Source: a virus
Reading direction: 5' to 3' (one strand)
IMG/VR virus record: IMGVR_UViG_3300024496_000013
Span: 62,001-126,000 of that record
Length of the DNA stretch: 64,000 bases
Shown here: positions 1-64,000 of the stretch, piece by piece
Layout of the letters: every line of letters starts with the position of its first letter
Position numbering within the stretch: the stretch's first letter is position 1
Program-made: the position numbers and the translations under genes
Notes under the pieces: generated by a model
The model's input: only the letters and a program-made list of their open reading frames with translations
The model's database searches: none
Told to the model about the DNA's origin: nothing

Positions 1-1
1 A

Positions 2-715
2 GTAGAAGCAAAGACCCGCAAGCTATCAGCTCGTTGGACTTTTGAAGCTGCTCAAGATGCACAAGCCCAACAAGGCATTGACATCGAAGCAGAAATCATG
101 GCTGCTTTGGCTCAAGAAATCACTGCTGAAATCGACCAAGAAGTTCTAGGTTCACTACGTAACCTAGCTGGTACAGGATCAGAAACATACGACCAGACCG
201 CTGTGTCAGGTACTGCTACATTCGTTGGTGACGAACATGCTGCCCTAGCTGTTCTAATCAATCGTCAAGCAAACCTAATCGCTCAGCGTACACGTCGTGG
301 TGCTGGTAACTACGCTGTAGTTTCACCATTCGCACTAACAATCCTACAGAGCGCAACAACTTCTGCTTTTGCTCGCACTACAGAAGGCACATTCGAAGCT
401 CCAACAAACACCAAGTTCGTTGGTACTTTGAACAGCGCAATGAAAGTGTACGTAGACGCCTATGCTGCTAACAACGCACCTGTGCTAGTTGGCTACAAGG
501 GCTCAAGTGAAAGTGATGCTCCAGCATTCTACTGCCCATACATCCCATTGATGTCAAGTGGTGTTGTGCTTGATCCAACAACTTTCGAACCAGTCGTGAG
601 CTTCATGACAAGATATGGCTATGTTGAACTAAGCAACACAGCATCATCTCTTGGTAATGCTGCTGACTACTTGGCTCGTGTTGAAATCACAGACACAAGC
701 GTAAGCTTCAAGTAA
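2..715 (+). CDS. 23: Major capsid protein gp23, C-terminal part (5' end outside window)
   Basis: The reading frame is open from base 2 with no stop before 715, so the gene begins upstream of the window. The first residues (VEAKTRKLSARWTFEAAQD) followed by AQEITAEIDQEV match the central region of T4-family gp23, the protein of the icosahedral capsid lattice. The later part is a beta-rich capsid-type domain ending in SVSFK. In the family the protein is cleaved by the prohead protease during maturation; the cleavage site would lie upstream. A strong intrinsic terminator follows 23 bases after the stop, as expected for a highly expressed gene. The first ATG in frame (98) is internal, not the start. 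Identification is secure at family level. Confidence 0.93.
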   Translation, partial: VEAKTRKLSARWTFEAAQDAQAQQGIDIEAEIMAALAQEITAEIDQEVLGSLRNLAGTGSETYDQTAVSGTATFVGDEHAALAVLINRQANLIAQRTRRGAGNYAVVSPFALTILQSATTSAFARTTEGTFEAPTNTKFVGTLNSAMKVYVDAYAANNAPVLVGYKGSSESDAPAFYCPYIPLMSSGVVLDPTTFEPVVSFMTRYGYVELSNTASSLGNAADYLARVEITDTSVSFK

Positions 716-737
716 TCAAAAACAGATTCGTCTGTTC

Positions 738-764
738 GAAAGGCCCTACGGGGCCTTTCTTTTT
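738..764 (+). terminator. Intrinsic terminator after gp23
   Basis: A perfect 9-bp stem GAAAGGCCC / GGGCCTTTC with a TACG tetraloop is followed by a run of T. It sits just after the capsid gene and 2 bases before the late promoter motif of the next gene. Confidence 0.93.
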
Positions 765-766
765 GA

Positions 767-774
767 CTTAAATA
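767..774 (+). promoter_or_regulatory. T4-type late promoter (CTTAAATA)
   Basis: The octamer CTTAAATA matches the T4 late promoter TATAAATA at positions 3-8. It ends exactly 5 nt before the ATG at 780, and no Shine-Dalgarno lies between, so the transcript should start at or next to the start codon. Confidence 0.65.
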
Positions 775-779
775 TTGAT

Positions 780-1334
780 ATGGAACAAATTACTACCTGG
801 AAAACTCCGATAGCTGTACAAGAGATAGTCGTTGACGACGGAATATCTTGGGATCTATCTGCTTTTAATAATCTCGACAAACTAGATTTTAAACAGATTA
901 AAACACACGAACCGTTACAGGGCATTTCTAATACTACGTTTAATAGAGATGGCATGACTATAATGGAAACAAACAAATTGGTTTTTACTGGTTTTAATTT
1001 TTCTGTCACAGGTAATATACTAGGAATAGAATTAGAAATAAAAGGTCAGCGTTATTCTAGAGTTACTGATCAGATCGTACAGTTACACCTAAATGAACGC
1101 ATAGGTCAAAACATGAAGCAGTTATCAGATATAAATGAAAATTATTTTTCCTATGGTGGCCCTACTGATCTTTGGCAGGATCAAAATCATCTTAGCAATC
1201 TTACAGCAGCTAAAATTAATGATCCATTATTTGGAATCATGCTACAATTTAGAAGCCATCCGCATTTTCCTCATAGAGACACAGCTTATGTCGACCAACT
1301 GAGAATGCGTGTTTACTATGACGACGGCGCTTGA
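780..1334 (+). CDS. Putative virion protein, beta-sandwich type
   Basis: A 184-aa protein with no recognised enzymatic motif. The sequence alternates short beta-like segments. The second half has a pattern (YSYGGPTDLW-like, then NDPLFGIMLQF, then AYVDQLRMRVYY at the C-terminus) that recurs in beta-sandwich domains of phage surface proteins. It lies directly after the capsid gene and its last 17 bases overlap the next gene, suggesting translational coupling. ATG 780 has no ribosome binding site, but a late promoter octamer ends 5 nt upstream, so the start is supported by the leaderless pattern. A head decoration or adhesion role is inference. Confidence 0.75.
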   Translation: MEQITTWKTPIAVQEIVVDDGISWDLSAFNNLDKLDFKQIKTHEPLQGISNTTFNRDGMTIMETNKLVFTGFNFSVTGNILGIELEIKGQRYSRVTDQIVQLHLNERIGQNMKQLSDINENYFSYGGPTDLWQDQNHLSNLTAAKINDPLFGIMLQFRSHPHFPHRDTAYVDQLRMRVYYDDGA

Positions 1335-1593
1335 TCAACCAAGAGATTTTAAAGAAATAAGAGATCGTATAAACGACTGGCGCAGACGCTTTCCTATGTT
1401 TAACCATGATGTTAAACGGATAGAACGAATAGTAGAAAATCATATACAAGAATACAGCACAGCGTTAGTCTATTATAGACAGACCAAGCAGAAAAAATAT
1501 CTAGAACAAGCACAAAATCACATAGATGAGATAGACAGAGTGATTAATACTGTGGAAAAAGTACAGTTGATAGCATTGTTAGCCCGTAGATAA
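1318..1593 (+). CDS. Small conserved-type hypothetical protein, helical
   Basis: A 91-aa, highly charged protein predicted almost all alpha-helical (many K, R, E and Q, with a heptad-like pattern from about residue 10 to the end). I chose ATG 1318, which overlaps the upstream gene by 17 bases; a GTG at 1309 in the same frame would add three residues. The stop codon TAA at 1591 lies inside a late promoter motif. No function is recognised. A coiled-coil structural or chaperone role would be a guess. Confidence 0.65.
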   Translation: MTTALDQPRDFKEIRDRINDWRRRFPMFNHDVKRIERIVENHIQEYSTALVYYRQTKQKKYLEQAQNHIDEIDRVINTVEKVQLIALLARR

Positions 1594-1596
1594 ATA
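1589..1596 (+). promoter_or_regulatory. T4-type late promoter (GATAAATA)
   Basis: GATAAATA, one mismatch from the T4 consensus, overlaps the stop codon of the preceding gene. The next ATG is 67 nt downstream behind a clear ribosome binding site (AAGGAGAA), so this transcript has an ordinary leader. Confidence 0.6.
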
Positions 1597-1663
1597 AAGT
1601 ATCTAAGTTTATTATGCGGCACCCACCGCGTAGACCTAGAACGTCAACATAAGGAGAAAACAA

Positions 1664-2059
1664 ATGGGACGTCCAGTAAAAAAGATTAATTTTGGTACAG
1701 CGGCAGGATCAGATTCAGGTATTTTGGTATCTGCTATGAAAACTAGCACAGCTCGTACTAGCTACATCGTAGCACAACGTGGTTCAAACAAATACGATGT
1801 ATACAATGCTACAGACGGTACATTCCGTGTAACACTAGCAGAAGGTACAAGTTTTGCTGCCGACACAGCAGGAACAGCAGTCATGGTAGGTTACAGAGAT
1901 CCGGGTAATGATGCTACAAGAGTTACTATAAAGAAACTAACAGCTCGCATCATGACAGGTTTTGATGGCACACGCTACAGATGGGCACTAGTAAATGATT
2001 CATCATCTGACTACATCCAATTGTATGTCAAGGCTAACGGTACAACCGACTACGTATAA
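1664..2059 (+). CDS. Small virion protein near capsid gene
   Basis: A 131-aa protein starting MGRPVKKINFGTAAG. It has a strong ribosome binding site (AAGGAGAAAAC) 6-12 nt before ATG and a late promoter upstream. It is rich in T, G, A and V with beta-strand periodicity. The type is familiar from T4-like marine phages next to structural genes, but I know no assigned function. Its C-terminal stretch (YRWALVNDSSSDYIQLYVK) resembles a small beta-sandwich edge. A likely decoration or fibre-associated protein, by context. Confidence 0.75.
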   Translation: MGRPVKKINFGTAAGSDSGILVSAMKTSTARTSYIVAQRGSNKYDVYNATDGTFRVTLAEGTSFAADTAGTAVMVGYRDPGNDATRVTIKKLTARIMTGFDGTRYRWALVNDSSSDYIQLYVKANGTTDYV

Positions 2060-2072
2060 TTAGGAATCAATA

Positions 2073-3611
2073 ATGAGTCAGGTAATCCAGACTAACGGCG
2101 ACTACAAGATCAAGACGCCCAATGCTAACAAGATCACATTCGTTACCTCAGAAGTAAACGTAGTAGGGAATCTTGTAGTAACGGGTAATACTGTATCTGT
2201 AGATGTCGCTAATCTTTCGATCCAAGATAATATCATACGATTGAACAAAGGTGAAACCGGTAATGGTGTTACCAAGATAGTGTCTGGACTTGAAATAGAT
2301 AGGGGGTTTGTATCTCCAGGAGTAGCAAACCCTCTACCTTCATTCCTATATAATGAAACTAACAACGATTGGGAAATCATTGAAAGTTTTGGTGGCATAG
2401 CTAAAAGCTATGTCAATAGTAAAATAAAAGTAAGAAAGGTCGTGACAGATCCTGGCACTGACGGTGGAGATCTAACACTGATAGGATCAGGAACAGGTGT
2501 TGTTAAAGTTACAGGTATTTCTAACTATGAATCAAGAGTAACCGCAGACGATCACATACCAAATAAAAGATTCGTAGATCTAGCTATCAGAAACAGAGAA
2601 CCTGACAACGAAATCAAGAGAGACAATACTTACGTTATCGTAAAAGATACTGCCGGTGGCGCAGTTGGTATAGCTGTTATGGGCATCTCTAATGCCATAA
2701 TCAACAATCAAGGTCTTAACTATGTTGTCGGAGATGTTATTTCTATAGTAGGCGGTACTGCTCAATTAACAGCCAATGCAACAGTCACAGGAGTTGATGG
2801 TACTGGCAAGATAACATCATTCAATCTTACTGTTCCAGGAAGATACACAGTTTTACCACCATCAAATAACAACGTAGCCACTATCACAAATAGTCTCAAC
2901 GGAGCAGGTGCTACTCTAGATTTAAGATGGGAAGTGATAGCTGTTGATATTATCAGTGGCGGTAGTGATTATGCATCTGCTACAGTCACTATAAGCACAG
3001 GAGCTCTAGGACCAGGTAGTACCGCTACAGGTACAGTGACAGTGGATACAAACCCATCGTCACCGACAGCAGGACAAATAACAGCAGTCACTATATTACC
3101 CGGCGATAGGGGCACATATTATACAGTGCCTACAGTTACATTTTCCGCAGGACTTAATACAGCACTGACAGAAAGTTTAGCACAAGTAGTAGTTGACAAT
3201 GTTATCTCAACTACTTTCTACAAAAATAGGATAGAGTTAGGCGCATTAGAAATATCAAATAATATTATTTCTAATAACAACAGCAATACTAACATAATTT
3301 TTAGACCACAAGGTACAGGTAAAACTGAATTTCAAACACCGTTACAGATCAATGATATAGATGTAGTGCCATCTTATGTCAATGCTTCTTCTGTATTATA
3401 TTCTTTCGATGCTGGTGATTCGTCTAATACATTCAGTCCTGGTGGTACAGCTTTGTATTATAACAACAGGACGCAGACTTTGTATTGGCAGAGTTACATG
3501 ACTAATCATCCACATCCTGTAGAATATAATCTTAGCAATCTGTCACTGTATCCTGTCAAGAATGAATTAATAAGTAAACAAAAAGCACTGGCTATGAGCA
3601 TGATATTTTAA
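2073..3611 (+). CDS. Fibre-like structural protein with beta modules
   Basis: A 512-aa protein. Residues 1-110 (GDYKIKTPNANKITFVTSEV, then VVGNLVVTGNTVSV) resemble the N-terminal fibre repeat of T4-like marine phages. The middle (about 195-370) carries two or three G-rich beta units of the form 'Y.VGD.I.I.GG...A.A.VTGVDG.G.ITS'. Around residue 405 there is an 'SNSNTNIIFRPQGTGKTEF' unit, the same as the repeat used in the giant fibres downstream. The C-terminus ends LAMSMIF, resembling the LIFG ends of the next two fibres. It lies 13 bases after the preceding gene, with an AGGAA site. A virion fibre or whisker component by family; the exact position in the particle is unknown. Confidence 0.8.
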   Translation: MSQVIQTNGDYKIKTPNANKITFVTSEVNVVGNLVVTGNTVSVDVANLSIQDNIIRLNKGETGNGVTKIVSGLEIDRGFVSPGVANPLPSFLYNETNNDWEIIESFGGIAKSYVNSKIKVRKVVTDPGTDGGDLTLIGSGTGVVKVTGISNYESRVTADDHIPNKRFVDLAIRNREPDNEIKRDNTYVIVKDTAGGAVGIAVMGISNAIINNQGLNYVVGDVISIVGGTAQLTANATVTGVDGTGKITSFNLTVPGRYTVLPPSNNNVATITNSLNGAGATLDLRWEVIAVDIISGGSDYASATVTISTGALGPGSTATGTVTVDTNPSSPTAGQITAVTILPGDRGTYYTVPTVTFSAGLNTALTESLAQVVVDNVISTTFYKNRIELGALEISNNIISNNNSNTNIIFRPQGTGKTEFQTPLQINDIDVVPSYVNASSVLYSFDAGDSSNTFSPGGTALYYNNRTQTLYWQSYMTNHPHPVEYNLSNLSLYPVKNELISKQKALAMSMIF

Positions 3612-3620
3612 GGATCGAAG

Positions 3621-3974
3621 ATGATAGTAAACACACAACTAACAACTAGCACAGCATCACTTTTTACAGCACCGGGTACTCCGGGTGATATGAACACGCA
3701 GAGTGCTATCACTACAATGATCTTTTGTAATACACTCGCACCTAATGCCTCAGACGAAACAGTAAATGCTGTAACTATTGATGTATTTGCTGTAGCATAT
3801 GGAGCTTCACCAGTTACATTGACTAATAAAATCATCTCTAGCTTGACTATACCGGCTGGTGAAACTTTATTTTTTGATACAGAAAGAATCGTGTTAGCTG
3901 CCGGCGATTCTATACAAGCTTCATGTAGTCAAAACAGCGCAGTTGTCGCAACCGTGAGCGTGTTACCAGTATGA
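3621..3974 (+). CDS. Small virion protein, paralogue of the 15901 and 30460 proteins
   Basis: A 117-aa protein with the pattern 'LFTAPGTPG... ITTMIFCNTLAP... NAVTIDVFAV... IPAGETLFFDTERIVLAAGDSIQA'. The same layout (a Cys-Asn after strand 2, then 'I...G..L' and 'I.L..GD.I.A') is found in the proteins at 15901 and 30460. I read it as a compact beta-sandwich fibre accessory protein. It is preceded by AAGGATCGAAG and overlaps the next gene by ATGA (4 bases), indicating coupled translation. No catalytic motif is visible. Confidence 0.75.
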   Translation: MIVNTQLTTSTASLFTAPGTPGDMNTQSAITTMIFCNTLAPNASDETVNAVTIDVFAVAYGASPVTLTNKIISSLTIPAGETLFFDTERIVLAAGDSIQASCSQNSAVVATVSVLPV

Positions 3975-4837
3975 AGTTTTTAAAAACAAAAACACTTTCT
4001 AAGTTTAGTTCTAATGATCGAGCAGTCATAGTATATCCTAACGACGTCGGTACAGGCAACAGAGTAGTGTTTAATGCTACTGGATCAGTCATGTTGCCTA
4101 AAGGCACGACCAGCAATAGACCAAAAACGACTGGAGTTAGACAGCCCACTGATGCTAATGGTTCTTTGAGATATAACACTTCGGCTGCTGTTTCTAATCC
4201 AGCAGGAGAAGTTGTTAGATATTTTCCTGAAAACGATACAGGTCTAGAAGTATATCAATCAGGATCTTGGACACAGATAAGAACACAAGGTCCTGCTAGA
4301 GTGATACAAGAGATCCTAGGAGCAGGTACTTATAATATAATCACCCAACCTAACAGCGATATCAGCAGATGGTTTCCTAGCGATGGCAATCCATTGCCCT
4401 ATGTGCCAGGACTAGCACAAGGATATGATCCACAAGATTATGTTAACAACATGATCGTGTTAGTAGAAAATGTGTTTCAAATTGCCAATACAAACTATGA
4501 ACTAGTCCAAAGCGCAGGACAAGTAGTGGGAGTAGAAGTAGTATCACCAGGTACCGGTTATACACCTAACAGCACAGTTCCTATAACTGTAGCTGCTCCT
4601 AGCGGCGGTGGCACTACTGCGACAGGTACAGCTACTACTGACAGCAGTGGTAATATAGAATCTATCAGTATAACATCAGGCGGAACTAATTATACTACTA
4701 TTCCTTCTGTATCGATAGCAGGAGGAGCAGGCGGCACATATCTAGCTTATATTGCTAAAGCTGGATGGTTTATCAGATTCTATACAGCCGTACCTGACAC
4801 AAAACCAGTAACAGTTTTATACGGTTTCGACCAGTAA
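3971..4837 (+). CDS. Fibre or appendage protein with YNT-type motif
   Basis: A 288-aa protein. Residues 40-90 contain the widespread phage fibre motif 'LPKGTTSNRP ... GSLRYNT ... LEVYQSGSWTQI', also present at the C-termini of the two giant fibres that follow. The middle and C-terminal parts (about 180-265) contain two copies of a 'VVSPGTGYTPNSTVPITV' / 'ITSGGTNYTTIPSVSIAGG' beta unit like those in the 2073 gene. Its start overlaps the stop of the preceding small protein (ATGA). A structural role in the tail-fibre system is likely. Confidence 0.78.
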   Translation: MKFLKTKTLSKFSSNDRAVIVYPNDVGTGNRVVFNATGSVMLPKGTTSNRPKTTGVRQPTDANGSLRYNTSAAVSNPAGEVVRYFPENDTGLEVYQSGSWTQIRTQGPARVIQEILGAGTYNIITQPNSDISRWFPSDGNPLPYVPGLAQGYDPQDYVNNMIVLVENVFQIANTNYELVQSAGQVVGVEVVSPGTGYTPNSTVPITVAAPSGGGTTATGTATTDSSGNIESISITSGGTNYTTIPSVSIAGGAGGTYLAYIAKAGWFIRFYTAVPDTKPVTVLYGFDQ

Positions 4838-4853
4838 TCCAAAATCTACCTGC

Positions 4854-4861
4854 GGTAAATA
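4854..4861 (+). promoter_or_regulatory. T4-type late promoter (GGTAAATA)
   Basis: GGTAAATA lies 16 nt before the ATG of the 1751-aa fibre gene, with AAAAGGA in the leader as ribosome binding site. Confidence 0.55.
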
Positions 4862-4877
4862 GTTAAAAGGATTAACT

Positions 4878-7800
4878 ATGTCTGACCTAGGTAGAATCTC
4901 CGGATCGATGCTCAAAGAAAACCTCTTGCGAGGTGGCGAGAATCTGGTCTTTCAAAATTCCCTAAGCGATAGTCTACTCTATATAGATGTAGAAACTAAC
5001 AGGATCGGCATCAATACAGATGCTCCTACTAGAGATCTAACTGTACTCACAGCTATCAAGACTTCGGATCTCATAATAGACAATAATCTAAATCTTTCTG
5101 GATTTAATTTCGATGGTGCTAACAGCATATTATCCAGTGTTAATGGTCCTATCTATATTTCTCCAGCGTCTAATCAAACGATAGTACCTCAATTAAGGAC
5201 CGATAATTTACGTTTTTCTAACAATACTATCAGTTCTTTAAACAGCAATGATAACATAGAATTAAAACCACACGGTATTGGAGAAACTATATTCGATTCC
5301 GATGTAATGGTAGATGGAAATCTACATAGTACCGGAGATATATTAATCGACGGACAGATATTTTTTGGTAATCAGACTACAGATACTGTTAGCATAACTG
5401 CTGAAGTAAACACAGACTTGATACCAGATAGCACCGATTATTTTAATCTAGGATCTAGCAGCAAAAAATGGTTAGATTTACACACACATCTAGTTAATGG
5501 TCAGCTGCTATCAACTGGATCAGTTTCATTTCCTAGTCTGTATGATATAGGACTCGATGTAGGCAAGCAATGGTTCGTGGCTACAAATGGTGATGATACG
5601 AATGTAGGATTTCATCAACATGGTCCATTTGCTACAATAGCTAAAGCCTTGAGCGTAGCAACATCCGGCGATACAGTTTACATATACCCAGGAACCTATA
5701 CAGAAATATTTCCATTGACAGTTCCACAAGGAGTTACTGTACGAGGCGCAGGTATAAGAGCAGTTACTGTCAAACCAACTGTAAGTACTAACACCCAGGA
5801 CTGTTTCTTGCTCAACGGAGAAACTACAATAGACGATCTGTCAGTGGTAGATTTTTATTATAATTCAGTTACAGACACAGGCTATGCCTTTAGATTTGCT
5901 CCAGGTTTTACAGTAACCTCAAGAAGTCCTTACGTACAAAATGTATCTGTTATAACAGAACCAGGAACAGGTACTGAAATTCCAGCATCAGTAGTACATG
6001 GCACAGGCCCAATTTCTACATCTTCATATTCTACTTTTGGATTTACTATTAGAGCATCCGATTATGGAGATATTGGCGGTTATATAACAGCCTATGCTCC
6101 TCTGACAGCAGTGATACAATCTGGTTATATAGATCCTCCAGGATACTACACAGTAACATCAATAGAAGTAGATCCTACTAATACAGATAATTGGTTTATA
6201 CATACTGCGGAAGAATTTAATCCTTCTCAACCTGGACTTTCATTAACTTTGTACAGTGTAGGAGCTTCTTTCATCGTTTCAAATGCTTTATTTGCTGAAG
6301 CTGGTTACTATTATCTAGATTATAATAAATCTGATTTGCCTGTAGATTTTGGCACAACTGTTGGAACTAATTGGATTTATACTGTTGACGTTAATTACTA
6401 TGGCGGAACTAGCTATATCATTGACAGTATTTCTGATCAAGGAACAAGGTGGAGGATAAACTTTACACAGACTATAGCAACTCCTTCTCTTGGCCAAGTA
6501 CTTTTTGTGTCCCCTGTTGCTCCAGACGGCACACCAGTAATACCACTACCGGCAGGTAAAGGAGCACTAGTTGATGGTAGTGTAGCTAATCCCGACAGCA
6601 AAGAAGCAAGTATGCTATTTCATAGCTGTACATTTATCACCACTGAAGTAGATGCGTTGACTATGACTAATGGTGTTCGTGTGGAATGGCTCAATAGCTT
6701 TACATATTTTGCCAACAAAGGGCTTTATGCTATAAATGGCACACTAGGATTTGCCAACCAAGGAGTAAAATTTGGTGCTGAAGTACGAAGCATAGGTTCA
6801 GCCAATGTCTACGGTACCTATGGTGCTTATGCCGATGGTTCGGATACATTGATGTATTTGATTAATCATAATTTTGCGTATATCGGAGCAGGCACAGATA
6901 CATCCAACGACCCTACAGCAGTCATACAGACTAATGAAGCTAGCAAACACAATGGTGGAGAAATTTACTATCAAAGTCTAGATCAACGAGGAGATTTTAG
7001 AGTTGGTGATGTATTCACAGTCAACCAAGAAACTGGTTTTGTCACACTAAACGGCATAGGACAAAATGCTAACGGTATCACTAGGATCACTTTAAGCAAT
7101 AATTCTGGTCAAGACACTATATTAGATCCACAGTTCATCCAAACAGGCGGAATAAAAATCAGTGGAAATACTATCTATGGCCTAGATGCTGAAGTTAATA
7201 TAGATCCTGCTAGCAATCAACTCAATCTCGAAAATGTTTCTATACCACAGAATCTTTCAGTGACTGGAAATTTTGTCATAGATGGCCAGTTAACTTTAGG
7301 CAATCAAGTGGTCGATACTATCAGTTTTGTAGCCGATGTTGACAGTGATATTTTACCTAATTCAACTTCTACATATAATCTTGGTAGTGAAACTTTACGT
7401 TGGACATCTCTAAAAAATATCAGATCAGATTTGCCTAACATTAAAATTTATGATAACAATATACAGACTGTAGATACAAACAGTGATTTAGAATTACGAG
7501 CAAATGCTAGCGGGTCTGTGGTATTTGTAAAAAATACTGAAATATCAAATACATTAACTGTTTCTCAAACTTCTAGTTTTGCTAACACTTTTATCACAGG
7601 ATCATTTGCTAAAAACGGCACCTCTCTGATAACTGGTGATATCAATCAAACTGGAGATATAAACATCTCGGGAGATTTCATAGTAAACAACAACTACTAT
7701 GCTTTCAACGACATCTATCTCAATCTAAATCAAGTTAGCACTGTTTCTTCCAATAGTGATCTAGAATTAGTAGCTGCGGGCACCGGTGTTATTTCTATAC

Positions 7801-10133
7801 CAGATAAAAATGTTCAGCTAGATAAAAATCTACAAGTAGGATCATTTAATGCCGCAGCGATTTCTGTAAATCAAGTAACAGCTCCGGTTATTTCAGACAA
7901 TAACATAGTTGTCTACGATAATGTAATTGAAACTACACAATCAAACAGCGATCTTGAGTTAAAAGCCAGCGGTACAGGTCAAGTTGATTTTGTACAAAAT
8001 CTAGAAATACTCAACGATCTCACAGTCATGGCTTTGAGCTCGTTAAAATCTACACAGATACAAGGTACAGTGACACAGACTGGAGATTACAATCAGACAG
8101 GTAATACTACAAGAACCGGTGATGTAAATGTTACTAGTTCGTTGACTTCTAACGGAAATTTTGTCACAGATTCTATCACTGTAAGCAATAATACAATAAG
8201 AACTACCGTATCTAACAGTGACCTAGAATTAGCAGCCACAGGCAATATAGTGATAAACGATATAGCTAGATTTAATAATAATCTAACTACCAATACTACA
8301 ACATCTACAAATTTAACAGCGATTTCAACAACATCCTCGGGAGTTTTTTCAGACGGCGATATAAAGATCGAAGGTAATCTAGTTACTACTACACAGAGTA
8401 ATAGCGATCTAGATCTCAGAGCCAACGGTACCGGTATCATAAGATTTACCGCTGCGACATTTAACAATCAATTGTCTGTTACAGGAATTAGTGATCTACA
8501 GGCAACAAATATAGTTGGAGATGTTACTGTACAAAATCTATCATCTAGCAGTATCACACATACAGGATCATATCAACTTTATGGTACTGGATATGTAACT
8601 GGTGATTTTACCAATACTTCAGTAACACAGGCAAATTTTGGCAATATCGTATTCTTGAACAATGCTGTTAAGACTACAGAATCAAACAGTGATTTAACTT
8701 TAAATGCCAGCGGCACAGGCAGTATTAGATTAAAATCACAGACTACATTTAACAAAAATTTATCAGTAAATGATACTTTAACAGTCAATAATCTAACAGT
8801 TAATAAAGTAACATTCAATAGTTTAACTGATGGCACGGTTTTAGTAAAAGATAATTTTATCACTACCGTAGATTCAAACGCAGACCTAGATCTCACAAGC
8901 CACGGCACTGGGATCGTAAGAATACCTAGCAATGATTTAAGAACATACGGATTAACTGTAGCTGGCACTAGCTATTTTAACAATACGTTTTTAGGTGGAG
9001 GCAATCACTTAGGTAATTTTTCAATCACCGGTAATAGAACAGTAAATGGCAGTTACTATCAAACAGGTGATTTTACTAATAATAATGAAATAAGACTAGA
9101 CAATATACACATAGTCAACAATACCATATTGACTACCCTCAGTAGTAGTGACCTTGAATTGCGAGCATCTGGTTCAGGATTAATCAGTTTTACTAATAAC
9201 AATGTTTTAATTAACAACAATCTTTCAGTTTCTCAAGATATAACCTCTAGCATTATCAACACATCTTCTACAAGTTATGCTGATAGCTTGTATGATGGTG
9301 AGATATTAATCAAAGACAACTTTATTAGGACTACAAATTCAAACAGCAATTTAAAATTAACAGGTAATCTCCTAGGCGGCGTAGCATCTCAAAATGTATT
9401 GATTAACAACAATGTTATTTCTCCGGTTACATTTAATGATCTATTGATACAACCAAATGGCATCGTTACTGTAGACAGTGTTTCTGCTATGAAATTACCA
9501 ACAGGAACTACAGCTAATAGACCTTCAGGAGTAGCCGGTCAGATACGATATAACACTACAGCACAGCAATTTAGGGGATGGAATTCTGCGGCAACTAAAC
9601 CATTTAATGGCGTATATTCTGCGGATCTAAAAACTTCAGTAACTGCCCTTGATACACAGTCTTTAAGATTTACTGTTAACAATGCTAACAAGATGTCCAT
9701 AACTAGCAGTAAAGCTATTACCGAAGCTGTACAAGTAAACACTTATATGACGGTGTCTAATAACACATTTAGCAATGCTCTGAATGAAAACATCTTTATA
9801 ACACCGGGCGGTACAGGCCAGCCGATCTTCGATAAAACTACAATAGTAGGCGATGCTTTTATAAATCTAGATAACACATTACCGTTAACAGTCGCATCAA
9901 ACGGACAGGGCTATGTAAAATTCAATAACAACAAAGCACTGGTTATTCCAGTAGGTAATACCAGTGAACGTCCAGCTGGACCAGAAGTGGGAGATTTTAG
10001 ATTTAACACAGATCTAGCTGCTCCTGAAGTTTGGAACGGAGTAGCATGGGCTTCATTAGCAGGTGATGCTGTAGGTATTAGTGCCAGCGAATTCAACGAC
10101 CTTGATCAAGTTTACAGCTTGATTTTTGGCTAA
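4878..10133 (+). CDS. Giant tail-fibre-like protein (1751 aa), beta-helix plus alternating repeats
   Basis: Begins MSDLGRISGSMLKENLLRGG, closely matching the start of the next fibre (10262), so the two are paralogues. Residues about 229-725 form a right-handed beta-helix of the DUF1565/pectate-lyase-like type (VATNGDDTNVG, then DTVYIYPGTYTEIFPLTVP). An unrelated insert lies near residues 357-551. Residues about 840-1530 are tandem repeats marked by 'SNSDLEL.A.GTG', spaced 89-95 then 62-66 codons in alternation. The C-terminus has two fibre motifs (LPTGTTANRP..GQIRYNT near 1540; IPVGNTSERPAG..GDFRFNT near 1690) and ends VYSLIFG. No transmembrane segment or catalytic site is evident. It is expected to be a trimeric adhesion fibre; host receptor unknown. 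Confidence 0.85.
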   Translation: MSDLGRISGSMLKENLLRGGENLVFQNSLSDSLLYIDVETNRIGINTDAPTRDLTVLTAIKTSDLIIDNNLNLSGFNFDGANSILSSVNGPIYISPASNQTIVPQLRTDNLRFSNNTISSLNSNDNIELKPHGIGETIFDSDVMVDGNLHSTGDILIDGQIFFGNQTTDTVSITAEVNTDLIPDSTDYFNLGSSSKKWLDLHTHLVNGQLLSTGSVSFPSLYDIGLDVGKQWFVATNGDDTNVGFHQHGPFATIAKALSVATSGDTVYIYPGTYTEIFPLTVPQGVTVRGAGIRAVTVKPTVSTNTQDCFLLNGETTIDDLSVVDFYYNSVTDTGYAFRFAPGFTVTSRSPYVQNVSVITEPGTGTEIPASVVHGTGPISTSSYSTFGFTIRASDYGDIGGYITAYAPLTAVIQSGYIDPPGYYTVTSIEVDPTNTDNWFIHTAEEFNPSQPGLSLTLYSVGASFIVSNALFAEAGYYYLDYNKSDLPVDFGTTVGTNWIYTVDVNYYGGTSYIIDSISDQGTRWRINFTQTIATPSLGQVLFVSPVAPDGTPVIPLPAGKGALVDGSVANPDSKEASMLFHSCTFITTEVDALTMTNGVRVEWLNSFTYFANKGLYAINGTLGFANQGVKFGAEVRSIGSANVYGTYGAYADGSDTLMYLINHNFAYIGAGTDTSNDPTAVIQTNEASKHNGGEIYYQSLDQRGDFRVGDVFTVNQETGFVTLNGIGQNANGITRITLSNNSGQDTILDPQFIQTGGIKISGNTIYGLDAEVNIDPASNQLNLENVSIPQNLSVTGNFVIDGQLTLGNQVVDTISFVADVDSDILPNSTSTYNLGSETLRWTSLKNIRSDLPNIKIYDNNIQTVDTNSDLELRANASGSVVFVKNTEISNTLTVSQTSSFANTFITGSFAKNGTSLITGDINQTGDINISGDFIVNNNYYAFNDIYLNLNQVSTVSSNSDLELVAAGTGVISIPDKNVQLDKNLQVGSFNAAAISVNQVTAPVISDNNIVVYDNVIETTQSNSDLELKASGTGQVDFVQNLEILNDLTVMALSSLKSTQIQGTVTQTGDYNQTGNTTRTGDVNVTSSLTSNGNFVTDSITVSNNTIRTTVSNSDLELAATGNIVINDIARFNNNLTTNTTTSTNLTAISTTSSGVFSDGDIKIEGNLVTTTQSNSDLDLRANGTGIIRFTAATFNNQLSVTGISDLQATNIVGDVTVQNLSSSSITHTGSYQLYGTGYVTGDFTNTSVTQANFGNIVFLNNAVKTTESNSDLTLNASGTGSIRLKSQTTFNKNLSVNDTLTVNNLTVNKVTFNSLTDGTVLVKDNFITTVDSNADLDLTSHGTGIVRIPSNDLRTYGLTVAGTSYFNNTFLGGGNHLGNFSITGNRTVNGSYYQTGDFTNNNEIRLDNIHIVNNTILTTLSSSDLELRASGSGLISFTNNNVLINNNLSVSQDITSSIINTSSTSYADSLYDGEILIKDNFIRTTNSNSNLKLTGNLLGGVASQNVLINNNVISPVTFNDLLIQPNGIVTVDSVSAMKLPTGTTANRPSGVAGQIRYNTTAQQFRGWNSAATKPFNGVYSADLKTSVTALDTQSLRFTVNNANKMSITSSKAITEAVQVNTYMTVSNNTFSNALNENIFITPGGTGQPIFDKTTIVGDAFINLDNTLPLTVASNGQGYVKFNNNKALVIPVGNTSERPAGPEVGDFRFNTDLAAPEVWNGVAWASLAGDAVGISASEFNDLDQVYSLIFG
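7476..9560 (+). repeat. In-frame SNSDLEL repeats of the 1751-aa fibre
   Basis: Nine copies of the marker 'xNSDLxLxAxGTG' start at 7476, 7749, 7941, 8211, 8397, 8682, 8874, 9141 and 9339. The intervals are 91, 64, 90, 62, 95, 64, 89 and 66 codons, so long and short units alternate. Long units hold extra 'ITGT.TQTGN..QTGN' text. Confidence 0.88.
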
Positions 10134-10153
10134 TCACGCATTTTGTTTAAACG

Positions 10154-10161
10154 AATAAATA
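10154..10161 (+). promoter_or_regulatory. T4-type late promoter (AATAAATA)
   Basis: AATAAATA, one base off the T4 consensus, starts a predicted leader of about 95 nt before the ATG at 10262. Confidence 0.6.
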
Positions 10162-10170
10162 CTTGTGATT

Positions 10171-10193
10171 ACAAGAGAGGACCAGTCTCTTGT
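10171..10193 (+). promoter_or_regulatory. Hairpin in long leader of the 1877-aa fibre gene
   Basis: Perfect 8-bp stem ACAAGAGA / TCTCTTGT with a GGACCAG loop, close to the predicted 5' end of the mRNA. A second imperfect stem (TAACCGTG / CACGGGGTTA, about 10229-10254) lies just before the ribosome binding site AAGGAGAG. No T run follows, so it is not a terminator; possible mRNA stabiliser or translation control. Confidence 0.5.
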
Positions 10194-10261
10194 ATGGCTA
10201 AACTGTGGTAAACCCGCAATGTAAGGTGGTTAACCGTGAAACACGGGGTTAAGGAGAGCGA

Positions 10262-13200
10262 ATGAGCCAGCTTGGTCGTATATCTGGGCCGCTCTTGAAG
10301 GCGAATCTACTTCGTAATGGAGTTGATCTGGCTTTCGAGACTGACCTACTCTATCTAGATGTTAAAAATCTCCGCGTCGGAATAAAGACAGCCAACCCCA
10401 CACACGATCTTACAGTCAACGGCACAACAAGAACCACAAACTTAGAATTAACCAACAGCCTAACAGTAGGCAATCTCACGTTTGGTAATAACACTATCAG
10501 TAGCACACAGGGCGAGATACAGCTTAATCCCGCAGGTGGTGGTACCGTATTTTCTGGCAAGATCACAGCAGACGAAATAGATATTTTTAACAATACTATT
10601 TCTACTAACATTTCAAACGCAAATCTAGAATTCCGTCCACACGGTACTGGTAGCGTAGATATCTATAGCAATGCTACAGTTAATGGAGATCTACACGTCA
10701 CCGGTAATGTCACAGCAGACGGCGACATACAGATCGGTAATCAAACTACTGATACTGTGTCATTCACTGCTGAAATAGTCAGCGACATCATTCCTAAATT
10801 TAATGAAACTTATAGTCTTGGATCAGATCCAGGAGCTGGAGGCAATCGTTGGAATGATGTTTGGGCTAAAAATCTATACGCAGACGCAATTTTTACTTCT
10901 AACCTAGTAGTTAATGGTATCAATCTTACCCTAAGACAGGGAAAGATTTATTATGTAGCTACCAACGGCAACGACACATACTCAGGTACACACGAAAACG
11001 ATCCGTATGCTACAGTGAAAAAAGCATTAACTATGGCAGTCAGTGGAGATACTGTGTACATATACCCAGGAACTTACACAGAAATATTTCCTCTAACTGT
11101 GCCTGTTGGTGTTAGCGTAAAAGGTATAGGACTAAGATCTGTATTCATCCAACCTACTAGCGGTACTAGAAACAAAGACGCTTTTCAATTAAATGGTGAA
11201 ACTACCATAGAAGACATCACTGTTGGCAATTTTGAATACGATTCTGTTAATAATACCGGACATGGATTTGTATTCGCTCCGGGATTTAAAGTCACTACTA
11301 GAAGTCCATATATCAAAAATGTCACTGTGTTGACATTTGGTAGTACTGTAAGATTAGGCACTAATCCTCTAGATGATCCGCGTGGATATCTAGCCGGTGA
11401 TGCAGGACGTGGAGCATTCGCAGATGGTAGTCTAGCAGATCCTACTAGTATAAAAGCTAGTATGCTGTTTCATTCTGTAACATTTTTAACTCCTGGTGCT
11501 GATGGATTAAAATGTACTAATGGTGTTAGGATAGAATGGCTCAATTGTTTTACATATTTTGCTTCTAAAGGTATAAATCTTTACAGTGGCAGCACAGGTT
11601 TTGCCAATGACGGTAAGACTAGGATAGAATTTTCCACAACATCTGGCACATTTAATGTCGGTGATACAGTCACATACTATGATACAGACGGAACCACAGT
11701 ATTAGCCAGCGGATTGATAGAAAGTAAATCAGGTAATGTTTATACTATAGATGGAAAATCTAATAATTGGGAAACTATTACTGACCGCGGCGGCAAACAG
11801 GTTGTAGTGTCAGGCGATGCCAAGTTAACAACATCTTTGAAAAAATTTGGCACAGCCAGTTTATCATTAGATGGAACAACAGACTATATCAACATCGCTA
11901 GCCAACCAGATTTTGCGTTTGGTACAGGCGATTTTACCATGGAAGGTTGGTTCTATCCTACCGCTTCTGGCACCTATAGAACATTGTTTGATCTAAGAAC
12001 TACTACACCCGGCGATGGTGGCGGGATCATTATAGGTATAAACAACCTTGATCAATTGTATTTTTATTACAATTTTGGTTTTAGAATAGGTGCTGCTGGT
12101 TCTGTACCATTGAATCAATGGAGTCATATAGCTTTATCTAGAGTGTCTGGAGTAACTAGAGCGTTCGTCAACGGAACTCAGATCGGTGTAAATTATACAG
12201 ATAGCAATAACTATGCTCAGAGAGCAGTTCGTATCGGAGCAGATCCTGCTGGACAATATGCTTTTACAGGTTATGTAGATGATGTAAGAATTTCAAAAGG
12301 CGTCGGAAGATATACATCAAATTTTTCAGTACCGACTAATGCGTTTGTTGGAGATCTTTCAACAGTATTGCTATTACATTTTAATGGACCAAACGCATCA
12401 ACTATCATAACAGATGACGGCTACACTGGCCAGGATATTAGATCATCTAGCGGTGGTGTTTCTACAAGATTAGATAATGTAGATTATACAGACTTTGGTG
12501 CTGAGCTTCGTAGCATCGGTTCTGCTTGTGTTTATGGACAGTATGGAATTTACGGTGACGGTGTTGGTGTTATTGGATATCTGATCGGTCAGAATCTTGC
12601 TTACATAGGTTTAGGCAGGAGTACAGATAACGATCCGTTGTCAGTGATACAGGCTAACGAAGTAGTAAAACTAAACGGAGCAAAAATATTCTTTAACTCT
12701 GTTGATGCTCGTGGAGATTTTAGAGTAGGAGATTATTTCTACATCAATCAGCAGACTGGTGAAGTTAGTTTTAGTAATTCTAATGTCAGTGTGACAGGCA
12801 ACATATTATTAGATGACGGTCTAGGTAATGTTACCTATATCGATCCTACTAAAATAGACACGGGCAATATCGAAATCGCTGGAAATACTATCAGCAGTGT
12901 TGCCGGCGACGTAAACATTAACGCATTTTCTAATCAGATCAATCTTTTAAGCAATGTAACAGTATCTGGCAATCTAGATGTCACTGGCAATGTTACCGTA
13001 GGCGGTAATATTACCATCGGTGATCAAACCACAGACACTGTTAATATTACCGCTAAAGTAACCAGTGACATCATACCAACTATCGATTCTAGATTTAATC
13101 TCGGATCCAACAGCTATCGATGGAATAATCTTTATTCTACTGAATTAGATACAGGCGATATAAGAATATTTGACAATGTGATTACCACTGTTACCAGCAA

Positions 13201-15895
13201 CAGCGATCTCGAATTAACTGCTAATGGTACCGGTAAGATTTCGATACCTACTAATGATCTATTAGCACAACAAAATTTAACTGTACAAGGTACTAGTTAT
13301 CTAGCAAATACCGATATCACAGGCAGTTTCACACTTGTAGGAAATTCTACACTAACCGGTACTATAACACAAACCGGCAATTACACAGTCAATGGTGTGG
13401 TAACTGCTGATAATTTATTTTTGAATAGATTAAGTCTACAGGGCAATCAGTTACGTTCAACGCAAGGTAATGAAAATCTAGTTCTTTCTGCGGCAGGCAC
13501 TGGTAAAATATATGTGCCAAATAACAATGTCGTGATAGATAATAATCTAACAGTAAACGGCACTGCTACTGTTAATAATTTTACAGTCAACAACAAACTG
13601 ACTGCGGATTCTTTTGCGACCAGCGATGTTTATATAAAAGATAATTTTATTACAACTACTCTTTCTAACAGCGATTTAGAATTAAGAGCAAACGGAACTG
13701 GTCGTGTACTAATACCTAATAACAATACACGATTAGATCAGGATCTCACAGTCAACGGAACTAGCTATCTCAAGAACACAAATATAGTAGGTACTGTAAC
13801 CCATACAGGCAACACCAACGCCACAGGTAACTTGATACAAACAGGTACAGCCAATATATCTGGATCTATCACTATAGGTGATTATGCGCAGTTTGCTGAT
13901 GTGCGCATCAACAACAATTCTATAACAACCACATTGGCTAATAGCGATTTAACTCTAATCGCTAACGGTACTGGTAAGGTAATAGTACCAAACAACAATG
14001 TTATCATCAATAACGGATTGACAGTTATAGGAAATACACAGTCACAGAATATCACTGCGACTAACACCATCACATCACCAGTGTTCACAGACGGTGATAT
14101 ACGCATCGAAGGTAATTTGATCACTACTACATTAAGCAATAGTGATCTTGAATTAGCTGCTAACGGTACAGGCAAAGTAGTAGTACCAAATAACAATGTC
14201 GATATCGCAAACACATTAACGGTTAACAGCACTAGCTATCTTTCTTCAGTAAATGTTACTGGTACTATTAATCATACTGGCAATACTATACAAACCGGTA
14301 ACCTAACAGAAGTAGGCAATTTTACACTACAAGGTACATTGACTGTAGATGGTATTAGCAATTTTGCTAATGTCAACGTACAGACTAACAATATTTCAAG
14401 CAGAACAGGAAATAGTGATTTAAATCTTATAGCAGCAGGCACAGGCAAGATTTATGTGCCTAATAATGATGTTGTTGTAGAAAAAAATCTCACAGTCACT
14501 GGAAACATAACTGCTACCTCAGCAACTATCAATCAAAATCTTGTAACTGACAATCTCAGCAATGGCAATATAGACATACAAGGTAATCTGATCACAACAA
14601 CTTTAAGTAACAGTGATCTAGAACTAAGAGCCAATGGCACCGGATCTGTGTCGATACCTAACAATGTTCTAAATCTAGGACAATCTCTTTATGTTACTGG
14701 CACGACTAATCTAGCTACCACAAACATCACAGGAACATTAACACAAGTCGGTACTGTTACACAAACAGGCACAGTCAATCAAACTGGAAACTATACAGTT
14801 AACGGTCTGTTTAATATCAACGGTACTGCTCAGTTTAAAGATGTTAGAATACAAGATAATTTTATAACAACCACTTTAGGTAATAACGACCTAGTGATGA
14901 TAGCCACAGGTACAGGCATAATTTCTATGCCAACAAACAATGTATCTATGTCTAAAAATCTTTCAGTGCTAGGCAATATTTCTGCTAATTCTGTAACAGC
15001 ATCTGACAGAATCACAGCACCTACTTTTGTTGTAGGTAATGTACAGATAAACGGCAACAGTATCACAACTAATGCGTCTAATACTAACTTACAGTTGACA
15101 GCCAACGGTACCGGGTTTATTGAAATAGAACAGGTATTAATTAGAGGTAATACTATAACAACACCTTCTAATACTGATCTAGTATTACAGCCGACTGGCA
15201 CAGGTATCGTAAATATCAACACCACACAGGCATTGAAATTACCTGCGGGCAATGACAGCCAAAGGCCTGCCGGACAAGCTGGTATGATACGTTATAACAC
15301 CCAAACAAATGGCTATGAAGGTTATGATGGTACCTATTGGAGAAGGATAGACGGTGTTTATGATGTAGCACAGACTACCTATATCACTGGAGAATTAACA
15401 CCAGGTGCCAATGATAATATTATAAGATTCTATGTCAATGGTGGAACTGCTATAGCTGATCTAAATGCTAGCAGATTCCGAGTACCGTCTTTGGACATTA
15501 GCAATATCAATATCACTGGAGATACTATCAGTTCTACTGGCAATTCAAATATAACATTCGCTCCTACAGGTTCTGGATCTACTGTTATTGGAAATTTTGC
15601 CTTCAAGAATAACTTGATCACAAATACTGTGACTGACAGTATCACTTATTTTAATCAAACAGGTAACGGATATTTTAAAATTTCAGGTACTAACGGATTT
15701 GTTATACCTACAGGAACTAGTGGACAACGCGGTGGTATAGTTGAAACTGGTATGATTCGTTTTAATACCACAGACAACAGAATGGAAATTTACGATGGTA
15801 CTCAGTGGGGATCAGCAGCTGGCAGCACTGGGCAAGGAATAACTATTACTGAAGCTACTGATGTAGCCATTGTAAACGCATTAATTTTTGGATAA
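10262..15895 (+). CDS. Giant tail-fibre-like protein (1877 aa) with LamG-like insert
   Basis: Begins MSQLGRISGPLLKANLLRNG, paralogous to the preceding fibre. Residues about 226-480 are a beta-helix (YYVATNGNDTYSG, DTVYIYPGTYTEIFPLTVP). A LamG / concanavalin-like jelly-roll is inserted at about 517-710 (FGTASLSLDGTTDYI, FTMEGWFYP, WSHIALSRVSG, YVDDVRISKGVGRY, LLLHFNG); this fold commonly binds sugars. The helix resumes at about 720-850. Residues about 975-1650 are alternating 91/66-codon repeats marked 'SNSDLELRANGTG'. The C-terminus has 'LPAGNDSQRPAG..GMIRYNT' and 'IPTGTSGQRG..GMIRFNT' motifs and ends VNALIFG. Strong ribosome binding site AAGGAGAG. Adhesion fibre; receptor unknown. Confidence 0.86.
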   Translation: MSQLGRISGPLLKANLLRNGVDLAFETDLLYLDVKNLRVGIKTANPTHDLTVNGTTRTTNLELTNSLTVGNLTFGNNTISSTQGEIQLNPAGGGTVFSGKITADEIDIFNNTISTNISNANLEFRPHGTGSVDIYSNATVNGDLHVTGNVTADGDIQIGNQTTDTVSFTAEIVSDIIPKFNETYSLGSDPGAGGNRWNDVWAKNLYADAIFTSNLVVNGINLTLRQGKIYYVATNGNDTYSGTHENDPYATVKKALTMAVSGDTVYIYPGTYTEIFPLTVPVGVSVKGIGLRSVFIQPTSGTRNKDAFQLNGETTIEDITVGNFEYDSVNNTGHGFVFAPGFKVTTRSPYIKNVTVLTFGSTVRLGTNPLDDPRGYLAGDAGRGAFADGSLADPTSIKASMLFHSVTFLTPGADGLKCTNGVRIEWLNCFTYFASKGINLYSGSTGFANDGKTRIEFSTTSGTFNVGDTVTYYDTDGTTVLASGLIESKSGNVYTIDGKSNNWETITDRGGKQVVVSGDAKLTTSLKKFGTASLSLDGTTDYINIASQPDFAFGTGDFTMEGWFYPTASGTYRTLFDLRTTTPGDGGGIIIGINNLDQLYFYYNFGFRIGAAGSVPLNQWSHIALSRVSGVTRAFVNGTQIGVNYTDSNNYAQRAVRIGADPAGQYAFTGYVDDVRISKGVGRYTSNFSVPTNAFVGDLSTVLLLHFNGPNASTIITDDGYTGQDIRSSSGGVSTRLDNVDYTDFGAELRSIGSACVYGQYGIYGDGVGVIGYLIGQNLAYIGLGRSTDNDPLSVIQANEVVKLNGAKIFFNSVDARGDFRVGDYFYINQQTGEVSFSNSNVSVTGNILLDDGLGNVTYIDPTKIDTGNIEIAGNTISSVAGDVNINAFSNQINLLSNVTVSGNLDVTGNVTVGGNITIGDQTTDTVNITAKVTSDIIPTIDSRFNLGSNSYRWNNLYSTELDTGDIRIFDNVITTVTSNSDLELTANGTGKISIPTNDLLAQQNLTVQGTSYLANTDITGSFTLVGNSTLTGTITQTGNYTVNGVVTADNLFLNRLSLQGNQLRSTQGNENLVLSAAGTGKIYVPNNNVVIDNNLTVNGTATVNNFTVNNKLTADSFATSDVYIKDNFITTTLSNSDLELRANGTGRVLIPNNNTRLDQDLTVNGTSYLKNTNIVGTVTHTGNTNATGNLIQTGTANISGSITIGDYAQFADVRINNNSITTTLANSDLTLIANGTGKVIVPNNNVIINNGLTVIGNTQSQNITATNTITSPVFTDGDIRIEGNLITTTLSNSDLELAANGTGKVVVPNNNVDIANTLTVNSTSYLSSVNVTGTINHTGNTIQTGNLTEVGNFTLQGTLTVDGISNFANVNVQTNNISSRTGNSDLNLIAAGTGKIYVPNNDVVVEKNLTVTGNITATSATINQNLVTDNLSNGNIDIQGNLITTTLSNSDLELRANGTGSVSIPNNVLNLGQSLYVTGTTNLATTNITGTLTQVGTVTQTGTVNQTGNYTVNGLFNINGTAQFKDVRIQDNFITTTLGNNDLVMIATGTGIISMPTNNVSMSKNLSVLGNISANSVTASDRITAPTFVVGNVQINGNSITTNASNTNLQLTANGTGFIEIEQVLIRGNTITTPSNTDLVLQPTGTGIVNINTTQALKLPAGNDSQRPAGQAGMIRYNTQTNGYEGYDGTYWRRIDGVYDVAQTTYITGELTPGANDNIIRFYVNGGTAIADLNASRFRVPSLDISNINITGDTISSTGNSNITFAPTGSGSTVIGNFAFKNNLITNTVTDSITYFNQTGNGYFKISGTNGFVIPTGTSGQRGGIVETGMIRFNTTDNRMEIYDGTQWGSAAGSTGQGITITEATDVAIVNALIFG
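13196..15150 (+). repeat. Strictly alternating 91/66-codon repeats of the 1877-aa fibre
   Basis: Markers 'SNSDLEL..NGTG' or variants start at 13196, 13466, 13664, 13937, 14135, 14408, 14606, 14879 and 15077. Intervals are 90, 66, 91, 66, 91, 66, 91 and 66 codons, giving a super-repeat of 157 codons (471 bp). Copies differ in DNA sequence, so this is an old, protein-level repeat rather than a recent duplication. Confidence 0.92.
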
Positions 15896-15900
15896 AAAAC

Positions 15901-16230
15901 ATGGCAACAGCATTTAAAAATAAAATAGAAAATCAATTAGGCACTAGCCCTACACAACTGATCGCCACACAGCCTGCTAGCAGGATCACTGTTATTGGTA
16001 TGAGCCTTTGTAATCTGTTGCCTCAATTGGTAAAAGTAAGTGTAACACTAACTGATTCGACTTCTACTACAGGATATTATGTCAAGGATGTACAGATACC
16101 TCCTAATCAAAGTTTAAGAATAGTCAATGGTGGTGAAAAACTGATCATGGCGGAAAACAGTTCACTATCAGCATTTGCTGATCAAGCTGCTGCTGTAGAT
16201 GTGATTATCAGTTATGTTGAAATCGTATAA
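15901..16230 (+). CDS. Small virion protein, paralogue of the 3621 and 30460 proteins
   Basis: A 109-aa protein with the pattern 'LIATQPASRITVIGMSLCNLLP... VKVSVTL... IPPNQSLRIVNGGEKLIMAENSSLSA'. It shares strand order and the Cys-Asn position with the 3621 and 30460 proteins. It starts 5 bases after the stop of the giant fibre, with only a weak GGATAA ahead, so it is probably translated by coupling. No late promoter of its own. Likely fibre-associated beta-sandwich protein. Confidence 0.72.
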   Translation: MATAFKNKIENQLGTSPTQLIATQPASRITVIGMSLCNLLPQLVKVSVTLTDSTSTTGYYVKDVQIPPNQSLRIVNGGEKLIMAENSSLSAFADQAAAVDVIISYVEIV

Positions 16231-16241
16231 GGAAAAATATC

Positions 16242-16607
16242 ATGGCCGGACCATTTAATTTAGGTGAAATTAATCAAGAAGAATTGTTAGGTGTAGGTGT
16301 ACCTAGATATCTGTATGCTATGAGAAGAACAGATGACGGTGAATTATACGTGAATAGGTTTGATCAGTTGAGCAACACAGATTCTATCACTATAAATCAA
16401 AACGGAACCACTGACGGCAATTATGACCAATTCGAAACTGGTGTAGATTTCTTCGAAGGAAGAGACGTTAATCACGAGCTAGTCTATGAAAATTTAAATT
16501 ATGAACAATACCGATGGGATGGACGATCACTTTGGTATTACATCAATGATGATGGTGAGTTAGTAGTTAGGATAAACGGAAATTACAACTATCCTAGTGG
16601 TATATAA
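16242..16607 (+). CDS. Small conserved-type virion protein
   Basis: A 121-aa protein starting MAGPFNLGEINQEELLGVGV and containing 'PRYLYAMRRTDDGELYVNRFDQLS'. It is acidic and rich in aromatic residues (Y, F, W), ending YNYPSGI. Preceded by AAGGAAAAATATC. I recognise it as a type seen beside fibre genes in T4-like marine phages but know no function. Its stop codon sits inside a perfect late promoter. Confidence 0.7.
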   Translation: MAGPFNLGEINQEELLGVGVPRYLYAMRRTDDGELYVNRFDQLSNTDSITINQNGTTDGNYDQFETGVDFFEGRDVNHELVYENLNYEQYRWDGRSLWYYINDDGELVVRINGNYNYPSGI

Positions 16608-16610
16608 ATA
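16603..16610 (+). promoter_or_regulatory. Perfect T4 late promoter (TATAAATA)
   Basis: An exact match to the T4 late promoter octamer, 26 nt before the ATG of the 2022-aa fibre gene (site AGGATGAAA in the leader). The only perfect consensus copy I found in front of a gene here. Confidence 0.75.
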
Positions 16611-16636
16611 TTTTCAACGCAAAATTAGGATGAAAA

Positions 16637-19600
16637 ATGGCAGATTTTAGATTTTACAAAATGCGATTTACCTGGAGAGGGGAATGGTCTACGGGTACTG
16701 CTTACGTCAAAGATGACATAGTTACCTACGGAGCTAAAACGTTTGTCTGTTTGGTAGGACATACCGCTGCTGCCAATTTTTATACCGATTTAGATTTCGT
16801 AGATATCACACAAATTCCCAATGTACCAGCACCAAAGTGGGCATTACAGGTAGATGGATATACTTACAAGAAAGAATGGGTACCTAATGAATTTTATAAT
16901 CTAGGCGACATAGTCAAATATAACGGTATGATCTATATCTGTGTCGTACATCATACTTCTAATAGCATCGGCCTTTATCATGATTACACTAAATGGATCG
17001 TCTATGTCAAATCAGACTACTGGAGAAATGATTGGCAGACTAACACTAGATATCAGATCGGAGATGTAGTCAAATACAATGGATTTTTATATAGGTGTAA
17101 TTATTCGCATCAATCTGCGGATATTATCACCGGTCTAGAAATCGACAGTAATTTCTGGGACACAGTTCTAGCAGCAGAACAGTGGAGACAAGACTGGCAA
17201 ACATCTACGAGATATAGAGAAAATGATGTTGTCAAATACGGCGGTATCGTATATAGATGTAAGCAAGGACATACTTCAGCATCTACTATAGCAGCCGGTC
17301 TAGAACAAGATCTAGATTTACAAGACAGTACATTAACCAAATGGGAAGTAGTTCATTCAAATATTGAATATAAGACAGACTGGACTGCTTCTACTAGATA
17401 CAAGTTAAATGACGTAGTCAAATATGGTGGTAGTCTTTGGATTTGTACAGTATATCACACTTCGACAACTTCTTTTCAAGATACTAAATGGACTTTGTAT
17501 GTTCCGGGATTTCAATTTGAAAATGGTTGGGATGGTACTGTAGTTTATCAAAAGGGCGATGTGGTAAGATATGGTGGTTATTTTTATACAGCATTGGTAA
17601 ACAATGTAGGTGTAACTCCGACTACAGCCGTAGGTGATAGCACAATAGATGTATGGCAACTATTGACTAAAAATTACCAGGTCACTGGTGATTGGTCCAA
17701 TATATTCAATTACAGGATAGGCAGCGTCACTAGACGAGAAGGTCAAGTTTATCTAGCCAAACAGGATAATGTAGGCAAGGATCCTAACAGCAATTCCACA
17801 GAATGGGAATTATTAATACCTGGTGAAAAATTCCAAAATTTCTGGAATACAACTACTACCTATGAAATAGGTGACATCGTAACTTACAAACAAAATACCT
17901 ATGTTTGTATACTACAGCATACTCCTGTGTTGGCTAACAGACCAGATACAGACACTACAGACGGAACTGTGGTAGGCACCTATTGGAAATTGTATATCAA
18001 GGGTGAACCAACTAACAGTCTGATAACACAGGGTGATCTAAAAACATATTCTACCACACAAGATAGGATAGCATTAGGCACTGAAGGTCAGGCCTTGAGA
18101 GTAGTGACAGGTACAGCTTCATGGTATTCATTTAATTCTGCTGCGGCTGTGTATTATGTGGCTCCAGAAGGTATCGACCAACCAAACAACGGAACAACAC
18201 TACAAAATCCTTGGAGAACTATTAGATATGCCTGCGGTAGAGTCAGTGGTCCTGCTACTATCTTTGTCAAGACAGGTTCTTATTCAGAAATATTGCCTAT
18301 CAGTATACCGGCAGATGTAGCTGTGGTAGGAGAAGAATTAAGAAGCACGTTAATACAACCAGCTGCCGGCTATGAAACTTCGAATATGTTTTATATGAGG
18401 AATGGTTCAGGATTAAGAAACTGTACCCTTTCGGGATTGACAGGCACACTAGGGCCATTTGACACTTATATCACTCGTCGTCCTACCGCAGGAGCTTATG
18501 TCAGTCTAGATCCAGGATATGGTCCTGCGGACACTTCTACATGGATCACTACGAGATCGCCATATGTACAGAATGTGACTACTTTCGGTACAGGATGTAC
18601 AGGCTGTAAGATCGATGGCAGCTTACATAATGGTGGTAATAGATCTATAGTGTCTAACGACTTTACGCAAGTACTAAGTGATGGTATTGGCGTATGGTGT
18701 ACAAATCTAGGATTAACAGAACTTGTTTCTGTGTTTTCATACTACGGACACATCGGTTATCTAGCAGAAAACGGTGGTAAGATACGTGCTACTAATGGTA
18801 ACTCATCATATGGTGCTTACGGAACTGTGGCACTAGGATTTGATCAAACAGAAACACCTATCACCGGTATAGTAGATAATAGAACAAAGCAAGCGCAGAT
18901 AAGATCAGCATTTTCCGGTGAAGCCAACGATTTTGTATTAAGGTATGAATATTCTAATGCTGGACAAAATTATACAACAGTAAATTACACAGTAGTAGGT
19001 AGCGGTGTAAACATTTCAACGGTCAACGATGAATTTAGAGACAGTGCTGTATTTGAAGCTCAGTTAATAGACAACACAGGTACTACAGGATCTTTTGGTG
19101 GAAACGGTTACTATAACATAGGTAACAATGCGCAGGCAGGAGATCTAACCACAGTAACATTGGCTACTGGTGATCAAAATACTTTCAACACCTATAGAGG
19201 TATGAGAGCGATCATACAAAGCGGTACAGGTACAGGACAATATGGTTATGTGGTAGGGTTTAATACTAGCAGTAAAGTACTCAGCGTAGCTAAAGAAAGT
19301 TTTCAACCAGTTATAGCTGCCAGCAGCAGTTCTAGCACTAATTTGTTTACTACAGACGGAGCAACTTATCCTTACAAGTTATATGTTAACCAACCTGTCT
19401 ATTTTGATTTCGAACCTATCGCAGTTACAGCTACTGGTATAAATGTTTCAAATGGTATTATTTTATCATCCGTGACAGGATTGTCTGTAGGAATGACTAT
19501 CACTTTTACCAGCGCAACAGTTTATGGTGGTATACAACAGAACTTTACCTATTATATCAAGACCATTAACGGTAACATCATCACGATCAGCCAAAACTTC

Positions 19601-22600
19601 AATGGTGCTACATTTACAGTTACAGCATTTGCCAACATAACTATGACCGGCACTGCTAATAGTAATATAGGAGGTGTATCTTTAGGTACTCTTTATTATA
19701 TAAAAACTGTTCCATCAGCTACAACATTTTCTATATCTAGCTTACCAGGCGGAGCTACTATCAACTTAACCGATGGTGCAGGTGCTATGAGAACCAATGC
19801 TGCTGGGTGGGATCATGTTAATTTAGGATTTCCTGCTGTAGCTTTATTGGATACTACCAGTGTATATAGGATTGAACCTAGACCAAGTTGGTCTAGACCA
19901 CCTTTTTCAATCACCACCGGTACAGTATCAAGCTCGGGTACATGGATAGCAGAAGGCAGCGGCTGTTTTGGTAATGGTAGATATCTCGCTATTACTACTA
20001 GCGGAAGTGTAGTTTATAGTACCGATGGTACAACTTGGACTAATGCCACTATGCCTTCGAGTGGTGGTGGCTCGTGGGCGTTTGTTACATTCGGTAATGG
20101 CAGATTCGTGGCTGTAGCTGCTCCTTCTAGTACAGCAGCATACAGCACAGACGGTATCAATTGGTCTACCTCGGTATTACCAACTAATACTTCTTGGAGT
20201 TCTGCTGCCTATTGTAATTTTAACAATAGATGGGTAGCGGTATCAGGAAGTTCTGGAACCATAGCAGCTTACAGCACAGATAATGGTGCTAGCTGGTTAT
20301 CATCAACACTGCCAACTACTGGCAACTGGGCTAGTGTAGCCTGTGGCTCAGGTATCACTGTGGCAATAGCTTCAGGCAGTACTGCTGCCGCTTACAGTAC
20401 CAATGGTGGACAGACATGGACAGCAGCTACGTTACCTACTTCTGCTACTTGGAGCGCAGTAAACTATGGGGATGGCAGATTTTTAGCAGTAGCACAGGCA
20501 AATACCATAGTGGCACAGACATATAATGGTTCAACATGGACACAAAATCCTCCATTACCATTTTCAGCTAACTGGGTCGACATATCGTATGGACAAGGTT
20601 CTTGGCTAGCAGTATGTTCAGATGTTACAGCTAATTTTGCTACCAGCGACAATGGTATCTATTGGACCCAAAGAACCAGTTCGCAAAGCCAAGGAAGATC
20701 TAGTGCTACGTTTGGATCTATATCAGGAGTAGGTCGTTGGATAGTATTTCCGGCCAGCGGTAATGCTATCGATATAGTATCCTCAGGTTCTACCACGAGA
20801 GGACGCATAGAATTAAGCGGTAGTACATTATCCTTGATAAAATTGTGGGAACCGGGCAGCAGTTACACTTCTGCTACTTGTACAATAACAGATCCTAGCG
20901 CAATTACAGCCGCAGTAGTCAACAATAGGATAGCAAACGGAGTTTTAGCAAATCCTTCTTTTGTCAACAGAGGTATAGGTTACAAGACATCGACTACAGT
21001 AGTAACAGCAACAGGTGACGGATTTGCAGATATCTATCCTTTCGGTAATACGATGTATCTAAAAAATCTAACTCGATTACCTAAACCTGGTGCTAACTTG
21101 ATATTTGATCAGATAATCTGGAGTTCATACGGCTTGCCTTCTAGTGGTACTTGGAGTGATGCTGTATATGGTACAAAATTTGTAGCAGTTAGATCAGGTA
21201 GCAACGCTGGTGCTTACAGTACAGACGGATCATCATGGTCAGCATCAATACTGCCAGCGTCAGTTAATTGGTCATCGGTTGTATTCGGTAATGGAATATA
21301 CATGGCTGTAGCTAACGGTTCGGCTACAGCGGCTATCAGTAGCGACGGCATCACGTGGACTAGTATTACACTACCTGGAGCACTAGCATGGACTTCTGTA
21401 GCATACGGTTCGGGTAAATTTGTAGTAGTAGCTTCCGGTAGTAACACAGTCATATGGAGTGTAGACAACGGCACTACGTGGACATCAACAACATTGCCAA
21501 GTTCTGGTGCGTGGATCAAGGTAGTTTCAGGAGCCAACGATTTCTTTGCGTTGAGATCGGGCAGCAATCAGGCTGCTTATAGTTCAGACGGCACAGTTTG
21601 GGCTGTTAGGAATCTTCCAATAACAGCCGCCTGGACATCTGCTACCTATGCTAGCGGTATTTCCACATATGTATTCGCAGCCACAGGTAACAGTTTAATC
21701 TATACTGTCGATTCAGGAGCCAATTTTACTACAGTAACACTGCCGGTCAGTGCTAACTGGAGTAAAATATTATTTGGCTATCAGAAATTCGTGTTAGTGG
21801 CTGCTGACTCTGCTAATTTGTTAACTAGCAAAGACGGAATAACTTGGACAGCAAGATCATATACACAGACCACAAACACAGCATTGGCAAACGGTAATGG
21901 TTATTTCACAGTATTAGGAACTAATACAGCAGCCAGAGGTTCAGATGGTAGCACTGACATACAATACAAAGTGTTAACCATCACCGAAACTAGTGGATCT
22001 GCTAACAATTATCGAGCAACATTCACAGTCAGTCCTACACTAAACAAAACTACCTCGCCTGTAAATGGAGTGGCTATCGAAGTTCGAGAAAAATACAGCC
22101 AAGTACGTCTAACAGGACACGACATGTTGGCTATCGGTACTGGTAATAAAACAGAAACCAACTATCCTTATGTTGATGTTAATGATTATCTACCAGGAAA
22201 TGAAACTTATTTCAGAGGCGGTGGACGAGTTTTCTATACCACTACTGACCAAGATGGTAATTTCCGTGTAGGACAGTTATTTGCTGTACAGCAAGCAACA
22301 GGTATTATCACTATTAGTGCTGATTATTTTAATCTAAATGGTCTAAGCAGTCTGACACTGGGTGGTATCGCTGTGGGCGGAAATGCTACGATCATCAATG
22401 AGTTTAGCACAGATGCTACGTTTACTGCGGATTCAAACTCGATCATACCTACGCAAAAAGCGATCAAACAGTATATCGCTAGACGTATTTCAGGCGGTGG
22501 ATCTAATGCTGCTACGGGTACTCTAGTTGCTGGTACAGTTTCGATAGGACCGACTAGCATAGGCAGCACCACAAATACAGTGGTAAGAATACCCGTAAAA

Positions 22601-22705
22601 ATGAGATTTATCAAGGGATTAGGGGGTAGCATTACAGCGATGACTTTCTTTACAGAAACATTTGATTCTAGATTAGATTTCGTGGATCCTGTGAGACAGT
22701 TTTGA
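16637..22705 (+). CDS. Giant adhesion protein (2022 aa): CBM-like repeats, beta-helix, two propeller-like blocks
   Basis: Residues about 10-435 hold eight copies of a small domain 'W...W...Y..GDiVkYgG..Y.C...HTs', resembling chitin/carbohydrate-binding (CBM5/12-like) modules. A beta-helix begins near 504 (VYYVAPEGIDQPNNG, TIFVKTGSYSEILPI). Two blocks of six 'AYSTDG.TWT..TLP...W..VAYGNGRFVAVA' repeats lie at about 1118-1371 and 1495-1774; these resemble BNR/sialidase-type beta-propeller blades, but no sialidase catalytic set is evident. The C-terminal part has 'TDQDGNFRVGQLFAVQQATG' and 'IIPTQKAIKQYIARR', both typical of phage fibres. Paralogous to the next gene. Virion adhesion role inferred. 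Confidence 0.84.
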   Translation: MADFRFYKMRFTWRGEWSTGTAYVKDDIVTYGAKTFVCLVGHTAAANFYTDLDFVDITQIPNVPAPKWALQVDGYTYKKEWVPNEFYNLGDIVKYNGMIYICVVHHTSNSIGLYHDYTKWIVYVKSDYWRNDWQTNTRYQIGDVVKYNGFLYRCNYSHQSADIITGLEIDSNFWDTVLAAEQWRQDWQTSTRYRENDVVKYGGIVYRCKQGHTSASTIAAGLEQDLDLQDSTLTKWEVVHSNIEYKTDWTASTRYKLNDVVKYGGSLWICTVYHTSTTSFQDTKWTLYVPGFQFENGWDGTVVYQKGDVVRYGGYFYTALVNNVGVTPTTAVGDSTIDVWQLLTKNYQVTGDWSNIFNYRIGSVTRREGQVYLAKQDNVGKDPNSNSTEWELLIPGEKFQNFWNTTTTYEIGDIVTYKQNTYVCILQHTPVLANRPDTDTTDGTVVGTYWKLYIKGEPTNSLITQGDLKTYSTTQDRIALGTEGQALRVVTGTASWYSFNSAAAVYYVAPEGIDQPNNGTTLQNPWRTIRYACGRVSGPATIFVKTGSYSEILPISIPADVAVVGEELRSTLIQPAAGYETSNMFYMRNGSGLRNCTLSGLTGTLGPFDTYITRRPTAGAYVSLDPGYGPADTSTWITTRSPYVQNVTTFGTGCTGCKIDGSLHNGGNRSIVSNDFTQVLSDGIGVWCTNLGLTELVSVFSYYGHIGYLAENGGKIRATNGNSSYGAYGTVALGFDQTETPITGIVDNRTKQAQIRSAFSGEANDFVLRYEYSNAGQNYTTVNYTVVGSGVNISTVNDEFRDSAVFEAQLIDNTGTTGSFGGNGYYNIGNNAQAGDLTTVTLATGDQNTFNTYRGMRAIIQSGTGTGQYGYVVGFNTSSKVLSVAKESFQPVIAASSSSSTNLFTTDGATYPYKLYVNQPVYFDFEPIAVTATGINVSNGIILSSVTGLSVGMTITFTSATVYGGIQQNFTYYIKTINGNIITISQNFNGATFTVTAFANITMTGTANSNIGGVSLGTLYYIKTVPSATTFSISSLPGGATINLTDGAGAMRTNAAGWDHVNLGFPAVALLDTTSVYRIEPRPSWSRPPFSITTGTVSSSGTWIAEGSGCFGNGRYLAITTSGSVVYSTDGTTWTNATMPSSGGGSWAFVTFGNGRFVAVAAPSSTAAYSTDGINWSTSVLPTNTSWSSAAYCNFNNRWVAVSGSSGTIAAYSTDNGASWLSSTLPTTGNWASVACGSGITVAIASGSTAAAYSTNGGQTWTAATLPTSATWSAVNYGDGRFLAVAQANTIVAQTYNGSTWTQNPPLPFSANWVDISYGQGSWLAVCSDVTANFATSDNGIYWTQRTSSQSQGRSSATFGSISGVGRWIVFPASGNAIDIVSSGSTTRGRIELSGSTLSLIKLWEPGSSYTSATCTITDPSAITAAVVNNRIANGVLANPSFVNRGIGYKTSTTVVTATGDGFADIYPFGNTMYLKNLTRLPKPGANLIFDQIIWSSYGLPSSGTWSDAVYGTKFVAVRSGSNAGAYSTDGSSWSASILPASVNWSSVVFGNGIYMAVANGSATAAISSDGITWTSITLPGALAWTSVAYGSGKFVVVASGSNTVIWSVDNGTTWTSTTLPSSGAWIKVVSGANDFFALRSGSNQAAYSSDGTVWAVRNLPITAAWTSATYASGISTYVFAATGNSLIYTVDSGANFTTVTLPVSANWSKILFGYQKFVLVAADSANLLTSKDGITWTARSYTQTTNTALANGNGYFTVLGTNTAARGSDGSTDIQYKVLTITETSGSANNYRATFTVSPTLNKTTSPVNGVAIEVREKYSQVRLTGHDMLAIGTGNKTETNYPYVDVNDYLPGNETYFRGGGRVFYTTTDQDGNFRVGQLFAVQQATGIITISADYFNLNGLSSLTLGGIAVGGNATIINEFSTDATFTADSNSIIPTQKAIKQYIARRISGGGSNAATGTLVAGTVSIGPTSIGSTTNTVVRIPVKMRFIKGLGGSITAMTFFTETFDSRLDFVDPVRQF
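16670..17930 (+). repeat. Eight tandem W-Y-DIVKYGG carbohydrate-binding-like repeats
   Basis: In-frame repeats of about 45-60 codons, each with 'W..Y..GD(I/V)V.Y.G..Y.C' and most with a following 'HTS'. Units 2-5 are the most alike; units 6-8 are diverged (for example FENGW, VTGDW and FQNFW starts). Confidence 0.85.
19990..21960 (+). repeat. Two six-copy BNR/propeller-like repeat blocks
   Basis: Twelve copies of a unit of about 40 codons with 'YSTDG..W....LP....W..V.YG.G.FVAV..GS'. Copies 1-6 and 7-12 are separated by about 110 residues of non-repeat sequence (about 20790-21120). Confidence 0.82.
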
Positions 22706-22730
22706 TAAAAACATGCTATTAAAAAAACAA

Positions 22731-22737
22731 CTAAATA
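22731..22737 (+). promoter_or_regulatory. T4-type late promoter (CTAAATA)
   Basis: CTAAATA 26 nt before ATG 22764; the leader has CGGAG as ribosome binding site. Confidence 0.5.
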
Positions 22738-22763
22738 TATTAACGAACAGTTCGGAGCAATAA

Positions 22764-25700
22764 ATGGCTGAGTATAAATTAGGTAGAATACGTTTTATTT
22801 GGAAAGATCAGTGGGCAGCAGGAACCACGTATCTCAAAGATGATGTAGTTCGCAAAAATGGTAAAGTTTACATCTGCGTGATCGGGCACACAGCCGCTTC
22901 GGATTTTTACGTAGACGCAGACAATATTCCAGCTCGTTGGAATCAAATGAGTGACGGCCAAACATGGCGTTCAGATTGGTCTCCAGATACAGTTTACTAT
23001 CTCAATGACATAGTAAAATATGGCGGACAAGTCTATATCTGTACACAAGGACACACTTCGGCAGCTACCTATGCTCTCGGTCTAGAACAAGATCTAGATC
23101 TTGGTGACAGCACAGTTTCTAAATGGCACATTTTTGCCGAATCTTTTGATTGGAAAAATGATTGGGTACCAAATTATAGATATAAGAGACACGATATCGT
23201 CAAGTATGGTGGTAACACATACCTTTGTAATACTGGACACACTTCCGCATCTGATTATACATATGGTCTAGAAGGTCTAGGATTAGTCACACCTGGTGTT
23301 CAAGCAGATATAGGCAAGTGGGATCTATATTCAGAATCTTTCGAATGGAAGACTGACTGGGCACCTAGCACACGATATAAATTACACGATGTGGTAAGAT
23401 TTGGTGGTACCACTTATGTTTGTAATCTAGGTCATACTTCTGCTGCTACATTTGACCTTGGGTTAGAAGCTGACCAGACAAAATGGGATTATTTCAATCA
23501 AGGTATACAATATCTCTACGATTGGGATAATGGCGATGTAAACTATAAGATCAACGATGTGGTAAAATATGGTGGAGATCTTTGGATCTGTACCAAAAAA
23601 CACAAGTCGAACACTTCTACTCTTTTCCAAACAGAAGAAGCCGCAGGACGTTGGAAGAAATTCGTCGAAGGTCTTAAATTCCAAGATTCATGGAATAGCT
23701 CAACAGTGTATGAACCAGGTGACATCGTAACATATGGTGGTTATGCTTATGTGGCAAAGACTAATCACAGCAACGTTTCACCGATCGCAGCAGTGGCTGG
23801 TGGAATCAATTGGAGTTTATACACTACTGGATTTACTCTTAAAAACAATTGGGATCAAGACACAAATTATAAAGTAGGTGAAGTAGTTAGACTCAACGGG
23901 TATTCTTATGCTTGTATAGCCGATACTACAAAATACACAACTACGGTAACAGCTACTAGTCAGTCTACTGGTCAATTAACTATAAACAACAGTCTGGCTA
24001 CCACTACATCTACAGCAACAACCAGCGTGACTGTAAATTCTGTAACTTATAATTATGTTCGAGTTAACAGTGGTACAGGACTTAGCATTGGTAGATCTAT
24101 CGTATTCACTGGTACCACATTTGGTGGTATCACGGCAAATCAAACTTATTATATCGTAGGATTACCTACTACAACACCACAGACTATCGTTTCAGTGGCA
24201 CAGGCCAGCACTATAGTTACAGTAACAACTAATCTAGTACATGGATATACTGCCGGACAGACAGTCACGGTAACAGGAACCAGCCTAGTAGATGCTGCCA
24301 ATGTGGTGATAACTGCTGTGCCTAATGCTTATACATTTACCTATGATCTAGCCAGCAACACAGTACCTACTACTACAGTGTCTGGTACAGTAACACCGGC
24401 AGCACAGATTATTATTTCATCTAGCTATAACGGATCTCCATTGACATTGACTACTGCGTCAGGTTCGATGGGAGTATCAGCTGGTGAAACTTATTTTGTA
24501 GGACAAGCTATTAGATTTAGCGGTACGACATTCGGAAATATACAGACAGGATCAACACCAAAACAAACCTATTGGATCTATTCTGTAGACGGTCTTAATA
24601 CTCTAAAGATTTCTACGACACAGTATGGTTCTCCTGTTTCTACTACAGCTACCGGTACTAATGGTCAGTCTACGATCACCGTGACTAGCTTGACTGGTAT
24701 AGCCGTAGGGTTCCAAGTGACTGGCAATGGTATCGGTAGCGGAGCAACTGTAGTCAGCATAGTAGGCTATGTTGTCACACTCAGTCAACCTAATACCAGC
24801 AATATCACTACAGGAACTGGAGCAATTACATTCAGTTCATATTTTGTACCTCAGACACAGACTGGTTCGATGACTGCTGAAATAGTAGCAGAACCACCAA
24901 ATGACACATTCTGGGGTAGATTGAATTCAGGCATTAAATGGACTAATTCTTGGGTAACCGACATAGACTATTTCTTAGGTGATGCTGTTCGCTATGGACC
25001 AAATAGTTACATCTGTATACAACAACATCATTCATTGACCAGCAACAGACCAGACAATGATGTGACAGGAACTTTCTGGAACTTGTTGGCTAATGGTCAG
25101 GAATCATCAGTATTGACCACACAAGGTGATCTAGTTTACTTCGGCGGTTCTGGACCTACAAGATTGCCAATAGGGCAAGATGGTCAAGTGCTGACAGTCA
25201 ATGGTAATACATTGGCTCCAAATTGGAAGTTCTGGGGCAGCATCGATCAAGTTTATTATGTAGCTACTTCAGGTACAGACAGTGCTTATCCTATCTATGG
25301 TGCTACATTAGACAAACCATGGAAGACTATCAGATATGCTTGCGAACAGATATTAGCAGGACCTAGAAATCCTAATGCTGCTTATCTTATAAATGTTAAC
25401 AGACAGTTCATCCAACGAGAAACTGTAAATTGGATCAACTATCAAATCGCTAACAATATATCTCCTTTCACTACTGGTTTCACTTATGATCAAACCAAAT
25501 GCGAAAGAGATACAGGTTATGTAATCGATGCTTTAGTCTGGGACTTAACACACGGCGGCAATGTGAGATCTAGAGCGGCAGCATTAAGCTATGTTGGCGG
25601 AACATATACTTTATTATCTTCACAGAAAACACAAACCAACGCAGCACTAAATTATGCTATCAATAATGTGTTAGTCGCCGCAGTATTAGCTAACGCAGCA

Positions 25701-28700
25701 CCTTTCCAAAACTATCAAGTACTAAATGGAGTAGCTGTTGGTTCTCGTATCAATCAAGTTATCAATACAAATTATACTTCAGAAACTGTATCATCAGATA
25801 TTACTGCTTTATTAAAAATAATCACAGATGCTATAACAGCAGGTGTATCTACTAATATTCCTGCTCAGGTACAACCAAATTATACTATCTTGGCTAAAAC
25901 TGGAGTATATTATGAAACATTACCTATCGTTGTGCCAGCGTTTACCGCGATAGTAGGAGACGAATTAAGATCTACAAACATACGTCCAGCTGCTTCGCAA
26001 GTAGCTGCTGGTGATGTCACTTACAGTCTAGCAGCATTGGCTTATATCAAGACTATAATCAGCAATGTAGTGACTGGTACCACAGTAACTACTAATCAAA
26101 TCACATATTCACAAGATAAAACACTGCCTTTGGCTACAGGTACTGAAGGAACTACCGTACAGAATCTTGTACAAAATATCATCGACTATATTAATTTCTA
26201 TATCAATAGCACAGGCAGTGCTCCAGCTATGACTGGTACCAACACACCGGCTAGCACTTACGATCCGTATGCCGCTGCTAGATTGTTAGAATTGAACAGA
26301 AACTTTATCGTAGCTCAAACTAATGCCTATATAGCAGCGACATATCCTGCTTATAGTTACAATGTGGCATCATGTTCTAGGGACGTTAATCGTTATATAG
26401 ATGCTCTTAAATATGATCTAGTCTATACAGGAAATTATAAAACATTAACATACGCAAAACTATATGTCAATGCGGTAACTGGCAGTCTCTTACAAAATAT
26501 GTTCTTGGTAAGAAATGCCTGTGGTCTAAGAAATTGTACCGTACAAGGATTGACAGGTACATTAGGATCAGCCAACGCATATGGAACTAAGAGACCTAGT
26601 GCTGGAGCCTATGTCAGCCTAGATCCAGGCTATGGACCAAACGATTCGGATGCTTGGGTAACCACAAGATCTACATATGTACAAAACGTGACTACATTTG
26701 GCACGGCGGCAATCGGTCTTAAGATCGATGGTAATTTACATAACGGTGGCAATAAATCTGTTGTTGCTAACGACTTTACACAGGTCATCAGCGATGGTAT
26801 CGGTGTATGGTGTACCAATAATGGGTTGACAGAACTTGTGTCTGTGTTCTCGTATTATGGACACATGGGATACCTAGCAGAAGCTGGTGGTAAGATACGT
26901 GCTACTAACGGTAACTCATCATATGGTGATTACGGTACTGTGTCTGAGGGTGTTGATGCGACAGAAGTTCCGATCACTGCTCAGATTGACAATAGAGCAT
27001 CCGCAGCACAAGTTGGGTTGACAGTACAAAACGGCAATGCTATACAGAGATTAGAATTTACTAATGCTGGTATAAACTATAATAATTCTGCTACATTTAC
27101 TTTCAACGGGGCAGGTATTAATGCGGCAGCAGTATTTGACGAAACTAGAGATAATGCTATTTTTGAAGCTAGACAATTACAGTTAGCAGCAGATGGTTCA
27201 GATGGCATGTATGGCGGATCATCATACTATACAGCACAGAACGTTGCCCAGGCGGGCGGTCTATATCAGATCACGCTAGCTGCTACAGATAGCCAAACTT
27301 CTAGCGGTTATCTGGGAATGAGAATAGTCACTGTATCAGGTACTGGTGCAGCTCAACAGGCTAAGATCATCAACTACAACGCAGGTAACAAGATCGCTCT
27401 TGTGGCTAAAGAATCATTCGCAGATATCACAGTTACTGGTAGCACTATCAGTGGTAACACTTTGACTACTACTGCCGCAGAACAAGATAGATTGTATGCT
27501 AACATGCCATTGTATCTTAGCGCAGCTATTGGTGGGTTGAGTGCTAACTCTTTATATTATGTGGTTGGTTCTAGTATCGCTACACCCGGAACTACTTTCC
27601 AAGTTTCAACAGCACCGAGCGGATCTGCTGCTACGATAACAGCTACAACAACAGGACAAAACGTCACATTATATCAAGCAGGTTGGGAAGGAGCTATCAA
27701 CGGTACCACTATCACATCACCGGATCCTTCTACATTATATTTGATCGAACCGAGAGTAACATTTGCTGCTCCAGGATTTAAACAAAACGCTACAGGCACA
27801 CTACCGACCGTAGCTGTTGGATATAAAGATGGTGTGTTTAGTCAGACAAGATCTACTCATACAGGAGTGTCAGCGAGCGGTGGCGCTGGTTCAAGCGCAA
27901 CCTTCAACATTACTAGAGTAGGATTGGTTTATACTGTAACATTAAACAACGGTGGTACGGGCTATGCTGTGGGAAATACTCTAACTATTTTAGGAACCAG
28001 TGTCGACGGTGCTACTCCAAGGAATGACATCACGATAACAGTTACAAAAGTTACAAGTCCTACAGGAGTTATCAGTGCGTTCAGCTCTACTGGTTTAGGT
28101 AGAGGTGGACAGTTCTTTGCTTTACCAAACAGTGGAGCAACAGGTGCATATTCAAGGGATGGCAGTACATGGACATCTACTACTATCACTAACCAATCTT
28201 GGGGAACAGTAGCTACTGGTACTATTAGTAACGTGGATTATGTACAAATATTGCCAGGTAGTGGATCGGCTAATTTCCAATACAGCACCAATGGAGGACA
28301 AACGTGGACAAGTTCTACGCTGCCAACTACACAATCATGGACCAGTTCCGCATTTGGTAATGGTGTATTCATGGCAGTGTCCAGCACATCTAATACACCT
28401 ATAACATCATCAAATGGTACGAGCTGGGCTGTTACAGCCGGAAACCTTGGCGCTTTTACTAATTTAGTAGGAGTTGCTTACGGATTGGGTAGATTTATGG
28501 TATTGCCAGGATCAGCAGCTAACACAACAGCATCATACAGTCTCAATAACGGCACTACATTTGTGGCTACGACATTACCTTCCAGCCAGACATGGTCTGG
28601 TATAGCATATGGTAATGGAAGATTTGTAGCCATAGCGTCAACTAATAGAGCAGGTGCTATCAGCATAGATGGTGTAAACTGGACAGCAGTAACACTACCG

Positions 28701-30446
28701 AATGGAACTATGACCAAGATCAGATATGCTCAAGGTCTGTTTATGATGATAACTAGCGGTAGTGCTAATACTGTATGGACATCGCAAGATGGTATCAATT
28801 GGACTAACAGGACATTTGCTACCAGCGATACGAGAGCATTCCCATTCTTTGGTGATCCAAACAATGTACCAAGCTGGATAGTTCTACCGTCGAGTGCTAC
28901 TACTACAGGTATCATAGCAAAAACTGGTGCTACTGCTACAGGCAGAGTTTTAGTAACTAACAACAGTATTTCTCAAACTAGAATCGTTGAACCTGGTTCG
29001 GGATATCCGTTCGGATCTGTAACTAACGTAGGACCTACAACAACTATCACAGTAACCAGCGTATCAGGAACTACTATAACCACTTCAACAAACTTGACTA
29101 CTGCTGGTATACTATCAGATCAACCTATAGTATTCAGCGCAGGATTAGGCAATATCGTCGGCGGCAGTACATATTATGTGTTAACGGCTAGTGGCACATC
29201 GATGACTATTAGCTCTAGCTTACAAGGAACTGCTTTCACTGTAGGCACAGCATCTGGTACTATCACTGGTACTACTGCTAGCGTGATCAAAGTTGATCAA
29301 ACTGATAATCTAGTCAATGGTCAACCTGTGAACTTTACCAATTTAGCTGCGGTTGGCTTGTCTACTAATAAAGCATACTATGTGATCAGCGGTAGTATCA
29401 CTACTACCAGCTTCAGAGTTTCACAAAATACAGTATCTTCGACAGCGGCAACGCTGACCACACCAGCATCTAGTTTGGTGAATGCTTTTTATAACGCAGG
29501 CGGTGCTATAACTATAACTGATCCGAACCGTGTGTTTGCTGCCCCTATACAAGTAAGAGCTGGATCTAGTGTATTGGCTAATCCTACATTTACCAATAGA
29601 GGTACTTTATGGACTACAGCTACAACAACAATATCAGGCGACGGTGTTGGAGATATATTCCAACCAGGTCAATATATCTCTATCAAGAACATTAGCTCAC
29701 TGCCAACAGTTGGATCGAATGTGGAATTCGCTTCATTACCGGGACAGTATTTCAAACTAGTTACTACCAGAAACTTGATAGGAACTGGTCCATATACTGC
29801 TACATTCCAGATCAGTCCGTTAATGTCCGTGACAGATTCTCCACCAGATGGCGATGCTATCACTGTAAGAATCAGATATAGCCAAGTGCGTCTAACTGGA
29901 CATGATTTTTTGAGCATCGGTACTGGTAACTTTACCAATACAAATTATCCAGGAATACCACTGATCGCTTCTGATTCGGCCAAGCAGACCAAAGAGTCCG
30001 CCGGAGGTCGCGTGTTCTTTACCAGCACTGACCAAGACGGTAACTTCAACGTTGGTAACTTGTTCTCGGTACAACAGGCTACAGGTACTGCTACCCTAAA
30101 TGCTAACGCATTCAATCTAGCAGGACTACAGAGCTTGAGCTTAGGCTCAGTTAACGTGGGAGGTAGCGCAGGCGCTACTATCACTGAATTCAGTACAGAT
30201 CCATATTTCACAGCTAATAGCGATGCTATATTGCCTACTCAACGAGCTATCAAGGCATATGTAGCTTCACAAATTGGTTCTGGATCCAGTACTTTGAACG
30301 TAAATACACTTACTGCTGGTTCGATCTTTGTAAGCGGAAACACCATTACAACCACTACAAACCTCGAAATCAAAGTAACTACAAAATTGAATTTCATCAA
30401 GGGTGTGGATGGTTATCCAGTGGCCTTGAATTTGTTCTTAACATAA
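22764..30446 (+). CDS. Giant adhesion protein (2560 aa), paralogue of the 2022-aa protein
   Basis: The largest gene in the window. Eight N-terminal 'W..Y..D(I/V)VKYGG' modules occupy about residues 10-390 and 720-760; about 320 residues rich in T, S and V are inserted before the eighth. A beta-helix begins near 830 (VYYVATSGTDSAYPIYG). It is interrupted by two helical units with 'KCERDTGYVIDALVWDLTHGGN' (about 869-1032) and 'SCSRDVNRYIDALKYDLVYTGN' (about 1086-1243). One block of six BNR-like repeats lies at about 1766-2050. The C-terminus 'TDQDGNFNVGNLFSVQQATG' and 'ILPTQRAIKAYVASQ' matches its paralogue. A virion adhesion role is inferred from architecture. Confidence 0.84.
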   Translation: MAEYKLGRIRFIWKDQWAAGTTYLKDDVVRKNGKVYICVIGHTAASDFYVDADNIPARWNQMSDGQTWRSDWSPDTVYYLNDIVKYGGQVYICTQGHTSAATYALGLEQDLDLGDSTVSKWHIFAESFDWKNDWVPNYRYKRHDIVKYGGNTYLCNTGHTSASDYTYGLEGLGLVTPGVQADIGKWDLYSESFEWKTDWAPSTRYKLHDVVRFGGTTYVCNLGHTSAATFDLGLEADQTKWDYFNQGIQYLYDWDNGDVNYKINDVVKYGGDLWICTKKHKSNTSTLFQTEEAAGRWKKFVEGLKFQDSWNSSTVYEPGDIVTYGGYAYVAKTNHSNVSPIAAVAGGINWSLYTTGFTLKNNWDQDTNYKVGEVVRLNGYSYACIADTTKYTTTVTATSQSTGQLTINNSLATTTSTATTSVTVNSVTYNYVRVNSGTGLSIGRSIVFTGTTFGGITANQTYYIVGLPTTTPQTIVSVAQASTIVTVTTNLVHGYTAGQTVTVTGTSLVDAANVVITAVPNAYTFTYDLASNTVPTTTVSGTVTPAAQIIISSSYNGSPLTLTTASGSMGVSAGETYFVGQAIRFSGTTFGNIQTGSTPKQTYWIYSVDGLNTLKISTTQYGSPVSTTATGTNGQSTITVTSLTGIAVGFQVTGNGIGSGATVVSIVGYVVTLSQPNTSNITTGTGAITFSSYFVPQTQTGSMTAEIVAEPPNDTFWGRLNSGIKWTNSWVTDIDYFLGDAVRYGPNSYICIQQHHSLTSNRPDNDVTGTFWNLLANGQESSVLTTQGDLVYFGGSGPTRLPIGQDGQVLTVNGNTLAPNWKFWGSIDQVYYVATSGTDSAYPIYGATLDKPWKTIRYACEQILAGPRNPNAAYLINVNRQFIQRETVNWINYQIANNISPFTTGFTYDQTKCERDTGYVIDALVWDLTHGGNVRSRAAALSYVGGTYTLLSSQKTQTNAALNYAINNVLVAAVLANAAPFQNYQVLNGVAVGSRINQVINTNYTSETVSSDITALLKIITDAITAGVSTNIPAQVQPNYTILAKTGVYYETLPIVVPAFTAIVGDELRSTNIRPAASQVAAGDVTYSLAALAYIKTIISNVVTGTTVTTNQITYSQDKTLPLATGTEGTTVQNLVQNIIDYINFYINSTGSAPAMTGTNTPASTYDPYAAARLLELNRNFIVAQTNAYIAATYPAYSYNVASCSRDVNRYIDALKYDLVYTGNYKTLTYAKLYVNAVTGSLLQNMFLVRNACGLRNCTVQGLTGTLGSANAYGTKRPSAGAYVSLDPGYGPNDSDAWVTTRSTYVQNVTTFGTAAIGLKIDGNLHNGGNKSVVANDFTQVISDGIGVWCTNNGLTELVSVFSYYGHMGYLAEAGGKIRATNGNSSYGDYGTVSEGVDATEVPITAQIDNRASAAQVGLTVQNGNAIQRLEFTNAGINYNNSATFTFNGAGINAAAVFDETRDNAIFEARQLQLAADGSDGMYGGSSYYTAQNVAQAGGLYQITLAATDSQTSSGYLGMRIVTVSGTGAAQQAKIINYNAGNKIALVAKESFADITVTGSTISGNTLTTTAAEQDRLYANMPLYLSAAIGGLSANSLYYVVGSSIATPGTTFQVSTAPSGSAATITATTTGQNVTLYQAGWEGAINGTTITSPDPSTLYLIEPRVTFAAPGFKQNATGTLPTVAVGYKDGVFSQTRSTHTGVSASGGAGSSATFNITRVGLVYTVTLNNGGTGYAVGNTLTILGTSVDGATPRNDITITVTKVTSPTGVISAFSSTGLGRGGQFFALPNSGATGAYSRDGSTWTSTTITNQSWGTVATGTISNVDYVQILPGSGSANFQYSTNGGQTWTSSTLPTTQSWTSSAFGNGVFMAVSSTSNTPITSSNGTSWAVTAGNLGAFTNLVGVAYGLGRFMVLPGSAANTTASYSLNNGTTFVATTLPSSQTWSGIAYGNGRFVAIASTNRAGAISIDGVNWTAVTLPNGTMTKIRYAQGLFMMITSGSANTVWTSQDGINWTNRTFATSDTRAFPFFGDPNNVPSWIVLPSSATTTGIIAKTGATATGRVLVTNNSISQTRIVEPGSGYPFGSVTNVGPTTTITVTSVSGTTITTSTNLTTAGILSDQPIVFSAGLGNIVGGSTYYVLTASGTSMTISSSLQGTAFTVGTASGTITGTTASVIKVDQTDNLVNGQPVNFTNLAAVGLSTNKAYYVISGSITTTSFRVSQNTVSSTAATLTTPASSLVNAFYNAGGAITITDPNRVFAAPIQVRAGSSVLANPTFTNRGTLWTTATTTISGDGVGDIFQPGQYISIKNISSLPTVGSNVEFASLPGQYFKLVTTRNLIGTGPYTATFQISPLMSVTDSPPDGDAITVRIRYSQVRLTGHDFLSIGTGNFTNTNYPGIPLIASDSAKQTKESAGGRVFFTSTDQDGNFNVGNLFSVQQATGTATLNANAFNLAGLQSLSLGSVNVGGSAGATITEFSTDPYFTANSDAILPTQRAIKAYVASQIGSGSSTLNVNTLTAGSIFVSGNTITTTTNLEIKVTTKLNFIKGVDGYPVALNLFLT

Positions 30447-30459
30447 CGGAGAAAAATAA

Positions 30460-30783
30460 ATGGCAACAGGAGTTTTGGGCACATACGATCATACCGCAGG
30501 AGCTTGGTTTGCTCTATATACGGTCCCAGCCACTACATTTTCGGTGGTCAGCTTGTCAATGTGTAACAGAAGCAATCAAGCTGTGAACGTAAGAGTAGCA
30601 GTTTCTACAAGTTCAGTTAGCCCTGCTAACGGCGAAATCATCGAATTTGATACAGAAGTATTAGGAAAAGGTGTGCTAGAAAGGACCGGTATCGTGATGG
30701 ATGCCGGTAAAGTGCTTCTAGTTTACTCAAATGCTGCGGGCGTTAGCTCGGTAGCATTTGGAATCGAAACATCAACTGTATAA
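30460..30783 (+). CDS. Small virion protein, third member of the 3621/15901 family
   Basis: A 107-aa protein: 'WFALYTVPATTFSVVSLSMCNRSNQAVNVRVAVS ... IIEFDTEVLGKGVLERTGIVMDAGKVLLVYS'. It shares strand layout and the central Cys-Asn with the proteins at 3621 and 15901. Preceded by ACGGAGAA, 13 bases after the giant gene's stop. It ends directly before a late promoter. Probable fibre-associated beta-sandwich. Confidence 0.74.
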   Translation: MATGVLGTYDHTAGAWFALYTVPATTFSVVSLSMCNRSNQAVNVRVAVSTSSVSPANGEIIEFDTEVLGKGVLERTGIVMDAGKVLLVYSNAAGVSSVAFGIETSTV

Positions 30784-30789
30784 TAAATA
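30782..30789 (+). promoter_or_regulatory. T4-type late promoter (AATAAATA)
   Basis: AATAAATA overlaps the end of the 30460 gene and lies 20 nt before ATG 30810, with AGGGGAA as ribosome binding site. Confidence 0.6.
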
Positions 30790-30809
30790 TAGCATCAGGG
30801 GAATAAACA

Positions 30810-31142
30810 ATGGGAAGATATCTTACAACTACAGGAACAGCAGGCAATACGGTCAGAGAGATCTCAGGAGCCTACTCTGCAGTAGTCAACGACAGAATTT
30901 TAGCTAATACTGCTAGTAGCGGTTTTACTATAACACTGCCTGCTAACAGCACATTATTTTTGAATGATACTATTCAGATCATTGACGTAGCAGGAAACGC
31001 AGCTATTAACAACATCACTATCGCTAGAAACAGCTCTAAGATCAACAATATCGCAGACGATTTCGTGATTGACGTTAACTATGCTGTGATCACGTTGATC
31101 TATACAGGATCAACATATGGTTGGATCGTAGCCAACGCTTAA
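30810..31142 (+). CDS. Small fibre-domain virion protein
   Basis: A 110-aa protein, 'ISGAYSAVVNDRILANTASSGFTITLPANSTLFLNDTIQIIDVAGNAAINNITIARN', ending 'VITLIYTGSTYGWIVANA'. This is a common small beta domain at the tips or C-termini of phage tail fibres, with 'TLPA', 'GD/ND.I.IID' and a final 'Y....W.V'. Here it is a free-standing gene placed directly before the Cys-rich triplet, which may point to assembly with it. No enzymatic motif. Confidence 0.75.
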   Translation: MGRYLTTTGTAGNTVREISGAYSAVVNDRILANTASSGFTITLPANSTLFLNDTIQIIDVAGNAAINNITIARNSSKINNIADDFVIDVNYAVITLIYTGSTYGWIVANA

Positions 31143-31160
31143 TGAAGGATAAAGACGGGT

Positions 31161-32132
31161 ATGCCAACCTCGCTTAAAGCAACTAACGGTTTTAAAAGTC
31201 AGGCTTTCTGGAATCAGGAAACTAATCTAGAAAGAGGGACTATACATGTTTACACCCCAGGTAACGACTTCCAAAGTTTCCCCTGCTGCGGATGTTTCGT
31301 CGCACCTAGCTGTGGTACAGCAGTCATAGAAATCTGGGGAGCTGGCGGAAGCGGTTCTCGTATGTGCTGCTGTGGTGGCGGCATGCCAGGAAATTCAGGT
31401 GCCTATGCCAAAAAGACTATCAGAATGGGCGCAGGCTGTTATATCTATTTCTATGTAGGCATGGCCTGCGGTAACGCAGACTCTTTATGTTATAGAGGCT
31501 GTTCAGAAGCTACCTGTCTATGTTGGTTTGGTAACCAAGGACTTAGTGGCTGTATGTGCGCACAAGGTGGACAGGGCGGTATCAGTTACTGTTCTACAGG
31601 TACTTCTATGTACTGCTGCTATGCGGCCAATAGTTGGCCAACTACAAACTTAGGCAATGGTTGCGGAATCGTCTGTAATAATTGCTCAGGATCATATCAA
31701 GCATGTGCCTACGGTGGAGACGTTAACCTCTGTAGTAGGATTTCCTGCGTGGTCTATCTAGGCTGCTTGCCCAGCTGCGTATGTAACATCAATTGGAGCA
31801 TGGCTATCCCCGCAGGACAATTTTCAAAATGCGGAGGCTATGTCAGCTACACGACAGAAAATAACCAAGACTACGCTAACTGGGTCGGTGTAGGACAACA
31901 TAATCATATCATGGCACTGAATGCTGCCAGTCGTTGGCCACAACAGGGTATGCCATGGGCATACTGCTGGGGGTTTGGCGGTGGTTGCGGCTGTTACGAA
32001 AACGAAGGCTGTACAGGATTTGTTCCACCAGGACATCCTGGAATGGGACCGCTTCCATGTCCAGATGTGAGAGATCATGCTAGAAAAGGCGGCAGTGGCA
32101 TGGTAAGAATTAAATTTATACCGGGAACATAA
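31161..32132 (+). CDS. Cys/Gly-rich virion-type protein 1 of tandem triplet
   Basis: A 323-aa protein with about 33 cysteines (10%) and very high glycine. Landmarks: 'VIEIWGAGGSGSRMCCCGGG' at about 55-74, 'CYRGCS', 'CAQGGQGGISYCSTGTSMYCC', 'GCGIVCN', 'GCLPSCVC', 'CGCYENEGC' and 'PCPDVRDHARKGGSG' before a final 'VRIKFIPGT'. The IWGAGGSG core with Gly loops resembles glycine-rich fibre-tip or adhesin domains. No signal peptide is visible, so disulfides would have to form after lysis or the cysteines bind metal. Ribosome binding site GAAGGATAAAG. Followed after one base by paralogue 2. Confidence 0.8.
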   Translation: MPTSLKATNGFKSQAFWNQETNLERGTIHVYTPGNDFQSFPCCGCFVAPSCGTAVIEIWGAGGSGSRMCCCGGGMPGNSGAYAKKTIRMGAGCYIYFYVGMACGNADSLCYRGCSEATCLCWFGNQGLSGCMCAQGGQGGISYCSTGTSMYCCYAANSWPTTNLGNGCGIVCNNCSGSYQACAYGGDVNLCSRISCVVYLGCLPSCVCNINWSMAIPAGQFSKCGGYVSYTTENNQDYANWVGVGQHNHIMALNAASRWPQQGMPWAYCWGFGGGCGCYENEGCTGFVPPGHPGMGPLPCPDVRDHARKGGSGMVRIKFIPGT

Positions 32133-32133
32133 G

Positions 32134-33114
32134 ATGCCAACTTCGATTAGAACATGGACACAAACTAGACTAAACTTCATCGCAGATAATGAAGAAAACT
32201 TAGAACGAGGTTCGATCTATCTGTTCAGCGGTTCTGCTGAAAGAACGAATTTTAGTAACGGTGGTTTTTGCTGGGTAGCACCTGCTACCGGACAGGCTAT
32301 CGTAGACATTTGGGGAGCTGGTGGTAGCGGTGCTCGTATGTGCTGCTGCGGTGGCGGTCTTCCGGGCAATCCAGGAGCATTTGCTAGAAAATGTCTATGT
32401 ATACAGTCTGGCTGCTGGATCTGCGGATTTACTGGTATGAGCTGCGGCTCACCAGATCTTTGCTTTAGAGGTTGTTCGGAATATTCAGGTATCTGCTGGC
32501 AAGCTAGCGGTACAAACGGTTGTGTATGCGCCCAAGGTGGCCGCGGAGGCACTAGCTACTGTTCTACAGGAACTTCTCTCTATTGCTGTTTTACAGCTGG
32601 TAACTTCTGTACTACACTAATCAACGCTAACTGTGGTGTTGTCTGTAACTATGGTTCAGGCACAGCCAGCTGCTGCGCACAAGCATTCGGTGGCGACATT
32701 AACTGTTTTGGCGGTTTTAGTTGTGTACTTTTCGCAGGTTGTCAACCAAGTTGTCCATGTTCAACAATCTATCACATAGCTACACCTCCATACTATTATT
32801 CAACATGCGGTGGAGTGATCACTTACACCTCTGAAGGTGATAGCGGAGCAGCTAACTGGTCGGGCGGTACATTGACAGGATACATACACGGTATGTCAGT
32901 CATGGGTCGTCAACCACATCACGGTACACCTCCAGAGCAATCTTGCTGGACTGGCGGTCGTACATGCGGATGTTACGAAGGTCAAGGATGTATTCCTTTT
33001 GTACCAGCAGGATTCCCAGGACCTGGTCCTTTGCCTTGCCCAGATGTTCGCGATATGGCATTCCGTGGCGGTCATGGTGCTGTAAGAATCAAATTCATAG
33101 CCGCAACAGAATAA
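32134..33114 (+). CDS. Cys/Gly-rich virion-type protein 2 of tandem triplet
   Basis: A 326-aa protein sharing the length, order of motifs and about 33 cysteines with the genes before and after. Motifs: 'VDIWGAGGSGARMCCCGGG', 'CFRGCS', 'CAQGGRGGTSYCSTGTSLYCC', 'NCGVVCN', 'GCQPSCPC', 'TCGCYEGQGC' and 'PCPDVRDMAFRGGHG'. The first 45 residues and the region around 200-260 are the most diverged from its neighbours; these could be the interaction or specificity surfaces. The start is one base after the stop of gene 1, so translation is probably coupled. Confidence 0.8.
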   Translation: MPTSIRTWTQTRLNFIADNEENLERGSIYLFSGSAERTNFSNGGFCWVAPATGQAIVDIWGAGGSGARMCCCGGGLPGNPGAFARKCLCIQSGCWICGFTGMSCGSPDLCFRGCSEYSGICWQASGTNGCVCAQGGRGGTSYCSTGTSLYCCFTAGNFCTTLINANCGVVCNYGSGTASCCAQAFGGDINCFGGFSCVLFAGCQPSCPCSTIYHIATPPYYYSTCGGVITYTSEGDSGAANWSGGTLTGYIHGMSVMGRQPHHGTPPEQSCWTGGRTCGCYEGQGCIPFVPAGFPGPGPLPCPDVRDMAFRGGHGAVRIKFIAATE

Positions 33115-33126
33115 GGTGAAATAAGA

Positions 33127-34110
33127 ATGGCACAATCGCTTAATAGCTTAGTAAGATTAAAAACTCCAGATAGGAATGAAGATAACCTTGAATTAGGCCA
33201 GATCTTTGTGTTCAGTCCTGGCACCATGTATACCAACTTCTGTTATAACGGTGGTTCTGGTTTCTGTTGGAAAGCTCCAGGAACAGGTACAGCAGTTATC
33301 GAAATGTGGGGAGCTGGTGGTAGCGGTGCTAAGATGTGCTGCTGCGGCGGCGGAACTCCAGGAAATGCAGGTGCTTATGTAAGAAAAACTATTTCGGTTA
33401 ACTCTAGCACATATGTTTGCGGTTGTACCGGATTTTCCTGTGGTAACTCAGACTCATTATGCTATAGAGGTTGCTCAGATCCTTCGGGATTAAACTGGGT
33501 GAATGGTACTGGTGCGATAGGAGCTACCAGTGGCTGCTTATGTGCCCAAGGTGGTAACGGTGGCCTTAGCTGGTGTTCTACAGGTACTTCTATGTATTGT
33601 TGTATGGGGGCTAGCGGATGGTGTACCACTTATCTAGGTACAGGTTGCGGTGTGGTCTGTAATTACTGTAATGGTATGTGGATTGCCTGCGGGTTTGGTG
33701 GAGACATTAACTGCTGCGGTCGATTCAGCTGTATTACCTATTATGGTTGTCTACCTAGCTGTATTTGTTTGTTCCAATATCATATTGCTGTACCGGCTAA
33801 TTTCTTCTCATGCGGTTGCGGTAGTATGGCTAATTTCACAACAGAAAATGATAATAGGCATTCTAACTGGTCAGGCCAAGGTGTTAACCAACAGATGAAC
33901 GCATTAGGAGCATTGAGTAGATCGCCGAGACAAGGTATTCCGCAAAGCTACTGCTGGCGTTCAGATCGTAAGTGTGGATGTTATAATATGCAGGGCTGTA
34001 TGAACTATAACCCACCTGGTGTGGGCGGTGTCGGACCAGCTCCGTGCCCAGACGTCCGCGATCACGCTATGCGTGGTGGAATGGGCGCAGTGCGTATTAG
34101 ATTCTTTTGA
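33127..34110 (+). CDS. Cys/Gly-rich virion-type protein 3 of tandem triplet
   Basis: A 327-aa third paralogue: 'VIEMWGAGGSGAKMCCCGGG', 'CYRGCSD', 'CAQGGNGGLSWCSTGTSMYCC', 'GCGVVCNYC', 'GCLPSCIC', 'KCGCYNMQGC' and 'PCPDVRDHAMRGGMG' before 'VRIRFF'. It also has about 33 cysteines. It carries a short insert near residue 125 (GTGAIGATSG). The stop codon TGA overlaps a late promoter motif. Function unknown; adhesion tip by resemblance of the glycine-rich core. Confidence 0.8.
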   Translation: MAQSLNSLVRLKTPDRNEDNLELGQIFVFSPGTMYTNFCYNGGSGFCWKAPGTGTAVIEMWGAGGSGAKMCCCGGGTPGNAGAYVRKTISVNSSTYVCGCTGFSCGNSDSLCYRGCSDPSGLNWVNGTGAIGATSGCLCAQGGNGGLSWCSTGTSMYCCMGASGWCTTYLGTGCGVVCNYCNGMWIACGFGGDINCCGRFSCITYYGCLPSCICLFQYHIAVPANFFSCGCGSMANFTTENDNRHSNWSGQGVNQQMNALGALSRSPRQGIPQSYCWRSDRKCGCYNMQGCMNYNPPGVGGVGPAPCPDVRDHAMRGGMGAVRIRFF

Positions 34111-34116
34111 TAAATA
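34109..34116 (+). promoter_or_regulatory. T4-type late promoter (GATAAATA)
   Basis: GATAAATA overlapping the TGA stop of Cys-rich gene 3, 15 nt before ATG 34132 (site AGAGGA). Confidence 0.6.
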
Positions 34117-34131
34117 GTTTAGAGGATAAAA

Positions 34132-34782
34132 ATGAGAAAGTTATTTCAAATTACATTGCCCGACGAACCATACAAAACAGCCACTACTAAAAATCAAAAA
34201 GTAGACTGTATGTATGTGGGCCCACGATATATGGTACTTTGTATCGATAATACTACTGATTTAGTAAAATATGTAGGTAGACGTGCTGACACGATCGAAG
34301 AAGCAGAATTAGATAATCACGTAGAAGATGATCATTATCATGTTTTGCTAGATGCTTCTGTGAATACATTTGAAGCAGCATATCTTACAGGACAGTACGA
34401 ACACGGTGAGATAGAGAATTATACCGAAACGTTACCTACAAAAAACGCAGCAGGTGAGTTCGAAACTTATACATATCACTATGATGATTACAGAGGTATT
34501 ATAGGACAGATTTATTGGAATCAGGTTCTTTATTACAATCCTTCAAATAAAACTTTCAAAGAACCCGCAAGAAGAGAACATGCTACTGACTGGGATCAAG
34601 TAGTAAAAACTACTAAAGATGGGGCTGCTGAAATACGTAAAATGTTAGAAGCTAATGATTATTTTCCAGCTCAATTAGCAGTTATCAATGAATATCTAGA
34701 TTGGGTTGATACTTTTGAAGAAAAGTATGCTGATGTAGATCATTGGAAAGTTCCATTTCCACCATATCCAAACATGGCTTAA
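34132..34782 (+). CDS. Unknown protein after Cys-rich triplet
   Basis: A 216-aa acidic protein starting MRKLFQITLPDEPYKTATTK, with 'YMVLCIDNTTDLVKYVGRRAD' near residue 35 and a C-terminal 'PFPPYPNMA'. It is rich in E, D and Y, without signal peptide, membrane segment or recognised motif. Its position right after the fibre-tip-like genes, under its own late promoter, would suit an assembly chaperone or a minor virion protein, but nothing in the sequence proves either. Confidence 0.65.
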   Translation: MRKLFQITLPDEPYKTATTKNQKVDCMYVGPRYMVLCIDNTTDLVKYVGRRADTIEEAELDNHVEDDHYHVLLDASVNTFEAAYLTGQYEHGEIENYTETLPTKNAAGEFETYTYHYDDYRGIIGQIYWNQVLYYNPSNKTFKEPARREHATDWDQVVKTTKDGAAEIRKMLEANDYFPAQLAVINEYLDWVDTFEEKYADVDHWKVPFPPYPNMA

Positions 34783-34800
34783 TTTAGTCTGGACCAGATC

Positions 34801-34847
34801 TAGGTCGACTGTTACCGTATAGCTAATATATAGTAGCACTCGACCTA
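34801..34847 (+). promoter_or_regulatory. Intergenic stem-loop before GT9 gene
   Basis: TAGGTCGA / TCGACCTA forms a perfect 8-bp stem closing a loop of about 31 nt. No T run follows. It lies between the 34132 gene and the glycosyltransferase start; possible RNA processing or stability element. Confidence 0.4.
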
Positions 34848-34863
34848 TATTCTTGGAGACTAA

Positions 34864-35820
34864 ATGGAACAGCAACAACCAACACAGCGATCAAAAGCCT
34901 TTTTCTTAAATGGCGGCGCTGGCAGAGTTCTATGCTCTATCCCGGCATTAGAAAAATACGAAGAAGAATCAGGGGATAAAGATTTCATCATAGTGTGCGA
35001 AGGTGGTACGGAAGTGTTCAAAGGACATCCTACACTAGACAGCAGAACATATGACAATTGGCACAAGAATCTTTTTGTAGAAAAAATCAAAGATCGCGAT
35101 TGTGTAACACCCGAGCCTTATAGAGTTTGGGAATATTACAATCAAAAATGCGATCTAGCACAGGCATTTGATATCGAAATCAATAGAAAAGGCATTAGAG
35201 AATTACCTAAACCTAATCTAAGATTGAGCAAAGACGAATTGTTAGTAGGTAGACAGCTAATCGCCGACGTCAAGAAAAAAATCAAGAAAGAAAAAATCAT
35301 AGTTTTCCAACCATTTGGCCGAGGCATAGACTATGTCGATGGTTCTTTTGTAGATCGTACTAACAGAAGCTTTGAATTTAAAGATGTAAAATCAATCATA
35401 CGAAAACTTCAAGAAGCCAATTACGGTGTCGTAATGATGGGAGAAATGCGGCTCGATCTTACCAGCGAAAAACTAAAAGATGATGTAGCAGCACCAGAAA
35501 ACACTACCATAAGACAGTGGGCAGCTATCATCAAATACGCAGATCATTTCTTGGGCTGTGACAGTGTGGGTCAACACCTAGCCTATATCGTAGGCAAACA
35601 ATCTACTGTAGTATTCGGATCTACATATCCAGTTAACGTGTCTTACCCTAATTGTAAGTACATGAATCTTCTAGATATGGCTGAAGAAATAAGAGAATAT
35701 AGTCCTATCAGGATTACACTAGACGAACGTATTGATAGAAAACTAGAAGGAGTTATGTCCATGACTCCGGAAATTGTTGATTATGTAGTGAATGCTGTTT
35801 TAGGGAAGAAACAAAAATGA
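34864..35820 (+). CDS. GT9-family (heptosyltransferase-like) glycosyltransferase
   Basis: A 318-aa soluble protein. The N-terminus 'FFLNGGAGRVLCSIPALEKYEE' matches the first Rossmann turn of glycosyltransferase family 9, which transfers heptose from ADP-heptose to LPS or, in a subgroup, to proteins. The second domain begins near 140 (IIVFQPFGRGID) and has the family signature near 235-260, 'ADHFLGCDSVGQHLAYIVGK' followed by 'TVVFGSTYPVN'. Good ribosome binding site (TTGGAGAC). Its stop overlaps the start of the carbamoyltransferase (ATGA). The ADP-heptose genes at 46393-48912 make heptose a plausible donor; donor and acceptor are not proven by sequence. Confidence 0.78.
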   Translation: MEQQQPTQRSKAFFLNGGAGRVLCSIPALEKYEEESGDKDFIIVCEGGTEVFKGHPTLDSRTYDNWHKNLFVEKIKDRDCVTPEPYRVWEYYNQKCDLAQAFDIEINRKGIRELPKPNLRLSKDELLVGRQLIADVKKKIKKEKIIVFQPFGRGIDYVDGSFVDRTNRSFEFKDVKSIIRKLQEANYGVVMMGEMRLDLTSEKLKDDVAAPENTTIRQWAAIIKYADHFLGCDSVGQHLAYIVGKQSTVVFGSTYPVNVSYPNCKYMNLLDMAEEIREYSPIRITLDERIDRKLEGVMSMTPEIVDYVVNAVLGKKQK

Positions 35821-37631
35821 GTGAAAGCAAGAATCCAATGTTAAACACTGGCTGGATCGCAGCCATAGCTAGAGGTCATAATTCAGGTATCTGTCTATTC
35901 AAAGACGGAGAGATCGTTTTTTCTGCTGAAGAAGAAAGATTTACCAGACAGAAATACGACGGCGGTCCGTATGCTTCGATGATGAAAATCAAAGAATACA
36001 CAGACAAAATCGATTATCTAGTAGTAGCACACACACAAAAATTAAATGAAACTGCGGGTCGTGTTGACTATTCTGGTGATGATGTATACACAGGATTAGC
36101 TCGTAAGATGAATCTTATTGATCGAAAAGCTGATTTACATAATCATCCTCAAGTAATTGACCTTAGTTTTATGCATCATAAGCTACACGCTGCTTGTGCG
36201 TTTTATCGTTCGGGATTTGATGATGCTGTAGCATTGATTGTAGATGGTGCCGGTACTTTCATCCAGATGTCTTATGCTAACCAACCTATATGGGTATGGG
36301 AAGTAGAAAGTATCGTAGACTGTTCATATCCATCAAAGTTCAAAACTTTGTACAAGCATTATGGTACTAGAGAGCCTATTGCTGGTGCTATCGAAACTAG
36401 CATTCCGTCTGATCAGTACGGTGAAGTAAATGATTTTCATGCTGCCGTATTATCAGACAGAGCAGGTATCGTTAAGACTTACGAAGCAGTCACAGAATAT
36501 TGTGGGTTCAGTGCTATCGAAGCAGGCAAGACTATGGGATTGTTCCCATACGGACAGAAAAACGATAAGATTCCTCCATTGTTTGATTTTACATCTAAGG
36601 TACCCTTATCAAACAGAAATGTTATAGTTCCAGCATATCCTTCGTCTGCTAGAGTCAACGCACAACTATTTGATTATTTGGACGAAGAAATTCCAGAAGG
36701 AGTAGATCCTACTAAATTACAAAGTCGTAGAGATTTGGCTTATGCTTGTCAAACACAGACTCAAGACCAAGTAGTGAGATTGATACGAAAAGCTGTAGAA
36801 ATTAGCGGCAAGAAGAAAGTAGTGATCAGCGGTGGCTATGGTCTTAACTGTGTGGCCAATTATCATTATCTAGAAGCATTGAAAGACGGGGGTATCGAAA
36901 TTTATGTAGAACCTATCTCTAACGATGCCGGAACAGCTATGGGAGCAGGACTGATGTTTTGGCATGCCATGACTGACAACACAGACATACAGAAACTAGA
37001 TACCCTTTACCTCGGACCTAAGTACGAATATACACAGGAAGAAATTGCGGAAAAGGTCAAGTACGCAGGTGGCGAGTTGACAGACGCTACCAATGAACAA
37101 GTAGTAGAACTGCTACGTTCTAAGAATATCGTGACGATCTTCCAAGGTAGATCAGAAAACGGTCCGAGGGCCCTAGGCAATAGAAGTGTTTTATTTGATC
37201 CTACATTTCCAGATGGAAAGGATTTTGTAAACACTGTCAAACGTCGAGAATATTTCCGTCCTTTTGCGGGCAGCATTATACATGATGTTGTACATGATTG
37301 GTTTGATCTGCGCGGCATGGATGAAAGTCCTCACATGATGTATGCTGTAAACTGTAAGCCCGGAATCGCAGAAAAGATACCCAGCATCATACACGTAGAC
37401 GGTACCTGTAGAATACAGACTGTAAAACGTGAGCAAAATCCTCATTATTATGATTTGATCAAGGCTTTTTATACAGCTACAGGAATTCCTATCCTGTTTA
37501 ATACCAGCTTTAATTTGGGCGGTGATCCGCTAGTAGAAACACTAGATGATGCTATAGATACCTTGATACGCAGCGATATAGAGTATCTGTACCTGCCAGA
37601 ATACGGCAAACTGATCAAAATAGCCAACTGA
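35817..37631 (+). CDS. Carbamoyltransferase, NodU/TobZ family
   Basis: A 604-aa protein of normal family length. The N-terminal ASKHA/Kae1-like domain has 'IARGHNSGICLFKDGEIVFSAEEERF', metal-binding histidines in 'HHKLHAACAFYRSGFDD', 'DGAG', and 'ISGGYGLNCVANYHYLE'. The C-terminal YrdC-like part has 'ENGPRALGNRSVLFDP', 'REYFRPFAGSI' and 'FNTSFNLGGDPLVETLDDAI'. The family makes carbamoyl-adenylate from carbamoyl phosphate and ATP and transfers carbamoyl to a sugar hydroxyl or similar group. Coupled by ATGA overlap to the GT9 gene, so the two probably act on one glycan. Ends just before an intrinsic terminator. Confidence 0.87.
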   Translation: MSESKNPMLNTGWIAAIARGHNSGICLFKDGEIVFSAEEERFTRQKYDGGPYASMMKIKEYTDKIDYLVVAHTQKLNETAGRVDYSGDDVYTGLARKMNLIDRKADLHNHPQVIDLSFMHHKLHAACAFYRSGFDDAVALIVDGAGTFIQMSYANQPIWVWEVESIVDCSYPSKFKTLYKHYGTREPIAGAIETSIPSDQYGEVNDFHAAVLSDRAGIVKTYEAVTEYCGFSAIEAGKTMGLFPYGQKNDKIPPLFDFTSKVPLSNRNVIVPAYPSSARVNAQLFDYLDEEIPEGVDPTKLQSRRDLAYACQTQTQDQVVRLIRKAVEISGKKKVVISGGYGLNCVANYHYLEALKDGGIEIYVEPISNDAGTAMGAGLMFWHAMTDNTDIQKLDTLYLGPKYEYTQEEIAEKVKYAGGELTDATNEQVVELLRSKNIVTIFQGRSENGPRALGNRSVLFDPTFPDGKDFVNTVKRREYFRPFAGSIIHDVVHDWFDLRGMDESPHMMYAVNCKPGIAEKIPSIIHVDGTCRIQTVKREQNPHYYDLIKAFYTATGIPILFNTSFNLGGDPLVETLDDAIDTLIRSDIEYLYLPEYGKLIKIAN

Positions 37632-37656
37632 AAAAAGCCCCGCAAGGGGCTTTTTT
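37631..37656 (+). terminator. Intrinsic terminator after carbamoyltransferase
   Basis: Stem AAAAAGCCCC / GGGGCTTTTT with a GCAA tetraloop and T run; overlaps the end of the carbamoyltransferase stop codon region. Confidence 0.92.
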
Positions 37657-37672
37657 ATTATGTCCGAAATCA

Positions 37673-37680
37673 GTTAAATA
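37673..37680 (+). promoter_or_regulatory. T4-type late promoter (GTTAAATA)
   Basis: GTTAAATA 20 nt before ATG 37701, following the terminator by 16 bases; leader contains CAAGAGAG. Confidence 0.55.
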
Positions 37681-37700
37681 CATAATACAAGAGAGTGACC

Positions 37701-39248
37701 ATGACTGATTTCAACAAGTTTTTTAACATAGACGTAAAGAACACATTAGGGTTAAAAAACGGGGTGAACTTTAACTATAAAGGGCCCTGGGTACAGGTCT
37801 ATGAAAATACAGAACTAGATCGTTGGTATGTTGGTGATTTTGCCAGCGCCAATTATCATATTTCTATCGAATTCAACTCTAACAAAAAAGAAACATTATC
37901 AGTTTTAGTAGTTGCCCGCCCAGGGTATGCCAACTATACAGTTTACGGGCGTGTGGCTATCGACGATGAATTAGTTGATATATCTGCGGTGGTTAATAAT
38001 AACCATCTATCTTTGATATTGAATCCAAAAGTAGCAGCATACAAAGGTATGCGAGCAATATTTACAGCCACATATGCTGGTACGTTGACCGCACTATCTA
38101 TACCTGCTACCCCGACATTTTTAGTCCCAGATACTAGTCCAAATTCAGGCAGCGGAACTCCTGGTACCGGCAGTTCGGCTATAGATCTAACCAGCATCAC
38201 TACAGATGTAGTACCTTTAGATACCGGAGTTAAAGACCTAGGCAAAACAGGAAAACGCTGGAGAGATCTTTTCATCAGCGGAAATTTAAACATCAATGGC
38301 GCTATCATTGGTGCTTCTAACAATGCTGTCGATTTACCAACAGGTAGCACTATCGGCGGATCTACGTTAAAATCTTTTTCTACGGTTTCGGTAGCAGGAC
38401 AAAACAGTATAACAACTTCTTTAGTAGGTGACAGTTTTACTATAGCAGCAGGAACTGGTATTTCTTTAACCACCGATTCTATTAATAAAGTATTAACTAT
38501 AACCAACACAGGATCCGGCAGCAGCAGTGGTGGAACTACAGTTTCTGCGTCAGGTTTTGGCATCATAGCGGTTTCTGGACAGAACAATGTGTTGGCTACT
38601 AGATCGACAGACTCAGTACAGTTCATAGCCGGTAGTGGTATGACTATTACCACTAACCCTACGAACAAAACGATAACTTTTGTGTCATCGGGCGGAAGTG
38701 GTGGCAGTGGCGGAACAGCAACACAGGCCATAATCAATGAAATCACGACAGGTGAATATCCGATGGTGCTAGCTGCCGGTATCGATCCTTTGTCTGGCAA
38801 GGCTCTTTATGCTAACACAAACTATAAGCTCAATATCGATACCGGCGTATTAAGTGTATCGTCTACTAGTTCTCGATGGGCAGACTTAGCAGAAAATTAT
38901 CTAGCTGATCGAGACTATGCTCCGGGTACCGTTGTAGAATTTGGTGGACAATTAGAAATTACCCAAGCTGGCGTAGTATCAAAAAAGATAGCAGGAATCA
39001 TATCAACTAGACCGGCACACCTCATGAATGGAGAATTGAAAGGCGAGTATGTAAAACCTGTAGCACTAGCAGGAAGAGTTCCGTGTAAAGTAACAGGTAA
39101 GGTTAAAAAAGGTGACATGATGGTCAGTGCCGGGGGCGGAAAAGCCAAGGCATCTTCTAATCCCGAAATAGGCTCAGTTATCGGAAAAGCATTAGAAGAT
39201 TTTGATGGGGTTGACGGTACGATAGAAGTCGTAGTCGGTAGAATTTGA
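37701..39248 (+). CDS. Fibre/appendage protein with conserved C-terminal domain
   Basis: A 516-aa protein starting MTDFNKFFNIDVKNTLG. I chose ATG 37701, with AAGAGAG at good distance; an in-frame GTG at 37695 is less likely. Residues about 1-145 form a beta-rich head. Residues 165-320 contain 'LDTGVKDLGKTGKRWRDLFISG' and repeated 'G.NSITTSLVGDSFTIAAG' units as in other phage fibres. The C-terminal 130 residues ('SSRWADLAENYLADRDYAPGT', then 'VALAGRVPCKVTGKVKKGD') are a module common at the ends of T4-like marine phage fibres, reminiscent of intramolecular-chaperone or Peptidase_G2-like ends; I cannot see a cleavage motif with confidence. Confidence 0.78.
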   Translation: MTDFNKFFNIDVKNTLGLKNGVNFNYKGPWVQVYENTELDRWYVGDFASANYHISIEFNSNKKETLSVLVVARPGYANYTVYGRVAIDDELVDISAVVNNNHLSLILNPKVAAYKGMRAIFTATYAGTLTALSIPATPTFLVPDTSPNSGSGTPGTGSSAIDLTSITTDVVPLDTGVKDLGKTGKRWRDLFISGNLNINGAIIGASNNAVDLPTGSTIGGSTLKSFSTVSVAGQNSITTSLVGDSFTIAAGTGISLTTDSINKVLTITNTGSGSSSGGTTVSASGFGIIAVSGQNNVLATRSTDSVQFIAGSGMTITTNPTNKTITFVSSGGSGGSGGTATQAIINEITTGEYPMVLAAGIDPLSGKALYANTNYKLNIDTGVLSVSSTSSRWADLAENYLADRDYAPGTVVEFGGQLEITQAGVVSKKIAGIISTRPAHLMNGELKGEYVKPVALAGRVPCKVTGKVKKGDMMVSAGGGKAKASSNPEIGSVIGKALEDFDGVDGTIEVVVGRI

Positions 39249-39251
39249 TCA

Positions 39252-39259
39252 AATAAATA
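39252..39259 (+). promoter_or_regulatory. T4-type late promoter (AATAAATA)
   Basis: AATAAATA 19 nt before ATG 39279, just after the stop of the preceding gene. Confidence 0.6.
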
Positions 39260-39278
39260 TAGGGCTAGCGGGTAAAAA

Positions 39279-39827
39279 ATGACTACAAACAGCAAAAGAT
39301 TAAGCTCAGATTATGGATTTAAAAGTCCTGGATTTTCTGTAGATTCAAACGGAAACATCACCGGTACCAGTTTAGGTATAAAAGGTGTAAGTATCATCGA
39401 TAGCACAGGAGCATTGACATCCAACGTCAAAATTACTTCTATCGAAGTCCTGGGATCTTTACAAAATCTCGATGTCAATGGCAATGTAAACATACGTAAT
39501 GGCAGTGTTTCTAGACTGTCAGTTAACGCAGGAAGAGTAGTGATCAAAAGTGGTACTACTGGCACTATCGACAATATGAATATCGGTACTATAACACCTG
39601 GAACAGTATCAACATATAATCTCAGTATAGTCAATAATGGCTCTAGTCCAGGTAATCTCAATGTCAGTGGCGCAGATATAGTAGCTAATAATGCTACAAT
39701 TTCGGGTAATATAATTGCCACAGGCTATATCTTGTTAGCCAATAGTCCAACCGCAGCCACTCACGCAGTTAGAAAAGACTATGTGGATTCTAGCGCGATT
39801 ACATACGCAGTAGCTTTTGGAGCATAA
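39279..39827 (+). CDS. Short fibre-type structural protein
   Basis: A 182-aa protein, beta-rich throughout, with fibre text 'VLGSLQNLDVNGNVNIRNG' and 'LNVSGADIVANNATISGNI'. It ends 'SPTAATHAVRKDYVDSSAITYAVAFGA'; the 'A..HAVRKDYVD' motif is a common terminal element of phage tail fibres. It sits between two larger fibre genes, 7 bases before the 2172-aa gene. Likely a fibre subunit or adaptor. Confidence 0.75.
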   Translation: MTTNSKRLSSDYGFKSPGFSVDSNGNITGTSLGIKGVSIIDSTGALTSNVKITSIEVLGSLQNLDVNGNVNIRNGSVSRLSVNAGRVVIKSGTTGTIDNMNIGTITPGTVSTYNLSIVNNGSSPGNLNVSGADIVANNATISGNIIATGYILLANSPTAATHAVRKDYVDSSAITYAVAFGA

Positions 39828-39834
39828 GTAAAAG

Positions 39835-42800
39835 ATGGCAAAGAAAAAAATAGACAACTATGTGTTTAGACCGGGTATAGGCTATAACAGCTATCTATAT
39901 CCCAATGCTTATGCTTCTCTAAATAACAACTTAAATTTTATACAGGCAGAAGTAACAGCATACTTAGACTACAAAATAGCTCAAGACACTGCGGTCAATT
40001 TGCTGCCTAATGCTGTAGCACTATTGACTAATAATAGACTTTGGTTAGCCAATGAAATAACAGCCTATATCGCATATAATGTTAGTCAAGGTACTCCAGG
40101 GTTTACTGGTCGAACTTATGATGCTGCTAAATGTACCAGCGACGTATCTAAAGTTATTACCGCATATATAAACGATTTACGATATGGCGGAAATGAAAAT
40201 ACTATAACGGCTATTTCATATTATTGGGTAGGTTCTGTTCCGCAGATTGCCGGCACAAGATTTTTAGAAATAGCAGGATATACCTATCTAAAATCTCTGA
40301 TAGCTAATTATGTGTTTACAAGAACAGCACCTCCCACAGTCTATCAATCAGGAACAGGTCTGACCCAAAACACATCAGGCTCAAATGCTGAATCATCAGC
40401 GGTAACTAAGATGAATGTTCTAACACAGAACACTATCGATGTTATTACTAGCGGATTGGGCAGCTTGCCGGCTACACAGTTAAAGACAGCTACATTTGCC
40501 AACTATACCTATGATTCTCAGTTGTGTATCAGAGATTTAAATTTTGTATTAAATGCCTATCTACATGATATACGTTACGGCGGCAATGAACAGACTGTCT
40601 ATGTTGTAGGATTTTACTGGAACGGTACAGTTGCGCAAGTTAACGGAAGTAGACAACCGGAAATACAAGCACACACCTATGTCTATCAATTGATAGCCAA
40701 TTATATTATTAAAAATCTTCAGACACCTACGCCTTATCAAGGTATAGTACCGCAGGTTATCGTACCGTCGTTGACATACGAAAGTGCGGCTGGCGCACAA
40801 GTCACTTATCTAGGTTCTACACTAGTTTCGGTTATTGCTAATGGGTTGTCTTCTTTACCGTCTATAATTCCAGCTACTAATGGACAGTTAAAAATACAAG
40901 GTAATTACACCTTAAGTGATTTCCTATTAATTACTAATACAACCACTAACACCATTATCTATAACTTTACTAATCCTGCCAACGGCGGTGTTATAGTTAC
41001 TAACAGTTCAGAATTTTCTGATCCTATGGTTAACAGTGGCGGCAACTTCCCCGATAATCCTATCACAGATAGTGATTTCCCTCAGTTTAGGCAGATAACA
41101 GATACAGTAACATTCATAGAATTTATATCAGATACTTCATCTATGAGCAGCACAGACAGTCTACAGATATTTGTAGAAGTGCCAGAGCTTACTGTAAGGC
41201 CATACGATTTTGGAACTGATGCTATCGAGCGTATGCGTGTGGCTACACCACAGTCCATGCTTGACGCTGACTTTGAATACGGACTTCAGCCTACCAAGTG
41301 GCAAGCTATAGCTATGGCTAGAGGATACCCTAGCATATACGAAATTCCTGGAACAGATCAGAATCTAATTTCTATTATAACTGATGCTTCAACAGGCACC
41401 AGTGGTGTAGGTGGCAGTCTTATCACTGTTACCACTGCTAGCAATCACGGATTTAGCACAGGACAACCTATAACAGTGAGAGGTCTAGATCCTTCTGTGT
41501 TTGGTTTTGCTAGAGCAGAAGGTAGTTATATCATCACGGCTGTACCAACGACAAAAAGTTTTTCATATTATGCCAAAGCAAAAGTAGGTACTGTTGCCAG
41601 CACATCGTTATTAACAACCTATACTAGTGTAAGACAGGGTGGGTTTTTTACCGGAGCTGAAATAGGTACGCCATCTTTTACTGTGCTCAGCAACGGATCT
41701 ACAGGTACTGTTACTACAGTATTTGCGACCAATTCTGGCAGTAACAGGTTTGCGTTCACTACCGCAGGTGCTCCATCTATTGGTGCTCCAATCTCCGGAA
41801 CTGGTATTCCTACAGGATCACAGATAACCAGTATCGTGGGTTCAGGTGGAGTTATTGTTACTCCTATATTAACTTCAGATTATCTAGCAGGAGTTTCGGA
41901 AATAGATGTTGCTAGTACAGCAAACATTCTCATCGGTGAAGCAGTAAACAATGGTGTAGGCACAGCTATATTTGTCACAGCAATCAACAATAATACTTTG
42001 ACATTCAGCGCACCTTTCCAGGCACCTTTAATAGGAAATACAGTGACTTATTCTACTGTATCAGGCACTAATATTGTTGGAACAGGTAATGGTGCTACTT
42101 TCAATGTGACTAGGAATTCTACAGTTGATTATACTGTAGCTGTCAACGCAGCCGGTACTGGTTATGCTGTTGGAGATACTATAAAAATCCTCGGCAGCAA
42201 TGTAGGTGGAGTCACACCAGTCCACGATTTCTATGTCACTGTTTCTGGATTATCTGGCAGCGGTATACTAACAGTAAACATAACCGGAGGAGTTGCTAAT
42301 CCTATTGATAACCAAACTATTTCGGCAGATAACACTGTCTATACGACTGCTAGCACCGGAACTAATGCTGTATTTTCAGTGACACGCGGAGTATCAGCTT
42401 ACACCGTTAACATCACCAATGGTGGCAGTGGCTATAGTATCAATGAAACTTTTACAATCTTAGGAACAGCATTTACCTTTGGTGCTACGACTGCCAATGA
42501 TGTTACTATAACAGTAGTAGATGTTTCTGCGTCATACACGGGTGTCAGTGGTACAGTTTCACCAGCAGGTGGTAATGGAGCTACTTTCAATGTTACTAGA
42601 GTAAACGCAGTCTATACATTGGTCACCTTGGTTAATCCTGGAACTAACTATTCTCTAGGCGATACTATCACTATATTAGGAACAGATCTAGGTGGTACTA
42701 CCACGACTAACGATCTTACCATATCAGTGTCAGGAATTGGTGTCACAGGTAATGTGGCGTCATTTACGTTCTCAGGTACAGCCGGCGGGACTGGAGCGGT

Positions 42801-45800
42801 AGCCACTATCAGTGTCTCAGGCACAGCTAACTCGATCACGACTTATTCGGCTGTTTCTGGAACTAACGTAGAATCACAAGGATCACTAGCAAGTTTCAAC
42901 ATCACACGACAGACGTCGCTTTACTCTTCGGTCACGCTAGCAACTAATGGTATAGGCTATGCTACTGGAAATAGAATATTAATATTAGGAACAGCTCTAG
43001 GAGGAGCAAGTCCTGCTAACGATCTAGTTATAACTGTCGGTTCTGTCAACGGTGTCGGAGTTATATCTACAGTGTCGTATGATACGGGACAAGCAGCAGC
43101 AGGTGGCACCACTTTTGCTCTTTATTCTACCATTACATTCAGTGACGTTACATCGCAAGCAGTGCCAGCTAGCACATCTATCAATTATGCAGCACTGGCT
43201 ACTATACGTGTTGACTTTGCTAATTACCACGGATTCGTACCAGGTAGCTCGATCATTGTAGCGGTCACTTCAGATAACGGAGTGAACAATCACAATCTTG
43301 CCGGCGGTAGTTATTTTATTACACAGGTACCAACAGCGACATCGATACAATTTTTTGCTAGAGCAGCGGGAACTATTACAGGCACGATACTTGGTAGAGT
43401 TTATGCTAGACCCGACAGCTTCTTTGTACACAGACCGTTCGACGGTGGTGTACAGCTAGGCACCAGCGGACCACAACATGGCGCACAGGCTATACGTCAA
43501 AGCAAGAAATATATTCGTTATCAATCAGGTAAAGGTATCATGTATACTACAGGTGCGTTATTCGCGCCCAGTTATACATTACAAAGTGCTACAGCATCAC
43601 CTAATGTAGAAGTAGGAACTATACTAACATTTACCACAGACGACACTGATCATGGTCTACAGATAAATGGTAGGATCAGAATATCAGGAATAACTACACC
43701 TGGTTATGATGGGGATTATGACGTTTATAATATTGTCAACGAAAGAACTTTCCAAGTAGTGTCATTATATAGATTAGGTTCTCAAACAGCACAGTTAGGT
43801 AATGACGCAGTCGTTTCTGTCTTGAACTGGCAAGGTGCTGCTGTTCGAGCAGGCACATTTGACGACCAAAATGGAATTTTTTGGGAATACGACGGAGCAA
43901 ATCTATGGGCAGTACAAAGATCAGCTACCAAACAGCTAGCAGGTACTGTAGCAGCAATACCCAATAGTAATTTAATCACAGGAACTAACACTAGATTTAG
44001 AGATCAATTAAAAGCCGGCGATACTCTGGTAATACGTGGTATGACCCATGTAGTGACTTCAGTCGTTGATCAAACTACTATGTATGTAACTCCTGATTAT
44101 CGAGGAGTTAACAACGTAAGCGGAGCTAAGATCTGTGCGGTTACAGAAAAACGTGTTCCACAATATCAATGGAATATCGATAGGCTAGATGGTAGAGGTC
44201 CTAGCGGATATAAACTAGACATCACAAAGATGCAGATGATCGGATTACAATGGTCATGGTATGGTGCTGGTTTTATCGATTGGATGTTAAGAGGATCGAA
44301 CGGTAATTTCATATTCTGCCATAGAATGAGAAATTCCAATGTTAACTACGAAGCATACATGCGAACTGGTAACATGCCTGTTCGTTACGAAGTACAGAAT
44401 TATACAAAAAATGCCGCGTTAGCAGCAGATATGACTGCTACACAAAATACCATAGTCTTAGATGATGCTACGACATTTCCTACATTCGGAACTGTCTATA
44501 TCGATAATGAATTGATGTACTACAGCGGTAAAACCAATAACACACTGACTGGTGTTACCAGACAAGCTCAACTGAATAATTTTACAGCAGGAGCAGCAAG
44601 AAGTTATACAGCAGGACCTTCTACTACACACAGCACAAGAACCGGAGTAGTACTAGTCAGTAACACCGTAACTCCTCAGATTAGCCACTGGGGTTCTGCG
44701 ATGATCACTGATGGAAGATTCGATGAGGATAGAGGATATTTGTTCAGCTATACCAGTTCAGGAACTAGTATTTCCACTACTAAAGTCACTGCGTTCTTGA
44801 TTAGATTGGCTCCTAGCGTTAGTAACGCGGTAGTAGGAGATCTTGGTGATAGAGAGTTGATTAATAGAGCTCAGTTATTGCTACAAGAAATTTCTATCAC
44901 GACAGAAGCTAACGCTTCGGGCGGTGTAGTTATCGAAGGTATATTAAATCCGCAAAACTATCCAACTAACCCCGGCGATATCACTTGGGGTGGATTGAGT
45001 GGTCTGTCACAAGGTGGTCAGCCAAGCTTCGCACAGATCGCTCCTGGTGGTTCTGTAAACTGGAACGGTGGTGCTACTACAACTACTGCTACGATAACAG
45101 TGATTAATCCGATTACTACTACCGTTACTGTGCCTACTGGCACAGCATTCAATAGATCTAGCGGTACCAGTTTCTTCTATGTAACTAAAACATCATGGGA
45201 TACTGCTGGAGCATTCAATGGCATCAATATCAGCGATGGTAAATTTACCACAACCGGTACCAAGGTTTCTAGCGTTACTGCTAGCCCGGCACCCCAGGCT
45301 ACCACTTTACCTCTAGTCGTGGGATCGGCTACTATAGCTTTCTCCCAAAGTAATAATCAAAATGTACAATATTTTACACAGACTAGTTGGCAAAATCTAA
45401 ACGCAAAGGTCGGATATAGTGTATACACATTAGATAATTCATTCCCATCTGGTACAACTATAACACAGATACAGGGACCTTTTAATTTTTCAGGAATCAA
45501 CTATTATCAAGTAACCTTTAGCCAACTGTCTCAGCAGCAGAAAAATCAAGGATCGACTGTACAATTCCAATTTGGTGGCACAGTGAATGCTGGTACACAG
45601 ACTCTGTATTTTACACAAAGTTCTTGGGCAGCAAGACCTATAGATACTACCACAGGACAGACCACAAACAGCATTTATTTTACCAACGGTACTACCATAA
45701 GCACAATAGGTAGTTTAGATACGTTTGCTGGGTCTGGATTCTTTCCAGTAACATTTAGTACCGGTACACTCACTTCAGTGGCCGGTGCCGCCACTGTGGT

Positions 45801-46353
45801 GTTTACAGGTACATCATATTATACTATTGGCACTAACTTTGTGTCAACTTCTGCGGTCAACAGCGGACAGACAGTGACATTGGCTGTGTCATCTCCTAGC
45901 GGTAACACATCAGTCGTTTATGTTACTTCTGCGAGCTGGGAAGCTACTGGTGCTACGATCGGTACTTCTGTAGCTGCTACTGAAACTAAATTCCCAGCAG
46001 GTACGGCGGTATCATCGGTGAGCACATTACAAACATTTAACAGTGTTACTTATTATTCTGTAACATTTACTCAGAGTTCAAATACGGCAATCAATGCTGC
46101 CGCAACAATTACATTGAGCTTTGGTAATCCAGCTTTTGCTCAGCCAGGAGAAAAAGTATTTTCATTCATTGCTTCTCCGGGTACATCGGATAGTTTGGAT
46201 CTAAGCAGCTTAAAAGAATTGACTGTGACTGCTCTAGGTGGTCGAGGTACATATCCAAACGGTCCAGACGTTTTGGCTATCAACGTTTATAAAACATCAG
46301 GAACGGCCGTTACTGCTAACTTGATTCTTCGTTGGTCTGAAGCACAAGCCTAA
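39835..46353 (+). CDS. Giant virion structural protein (2172 aa)
   Basis: Begins MAKKKIDNYVFRPGIGYNSY. Residues 1-340 contain two helical units with 'KCTSDVSKVITAYINDLRYGGN' and 'LCIRDLNFVLNAYLHDIRYGGN', shared with the 2560-aa protein. A well-ordered region near 454-520 has 'FGTDAIERMRVATPQSMLDADF'. Four beta modules ('GNGATFNVTR...GTGYAVGDTIKILG') lie at about 742-1080. A conserved-looking core follows (about 1190-1560) with 'RQSKKYIRYQSGKGIMYTTG' and 'DWMLRGSNGNFIFCHRMRNS'. Four 'Y.T..SW' repeats lie at about 1778-2095. I recognise the type from T4-like marine phages; its particle position is unknown. No own late promoter is clear. Confidence 0.83.
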   Translation: MAKKKIDNYVFRPGIGYNSYLYPNAYASLNNNLNFIQAEVTAYLDYKIAQDTAVNLLPNAVALLTNNRLWLANEITAYIAYNVSQGTPGFTGRTYDAAKCTSDVSKVITAYINDLRYGGNENTITAISYYWVGSVPQIAGTRFLEIAGYTYLKSLIANYVFTRTAPPTVYQSGTGLTQNTSGSNAESSAVTKMNVLTQNTIDVITSGLGSLPATQLKTATFANYTYDSQLCIRDLNFVLNAYLHDIRYGGNEQTVYVVGFYWNGTVAQVNGSRQPEIQAHTYVYQLIANYIIKNLQTPTPYQGIVPQVIVPSLTYESAAGAQVTYLGSTLVSVIANGLSSLPSIIPATNGQLKIQGNYTLSDFLLITNTTTNTIIYNFTNPANGGVIVTNSSEFSDPMVNSGGNFPDNPITDSDFPQFRQITDTVTFIEFISDTSSMSSTDSLQIFVEVPELTVRPYDFGTDAIERMRVATPQSMLDADFEYGLQPTKWQAIAMARGYPSIYEIPGTDQNLISIITDASTGTSGVGGSLITVTTASNHGFSTGQPITVRGLDPSVFGFARAEGSYIITAVPTTKSFSYYAKAKVGTVASTSLLTTYTSVRQGGFFTGAEIGTPSFTVLSNGSTGTVTTVFATNSGSNRFAFTTAGAPSIGAPISGTGIPTGSQITSIVGSGGVIVTPILTSDYLAGVSEIDVASTANILIGEAVNNGVGTAIFVTAINNNTLTFSAPFQAPLIGNTVTYSTVSGTNIVGTGNGATFNVTRNSTVDYTVAVNAAGTGYAVGDTIKILGSNVGGVTPVHDFYVTVSGLSGSGILTVNITGGVANPIDNQTISADNTVYTTASTGTNAVFSVTRGVSAYTVNITNGGSGYSINETFTILGTAFTFGATTANDVTITVVDVSASYTGVSGTVSPAGGNGATFNVTRVNAVYTLVTLVNPGTNYSLGDTITILGTDLGGTTTTNDLTISVSGIGVTGNVASFTFSGTAGGTGAVATISVSGTANSITTYSAVSGTNVESQGSLASFNITRQTSLYSSVTLATNGIGYATGNRILILGTALGGASPANDLVITVGSVNGVGVISTVSYDTGQAAAGGTTFALYSTITFSDVTSQAVPASTSINYAALATIRVDFANYHGFVPGSSIIVAVTSDNGVNNHNLAGGSYFITQVPTATSIQFFARAAGTITGTILGRVYARPDSFFVHRPFDGGVQLGTSGPQHGAQAIRQSKKYIRYQSGKGIMYTTGALFAPSYTLQSATASPNVEVGTILTFTTDDTDHGLQINGRIRISGITTPGYDGDYDVYNIVNERTFQVVSLYRLGSQTAQLGNDAVVSVLNWQGAAVRAGTFDDQNGIFWEYDGANLWAVQRSATKQLAGTVAAIPNSNLITGTNTRFRDQLKAGDTLVIRGMTHVVTSVVDQTTMYVTPDYRGVNNVSGAKICAVTEKRVPQYQWNIDRLDGRGPSGYKLDITKMQMIGLQWSWYGAGFIDWMLRGSNGNFIFCHRMRNSNVNYEAYMRTGNMPVRYEVQNYTKNAALAADMTATQNTIVLDDATTFPTFGTVYIDNELMYYSGKTNNTLTGVTRQAQLNNFTAGAARSYTAGPSTTHSTRTGVVLVSNTVTPQISHWGSAMITDGRFDEDRGYLFSYTSSGTSISTTKVTAFLIRLAPSVSNAVVGDLGDRELINRAQLLLQEISITTEANASGGVVIEGILNPQNYPTNPGDITWGGLSGLSQGGQPSFAQIAPGGSVNWNGGATTTTATITVINPITTTVTVPTGTAFNRSSGTSFFYVTKTSWDTAGAFNGINISDGKFTTTGTKVSSVTASPAPQATTLPLVVGSATIAFSQSNNQNVQYFTQTSWQNLNAKVGYSVYTLDNSFPSGTTITQIQGPFNFSGINYYQVTFSQLSQQQKNQGSTVQFQFGGTVNAGTQTLYFTQSSWAARPIDTTTGQTTNSIYFTNGTTISTIGSLDTFAGSGFFPVTFSTGTLTSVAGAATVVFTGTSYYTIGTNFVSTSAVNSGQTVTLAVSSPSGNTSVVYVTSASWEATGATIGTSVAATETKFPAGTAVSSVSTLQTFNSVTYYSVTFTQSSNTAINAAATITLSFGNPAFAQPGEKVFSFIASPGTSDSLDLSSLKELTVTALGGRGTYPNGPDVLAINVYKTSGTAVTANLILRWSEAQA
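42060..43075 (+). repeat. Four in-frame 'ATFNVTR...GY..GDTI.ILG' beta modules
   Basis: Four units of about 80-85 codons, each 'G..A.F.VTR ... Y.V...N.G.GY..G.T..ILG.. .GG.TP.ND..ITV'. A fifth related copy is in the 2560-aa protein near 27880-28050. Confidence 0.82.
45160..46120 (+). repeat. Four C-terminal 'Y.T..SW' repeats of the 2172-aa protein
   Basis: Units begin near 45175, 45370, 45608 and 45920 with FFYVTKTSW, QYFTQTSW, LYFTQSSW and VYVTSASW. Each continues with 'G..I......F..GT.IS.I' and 'YY.VTFSQ'. Confidence 0.78.
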
Positions 46354-46379
46354 ATCATTGTATCACTGAACTGGTCATC

Positions 46380-46387
46380 GATAATTA
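46380..46387 (+). promoter_or_regulatory. Degenerate late promoter candidate (GATAATTA)
   Basis: GATAATTA ends exactly 5 nt before ATG 46393 and no ribosome binding site is present. Two mismatches from TATAAATA, so support rests on the spacing. Confidence 0.35.
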
Positions 46388-46392
46388 CTAGC

Positions 46393-47667
46393 ATGATACT
46401 AGTAATCGGTGATCTAATCTTAGACGTTTTCCAAAAAGGCAAAAGCCGCAGACTCAGCCCCGAAGCTCCTGTGCCTGTAATAACAGGTATGTCGAGAAAA
46501 ATCTATCCGGGAGGTGCTGCTAATTTAGCACTCAATCTAGCCGACATGGGAATAATAACTACAATCCGTGGACAGCTAGGTCGTGATGAAGAAGCTTATA
46601 TATTAGACAATATGATCACACAGCATCCAAATATCAGATCCGCTATAGGATTTCAAGATGATGCTAACACTACTGTAAAAACTAGGATAATTGCTAATGG
46701 ACAGCAGATAGCTAGATTAGACGTAGACGGTATCTATTATCCAATTTCTATATTAGAAGTTTTTGAAAGAGAAGAAATAGAATTTGATATAGTTGTAGTC
46801 AGCGATTATGATAAAGGTGTTATAGGAGATCTTTCTCAAGAACTTAAAATTTTAAAAGATCGAGGTATACGCACACTCATAGATCCTAAGAAAGATTTTG
46901 ATCATTACAAAAATGCTTGGTTGATAAAACCTAATCTAAAAGAGTTTTTTGATTTTGTAGGACCAGCAGAAGATCCAGATCATATGTATGATCTAGGTAG
47001 TAAAGCTCTTAGAAAATATAATATAGAATATATGTTAGTGACATTAGGTCATCAAGGTATGGCACTGATATCACAACGAGAAATACAACATTTTCCTGCT
47101 CTTGAGTGCGATGTTTATGATATCACTGGCGCTGGTGATTCTGCCCTAGCAGGATTAGTCTATGGACTTAATAAAGGAAAGTCTTTAATAGACAGTATAG
47201 AATTAGCGCAAAAAGCTGCTAGCGTAGCCATTTCACATCATGGTGTTTATAGAGTAACTGAAAAAGAATTAAAAAATAAAACAGTATTTGCTAATGGTGT
47301 CTTCGATATACTACATGCTGGGCATATAAAATTGTTAGAACAAGCACGTAGATTAGGTGATCGATTAATAGTTGGTATCAATTCAGATACCAGTGTTAAA
47401 AAATTAAAAGGCGATAACCGTCCAATCAACGACGAAAAAACAAGAGCACATACATTAAAACAATTTAGTTGTGTAGATGATGTGATTGTTTTTGACGAAG
47501 ATACTCCTTATGACTTGATAAAAAAATTAAAACCTGATATAATAGTCAAGGGAGGCGATTATACTGTAGACCAGGTAGTAGGAAAAGAATTGGTAGATGA
47601 AGTAGTGATAATACCTCTCGAAGAAGGATACAGTACTACTAAAATAATAGGAAATATAAATGGATAG
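46393..47667 (+). CDS. hldE: Bifunctional D-glycero-beta-D-manno-heptose-7-phosphate kinase / heptose-1-phosphate adenylyltransferase
   Basis: A 424-aa protein, slightly shorter than the usual 470-480 aa. Residues 1-290 are a PfkB/ribokinase-type kinase: 'YPGGAANLALNLA' near 36, 'SDYDKGV' near 137, and the catalytic 'DITGAGDSALAGL' near 236-248. Residues about 295-424 are a cytidylyltransferase-like domain with 'GVFDILHAGHIKLLEQARRL' (HxGH) and 'KGGDYTVDQVVGKE'. In bacteria the enzyme phosphorylates heptose-7-phosphate and later adenylylates heptose-1-phosphate, towards ADP-heptose. It overlaps the cupin gene by 8 bases and shares a transcription unit with hldD. All key motifs look intact. 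Confidence 0.92.
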   Translation: MILVIGDLILDVFQKGKSRRLSPEAPVPVITGMSRKIYPGGAANLALNLADMGIITTIRGQLGRDEEAYILDNMITQHPNIRSAIGFQDDANTTVKTRIIANGQQIARLDVDGIYYPISILEVFEREEIEFDIVVVSDYDKGVIGDLSQELKILKDRGIRTLIDPKKDFDHYKNAWLIKPNLKEFFDFVGPAEDPDHMYDLGSKALRKYNIEYMLVTLGHQGMALISQREIQHFPALECDVYDITGAGDSALAGLVYGLNKGKSLIDSIELAQKAASVAISHHGVYRVTEKELKNKTVFANGVFDILHAGHIKLLEQARRLGDRLIVGINSDTSVKKLKGDNRPINDEKTRAHTLKQFSCVDDVIVFDEDTPYDLIKKLKPDIIVKGGDYTVDQVVGKELVDEVVIIPLEEGYSTTKIIGNING

Positions 47668-48049
47668 GATCACAGGAAAAGTAGATAAAGGTTGGGGCAT
47701 GGAATTGATCTGGGCCTCAAATGATGAATATTGCGGAAAGATATTAGTATTCAATAACGCTGGTTCTAAGTTTTCGATGCATTTCCACAAAGACAAAGAC
47801 GAAACTTGGTTTGTCAATCAGGGAAGATTTAAAGTGCGTTGGATAGATACTAAGACAGCAGTTTTATACGAAAAAGAACTTAACGAGGGAGATGTATGGC
47901 ATAATCCTAGATTACAACCTCATCAGTTAGAAGCTATGGTTGGCAATTCATCTATCACTGAAGTAAGTACAGCCGACAGTCCAGATGACAACTATCGTAT
48001 TATACCCGGAGACAGTCAAGCTGAAATAATGCCCAAGGAAGAAAAATGA
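47660..48049 (+). CDS. Cupin-domain protein in heptose cassette
   Basis: A 129-aa single cupin. Motif 1 is 'HFHKDKDETWFVNQG' (H-x-H-x4-E-x6-G, metal ligands present); motif 2 is 'GDVWHNPRLQPHQLEA'. The size and motifs resemble the cupin domain of type II phosphomannose isomerases and other sugar-phosphate isomerases. It overlaps hldE by 8 bases and hldD by 4 (ATGA), so it is translated with them. A sugar-phosphate isomerase or epimerase step in the same pathway is the natural guess; the substrate is not visible. Confidence 0.85.
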   Translation: MDRITGKVDKGWGMELIWASNDEYCGKILVFNNAGSKFSMHFHKDKDETWFVNQGRFKVRWIDTKTAVLYEKELNEGDVWHNPRLQPHQLEAMVGNSSITEVSTADSPDDNYRIIPGDSQAEIMPKEEK

Positions 48050-48912
48050 TCGTAGTTACTGGTGCTGGCGGATTTATCGGATCTAATATAGTTCGACGGT
48101 TAAACGACCAAGGTCGTGACGATATCATCGTTGTAGATAATGTGATCGATAATCTAAAAGATTGTAAATTCCAAGAACATATTTTGATCACGAAATTTTA
48201 TAGTTTTTTTAAACGCTGGGATCAGGTCGAAATCGTCTATCACGAAGGTGCTGCATCAGATACTACAATACAGATAATGGATGTTTTTTCTCAGATGAAC
48301 ATCGGTCCTTCTAGATTTCTGCTAGAAAAGAGCAAACATCACGAGTTCTTATTATCAATGGCTTCATCGGCATCTGTTTATGGAAATCAAAGTAATTTTA
48401 AAGAAACAGATGAAATGGATCCTATGTGTCCATATGCTTACAGCAAAGCAGTTATAGATGAAATGATAGACGATGATTTATCTAATGTTCAGTCATTTAG
48501 ATATTTTAACGTGTACGGTCCTGCCGAACAGCATAAAAAACATCAGGCTAGCCCAATAACTAAATTTTATCTACAGGCTAAAAAAACAGGAATGATAGAA
48601 ATTTTTGAAGGTTCCGAAAATTTCAAAAGAGATTTTGTATGTGTAAATGATTTGATAGATATAAAATTCCGAATGGCAGAAAAGAAAGTAAAAGGAATTT
48701 ATAATATCGGTACAGGACAACCAAGATCATTCGCAGAGGTGGCAGAAATAATTGCGAACAAAACTAACGCAGAAATCAAGATCATTCCTTTCCCTGAAAA
48801 TCTAAAAAATCAATATCAATCGTATACCTGTGCGGATACAACATTATTGAAATCTGTTATAGGTGAATATCAGTTTACTACTGTCGAACAGTACGTTGAT
48901 AGTCTTGAATAA
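48046..48912 (+). CDS. hldD: ADP-L-glycero-D-manno-heptose-6-epimerase
   Basis: A 288-aa extended short-chain dehydrogenase. N-terminal NADP-binding motif 'VTGAGGFIGSNIVRRLNDQG' closely follows bacterial HldD (RfaD). Catalytic 'YAYSKAVID' (Y-x3-K) near 147, then 'FRYFNVYGPAEQHK'. The HldD hallmark 'FEGSENFKRDFV' lies near 187, and 'IPFPENLKNQYQSYTCAD' near the end. It converts ADP-D-glycero- to ADP-L-glycero-manno-heptose. Family length is about 310 aa, so this one is compact. It follows the cupin by ATGA overlap. Its last 35 bases overlap the convergent minus-strand gene at 48878. Confidence 0.93.
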   Translation: MIVVTGAGGFIGSNIVRRLNDQGRDDIIVVDNVIDNLKDCKFQEHILITKFYSFFKRWDQVEIVYHEGAASDTTIQIMDVFSQMNIGPSRFLLEKSKHHEFLLSMASSASVYGNQSNFKETDEMDPMCPYAYSKAVIDEMIDDDLSNVQSFRYFNVYGPAEQHKKHQASPITKFYLQAKKTGMIEIFEGSENFKRDFVCVNDLIDIKFRMAEKKVKGIYNIGTGQPRSFAEVAEIIANKTNAEIKIIPFPENLKNQYQSYTCADTTLLKSVIGEYQFTTVEQYVDSLE

Positions 48913-49156
48913 AAAATTCAAGATCTTTCTTTGATTCTATTAATTTGAATTTATAAAGATTGTGGTTTTCAAAACCCATCGGTTCGAATGCTAGGTTTCC
49001 GGCAGATTGATCTAAGTCTCTAGCACAATCTAAAAATCTTTTGTATAGTTTTAGAAAACTATTTTTTGTTTTTTCTTCAGTCAGTGACTCTAAAAAATTA
49101 TCGTATTTTGCGCAGTCATTGACATAGTGTATACTATTTCTTATAGACATAGTCAT
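48878..49156 (-). CDS. Small hypothetical protein
   Basis: A 92-aa protein, MTMSIRNSIHYVNDCAKYDN..., predicted helical and rich in K, F and L. Start chosen at ATG 49156, overlapping the stop of the upstream Nudix-like gene (ATGA), so translation is likely coupled. The 3' end overlaps hldD by 35 bases in convergent direction. A second ATG six bases downstream is possible. No function recognised. Confidence 0.62.
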   Translation of the reverse strand: MTMSIRNSIHYVNDCAKYDNFLESLTEEKTKNSFLKLYKRFLDCARDLDQSAGNLAFEPMGFENHNLYKFKLIESKKDLEFFIQDYQRTVRQ

Positions 49157-49539
49157 GCTGATTTCTCCATCAACAAAATAGTATCTATCTTTGTTTGTGT
49201 AATCTTGCTAGCTAATGTAGACTTTAAACCGGAATGAAGATTTTTTGGTAATAAGGACATGTTAGCCCAACAAAATGTCTGGTCTGCTTCTGATATAAAT
49301 TCTTCTTCTACTAGACAGATATAAGTTGAAAATTCAAAACCTTGATCTTGGCTAAGATACAACTCAATAGGGATCAATCTATAGGCGCTGCTTTTATACA
49401 ATGCGATAAGATCTTTTGAATCATCTACAACAGTTGTAGATCTTGAAAATGTTGGCACAGTCCATTTTGAATCATCTAGGATTAACATCACTCTAGATGT
49501 TTTTTTACTAATAAAAAGTATGCCAGCACGTTTTTGCAT
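49153..49539 (-). CDS. Nudix-like protein lacking the Nudix box
   Basis: A 128-aa protein. 'AGILFISKKTSRVMLILDDSKWTVP' resembles the first strands of a Nudix fold. 'FEFSTYICLVEEEFISEADQTFCWANMSLLPKNLHSGL' resembles the second half (the 'W....LP..LHPG' end). Between them the expected catalytic box G-x5-E-x7-REUxEExGU is absent and replaced by 'DDSKDLIALYKSSAYRLIPIE'. It is therefore probably not a hydrolase; a binding or structural role is possible. The fold call is by eye. A GATACATA octamer ends 5 nt upstream of ATG. Confidence 0.68.
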   Translation of the reverse strand: MQKRAGILFISKKTSRVMLILDDSKWTVPTFSRSTTVVDDSKDLIALYKSSAYRLIPIELYLSQDQGFEFSTYICLVEEEFISEADQTFCWANMSLLPKNLHSGLKSTLASKITQTKIDTILLMEKSA

Positions 49540-49544
49540 ACTAT

Positions 49545-49552
49545 TATGTATC
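49545..49552 (-). promoter_or_regulatory. Late promoter candidate on minus strand (GATACATA)
   Basis: GATACATA on the minus strand ends exactly 5 nt before ATG 49539; overlaps the gp15 stop. Two mismatches from TATAAATA. Confidence 0.38.
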
Positions 49553-51005
49553 AGGGTTCTAAAATCATTCTCCAGAAACCGGATTGATACTCACCTTCGA
49601 ATGATCTTAGCCACTGTACACCGTCCCACTTGTATTGGATCTTGGTTTTAAGATTTTGTAAGTAACGAATATTTGGATCCTCGGCAGACGCAAAGATCAC
49701 ATTCCACCGATTGCCGTTCCACTCTATAATATCGTTGGCATTTGCGACTAAATCTTGATTAGATGTTCCTTTCCAAGCATCAGCACCATCAGTATTGATT
49801 TCAGATCCTATATCTTCTAGTATAAGATATCTAGTACCTGTTGGAATGTTTGCTTTTCCTTCCCAAAAAGTCAAGGGATTAAATGTTTGAGGATTGATAA
49901 TTCCAGTCACATAAGGTATATCAGAATCGTTAGTTGGCAACGTATCCGCAAAGAAGTTGATTACTAGGTAAGTTGGATCAAGCTCGTTGATCGTAAATGT
50001 ACCAACAATTTCATAGCCTGTTTGTTGTAAAAATCTAATTTGGCTGATTCCTGCCTGATATCCGGGATCTCTCTGTAAAATTATTTCCCAGTTTAATTTT
50101 TCACCGCTGTGTACCGGAATGTTTATTAACCCACCTTCGGTAATTTCTGTAGGATCTATTATGCTAAGATAATATTGTCCAGTATCGACTCCTGTGACAG
50201 CTAGACTAGATAGTAACAATACTTTGAATCTATCAGGAGACAATACTAAACTCTTACCTCCTATATTTGGTTCGTCTGAATTATAAACTATATCATTTAA
50301 AGTCTTAAGACTACCATCCGAATTCATAACATTCATAACAATACTTTTGACAACGCCTAATTTCTTGACTTTGGCTGGCGGTGAAATAAACACAGGCATT
50401 TCAAAATCTAATGAACACACATCTATATCCTGTTCCGTGCCTTGAGGTATAGTCCTGCTACTAAAAGAAACATTATTCAGCATCACAGTGCTCAAACTGG
50501 TCCAGTCGATATAGTTGTCTGTGAATTGTACTTCTAGACTAGGGTTGAACAATACTAAAATTTGTTCTAGTATCTGTAGTTTTTGATCAGTATTACTAGT
50601 CCAGATGTCTGCCTTGACAGTCATCTTATATGGAGTAGGCATAAGTCTTTCTACAGTATATCCTCCACCTTGTGCGTTATTGTATTCTATAACATTATTT
50701 CCGTTTTCATCAGTAACTGTACCGTAATCTCTTTCTCTGATATTAACTTTCGAAACAAAAGATGCATCCGATAATCTTGCTGTGTCTAATTCTAATGCGG
50801 TGACATAACATGATATTTTAGGTACACTAGGCATCTTATTCTCAGAATTTTCTCTGATAATATTGGCTACCTGTCTGCTTAGATCACCGTAAGACACTGG
50901 TACTTGTTTCAACGTTCCGTCACCGGCTTGATATTTGAAACCGATAAAAATACGCATGAACTGTGTTATGAAACGTCTTATCTGTCCGTCGTAGAAAAAA
51001 TCCAT
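49551..51005 (-). CDS. 15: Tail completion / sheath stabiliser protein gp15
   Basis: A 484-aa protein starting MDFFYDGQIRRFITQFMRIF. The start and the following 'VPVSYGDLSRQVA' parallel T4 gp15 (GYFYNSSFRRYATLMGDLF ... VPITY). A second conserved block is 'RLMPTPYKMTVKADIWTSNT' followed by 'QILEQILVLFNPSLEVQFTDN'. gp15 caps the tail end and holds the sheath before joining to the head. T4 gp15 is 272 aa; this form has a C-terminal extension of about 200 residues, a pattern I associate with marine T4-like phages. ATG overlaps the gp14 stop by one base (TAATG). Confidence 0.87.
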   Translation of the reverse strand: MDFFYDGQIRRFITQFMRIFIGFKYQAGDGTLKQVPVSYGDLSRQVANIIRENSENKMPSVPKISCYVTALELDTARLSDASFVSKVNIRERDYGTVTDENGNNVIEYNNAQGGGYTVERLMPTPYKMTVKADIWTSNTDQKLQILEQILVLFNPSLEVQFTDNYIDWTSLSTVMLNNVSFSSRTIPQGTEQDIDVCSLDFEMPVFISPPAKVKKLGVVKSIVMNVMNSDGSLKTLNDIVYNSDEPNIGGKSLVLSPDRFKVLLLSSLAVTGVDTGQYYLSIIDPTEITEGGLINIPVHSGEKLNWEIILQRDPGYQAGISQIRFLQQTGYEIVGTFTINELDPTYLVINFFADTLPTNDSDIPYVTGIINPQTFNPLTFWEGKANIPTGTRYLILEDIGSEINTDGADAWKGTSNQDLVANANDIIEWNGNRWNVIFASAEDPNIRYLQNLKTKIQYKWDGVQWLRSFEGEYQSGFWRMILEP

Positions 51006-52327
51006 TATTCGTCTGCCTTGGGTCTAAGAGCTTTTGACAGGCTCTGTTTTTCTTTGATAGTTTTACCGTTGATCACGGTAGTTTTTTCGTTATTAATAAA
51101 TGTACCTTTTTGGTTCAGTCTTACTTTATCGGTATCAGTAGTGTCAGAGAAACCTGTTTCGCTGACGGTCATCCTTACGTTGTCTGAGTATCTGACCCAA
51201 TTTCTTCCATCGTATCTAAACAATCTCTTAGGAAAGTAATCTGTTCGCAAACAATATTGTCCAGGAACAGGATTAGCTGGAAAATAGATACCGCTGGTAA
51301 AAGCAGCACCATTGGGCGGCAGTCCTTCCTCGAGGTACTGTTGATATCCTGGAGCTACAGGGTGTGCTACTATCATGCTGGCATCGTCATAAGTTTCTGA
51401 TGCCGGCACTGTAGTAGTATCAACTGTTTGTAGTGCTATCCTTCCTGTCTCTGGATCTACAGGAACAGTATAATATGTAGTAGTATCATACCCGGCTTTA
51501 GGTACATCTAGTTCTGCTTGTTCAAGCACGGCTTGAGTTATACCAAGTTCAGTTTTGTAAGTACTAGTCACATCTCTGAGACTGTCTGCCAGTTTATAAT
51601 AATTTGTGTTTGGCGGCGCGATATCTGTTACAGGAGCAGTTACGGTATATTTTTTACCATCTGGACCTGTTACAACATCGCCGATCTGATAGGTATAACC
51701 AGGACGATACACACCTACATCGCTGTCTGTGTCGGCTATACCGTCTAGTATCTGTTTGAATTCTTGGCTGTCTACCAGTGGAGTACATTTGGCACGATAC
51801 AAGTGTGGGTACCAAGTTACTGAAAATCCCTGTGCTGCTCTATTAACTTCTTGAATAACATAAAATCTTTTGAGAGCAAACTTAAGATCGTTAAGAGCAT
51901 GATAATCTTTAAGGTGTGGCAATTCTAGTACATCGCCTGGCATAATCTTCCTGCCTAATTTTTCCACAGTATCATTGATGTGGAATGTAATGAATACCGT
52001 GTCGTTTTGTAAAAATAAACCAAATTGACTGAGATTAAAATCTATATCCTGTATATTGTAATGACCTCGCAAAATGTAAACATTAGGGTCATATTTTCTA
52101 TCTCTGTTTTCTAAAAACAGCAAATCTTGTATATGCGTTTCAGGAGTAGAAGTTCCTGTATAATTAGGTAAACTAGGGCTGCTTTCCCCAGGCAATGGAT
52201 CTCCAGGACCGGCATATTTGTGTACTAGAACATCCGTACCGCCAACTTGGAACATCTCCCAAATATTGCGGTCAAAAAACTTGTAATCGTTGCCTTTTTC
52301 GGGCTTGTATAAACTGAGTCTTGGCAT
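51005..52327 (-). CDS. 14: Neck protein gp14
   Basis: A 440-aa protein starting MPRLSLYKPEKGNDYKFFDR, with 'IQDLLFLENRDRKYD' near 85, 'YNIQDIDFNLSQFGLFLQND' near 108 and 'GRKIMPGDVLELPHLKD' near 142. This is the gp14 head-completion (neck) family; T4 gp14 is 256 aa, so the C-terminal half is an extension. I chose ATG 52327 rather than an upstream in-frame TTG at 52369, because that TTG would run through the divergent gp13 promoter and start. A minus-strand late promoter (GGTAAATA) ends 7 nt before the ATG. Confidence 0.88.
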   Translation of the reverse strand: MPRLSLYKPEKGNDYKFFDRNIWEMFQVGGTDVLVHKYAGPGDPLPGESSPSLPNYTGTSTPETHIQDLLFLENRDRKYDPNVYILRGHYNIQDIDFNLSQFGLFLQNDTVFITFHINDTVEKLGRKIMPGDVLELPHLKDYHALNDLKFALKRFYVIQEVNRAAQGFSVTWYPHLYRAKCTPLVDSQEFKQILDGIADTDSDVGVYRPGYTYQIGDVVTGPDGKKYTVTAPVTDIAPPNTNYYKLADSLRDVTSTYKTELGITQAVLEQAELDVPKAGYDTTTYYTVPVDPETGRIALQTVDTTTVPASETYDDASMIVAHPVAPGYQQYLEEGLPPNGAAFTSGIYFPANPVPGQYCLRTDYFPKRLFRYDGRNWVRYSDNVRMTVSETGFSDTTDTDKVRLNQKGTFINNEKTTVINGKTIKEKQSLSKALRPKADE

Positions 52328-52334
52328 AGTATTA

Positions 52335-52342
52335 TATTTACC
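52335..52342 (-). promoter_or_regulatory. Late promoter for gp14-gp15 (minus strand, GGTAAATA)
   Basis: GGTAAATA on the minus strand ends 7 nt before ATG 52327. It is back-to-back with the plus-strand gp13 promoter, only 5 bp apart. Confidence 0.6.
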
Positions 52343-52347
52343 GCCAC

Positions 52348-52355
52348 GATAAATA
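52348..52355 (+). promoter_or_regulatory. Late promoter for gp13 (GATAAATA)
   Basis: GATAAATA ends exactly 5 nt before ATG 52361; no ribosome binding site in the 5-nt gap. Confidence 0.68.
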
Positions 52356-52360
52356 ACAGT

Positions 52361-53125
52361 ATGAGCCAACTAGATGAAGAAAAACAGAAGGTCTATGACT
52401 ATTGTAAGACCATGCTGGGCGACGGCATGATCGACGTCGAACTAGATCCTATACACTATCAAACAGCCCTTGATAGGTCATTAGCTATTTTTAGGCAAAG
52501 ATCGGACAATTCTGTAGAAGAATCTTTCGCATATCTAACGCTGGAAATAGACAAAAACGAGTACATACTGCCTAAAGAAATACAGGTAGTACGTGAAATC
52601 TATAGGCGTTCGATAGGTTCTAGATCCGGCGGCGGCACGGGAGGCACAGTATTTGAACCATTCAATCTAGCCTATACAAATACCTATCTATTAAGCTCGA
52701 CAAACATGGGCGGTCTTCTAACTTATGAACTGTTTGCTCAATATCAAGAACGTGTGGGTAAGATGTTCGGTAGCTTCATACAGTTTACATGGCATCCACA
52801 AACGCACAAACTGACTATACACCAAAGACCGCGTTCTATGGAACAAGTCATGTTATGGGTTTACAATACTCGCCCAGATCATGCTATCTTGACAGATACG
52901 TATGCTAACATATGGATCAAAGATTACACACTAGCTAACTGTAAAATGATGCTAGGACAAGCACGTGAAAAATTCCAAACTATCGCAGGCCCAGGCGGCG
53001 GAACCAGCCTAAACGGGCAAGCATTAAAACAAGAAGCACAAGCAGATATCGAACGACTGACAGCAGAACTGGTCAACTTTGTACCAGGCACTGCTATGGC
53101 CGGATATACATTCGTTATTGGTTAA
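52361..53125 (+). CDS. 13: Neck protein gp13
   Basis: A 254-aa protein, 'VYDYCKTMLGDGMIDVELD' then 'HYQTALDRSLAIFRQRSDNS' near the N-terminus and 'QFTWHPQTHKLTIHQRP' near 150. The C-terminal 'MMLGQAREKFQTIAGPGGGTSLNGQALKQEA' (two blocks) is typical of T4-family gp13, which with gp14 completes the head-to-tail connector. T4 gp13 is 309 aa. It is divergent from gp14, so both neck proteins are expressed from one 60-bp region. It ends 7 bases before a sigma70-like promoter. Confidence 0.87.
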   Translation: MSQLDEEKQKVYDYCKTMLGDGMIDVELDPIHYQTALDRSLAIFRQRSDNSVEESFAYLTLEIDKNEYILPKEIQVVREIYRRSIGSRSGGGTGGTVFEPFNLAYTNTYLLSSTNMGGLLTYELFAQYQERVGKMFGSFIQFTWHPQTHKLTIHQRPRSMEQVMLWVYNTRPDHAILTDTYANIWIKDYTLANCKMMLGQAREKFQTIAGPGGGTSLNGQALKQEAQADIERLTAELVNFVPGTAMAGYTFVIG

Positions 53126-53132
53126 ACCACAC

Positions 53133-53161
53133 TTGACAGCAGCATAGACGACCTGTATTAT
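53133..53161 (+). promoter_or_regulatory. Sigma70-like (early) promoter before dNMP kinase
   Basis: TTGACA at 53133-53138, a 17-bp spacer, then TATTAT at 53156-53161. A near-ideal host-type promoter, unlike the TAAATA late motifs elsewhere. Predicted start near 53168; ribosome binding site AGGGGG before ATG 53183. Confidence 0.75.
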
Positions 53162-53182
53162 ATACTTTAAACAGGGGGCTCT

Positions 53183-53863
53183 ATGATTATAGGTATCTGC
53201 GGTTTCATAGGCAGTGGTAAAGACACTATTGCCGACTATCTAGTAAATTTCCATGAATTTAGGCGTGAGAGTTTTGCCAATACTCTCAAAGATGCGTGTG
53301 CGGCTGTGTTTGGCTGGGATCGTACACTGTTAGAAGGAAGAACTAAACAAGCCCGCGAGTGGCGTGAACAGCGCGACGAGTGGTGGAGCCAACGTCTAGG
53401 AATGGATATTACTCCTAGATGGATACTACAATACTGGGGAACTGAGGTTTGCCGCAGGGGTTTCCACGACGATATCTGGATTGCCAGTTTAGAAAATAAA
53501 CTGCGTAACAGCAAAGACAATGTTGTTATAAGCGACTGCCGCTTCCCAAACGAAATTACCAGTATCAAGAACGCAGGCGGCAAGATTATTTGGGTACAGC
53601 GCGGTCCCTTACCGGATTGGTACGATCTTGCTGTTCAAGAAAATGTACACGGCTCTGAAGAAGCTAAGTTTGAATTGATCAAGCGTAAAGTACACGCCAG
53701 CGAAACCAGTTGGGTTGGAACAGATTTTGATGTCATCTTAGACAACAATGGTACTATTGACGAGCTGTATAAACAGGTCAAAAGTCTGGTGTTAGATCTC
53801 CCTGACGCCAACGAACGTTCTCTTTATGTAGGACTCTCTGACAGTTTGCGCATACTGACTTGA
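53183..53863 (+). CDS. 1: Deoxynucleoside monophosphate kinase (T4 gene 1 type)
   Basis: A 226-aa P-loop kinase: 'IIGICGFIGSGKDTIADYLV' at the N-terminus, then 'FANTLKDACAAVFGWDR', 'TPRWILQYWGTEVCR' and 'VVISDCRFPNEITSIKNAGG'. T4 gp1 (241 aa) phosphorylates dNMPs, including modified dCMP, to diphosphates for phage DNA synthesis. It is metabolic and should be early, which agrees with the sigma70-like promoter before it. It sits between late genes. Its last 86 bases overlap the convergent HNH gene on the other strand. Strong GGGGG ribosome binding site. Confidence 0.88.
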   Translation: MIIGICGFIGSGKDTIADYLVNFHEFRRESFANTLKDACAAVFGWDRTLLEGRTKQAREWREQRDEWWSQRLGMDITPRWILQYWGTEVCRRGFHDDIWIASLENKLRNSKDNVVISDCRFPNEITSIKNAGGKIIWVQRGPLPDWYDLAVQENVHGSEEAKFELIKRKVHASETSWVGTDFDVILDNNGTIDELYKQVKSLVLDLPDANERSLYVGLSDSLRILT

Positions 53864-54113
53864 GATTGCTAGGGCGGCAATTATCGAGATTTTCGTCTAT
53901 ATGATAGACCGCAAAAACTTCTTTGTGAGGAGATTTAAATCCGCATCGATCACACTGAAGTTTCAAACGGTACCCTGCTCTATACCATCTAGGGATACCG
54001 TGATTTTTTCCATGCTTTAGGCAAATTTCACATAGTGACCTATAATAGGTCTTGCCATTTTTATGGTAGTTGACTGCTGCCGGCCTAAATCCGCAGCTAC
54101 AAAGCGGTCTCAT
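53778..54113 (-). CDS. HNH-type zinc-binding protein
   Basis: A 111-aa protein. N-terminal Cys motifs 'CSCGFRPAAVNYHKNGKTYY' and 'LCEICLKHG'; C-terminal HNH-like domain 'CDRCGFKSPHKEVFAVYHID', then 'NLDNCRPSNLKSVCANCQ' with paired CxxC and the H...N...N spacing. It ends GDLTPDF. Free-standing HNH proteins of this form are common in T4-like marine phages and may be homing endonucleases or packaging-related nucleases. Convergent 86-bp overlap with gene 1. A GGTAAATA octamer ends exactly 5 nt before the ATG, so it is probably late and leaderless. Confidence 0.82.
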   Translation of the reverse strand: MRPLCSCGFRPAAVNYHKNGKTYYRSLCEICLKHGKNHGIPRWYRAGYRLKLQCDRCGFKSPHKEVFAVYHIDENLDNCRPSNLKSVCANCQRVLHKENVRWRQGDLTPDF

Positions 54114-54118
54114 AAAAA

Positions 54119-54126
54119 TATTTACC
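54119..54126 (-). promoter_or_regulatory. Late promoter for HNH gene (minus strand, GGTAAATA)
   Basis: GGTAAATA on the minus strand ends exactly 5 nt (TTTTT) before ATG 54113; no ribosome binding site. Confidence 0.6.
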
Positions 54127-54177
54127 CTTTTCTACCCCTTTAGAACTAGTTATAAAGGTACATTTTCTCCAAAACAC

Positions 54178-54185
54178 GCTAAATA
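54178..54185 (+). promoter_or_regulatory. Late promoter for tail sheath (GCTAAATA)
   Basis: GCTAAATA 34 nt before ATG 54220; the leader ends with a strong CAGGAGATAACGGA ribosome binding region. Confidence 0.62.
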
Positions 54186-54219
54186 TTTTAACAAGATTTA
54201 ACCTTCAGGAGATAACGGA

Positions 54220-57200
54220 ATGGCCCTTCAATCACCAGGCGTACAGGTTACGGTAGTTAACGAAAGTTACTACACAACAAACACACAGGGGACAGTACCT
54301 CTGTTTGTCGTAGCTACTGCGCAAAACAAGAACAACTCTAGCGGCACAGGTATTGCTGCTGGCACACTAAAAGCAAACGCAGAATCAGTTTATACAGTAG
54401 CTAGTCAAAGAGAGCTATCAGACTATTTTGGAACACCAAAATTCAAGACAGCCATCGACGGCAGTCCGATACACGGTGCTGAACAAAACGAATATGGCTT
54501 ACAAGCAGCATACAGCTTCTTGGGCGTTTCAAATCCTGCTTATATTGTAAGAGCGGATCTAAACCTAAATGAACTAACAGCACAAGATAAAGCTCCTGGT
54601 TCTGAACCAGCAAATGGTCAATGGTGGCTAGATACTGCTAGCACACAATGGGGTATCTTTGAATGGGATTCAACACCCGTTAGATTGAATGGCCAAAAAT
54701 TCGTACACAAAGTACCTACCGTAATCAACGATACTGACGTTGATATGCTAGACGACGTTGGCGGAGTTATGTATCCAAAAGCCAGCGTGGGCAAGTCAGG
54801 AGATTACGCTGTAGTTTCCGCTTCTGATGTGATTAGATATTTTTACAAAGGCACAGATTATACAACTTCAGGTAATCCTATTTCATGGCAGCTAATCGGT
54901 ACCAAACAATGGAGAAAGTTTTGGCCAACATTTGTTTCAGCTGGATATAACCCTCCAACAAGTGGTGATATCAGCATAACAATCAATGGTAGATTAGTAA
55001 CAGTACCTAACAACAGCACATTAAATGACGTAGTCACTTTGATCAATTCGTTAGTTATCACTGGAGTCAAAGCAGCCAATATTGGTGGAAATCTAAACTT
55101 GTTCGTCACTGACAAGACTGACGATGTAGGCGACTCTACAGACAGTATTTTGATCCTTATGGAGGACAGCACTGTTGGTTCAGTTGCTGCTTTGTTTGAT
55201 GTACCAGCAGGCGAATACTTTGGTCCAGAATTGACCATAGCTCCACATACTTCAGTTCCACAGTGGAAGGCCGGAGACTCATATCCAAGACCAAGCGGTT
55301 CTGTATGGGTTAAATCTACAGATCCAAATCTAGGTGCTAGATACAGGATCAAGAAATATAATTCTTCTACTAAAGCATGGGCAGAAGTGCGTACAGGCCT
55401 AAATGCCACTCCTCAAGCTGCTATCTATGCGTTAGATAGAACAGGTGGCGGAGTTAATATTCCTGTAGATCAAGTATTCGTACAATATAACTATTCAGAA
55501 GATACTGGATATGATAATACTCCACAAACTACCAGCTTCAAGATTTTCGTAAGAAAGAATGCTGGTGTAAATGCTACAAGTATCACTTCAGATGCTGTAA
55601 CTAACCAGCTATCAGCAGGTTCAAAGACTATCTTTATCCGTGAAAGTCTAAAAGGCAGTCCTACACTCGGTCCGGTAACACAGATTAACTTTACCGCAGC
55701 TGGTAATTCAGCAGATGCTAATGCGATCGCTGTAGCTATCAACTCTTCTTCACTGACCAATATCAGAGCATCTGTTGCATCAGGTAGATTGACTATCGTA
55801 CACACATTAGGTGGCGAATTTAGAATCACTGATACTTCAGGAGCATTGGCTGCGATTGGTTTTACAACATTCAACTATGAAGATGGTTCAGGTACACCAA
55901 ATCTATATGCTGTGCCAGCAGGTTCTGTAGTAGACGAAAATGATGTTGAAGTTCTCGAAACTTTCGTAGCATCTAGCTGGTTGCCACTGGCTGGATCATT
56001 GACTGGTTACATTTCTGCTAAGAATGCTCCAGAAGCCGAAGCTAGCGACGGTCAGCTTTGGTATTCGAATGTAGTTAATGAAGTGGATATCATGATTCAT
56101 AACGGAACTACTTGGGTTGGATACCTAGATAGTACTTCACCATACTACAAAGGTTCTTCAAGTCAACAAACAGACCCAAGTGGTCCTATCGTAAGTGCTA
56201 CACGCCCATTGCTACAAAGCGACGGTACAGTATTGGTTACTGGAGACATTTGGATTGATACCAGCGATTTGGAAAATTATCCAGTGATCTATAGATTTAA
56301 CAATGATTTATCAGATACTCCTGTAGCAAACAGATGGGTATTGATAGACAACACAGACCATACATCAGAAAATGGTGTATTGTTTGCTGATGCTAGAGCA
56401 GGAACTACAGGTGGTGATGCTACTACAGCACCATCCGGCACTATCAAAGAATTGTTAGTCAGCAACTTCGTAGATTTCGATGCCCCAGATCCAGCACTAT
56501 ATCCACGTGGTATGATGCTATGGAATACACGTCGTAGCGGTTTCAATGTAAAAGTTTATAGACATACTTACGTAGATACCACAGCAGACAACATAAGATT
56601 CAATGACGAATCGATGGCTCTATACCATAGATCGCGCTGGGTTACAGAATCAGCTGATAAGTTTGGTCGTCATGCTCAGCGTCATGTTGTAGTAACGGCT
56701 CTCAAGAAAGTTATAGCTACTAGCCAGCAGCTAAGGGAAACTGAAGTGAGACAGTTTAACTTGCTAGCTTGCCCAGGCTATCCAGAAGTACTACAAAACT
56801 TGATCGATCTAAACGCAGATCGTGGCGATACAGCGTTTATCGTTGGTGATTCACCATTCAGATTGCCAGCAGATTCGACTTCATTAACCAGTTGGGGTAC
56901 TAACGCAAAAGGCGCAGCAGATAACGATGAAAATTCATTAGTATCTTATGATGCTTATACGGCTGTATTTTATCCAAGCGGATTGACCACAGATAACGTG
57001 GGCAATTCAGTAGTAGTACCTGCTAGCCACATGATGCTCAAGACTATGGCTGTCAGCGATCAAGTAAGTTACCCATGGTTTGCTCCAGCAGGTATACGTC
57101 GCGGCGCTATTACTAACGCAACATCGGTTGGTTATATCGATAAGACAACCGGATCTTTCAAGACTGTAGCTCTAACAGAAGGACAAAGAGATACTCTTTA

Positions 57201-57618
57201 CAATGTTGGGGTTAACCCATTAACATACTTCAACGGTGTTGGACTAGTCAACTATGGTCAAAAGACCCGTGCTAACACAGCTTCTGCGCTAGATAGGATC
57301 AATGTAGCAAGACTTGTGATTTATCTAAGAACACAGCTAAACAAATTAGCAAAACCATATGTGTTTGAGCCAAATGACAAGATCACACGTGACGAAATCA
57401 AGCAGGCAGTTGAAAGTCTATTGTTAGAACTAGTTGGTTTAAGAGCTCTATATGACTATGCCGTTGTTTGTGACGAAACAAACAACACACCTGATAGAAT
57501 CGATCGAAACGAACTGTATGTTGATATTGCTATTGAACCAGTCAAAGCAATTGAGTTCATCTACATTCCATTGAGATTGAAGAACACAGGAGAAATTCAA
57601 CAATCCTCGACTAGATAA
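54220..57618 (+). CDS. 18: Tail sheath protein gp18
   Basis: A 1132-aa protein, well above the 659 aa of T4 gp18. The N-terminal 'ALQSPGVQVTVVNESYYTTN' and 'VPLFVVATAQNK' are the usual sheath start. The C-terminal third (from about 770) has 'RRSGFNVKVYRHTYVD', 'FNLLACPGYPEVLQNLIDLN', 'SYPWFAPAGIRRGAITN' and 'RALYDYAVVCDETNNTPDRI', the conserved contractile core. The middle (about 240-770) is an extra surface-exposed region with two sub-domains near 245-330 and 435-550. It contracts around the tube during infection. Very strong ribosome binding site and its own late promoter. Confidence 0.93.
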   Translation: MALQSPGVQVTVVNESYYTTNTQGTVPLFVVATAQNKNNSSGTGIAAGTLKANAESVYTVASQRELSDYFGTPKFKTAIDGSPIHGAEQNEYGLQAAYSFLGVSNPAYIVRADLNLNELTAQDKAPGSEPANGQWWLDTASTQWGIFEWDSTPVRLNGQKFVHKVPTVINDTDVDMLDDVGGVMYPKASVGKSGDYAVVSASDVIRYFYKGTDYTTSGNPISWQLIGTKQWRKFWPTFVSAGYNPPTSGDISITINGRLVTVPNNSTLNDVVTLINSLVITGVKAANIGGNLNLFVTDKTDDVGDSTDSILILMEDSTVGSVAALFDVPAGEYFGPELTIAPHTSVPQWKAGDSYPRPSGSVWVKSTDPNLGARYRIKKYNSSTKAWAEVRTGLNATPQAAIYALDRTGGGVNIPVDQVFVQYNYSEDTGYDNTPQTTSFKIFVRKNAGVNATSITSDAVTNQLSAGSKTIFIRESLKGSPTLGPVTQINFTAAGNSADANAIAVAINSSSLTNIRASVASGRLTIVHTLGGEFRITDTSGALAAIGFTTFNYEDGSGTPNLYAVPAGSVVDENDVEVLETFVASSWLPLAGSLTGYISAKNAPEAEASDGQLWYSNVVNEVDIMIHNGTTWVGYLDSTSPYYKGSSSQQTDPSGPIVSATRPLLQSDGTVLVTGDIWIDTSDLENYPVIYRFNNDLSDTPVANRWVLIDNTDHTSENGVLFADARAGTTGGDATTAPSGTIKELLVSNFVDFDAPDPALYPRGMMLWNTRRSGFNVKVYRHTYVDTTADNIRFNDESMALYHRSRWVTESADKFGRHAQRHVVVTALKKVIATSQQLRETEVRQFNLLACPGYPEVLQNLIDLNADRGDTAFIVGDSPFRLPADSTSLTSWGTNAKGAADNDENSLVSYDAYTAVFYPSGLTTDNVGNSVVVPASHMMLKTMAVSDQVSYPWFAPAGIRRGAITNATSVGYIDKTTGSFKTVALTEGQRDTLYNVGVNPLTYFNGVGLVNYGQKTRANTASALDRINVARLVIYLRTQLNKLAKPYVFEPNDKITRDEIKQAVESLLLELVGLRALYDYAVVCDETNNTPDRIDRNELYVDIAIEPVKAIEFIYIPLRLKNTGEIQQSSTR

Positions 57619-57620
57619 GA

Positions 57621-57642
57621 TTTAGGGGATTTATCCCCTAAA
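57621..57642 (+). terminator. Hairpin after sheath gene (weak or non-intrinsic terminator)
   Basis: Perfect 9-bp stem TTTAGGGGA / TCCCCTAAA with TTTA loop directly after the stop of gp18. Only TTGG follows, so termination is uncertain; it may protect the mRNA 3' end. Confidence 0.5.
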
Positions 57643-57649
57643 TTGGATT

Positions 57650-57657
57650 GATAAATA
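57650..57657 (+). promoter_or_regulatory. Late promoter for tail tube (GATAAATA)
   Basis: GATAAATA 22 nt before ATG 57680, with AACGGAGC as ribosome binding site. Confidence 0.65.
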
Positions 57658-57679
57658 ATTATAACGGAGCAAAAATAAT

Positions 57680-58321
57680 ATGGCGATTTCAACACTATCA
57701 AAACTAACAGTGCCGTTAGCTTCAGACCAAAGTTCAGCAACTCAAGGTCTGTTGATGCCAAAGCTCAAGTATCGCTTTAGAGTGGTACTAAGTGGATTTG
57801 GTGCTAATGGTTCTGTAGCTACAGAATTAACTAAGCAGGTCGTAGACGTAACTCGTCCTAAGGTCAGCTTTGAAGAAATGGAAATTCCTATCTACAACAG
57901 CAGAATTTATCTGGCTGGTAGACATCAATGGGAAGCGATCACTTTAAATATCAGAGATGATGCTAGTGGTGCTGTACAGAGACTGTGCGGTGAGCAGGTA
58001 CAGAAGCAGTTTGACTTCTTTGAACAGGCATCTGCTGCTTCAGGTCAGGACTATAAATTTACTACCAGAATCGAAATCTTAGATGGTGGTAACGGCGCAC
58101 AAACACCAAATGTTCTTGAAACATTTGAAGTATATGGCTGTTTTGTACAAAATATCGATTACGGTGAACTTGCGTATGGTACAAACGAAGCAGCTCAGAT
58201 ACAGTTGAGCATCAGATATGATAACGCTATCCAGTACAGAGGCGGATCAGTAGATGGCATCGGACGTAACATCGGTGCTAGAACTATCGGTTCACTAACT
58301 ACAGGCGGCGGTAATATCTAA
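57680..58321 (+). CDS. 19: Tail tube protein gp19
   Basis: A 213-aa protein directly after the sheath gene, as in T4. 'MPKLKYRFRVVLSGFG' at the start, 'VTRPKVSFEEMEIPIYNSRI' near 72, 'YLAGRHQWEAITLNIRDD' near 91, and 'ETFEVYGCFVQNIDYGEL' near 147 with a C-terminal 'AAQIQLSIRYDNA'. These are the features of the T4-family inner tube protein (163 aa in T4). It forms stacked hexamers inside the sheath. Followed by a strong terminator. Confidence 0.92.
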   Translation: MAISTLSKLTVPLASDQSSATQGLLMPKLKYRFRVVLSGFGANGSVATELTKQVVDVTRPKVSFEEMEIPIYNSRIYLAGRHQWEAITLNIRDDASGAVQRLCGEQVQKQFDFFEQASAASGQDYKFTTRIEILDGGNGAQTPNVLETFEVYGCFVQNIDYGELAYGTNEAAQIQLSIRYDNAIQYRGGSVDGIGRNIGARTIGSLTTGGGNI

Positions 58322-58343
58322 AATAATCCGTTGAATTCGCCTT

Positions 58344-58375
58344 AAAAAGCCCAGCTTAAAACCTGGGCTTTTTTT
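58344..58375 (+). terminator. Intrinsic terminator after gp19
   Basis: Stem AAAAAGCCCAG / CTGGGCTTTTT with a CTTAAAAC loop and a T run; ends 3 bases before the next late promoter. Confidence 0.92.
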
Positions 58376-58378
58376 ATT

Positions 58379-58386
58379 AATAAATA
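58379..58386 (+). promoter_or_regulatory. Late promoter for 58392 gene (AATAAATA)
   Basis: AATAAATA ends exactly 5 nt before ATG 58392; no ribosome binding site. Confidence 0.65.
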
Positions 58387-58391
58387 ATGTT

Positions 58392-59510
58392 ATGGCAAAC
58401 TATTTCACACGATTCTTAGTCGGTCTAGGACAAGGACTAACAAACCCCAAAGGCAACATGGGGGACTTCCAACATGCATCTAGAGTATTTGTAGATAATA
58501 CGTTCCGTCTAGCACCAAGGACTAAATTTACATTTCATGTATACCTTGATATAAATCCTCTAGCTCTACAAGCTTCTAATTGGAAAGCACAGCATCATAA
58601 AGAAGCAGGAATGTTAGTAAAAACAGCCGACCTTCCTAAATTTACATTACAAACAGAAGTCAAAAATCAGTATAATAAAAAGAAAATAGTTTACAAAGAC
58701 ATCACATACGATCCAGTTAATATCACGTTCCATGACGATAATCTAGGTCTTATAAATTCTTTATGGGCACAGTATATGGCCTATATCAGTCCCGATCGAC
58801 TAAATCCTAGAGCAGCGTATAACGCAAAATCTATTAATGTATATAGATCTACAGGACAAGGATCAGTAACAGCCGACGAAGCCAGGGATGGCGCAACTAC
58901 GACAGGCAGTACTGGGGGCGGATTTGATTTTTATAGATACGGTCTAGACAAGGACGGATACACAGAACCGTTCTTTAGATCGATTACCATTTATACATTA
59001 GCAAGAAAACGATTCAACAGTTATACGTTGGTTAATCCTATGATAACCTCGTGGACTACTGGTCAGATGGATTATAACCAAAGCAATGGTATGAACGAAA
59101 TGACCATGAGCTTACAGTATGAAACTGTTTTTTATGGTTATGGAACTGTCACCAGGGGAGTAGAACCAAATGGCTTTGCTGACCTACATTATGACACCGC
59201 ACCTAGCCCGTTGACTATAGGTGGTGGTGGCACCAGCACTGTTTTTGGACCAAATGGTGTCCTTGGAGGATTATATGGTTCAGGACTCGCCGGAGCGCAA
59301 CTGATATTCAGGAATGATTTTGGAAATATCAACGGAACACCAAACTTCTTCGGTGCAGCCATTAATGCTATTAATACCTATAGAAGTCTTTCTAATATTA
59401 ACCTCAATACTATCAAGCAAGAAGCTGTAAACATACTAACAGTGCCTAACAATTATGTCAATAATTTAGGACCATTGCCTGGGGTAGTTATTAATTCAGG
59501 ACCAAGATAA
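58392..59510 (+). CDS. Second tail-tube-like protein (possible tube initiator)
   Basis: A 372-aa protein. The first 230 residues follow the tube pattern: 'LAPRTKFTFHVYLDIN', 'VKTADLPKFTLQTEVKNQYN', 'ITYDPVNITFHDDNLG' and 'GQMDYNQSNGMNEMTMSLQYE'. The remaining 140 residues, rich in G, N and I, are an extra C-terminal region. In T4, gp54 and gp48 share the tube fold and start tube growth on the baseplate; this protein could play that role, but the match is by pattern only. Leaderless-type start with late promoter octamer at 5 nt. Two bases separate its stop from the next ATG. Confidence 0.72.
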   Translation: MANYFTRFLVGLGQGLTNPKGNMGDFQHASRVFVDNTFRLAPRTKFTFHVYLDINPLALQASNWKAQHHKEAGMLVKTADLPKFTLQTEVKNQYNKKKIVYKDITYDPVNITFHDDNLGLINSLWAQYMAYISPDRLNPRAAYNAKSINVYRSTGQGSVTADEARDGATTTGSTGGGFDFYRYGLDKDGYTEPFFRSITIYTLARKRFNSYTLVNPMITSWTTGQMDYNQSNGMNEMTMSLQYETVFYGYGTVTRGVEPNGFADLHYDTAPSPLTIGGGGTSTVFGPNGVLGGLYGSGLAGAQLIFRNDFGNINGTPNFFGAAINAINTYRSLSNINLNTIKQEAVNILTVPNNYVNNLGPLPGVVINSGPR

Positions 59511-59512
59511 TT

Positions 59513-59893
59513 ATGGCTGAGACTACTTTTAGTAATTTACCACCTGTACCTAAAACAGACAGCACCGCAAGAACTCTCTTGTATTATAATAACTATGCGG
59601 ATAAAGGTCAGGAATATAAAGCCGAAGATGTAGATTCAACTGTAGGTTTTCTAACGTCTAAAGGATTTAGCAATACTGCTGCTACTACTACTGCTATGGT
59701 TTTGTTGCGTCAAGCCAAAGTAGATCAACTGTCTACATATTCTTTGTTAGAAACACTAAAAGGATTAGACAGTCTTCAATTAAGTTTTCTAGTTGGTCAG
59801 ATCCTGAATCAAAATCGTTCACCGACTTCGGCATTGGGATACCGAGCTACTGCTGCTGTACAAACTTATCAGAATAGAAATATATTACCCTGA
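59513..59893 (+). CDS. Unknown protein downstream of tube-like gene
   Basis: A 126-aa protein, mostly helical in its second half ('TTAMVLLRQAKVDQLSTYSL' then 'LDSLQLSFLVGQILNQNR'). It starts 2 bases after the tube-like gene's stop and its stop overlaps the ATG of gp4 (TGATG), so it belongs to a coupled tail/head completion unit. No recognised motif. Probably a minor virion or assembly protein. Confidence 0.68.
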   Translation: MAETTFSNLPPVPKTDSTARTLLYYNNYADKGQEYKAEDVDSTVGFLTSKGFSNTAATTTAMVLLRQAKVDQLSTYSLLETLKGLDSLQLSFLVGQILNQNRSPTSALGYRATAAVQTYQNRNILP

Positions 59894-60333
59894 TGCCTAG
59901 ATTTGCCCAAGGTCACTTTACTATGAAAAACCCCGATAAGTATATCGGGAAAAAAACTCCACTAGCACGTAGCAGTTGGGAGTTTGTTTTTATGAAAATG
60001 CTAGATGAGCATCCAGGTGTACAAAATTGGGCTAGCGAAAGTATACAGATACCCTATAGGGATCCATTAACTGGTAGATATACGATTTATGTTCCTGATT
60101 TTTTTATAGTTTATGTAGATAAAGATAAAAAGAAACATGCTGAGCTTGTAGAAATAAAACCAGCCAGCCAAACACTAAGAGAAAAAGTGGGCAAGAGTGT
60201 GTTTAATCAAGCACAGTTTATCAAAAATCAAGCCAAATGGGAAGCAGCTAATGCTTGGTGTAGACAGCAAGGGATACGTTTCCGTGTAGTTAATGAGGGC
60301 GATATTTTCCATCAGGGCTCCAAAAAACGATAA
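59893..60333 (+). CDS. 4: Head completion protein gp4 (TnsA-like nuclease fold)
   Basis: A 146-aa protein, 'GHFTMKNPDKYIGKKTPLAR' then 'SSWEFVFMKMLDEHPGVQNW', 'IPYRDPLTGRYTIYVPDFFI' and 'ELVEIKPASQTL'. The E ... PDF ... E-I-K arrangement is the restriction-endonuclease-like core of T4 gp4 (gp50), about 150 aa, needed to complete DNA-filled heads and thought to trim or protect the genome end. The catalytic D (PDF) and E-x-K (EIK) residues are present. Coupled to the preceding gene (TGATG). Confidence 0.85.
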   Translation: MPRFAQGHFTMKNPDKYIGKKTPLARSSWEFVFMKMLDEHPGVQNWASESIQIPYRDPLTGRYTIYVPDFFIVYVDKDKKKHAELVEIKPASQTLREKVGKSVFNQAQFIKNQAKWEAANAWCRQQGIRFRVVNEGDIFHQGSKKR

Positions 60334-60336
60334 GTA
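60329..60336 (+). promoter_or_regulatory. Late promoter candidate for gp16 (GATAAGTA)
   Basis: GATAAGTA overlaps the gp4 stop and ends exactly 5 nt before ATG 60342; no ribosome binding site. Two mismatches from TATAAATA. Confidence 0.45.
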
Positions 60337-60341
60337 ATTGT

Positions 60342-60815
60342 ATGACTAAGAAATTAGAAGAATTGTTCAATTTAGAAGAGTCTTTGCCAGCAAACGTAGA
60401 AACACCAGAAGCTAGCAAGGATAATATCACTTCGTTAGAACGCAGCTATAAAGAAGTAGAGCAGATAGCATCTACACTGCCTGCTATTGATGATTTAGAA
60501 AGCCTAGACGAAAGCGAATTAGATTCGTTAGCTAAAAAAGCAGAAACTGCCTATGACGATCTAATGGATTTGGGCATGAACGTAGAAGTACGCTACAGCG
60601 GACGTATATTTGAAGTAGCAGGTACTATGCTTAAGAATGCTATAGATGCCAAGGCTGTTAAGATCAATAACAAACTAAAAGCTGTAGATCTCAAGCTGAA
60701 AAAGCTGAAAATTGACAGAGATTCCGGTGATGAAGAACCGGGCATGATGAATGGGCAAGGATTTGTTATCACTGATCGTAATGCCTTGCTCAAAAAACTA
60801 AGCGGAAAAGAATAA
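60342..60815 (+). CDS. 16: Terminase small subunit gp16
   Basis: A 157-aa acidic protein. The central helical region 'KKAETAYDDLMDLGMNVEVR' plus 'YSGRIFEVAGTMLKNAIDAK' and 'KINNKLKAVDLKLKKLKID' corresponds to the coiled-coil oligomerisation core of T4 gp16 (164 aa). The C-terminal 'NGQGFVITDRNALLKKLSGK' matches the gp16 tail region. It regulates the gp17 motor during DNA packaging. It lies three genes upstream of gp17. No ribosome binding site; a GATAAGTA octamer ends 5 nt before the start. Confidence 0.8.
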   Translation: MTKKLEELFNLEESLPANVETPEASKDNITSLERSYKEVEQIASTLPAIDDLESLDESELDSLAKKAETAYDDLMDLGMNVEVRYSGRIFEVAGTMLKNAIDAKAVKINNKLKAVDLKLKKLKIDRDSGDEEPGMMNGQGFVITDRNALLKKLSGKE

Positions 60816-60818
60816 ATA
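60811..60818 (+). promoter_or_regulatory. Late promoter (AATAAATA) that decides the 60824 start
   Basis: AATAAATA overlaps the gp16 stop and ends exactly 5 nt before ATG 60824. An alternative ATG at 60818 would overlap the promoter itself, so 60824 is preferred. Confidence 0.62.
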
Positions 60819-60823
60819 TGAGT

Positions 60824-61399
60824 ATGAAATCACTAAAAGACTATCTTACAGAAAGCCAAAAAACTTACAGTTTCCGTATCAAAGTAGCTGGTAAGTATAA
60901 TGAAGGTTTCGTTGAAGCTGCTAAACAGGCTATGAGCAAGTATGGTTGCGCAAAGTTTGAAAAAGTCAGCGATATTCCTATTGCTAACAAGCATTTGGAT
61001 TTTCCACAGCTAGAAAATATAGATGTGTCTGTATACGAAACTGATTGTACATATCCTGTAACACCTATCGAAATTTCTGCGTTACTACACGAAGTAACTA
61101 AAATCCCAGAAGTGTATTTCAAAGTTAGAAACCTAGGTGATACTACAGACATCTATATTCCTGTAGATGCGCAAAAGAGTGGTAAAGCTCTATTAGATGA
61201 TCCAGAATACAAAGAACATCCCAAGTTTGCTTCAAAAGATTACTTCGGTGATGATTTCAACAGATCGTTCTTGAAAGACCTAGCCAAGCAAAGCAAGGCA
61301 CAGAAAAAAGAAATAGGCCAGAACGAAGAATACAAATTACCAAAAACTAAAGCAGATAAGGCAGGTGTATCTAGTCCTATCTCAAGGAGTCCTAGATGA
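60824..61399 (+). CDS. Conserved-type hypothetical protein between terminase genes
   Basis: A 191-aa protein starting MKSLKDYLTESQKTYSFRIK. It is alpha/beta in the first 120 residues ('KTYSFRIKVAGKYNEGF', 'VSVYETDCTYPVTPIEISAL') and charged and disordered at the C-terminus ('KLPKTKADKAGVSSP'). I chose ATG 60824 over 60818 because the late promoter octamer ends exactly 5 nt before it. Its stop overlaps the next start (ATGA). The gene type is familiar from T4-like marine phages near gp16/gp17, but I know no function. Confidence 0.72.
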   Translation: MKSLKDYLTESQKTYSFRIKVAGKYNEGFVEAAKQAMSKYGCAKFEKVSDIPIANKHLDFPQLENIDVSVYETDCTYPVTPIEISALLHEVTKIPEVYFKVRNLGDTTDIYIPVDAQKSGKALLDDPEYKEHPKFASKDYFGDDFNRSFLKDLAKQSKAQKKEIGQNEEYKLPKTKADKAGVSSPISRSPR

Positions 61400-61914
61400 A
61401 TTTCAACGAATTATACAAGAAGATAGCAGACTTAGATCAGCCAGTCTCTGAACAGAAAGTAGACGAGTGCGGTGAAATGCCCTCGATGCAATCTTCGATG
61501 GATCAGCCATCAGTTAGCGTCAATCTTAATGCTAGAGGTTTAGACAATATCGAGCATTTGATGGCATTGTTTACTAAAGTCAATCCTGACATGATGCCAA
61601 AAGGTGATGCTCCGATGCCAAAGATGGTCGATCCGGCAGCTCACATGTCCAGTCTAAAGCAAAAGCTATTCGGTGACGGTGAAGAAATGGATGCTGAAGA
61701 AGATGCCGCCGGTGGATTTGATTCTGCTTCAACCGCTCCTGATGAGAAAGTAGCAGATTTTACAGCCGCTATACCAGCAGGCGATGATTTCCATAAAGAA
61801 AAGAAAATGTATCCTAGAGCACAACCAGGAGATAATCCACGTGCTATGGAAAGCCTAGTAGACAAGATCAAAGAACAACTATTAGCTGATCTACAAAGTC
61901 ATAAAAATCAATAA
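61396..61914 (+). CDS. Acidic, low-complexity hypothetical protein
   Basis: A 172-aa protein, Met-, Asp-, Pro- and Ala-rich with a disordered middle ('GDGEEMDAEEDAAGGFDSA') and short helices at both ends ('MNFNELYKKIADLDQPVSEQ', 'SLVDKIKEQLLADLQSHK'). ATGA overlap with the preceding gene. It is followed by a strong intrinsic terminator, so it ends the small-terminase transcription unit. No enzymatic motif; possible assembly factor or scaffold-like protein. Confidence 0.7.
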   Translation: MNFNELYKKIADLDQPVSEQKVDECGEMPSMQSSMDQPSVSVNLNARGLDNIEHLMALFTKVNPDMMPKGDAPMPKMVDPAAHMSSLKQKLFGDGEEMDAEEDAAGGFDSASTAPDEKVADFTAAIPAGDDFHKEKKMYPRAQPGDNPRAMESLVDKIKEQLLADLQSHKNQ

Positions 61915-61929
61915 AGATTTAAAAATACC

Positions 61930-61957
61930 AAATAGGCCCATTAGGGCCTATTTTTTT
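61930..61957 (+). terminator. Intrinsic terminator before large terminase
   Basis: Perfect 10-bp stem AAATAGGCCC / GGGCCTATTT with ATTA loop and a T run; ends one base before the gp17 late promoter. Confidence 0.93.
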
Positions 61958-61958
61958 C

Positions 61959-61966
61959 ATTAAATA
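61959..61966 (+). promoter_or_regulatory. Late promoter for gp17 (ATTAAATA)
   Basis: ATTAAATA ends exactly 5 nt before ATG 61972; no ribosome binding site. Confidence 0.62.
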
Positions 61967-61971
61967 TAGTC

Positions 61972-63561
61972 ATGAGTAAAAGTTTAGATGGCGTATTAAT
62001 CAAGAAGGCGCATAAGCCGGAAAGATATACTCTCGAAGAAGTCAAACACCTAGAAGCATGTTTAGATCCGATAGACGGACCATTATACTTCTGTAAGAAC
62101 TTCTTAAAGATTCAACATCCGACTAAAGGTTCTATTCCTTTCGAACCTTACGAGTATCAAGAAGAATTAATACGTGCTTATCATAATCATACCTACACGA
62201 TAGCGATGTTGCCGCGTCAGATGGGTAAAACTACCTGTGCTAGCGGTTATCTACTTTGGTATACAATGTTTGTACCTGAAGCACAGGTACTAATTGCTGC
62301 CCACAAATACACAGGTGCGCAAGATATCATGAATCGTTATCGCTATGGTTACGAAAATCTTCCTGATTTTATACGTGCTGGTGTATATTCATATAACAGA
62401 AATACTATCGAATTCGACAATGGCGCACGTATACAAGCAACTACAACGACAGAAAACACAGGTCGTGGTAAATCTCTTTCGCTAATATACTGCGACGAGT
62501 TTGCGTTCGTACAACCTCCAGAAAAAGCCAAAGAGTTCTGGACTGCTTTATCACCAACATTGTCAACGGGTGGTAAGTGTATTATCACATCAACACCAAA
62601 TTCAGACGAAGATCAGTTTGCTATGATCTGGACTGAAGCTAACAAAAAATTCGACGAGTATGGTAACGAAAGAGAAGTAGGCACTAACGGATTCTACCCA
62701 TACTTTGCTCCATGGAGCGAACATCCGGATCGTGATGAAGAATGGGCTAAGGTAGAACGTGCCAAGATTGGTGAAGAGCGTTTCCGTCGTGAATTTGACT
62801 GCGAGTTCTTGATCTTTGATGAAACACTGATCAACGCAGTAAAATTAACTGAGCTTAAAGGTGTAGACCCTATAATGACTATGGGTCAAACACGTTGGTA
62901 CAAAGATATCGATCCTCGTTGTACCTATCTCGTAGCACTAGACCCTAGTTTGGGTACAGGCGGCGACTATGGTGCTATCCAAGTATTTGAAATGCCTACT
63001 ATGGAGCAGGTCGCAGAATGGCGTCATAATTTAACTCCGATACAGGCACAAGTTAAGCATATGCGAGAAATCATAAAATATATCGCAGAACGCGGTGAAG
63101 AAAAAGGTGGAGCATCTCCACAGATCTATTACAGTGTTGAAAACAATACACTAGGTGAAGCAGCTCTAGTAGTGATCAATGATTTAGGTGAAGAAAATTT
63201 CCGAGGATTATTTTTAAGTGAACCCATCCGTAAAGGTCATGTGCGTAAGTTCCGTAAAGGGTTTAACACTACGCATCGCACTAAAATCTCTGCTTGTGCT
63301 ATATTCAAAAATCTGATAGAAACACACAGGATGAAAATATTCTCTAAACCGTTAATATCTGAGCTAAAAACGTTCGTAGCACACGGTGTAGGGTTTGGAG
63401 CTAAAACGGGTGAGCACGACGACTTAGTTTCAGCTATGCTATTAATCATACGCATGGCGGGCATACTCAGTGATTGGGATCCGCAGATCTATGAAAAAAT
63501 GACGGAACAGCTCACTGAAGATCAATTGCCTATGCCTATCTTTGTAAGTACAGGATTCTGA
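61972..63561 (+). CDS. 17: Terminase large subunit gp17 (packaging ATPase and nuclease)
   Basis: A 529-aa protein. ATPase domain: Walker A 'MLPRQMGKTTCASGYLLWY' near 78-96, Walker B 'LIYCDEFAF' near 172 and coupling motif 'IITSTPN' near 204. Nuclease domain (RNase H-like): 'LVALDPSLGTGGDYGAI' near 322, acidic residues near 398 ('YYSVENNTLGEAA'), and 'GEHDDLVSAMLLII' near 480. T4 gp17 is 610 aa. It powers DNA translocation into the prohead and cuts the concatemer. All key residues are present. Leaderless-type start. Confidence 0.95.
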   Translation: MSKSLDGVLIKKAHKPERYTLEEVKHLEACLDPIDGPLYFCKNFLKIQHPTKGSIPFEPYEYQEELIRAYHNHTYTIAMLPRQMGKTTCASGYLLWYTMFVPEAQVLIAAHKYTGAQDIMNRYRYGYENLPDFIRAGVYSYNRNTIEFDNGARIQATTTTENTGRGKSLSLIYCDEFAFVQPPEKAKEFWTALSPTLSTGGKCIITSTPNSDEDQFAMIWTEANKKFDEYGNEREVGTNGFYPYFAPWSEHPDRDEEWAKVERAKIGEERFRREFDCEFLIFDETLINAVKLTELKGVDPIMTMGQTRWYKDIDPRCTYLVALDPSLGTGGDYGAIQVFEMPTMEQVAEWRHNLTPIQAQVKHMREIIKYIAERGEEKGGASPQIYYSVENNTLGEAALVVINDLGEENFRGLFLSEPIRKGHVRKFRKGFNTTHRTKISACAIFKNLIETHRMKIFSKPLISELKTFVAHGVGFGAKTGEHDDLVSAMLLIIRMAGILSDWDPQIYEKMTEQLTEDQLPMPIFVSTGF

Positions 63562-63567
63562 TAAATA
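63560..63567 (+). promoter_or_regulatory. Late promoter for 63573 gene (GATAAATA)
   Basis: GATAAATA overlaps the TGA stop of gp17 and ends exactly 5 nt before ATG 63573. Confidence 0.65.
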
Positions 63568-63572
63568 TTAAC

Positions 63573-64000
63573 ATGGAAGATAATGTCAAAAGCGTAGCCA
63601 CTGATTTATTCTACAAAGTTAGAAGCCGTTTTTCTGGCTTAAAACTAGGGAAAGAAACCGGTGAAGTAACAATAAATCCCGAAGAAGCTGTATTTTTCGA
63701 CTTTGATTATATGGAGGGCGAAAACCCATTAGGACACGTGAGTGTGAGCCTAGCAGAGCCCGGAAGCATGAAAGTCTATTATAGTACAGGTATCACAGAA
63801 TCAATGAACCCTTTACAGAAAAACAATTGGTATGATTTTCTTAGAGGTTTAAGAGAATTTGCTAAACGCAGATTGATGACTTTTGACACCAGAGATATCA
63901 CAAAAGATTATCTAGACAAGAGAGACTTCGCTTTCTTGTCTCAGTACTCAAACAATTCACAGGTCGGAGAATCGGTTATGAAAGAAGGAATGTATGGTAG
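63573..64000 (+). CDS. Conserved-type phage protein, N-terminal part (runs off window)
   Basis: At least 142 aa, open to the end of the window, starting MEDNVKSVATDLFYKVRSRF. Recognisable blocks are 'EAVFFDFDYMEGENPLGHVS', 'NWYDFLRGLREFAKRRLMTF' and 'DTRDITKDYLDKRDF'. I have seen this pattern in large T4-like phages next to the terminase or portal genes, where the full protein is several hundred residues, but I know no established function. The start is supported by a late promoter octamer 5 nt upstream. Confidence 0.78.
   Translation, partial: MEDNVKSVATDLFYKVRSRFSGLKLGKETGEVTINPEEAVFFDFDYMEGENPLGHVSVSLAEPGSMKVYYSTGITESMNPLQKNNWYDFLRGLREFAKRRLMTFDTRDITKDYLDKRDFAFLSQYSNNSQVGESVMKEGMYG

Follow-up and report, generated by a model that had tools for sequence, protein, structure and literature searches.

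T4 late promoters are built on a TATA box that depends on gp55, gp33 and gp45, and the available text of one review puts this box, numbered from -13, roughly one turn ahead of the transcription start (PMC2988020). Messages that begin at or near the start codon are described elsewhere: in leaderless, TA-led bacterial genes a promoter element about 10 bp before the start codon predicts the lack of a 5'-UTR, the same paper names a leaderless case in phage lambda (PMC3160421), and a paper on phage AR9 remarks that phage transcripts are “often leaderless” (PMC5312081). As far as their accessible text goes, however, neither the lambda nor the AR9 case involves a gp55-type programme split between leaderless and Shine-Dalgarno (SD)-led genes. 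The literature covered, outside which lie preprints and most subscription papers, yielded no account of a T4-type phage with leaderless late mRNA. For pelagimyophages, a survey, in the text available from it, reports that prediction of middle and late promoters was unsuccessful (PMC7029224).

The DNA analysed here (the window) is a 64-kb stretch of a viral record, and its late genes resemble those of T4 in several respects. An octamer like TATAAATA lies upstream of head, tail and packaging genes, a gp55 homologue is encoded in the phage's own record (L006:4094-4954; phrog_12791, E 1.5e-77; phrog_234, E 3.1e-24) as in all 18 records searched, and leadered promoters share the preference for pyrimidine-A at positions 5-6 after the octamer. 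Unlike T4, these phages have a clear class of promoters whose octamer ends 5 nt before the start codon (gap 5). Compared with the TA-led bacterial genes, as far as they are described in PMC3160421, the element is a phage late octamer, terminators frequently abut it, and a further class with an ACU leader of 3 nt is predicted. We consider it probable (about 0.85) that the gp55-type late programme is split between leaderless genes, whose RNA would start on the A of the ATG, and SD-led genes.

TAAATA is rarer in the window than dinucleotide shuffles predict (25 observed against 83 expected). The preliminary description placed an octamer exactly 5 nt before the ATG of ten genes, and sequence inspection bears out all ten, including its count of seven perfect TAAATA hexamers; the others read TAATTA (46393), TAAGTA (60342) and TACATA (49539). 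On the plus strand, CTTAAATA at 767-782 precedes ATG 780 of a gene (780-1334) with no PHROG match, and a terminator-like hairpin with a T-run lies immediately upstream of this octamer. The variant GATAATTA (46380-46395) serves an HldE-like gene with ATG 46393, and GATAAATA is found both at 52348-52363, before a gp13/Ad2-like gene (ATG 52361), and at 63560-63575, before a virion structural protein (phrog_13484, ATG 63573). AATAAATA likewise occurs twice, at 58379-58394 before a second tail-tube-like protein (ATG 58392), again with a terminator-like hairpin and T-run upstream, and at 60811-60826 before ATG 60824. A second in-frame ATG of the latter gene, at 60818, overlaps the octamer, so that 60824 would be the only usable start on a leaderless mRNA. 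The variant GATAAGTA (60329-60344) precedes a TerS-like gene with a weak PHROG match (ATG 60342); here and at 60824, the TAA of the octamer doubles as the stop codon of the preceding gene. The terminase large subunit, TerL (ATG 61972), follows ATTAAATA at 61959-61974, which also has a terminator-like hairpin and T-run upstream. On the minus strand, the variant GATACATA (49537-49552) precedes ATG 49539 of a gene with no PHROG match, and GGTAAATA (54111-54126) precedes an HNH-like gene (ATG 54113). Purine-rich, SD-like stretches lie just upstream of the octamers at 60824 and 54113.

GGTAAATA also occurs at 52325-52342 on the minus strand, divergent from the gp13-like promoter and separated by 7 nt (TAATACT) from ATG 52327. 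The gene, labelled gp14 in the preliminary description, encodes a virion structural protein (phrog_11591), and a 3-nt leader, ACU-AUG, is predicted for it; its orthologue gaps are unreliable, as the query started six codons too early. It had been called the only promoter between the short-gap and leadered classes, which holds within the window but not genome-wide: with a minimum open reading frame of 45 codons, the phage's own record contains gap 4 at 19658 (-) and 57930 (+) and gap 7 at 149781 (-), in record coordinates.

For the leadered promoters, all on the plus strand, the proposed gaps of 15-100 nt were borne out, although the claim of a clear ribosome binding site was not in every case, since the SD looks weak at ATG 37701 (37675-37701, gap 20) and ATG 39279 (39254-39279, gap 19). 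The leader of ATG 1664 (1591-1664; TAAATA, gap 67) corresponds to the Rfam family freshwater-2. Recognizable SD motifs precede ATG 4878 (4856-4878, gap 16, AGGA), 10262 (10156-10262, gap 100, AGGAG), 16637 (16605-16637, gap 26, AGGA), 22764 (22732-22764, gap 26, GGAG) and 34132 (34111-34132, gap 15, GAGGA), and a further leadered promoter with gap 20 serves ATG 30810 (30784-30810). The tail sheath gene (54180-54220, gap 34, SD AGGAG, ATG 54220) keeps a gap of 31-36 nt in 40/40 orthologues. Among 56 orthologues of the first tail tube gene (57652-57680, gap 22, SD GGAG, ATG 57680), TAAATA lies 19-23 nt from the start in 18 and at a short gap in none; the other 38 have no TAAATA within 110 nt of the start.

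An excess at 5 nt, the outcome expected of a spacing scan under the leaderless proposal, was found in the genome as well as in its relatives. Of 57 TAAATA sites in the 150.7-kb record of the phage itself, 10 lie at gap 5 before an open reading frame (0.19 expected; P = 8e-15); the counts are 14/145 in relative G001 (P = 3e-13), 18/229 in relative G002 (P = 1e-14) and 190/564 in 80 relatives collected by TerL. Repeated contexts were counted once (36 nt around the site; 55 nt in some counts and 48 nt for SD energy), and the minimum frame was 60, 80 or 100 codons depending on the count. Chance is rejected as the source of the peak: in the 80 relatives, 14 letter permutations of the hexamer gave a pooled rate of 0.0044 compared to 0.337 for TAAATA, the highest single hexamer being AATATA at 27/739; over the own record, G001, G002 and the 80 relatives, the pooled rates of the permutations were 0.003-0.006.

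The class is also present in the pelagimyophage HTVC008M (12/186 sites), which shares both the gap-5 peak and the pyrimidine at -1 discussed below, although its TerL is just ~31% identical. TAAATA spacing counts gave no clear gap-5 peak in T4, PA5oct, phiM12, Cr30, S-PM2 or Atu_ph07 (396 of 490 kb covered in the last), and these phages rule out the class as a general T4-like trait. T4 has 3/225 sites at gap 5 (0.68 expected, P 0.03) and P-SSM2 3/199 (P 0.003), both slightly above permutation level and each with a pyrimidine at -1 in 1/3.

The gap is conserved gene by gene, counted among orthologues with an alignable start. It is 5 nt in 18/19 orthologues of the gp13/Ad2-like gene (gap 4 in 1), 53/56 of the second tail-tube-like gene (gap 4 in 3), 64/68 of the 60824 gene, 77/79 of the phrog_13484 gene at 63573 and 38/39 of the HNH-like gene (35 with TAAATA, 3 with TAAGTA). 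TerL has gap 5 in 58/79 and gap 4 in 16/79; one sequence, L010, is a 100% match to the TerL of the window and could thus represent the same phage. In the window the octamer of the TerS-like gene sits at gap 5, whereas its orthologues carry TAAGTA at gap 4 in 58/65 and at gap 5 in 7/65. None of the 80 relatives yielded an orthologue of the gene at 46393 or of that at 49539, so that comparative support is lacking for these two weak octamer matches.

At gap 5, a pyrimidine occupies position -1 in 323/328 contexts (0.98 when weighted over 71 approximate families, grouped by shared protein 4-mers), compared with a background of 0.48 (family-weighted 0.49) at 1174 starts without an octamer. Such a bias would be expected if the RNA begins on the A of the ATG. 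It is seen in the own record (10/10), G001 (14/14), G002 (18/18) and HTVC008M (11/12). That the pyrimidine is an intrinsic feature of the promoter is rejected, as leadered promoters of these phages have only 0.48 pyrimidine at position 5. At gap 4, just 77/95 contexts have the pyrimidine, and gap 6 (n = 31) matches neither a clean 0-nt nor a clean 3-nt leader. Gaps 7-8 form a second class reading T-ACT-ATG, for which the motif predicts a 3-nt leader, ACU-AUG. Leadered promoters give an indirect hint of the start site: pyrimidine-A is commonest at positions 5-6 after the octamer in T4, Atu_ph07 and these phages, a modest peak seen in three of five phage sets. No such peak appears in the leadered sets of the pelagiphage (0.52 versus 0.51 at positions 3-4) or phiM12 (0.38 versus 0.44 at 11-12).

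SD pairing separates the two groups on average. At gaps 4-5 the mean energy is -1.24, near the shuffled level of -0.79 (n = 248), whereas gaps of 15-60 nt show strong pairing (-4.73 versus -2.76 shuffled, n = 176). The exceptions are orthologues of the 60824, HNH-like and TerS-like genes, in which SD-like pairing at -16 to -4 is kept in 34/82, 26/46 and 23/103 short-gap cases, respectively; a leadered read-through mRNA could thus be translated there as well. Additional backing for leaderless mRNAs comes from TerL, where SD-like pairing is found in 10/25 genes without the short-gap octamer versus 4/137 with it, although the median p of each independent-pair test alongside was at least 0.06 and 15 of those 25 genes likewise lack an SD. 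Leaderless mRNA strongly favours AUG in E. coli and Caulobacter, according to the accessible part of a study (PMC9031893). Gap-5 starts show this preference: ATG outnumbers GTG/TTG by 184 to 2 in relatives, by 31 to 2 in the pelagiphage set and, less decisively, by 75 to 7 in a wider set. These counts rule out GTG/TTG as a large share of the class.

In the mechanism proposed, the phage sigma factor gp55 would read the 8-bp TATA-like octamer, as in T4-type late transcription, and many late promoters would be spaced for RNA polymerase to begin with the A of the ATG; the resulting 5'-AUG mRNA would enter leaderless translation initiation, while the remaining late genes would carry a leader of 15-100 nt with an SD site. 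With a start 5-6 nt after the octamer, genes at gaps 4-5 would have a 0-nt leader and those at gaps 7-8 a 3-nt one (ACU-AUG). The leaderless messages foreseen in the preliminary description thus agree with the gap-5 peak, the -1 pyrimidine, weak SD pairing, AUG starts and abutting terminators, the mRNA ends themselves being predicted. Its division into two classes stands as leaderless versus SD-led genes, but is too simple, because gap 4 is used too and gaps 7-8 add the ACT-ATG class.

Three other readings have to be weighed. The octamer could be a real late promoter while the adjacent ATG is translated mostly from read-through or processed upstream mRNA, the short gap being a product of genome compaction. 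This would agree with the SD-like purines that some of the 60824, HNH and TerS orthologues keep, and with the octamer TAA acting as the stop codon of an open frame 60 or more codons long in 105/414 cases at gaps 4-5. Yet compaction predicts neither one exact gap nor the near-invariant -1 pyrimidine, nor that a terminator adjoins the octamer at 96/414 short-gap compared to 14/481 leadered promoters, and we regard the idea as improbable. Under the leaderless reading, such a terminator would halt read-through RNAs, which would have no good ribosome site.

It is very unlikely that the short-gap motif is instead a -10 box read by a host sigma factor, making these genes leaderless but independent of gp55: although leaderless bacterial genes have TANNNT about 12 bp before the start in the available text of PMC3160421, TAAATA and TAAGTA do not end in T, and leadered structural genes use the same hexamer. 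Hardly credible is a purely translational signal, in which TAAATA-N5-ATG would act on longer mRNAs as a non-SD ribosome site rich in A/U and not as a promoter. The fixed spacing to the ATG and the replacement of the SD would suit it, but the identical hexamer stands 15-60 nt before SD-bearing late genes, it resembles the T4 late promoter TATAAAT as given in the accessible text of two papers (PMC9004378, PMC3037559), the phage encodes gp55, and a ribosome site explains neither the -1 pyrimidine nor a preceding terminator.

If the leaderless reading is true, a T4-type late programme yields leaderless messages for a whole gene set, in a class that many environmental giant phages conserve gene by gene and that also occurs in a distant pelagiphage. 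Start codons and promoters of these phages would then be easier to annotate by a rule that reads either octamer plus 4-5 nt plus ATG, position -1 being a pyrimidine, or octamer plus NNNTACT or NNNNTACT plus ATG. The rule also supplies candidate late promoters for pelagimyophages, a group in which prediction reportedly failed (PMC7029224, available text).

This raises the question of why terminase, neck and related genes shun the SD route. TerL, the gp13-like and the second tube-like genes are in the short-gap group, and sheath, first tube protein and fibre-like genes are leadered; these lists loosely fit the earlier proposal that expression of minor and catalytic proteins is lowered or timed. 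A speculative extension, which we rate as rather unlikely, holds that two late translation channels exist, SD-led and with a 0- or 3-nt leader (few lengths falling between 0 and 3), their balance being tuned via the host ribosome, e.g., by a phage bS21. Equally doubtful is the corresponding division of labour, in which abundant structural proteins would be made from SD-led messages, and packaging, neck and other proteins from 5'-AUG or 5'-ACU-AUG ones.

A search for tRNA genes as a hint to the host found none in the six flanking stretches scanned. In favour of the two-channel idea, a bS21 gene is present in HTVC008M and in both relatives of at least 350 kb that were searched (G001 and G002); against it, none was found in 7/9 IMG/VR records, which may be fragments and include the phage's own. 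The gene also occurs in PA5oct, Phosso and Atu_ph07, and PA5oct and Atu_ph07 lack the gap-5 class, which argues against a link. Phage IF3 is reported to act against leaderless mRNA. Among 18 records, a phage IF3 is found only in Phosso, 121Q and Atu_ph07, the last with no gap-5 peak in the 396 kb covered; against a link to IF3, T4, PA5oct and the cyanophages have neither IF3 nor the gap-5 class.

All ten starts that the preliminary description had placed exactly 5 nt behind a late octamer are present in the window, in which TAAATA is scarcer than expected (25 vs. 83). The complete source record holds 57 distinct TAAATA sites: counting those followed by an ATG-initiated open reading frame of at least 60 codons, ten lie at a gap of 5 nt between hexamer and start codon, two at gap 4 and two at gap 7; gaps 0–3, 6 and 8–12 are empty. 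For the 14 other orderings of the same letters, the pooled rate at gap 5 is 0.0034, i.e., 0.19 sites expected vs. 10 (P = 8e-15). The anticipated excess at 5 nt is also seen in relatives: 14/145 sites in the 364-kb record G001, 18/229 in the 353-kb record G002, 190/564 over 80 TerL loci, and 77/923 in the 80 loci of a wider set retrieved with the TerL of PA5oct. The sequences thus point to a late programme of the gp55 type that is split into leaderless and Shine-Dalgarno (SD)-led genes, a reading to which we assign a probability of about 0.85.

The window (bases 62001–126000 of an IMG/VR virus record of 150,707 bases) most likely stems from a jumbo phage related to T4, because of its PHROG matches (a major head protein fragment, a gp13-like adaptor, sheath, two tube proteins, head closure and terminase), its TerL relatives in viral contigs (83–88% identity, L010 with 100% being set aside; records reaching 364 kb), and PA5oct and Phosso as the closest named phages (52–55% shared with the window TerL). 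A homologue of the late sigma factor gp55 is encoded in the same record (L006:4094-4954; phrog_12791, E 1.5e-77; phrog_234, E 3.1e-24), and phrog_234 is matched in 18/18 records searched. The structural block also holds genes matching PHROG ‘Nol-like carbamoyltransferase’, HldE-like, cysteine dioxygenase and nucleotide-sugar epimerase (35817–37631, 46393–48912).

Among orthologues with an alignable start, TAAATA at gap 5 is retained in 18/19 for the gp13-like gene (52361), 53/56 for the second tube protein, 64/68 for gene 60824, 77/79 for gene 63573, and 35/39 for the HNH gene (54113, minus strand), with TAAGTA in 3 more. For TerL (61972) the count is 58/79, with gap 4 in 16 more, and the TerS-like gene (60342) carries TAAGTA at gap 4 in 58/65 and at gap 5 in 7/65. 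The sheath gene is leadered (31–36 nt) in 40/40, and for the first tube gene TAAATA lies at 19–23 nt in 18/56 and is absent within 110 nt in 38/56. In the wider set (54–65% TerL identity), 53/80 TerL genes keep the exact gap of 5 (33 TAAATA, 20 TAAGTA), 8/80 have gap 4 or 6–8, and 19/80 have no octamer; the hexamer persists 5 nt before ATG while its flanks diverge strongly. TerL, the gp13-like protein and the second tube-like protein would be leaderless, in contrast to the leadered sheath, first tube and fibre-like genes, a division that loosely fits the earlier idea that the mode may lower or time expression of catalytic and minor proteins.

A T4 review describes the late box as 8 bp long and located roughly one turn of the helix before the start, with its first bases numbered -13/-12 (PMC2988020). 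By this numbering, a 5-nt gap would make the A of ATG position +1. For bacterial polymerase, the preferred base is a pyrimidine at -1, with a purine at +1. At gap 5, C or T precedes ATG in 323/328 contexts (family-weighted 0.98, 71 approximate families; 10/10 in the source record, 14/14 in G001, 18/18 in G002), compared to 0.48 of 1174 starts without an octamer (family-weighted 0.49) and 0.56 when the octamer is 14–45 nt away. At the leadered promoters of T4 (0.61), Atu_ph07 (0.66) and these phages (0.53), pyrimidine-A is commonest at positions 5–6 past the octamer, the other position pairs of these sets giving 0.22–0.49; the leadered sets of pelagiphages (0.52 vs. 0.51 at positions 3–4) and phiM12 (0.38 vs. 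0.44 at 11–12) have no such peak.

The gp14 gene (52327, minus strand), previously regarded as an odd in-between case, does have a gap of 7 (TAATACT-ATG), but it is not isolated. Among 71 contexts with gaps 7 and 8, an A at ATG-3 is preceded by a pyrimidine in 54 (family-weighted 0.69, background 0.24), most commonly as T-ACT-ATG, and this A is the fifth or sixth base past the octamer, the same place as the A of ATG at gaps 4 and 5. Read simply, transcription would begin at this one site, position 5 or 6, and give leaders of 0 or 3 nt. Gap 6 (31 contexts) does not fit this scheme and is not explained by it; gaps 9–13 comprise only 22 contexts.

Translation signals largely differ between the classes: mean anti-SD pairing is -1.24 kcal/mol at gap 4–5 (shuffled -0.79, n = 248) and -4.73 kcal/mol at gap 15–60 (shuffled -2.76, n = 176). 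Translation factor IF3 is reported to act, in certain conditions, against leaderless mRNA, on which AUG is the preferred start (PMC9031893). Gap-5 starts are ATG rather than GTG/TTG in 184 vs. 2 cases in relatives, 75 vs. 7 in the wider set, and 31 vs. 2 in the pelagiphage set. SD-like pairing occurs in 10/25 TerL rows without a short-gap octamer (strong in L058, L293, L295, L327 and L328, -5.6 to -6.0) vs. 4/137 with one. On a 162-row TerL tree, phylogenetically independent pairs run in the predicted vs. the opposite direction in 5.0 vs. 0.3 of 8 (TerL), 5.2 vs. 0.1 of 10 (TerS) and 3.0 vs. 0 of 5 (63573), the median p of none of these three tests reaching 0.05 singly. However, SD-like pairing within -16 to -4 is found in short-gap orthologues of 60824 (34/82), HNH (26/46) and TerS (23/103). 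Confidence in the leaderless reading is slightly lower because 15/25 TerL genes without a short-gap octamer have no SD either and the start-site peak is missing from two of the five leadered sets. Among the records searched, genes for ribosomal protein bS21 occur in 6/17 (G001, G002, HTVC008M, PA5oct, Phosso, Atu_ph07) and IF3 genes in 3/18 (Phosso, Atu_ph07, 121Q).

The gap-5 peak recurs in HTVC008M (12/186, 11 with a pyrimidine at -1, P = 5e-11) and its 80 TerL relatives (31/739, 30 with the pyrimidine). No comparable peak is found in T4 (3/225), PA5oct (3/613), phiM12 (0/65), Cr30 (0/27), S-PM2 (1/171), P-SSM2 (3/199, about 198 of 252 kb covered), Atu_ph07 (2/296, 396 of 490 kb covered) or, ORF-filtered, the Phosso TerL region (0 sites). 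Sites in CBB, 121Q, KVP40 and the remainder of Phosso were listed without ORF filter. In 121Q (KM507819.1, 121927–131286, minus strand), TAAATATAGTATAATG (one copy TAAATATGATATAATG) occurs eight times at a spacing of ~0.8–2.4 kb, perhaps a gene family repeated together with its promoter. Late promoters of T4 are already known, as are bacterial genes without a leader and individual leaderless mRNAs of phages, and the AR9 paper remarks that leaderless transcripts are frequent in phages (PMC5312081). T4-like late promoters have been sought in the methylophage Melnitz and in cyanophages (PMC9004378, PMC3037559), and one survey calls late-promoter prediction in pelagimyophages unsuccessful (PMC7029224); in the portions of the literature that our searches returned, no T4-type phage is described as having a leaderless late programme.

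A hairpin with a T-run lies directly upstream of the octamer in 96/414 contexts at gap 4–5, 14/481 leadered ones (gap 14–45) and 2/71 at gap 7–8; such a terminator would bar upstream RNA from acting as a leader. In 105/414, 22/481 and 15/71, respectively, the octamer's TAA doubles as the stop codon of a reading frame at least 60 codons long, which may reflect just tight gene packing. In the interval separating gp14 from gp13, a pair of divergent octamers serves ATGs only 34 bp apart (52327 and 52361), promoters and both starts falling within ~35 bp. A freshwater-2 RNA (Rfam RF02980, 53.8 bits; 1595–1666, plus strand) spans from a late-octamer end to the start of gene 1664 and is therefore, in this phage, the 5' leader of a late gene; the motif contains a 12-codon upstream ORF, MRHPPRRPRTST, whose frame continues into the gene in G001.
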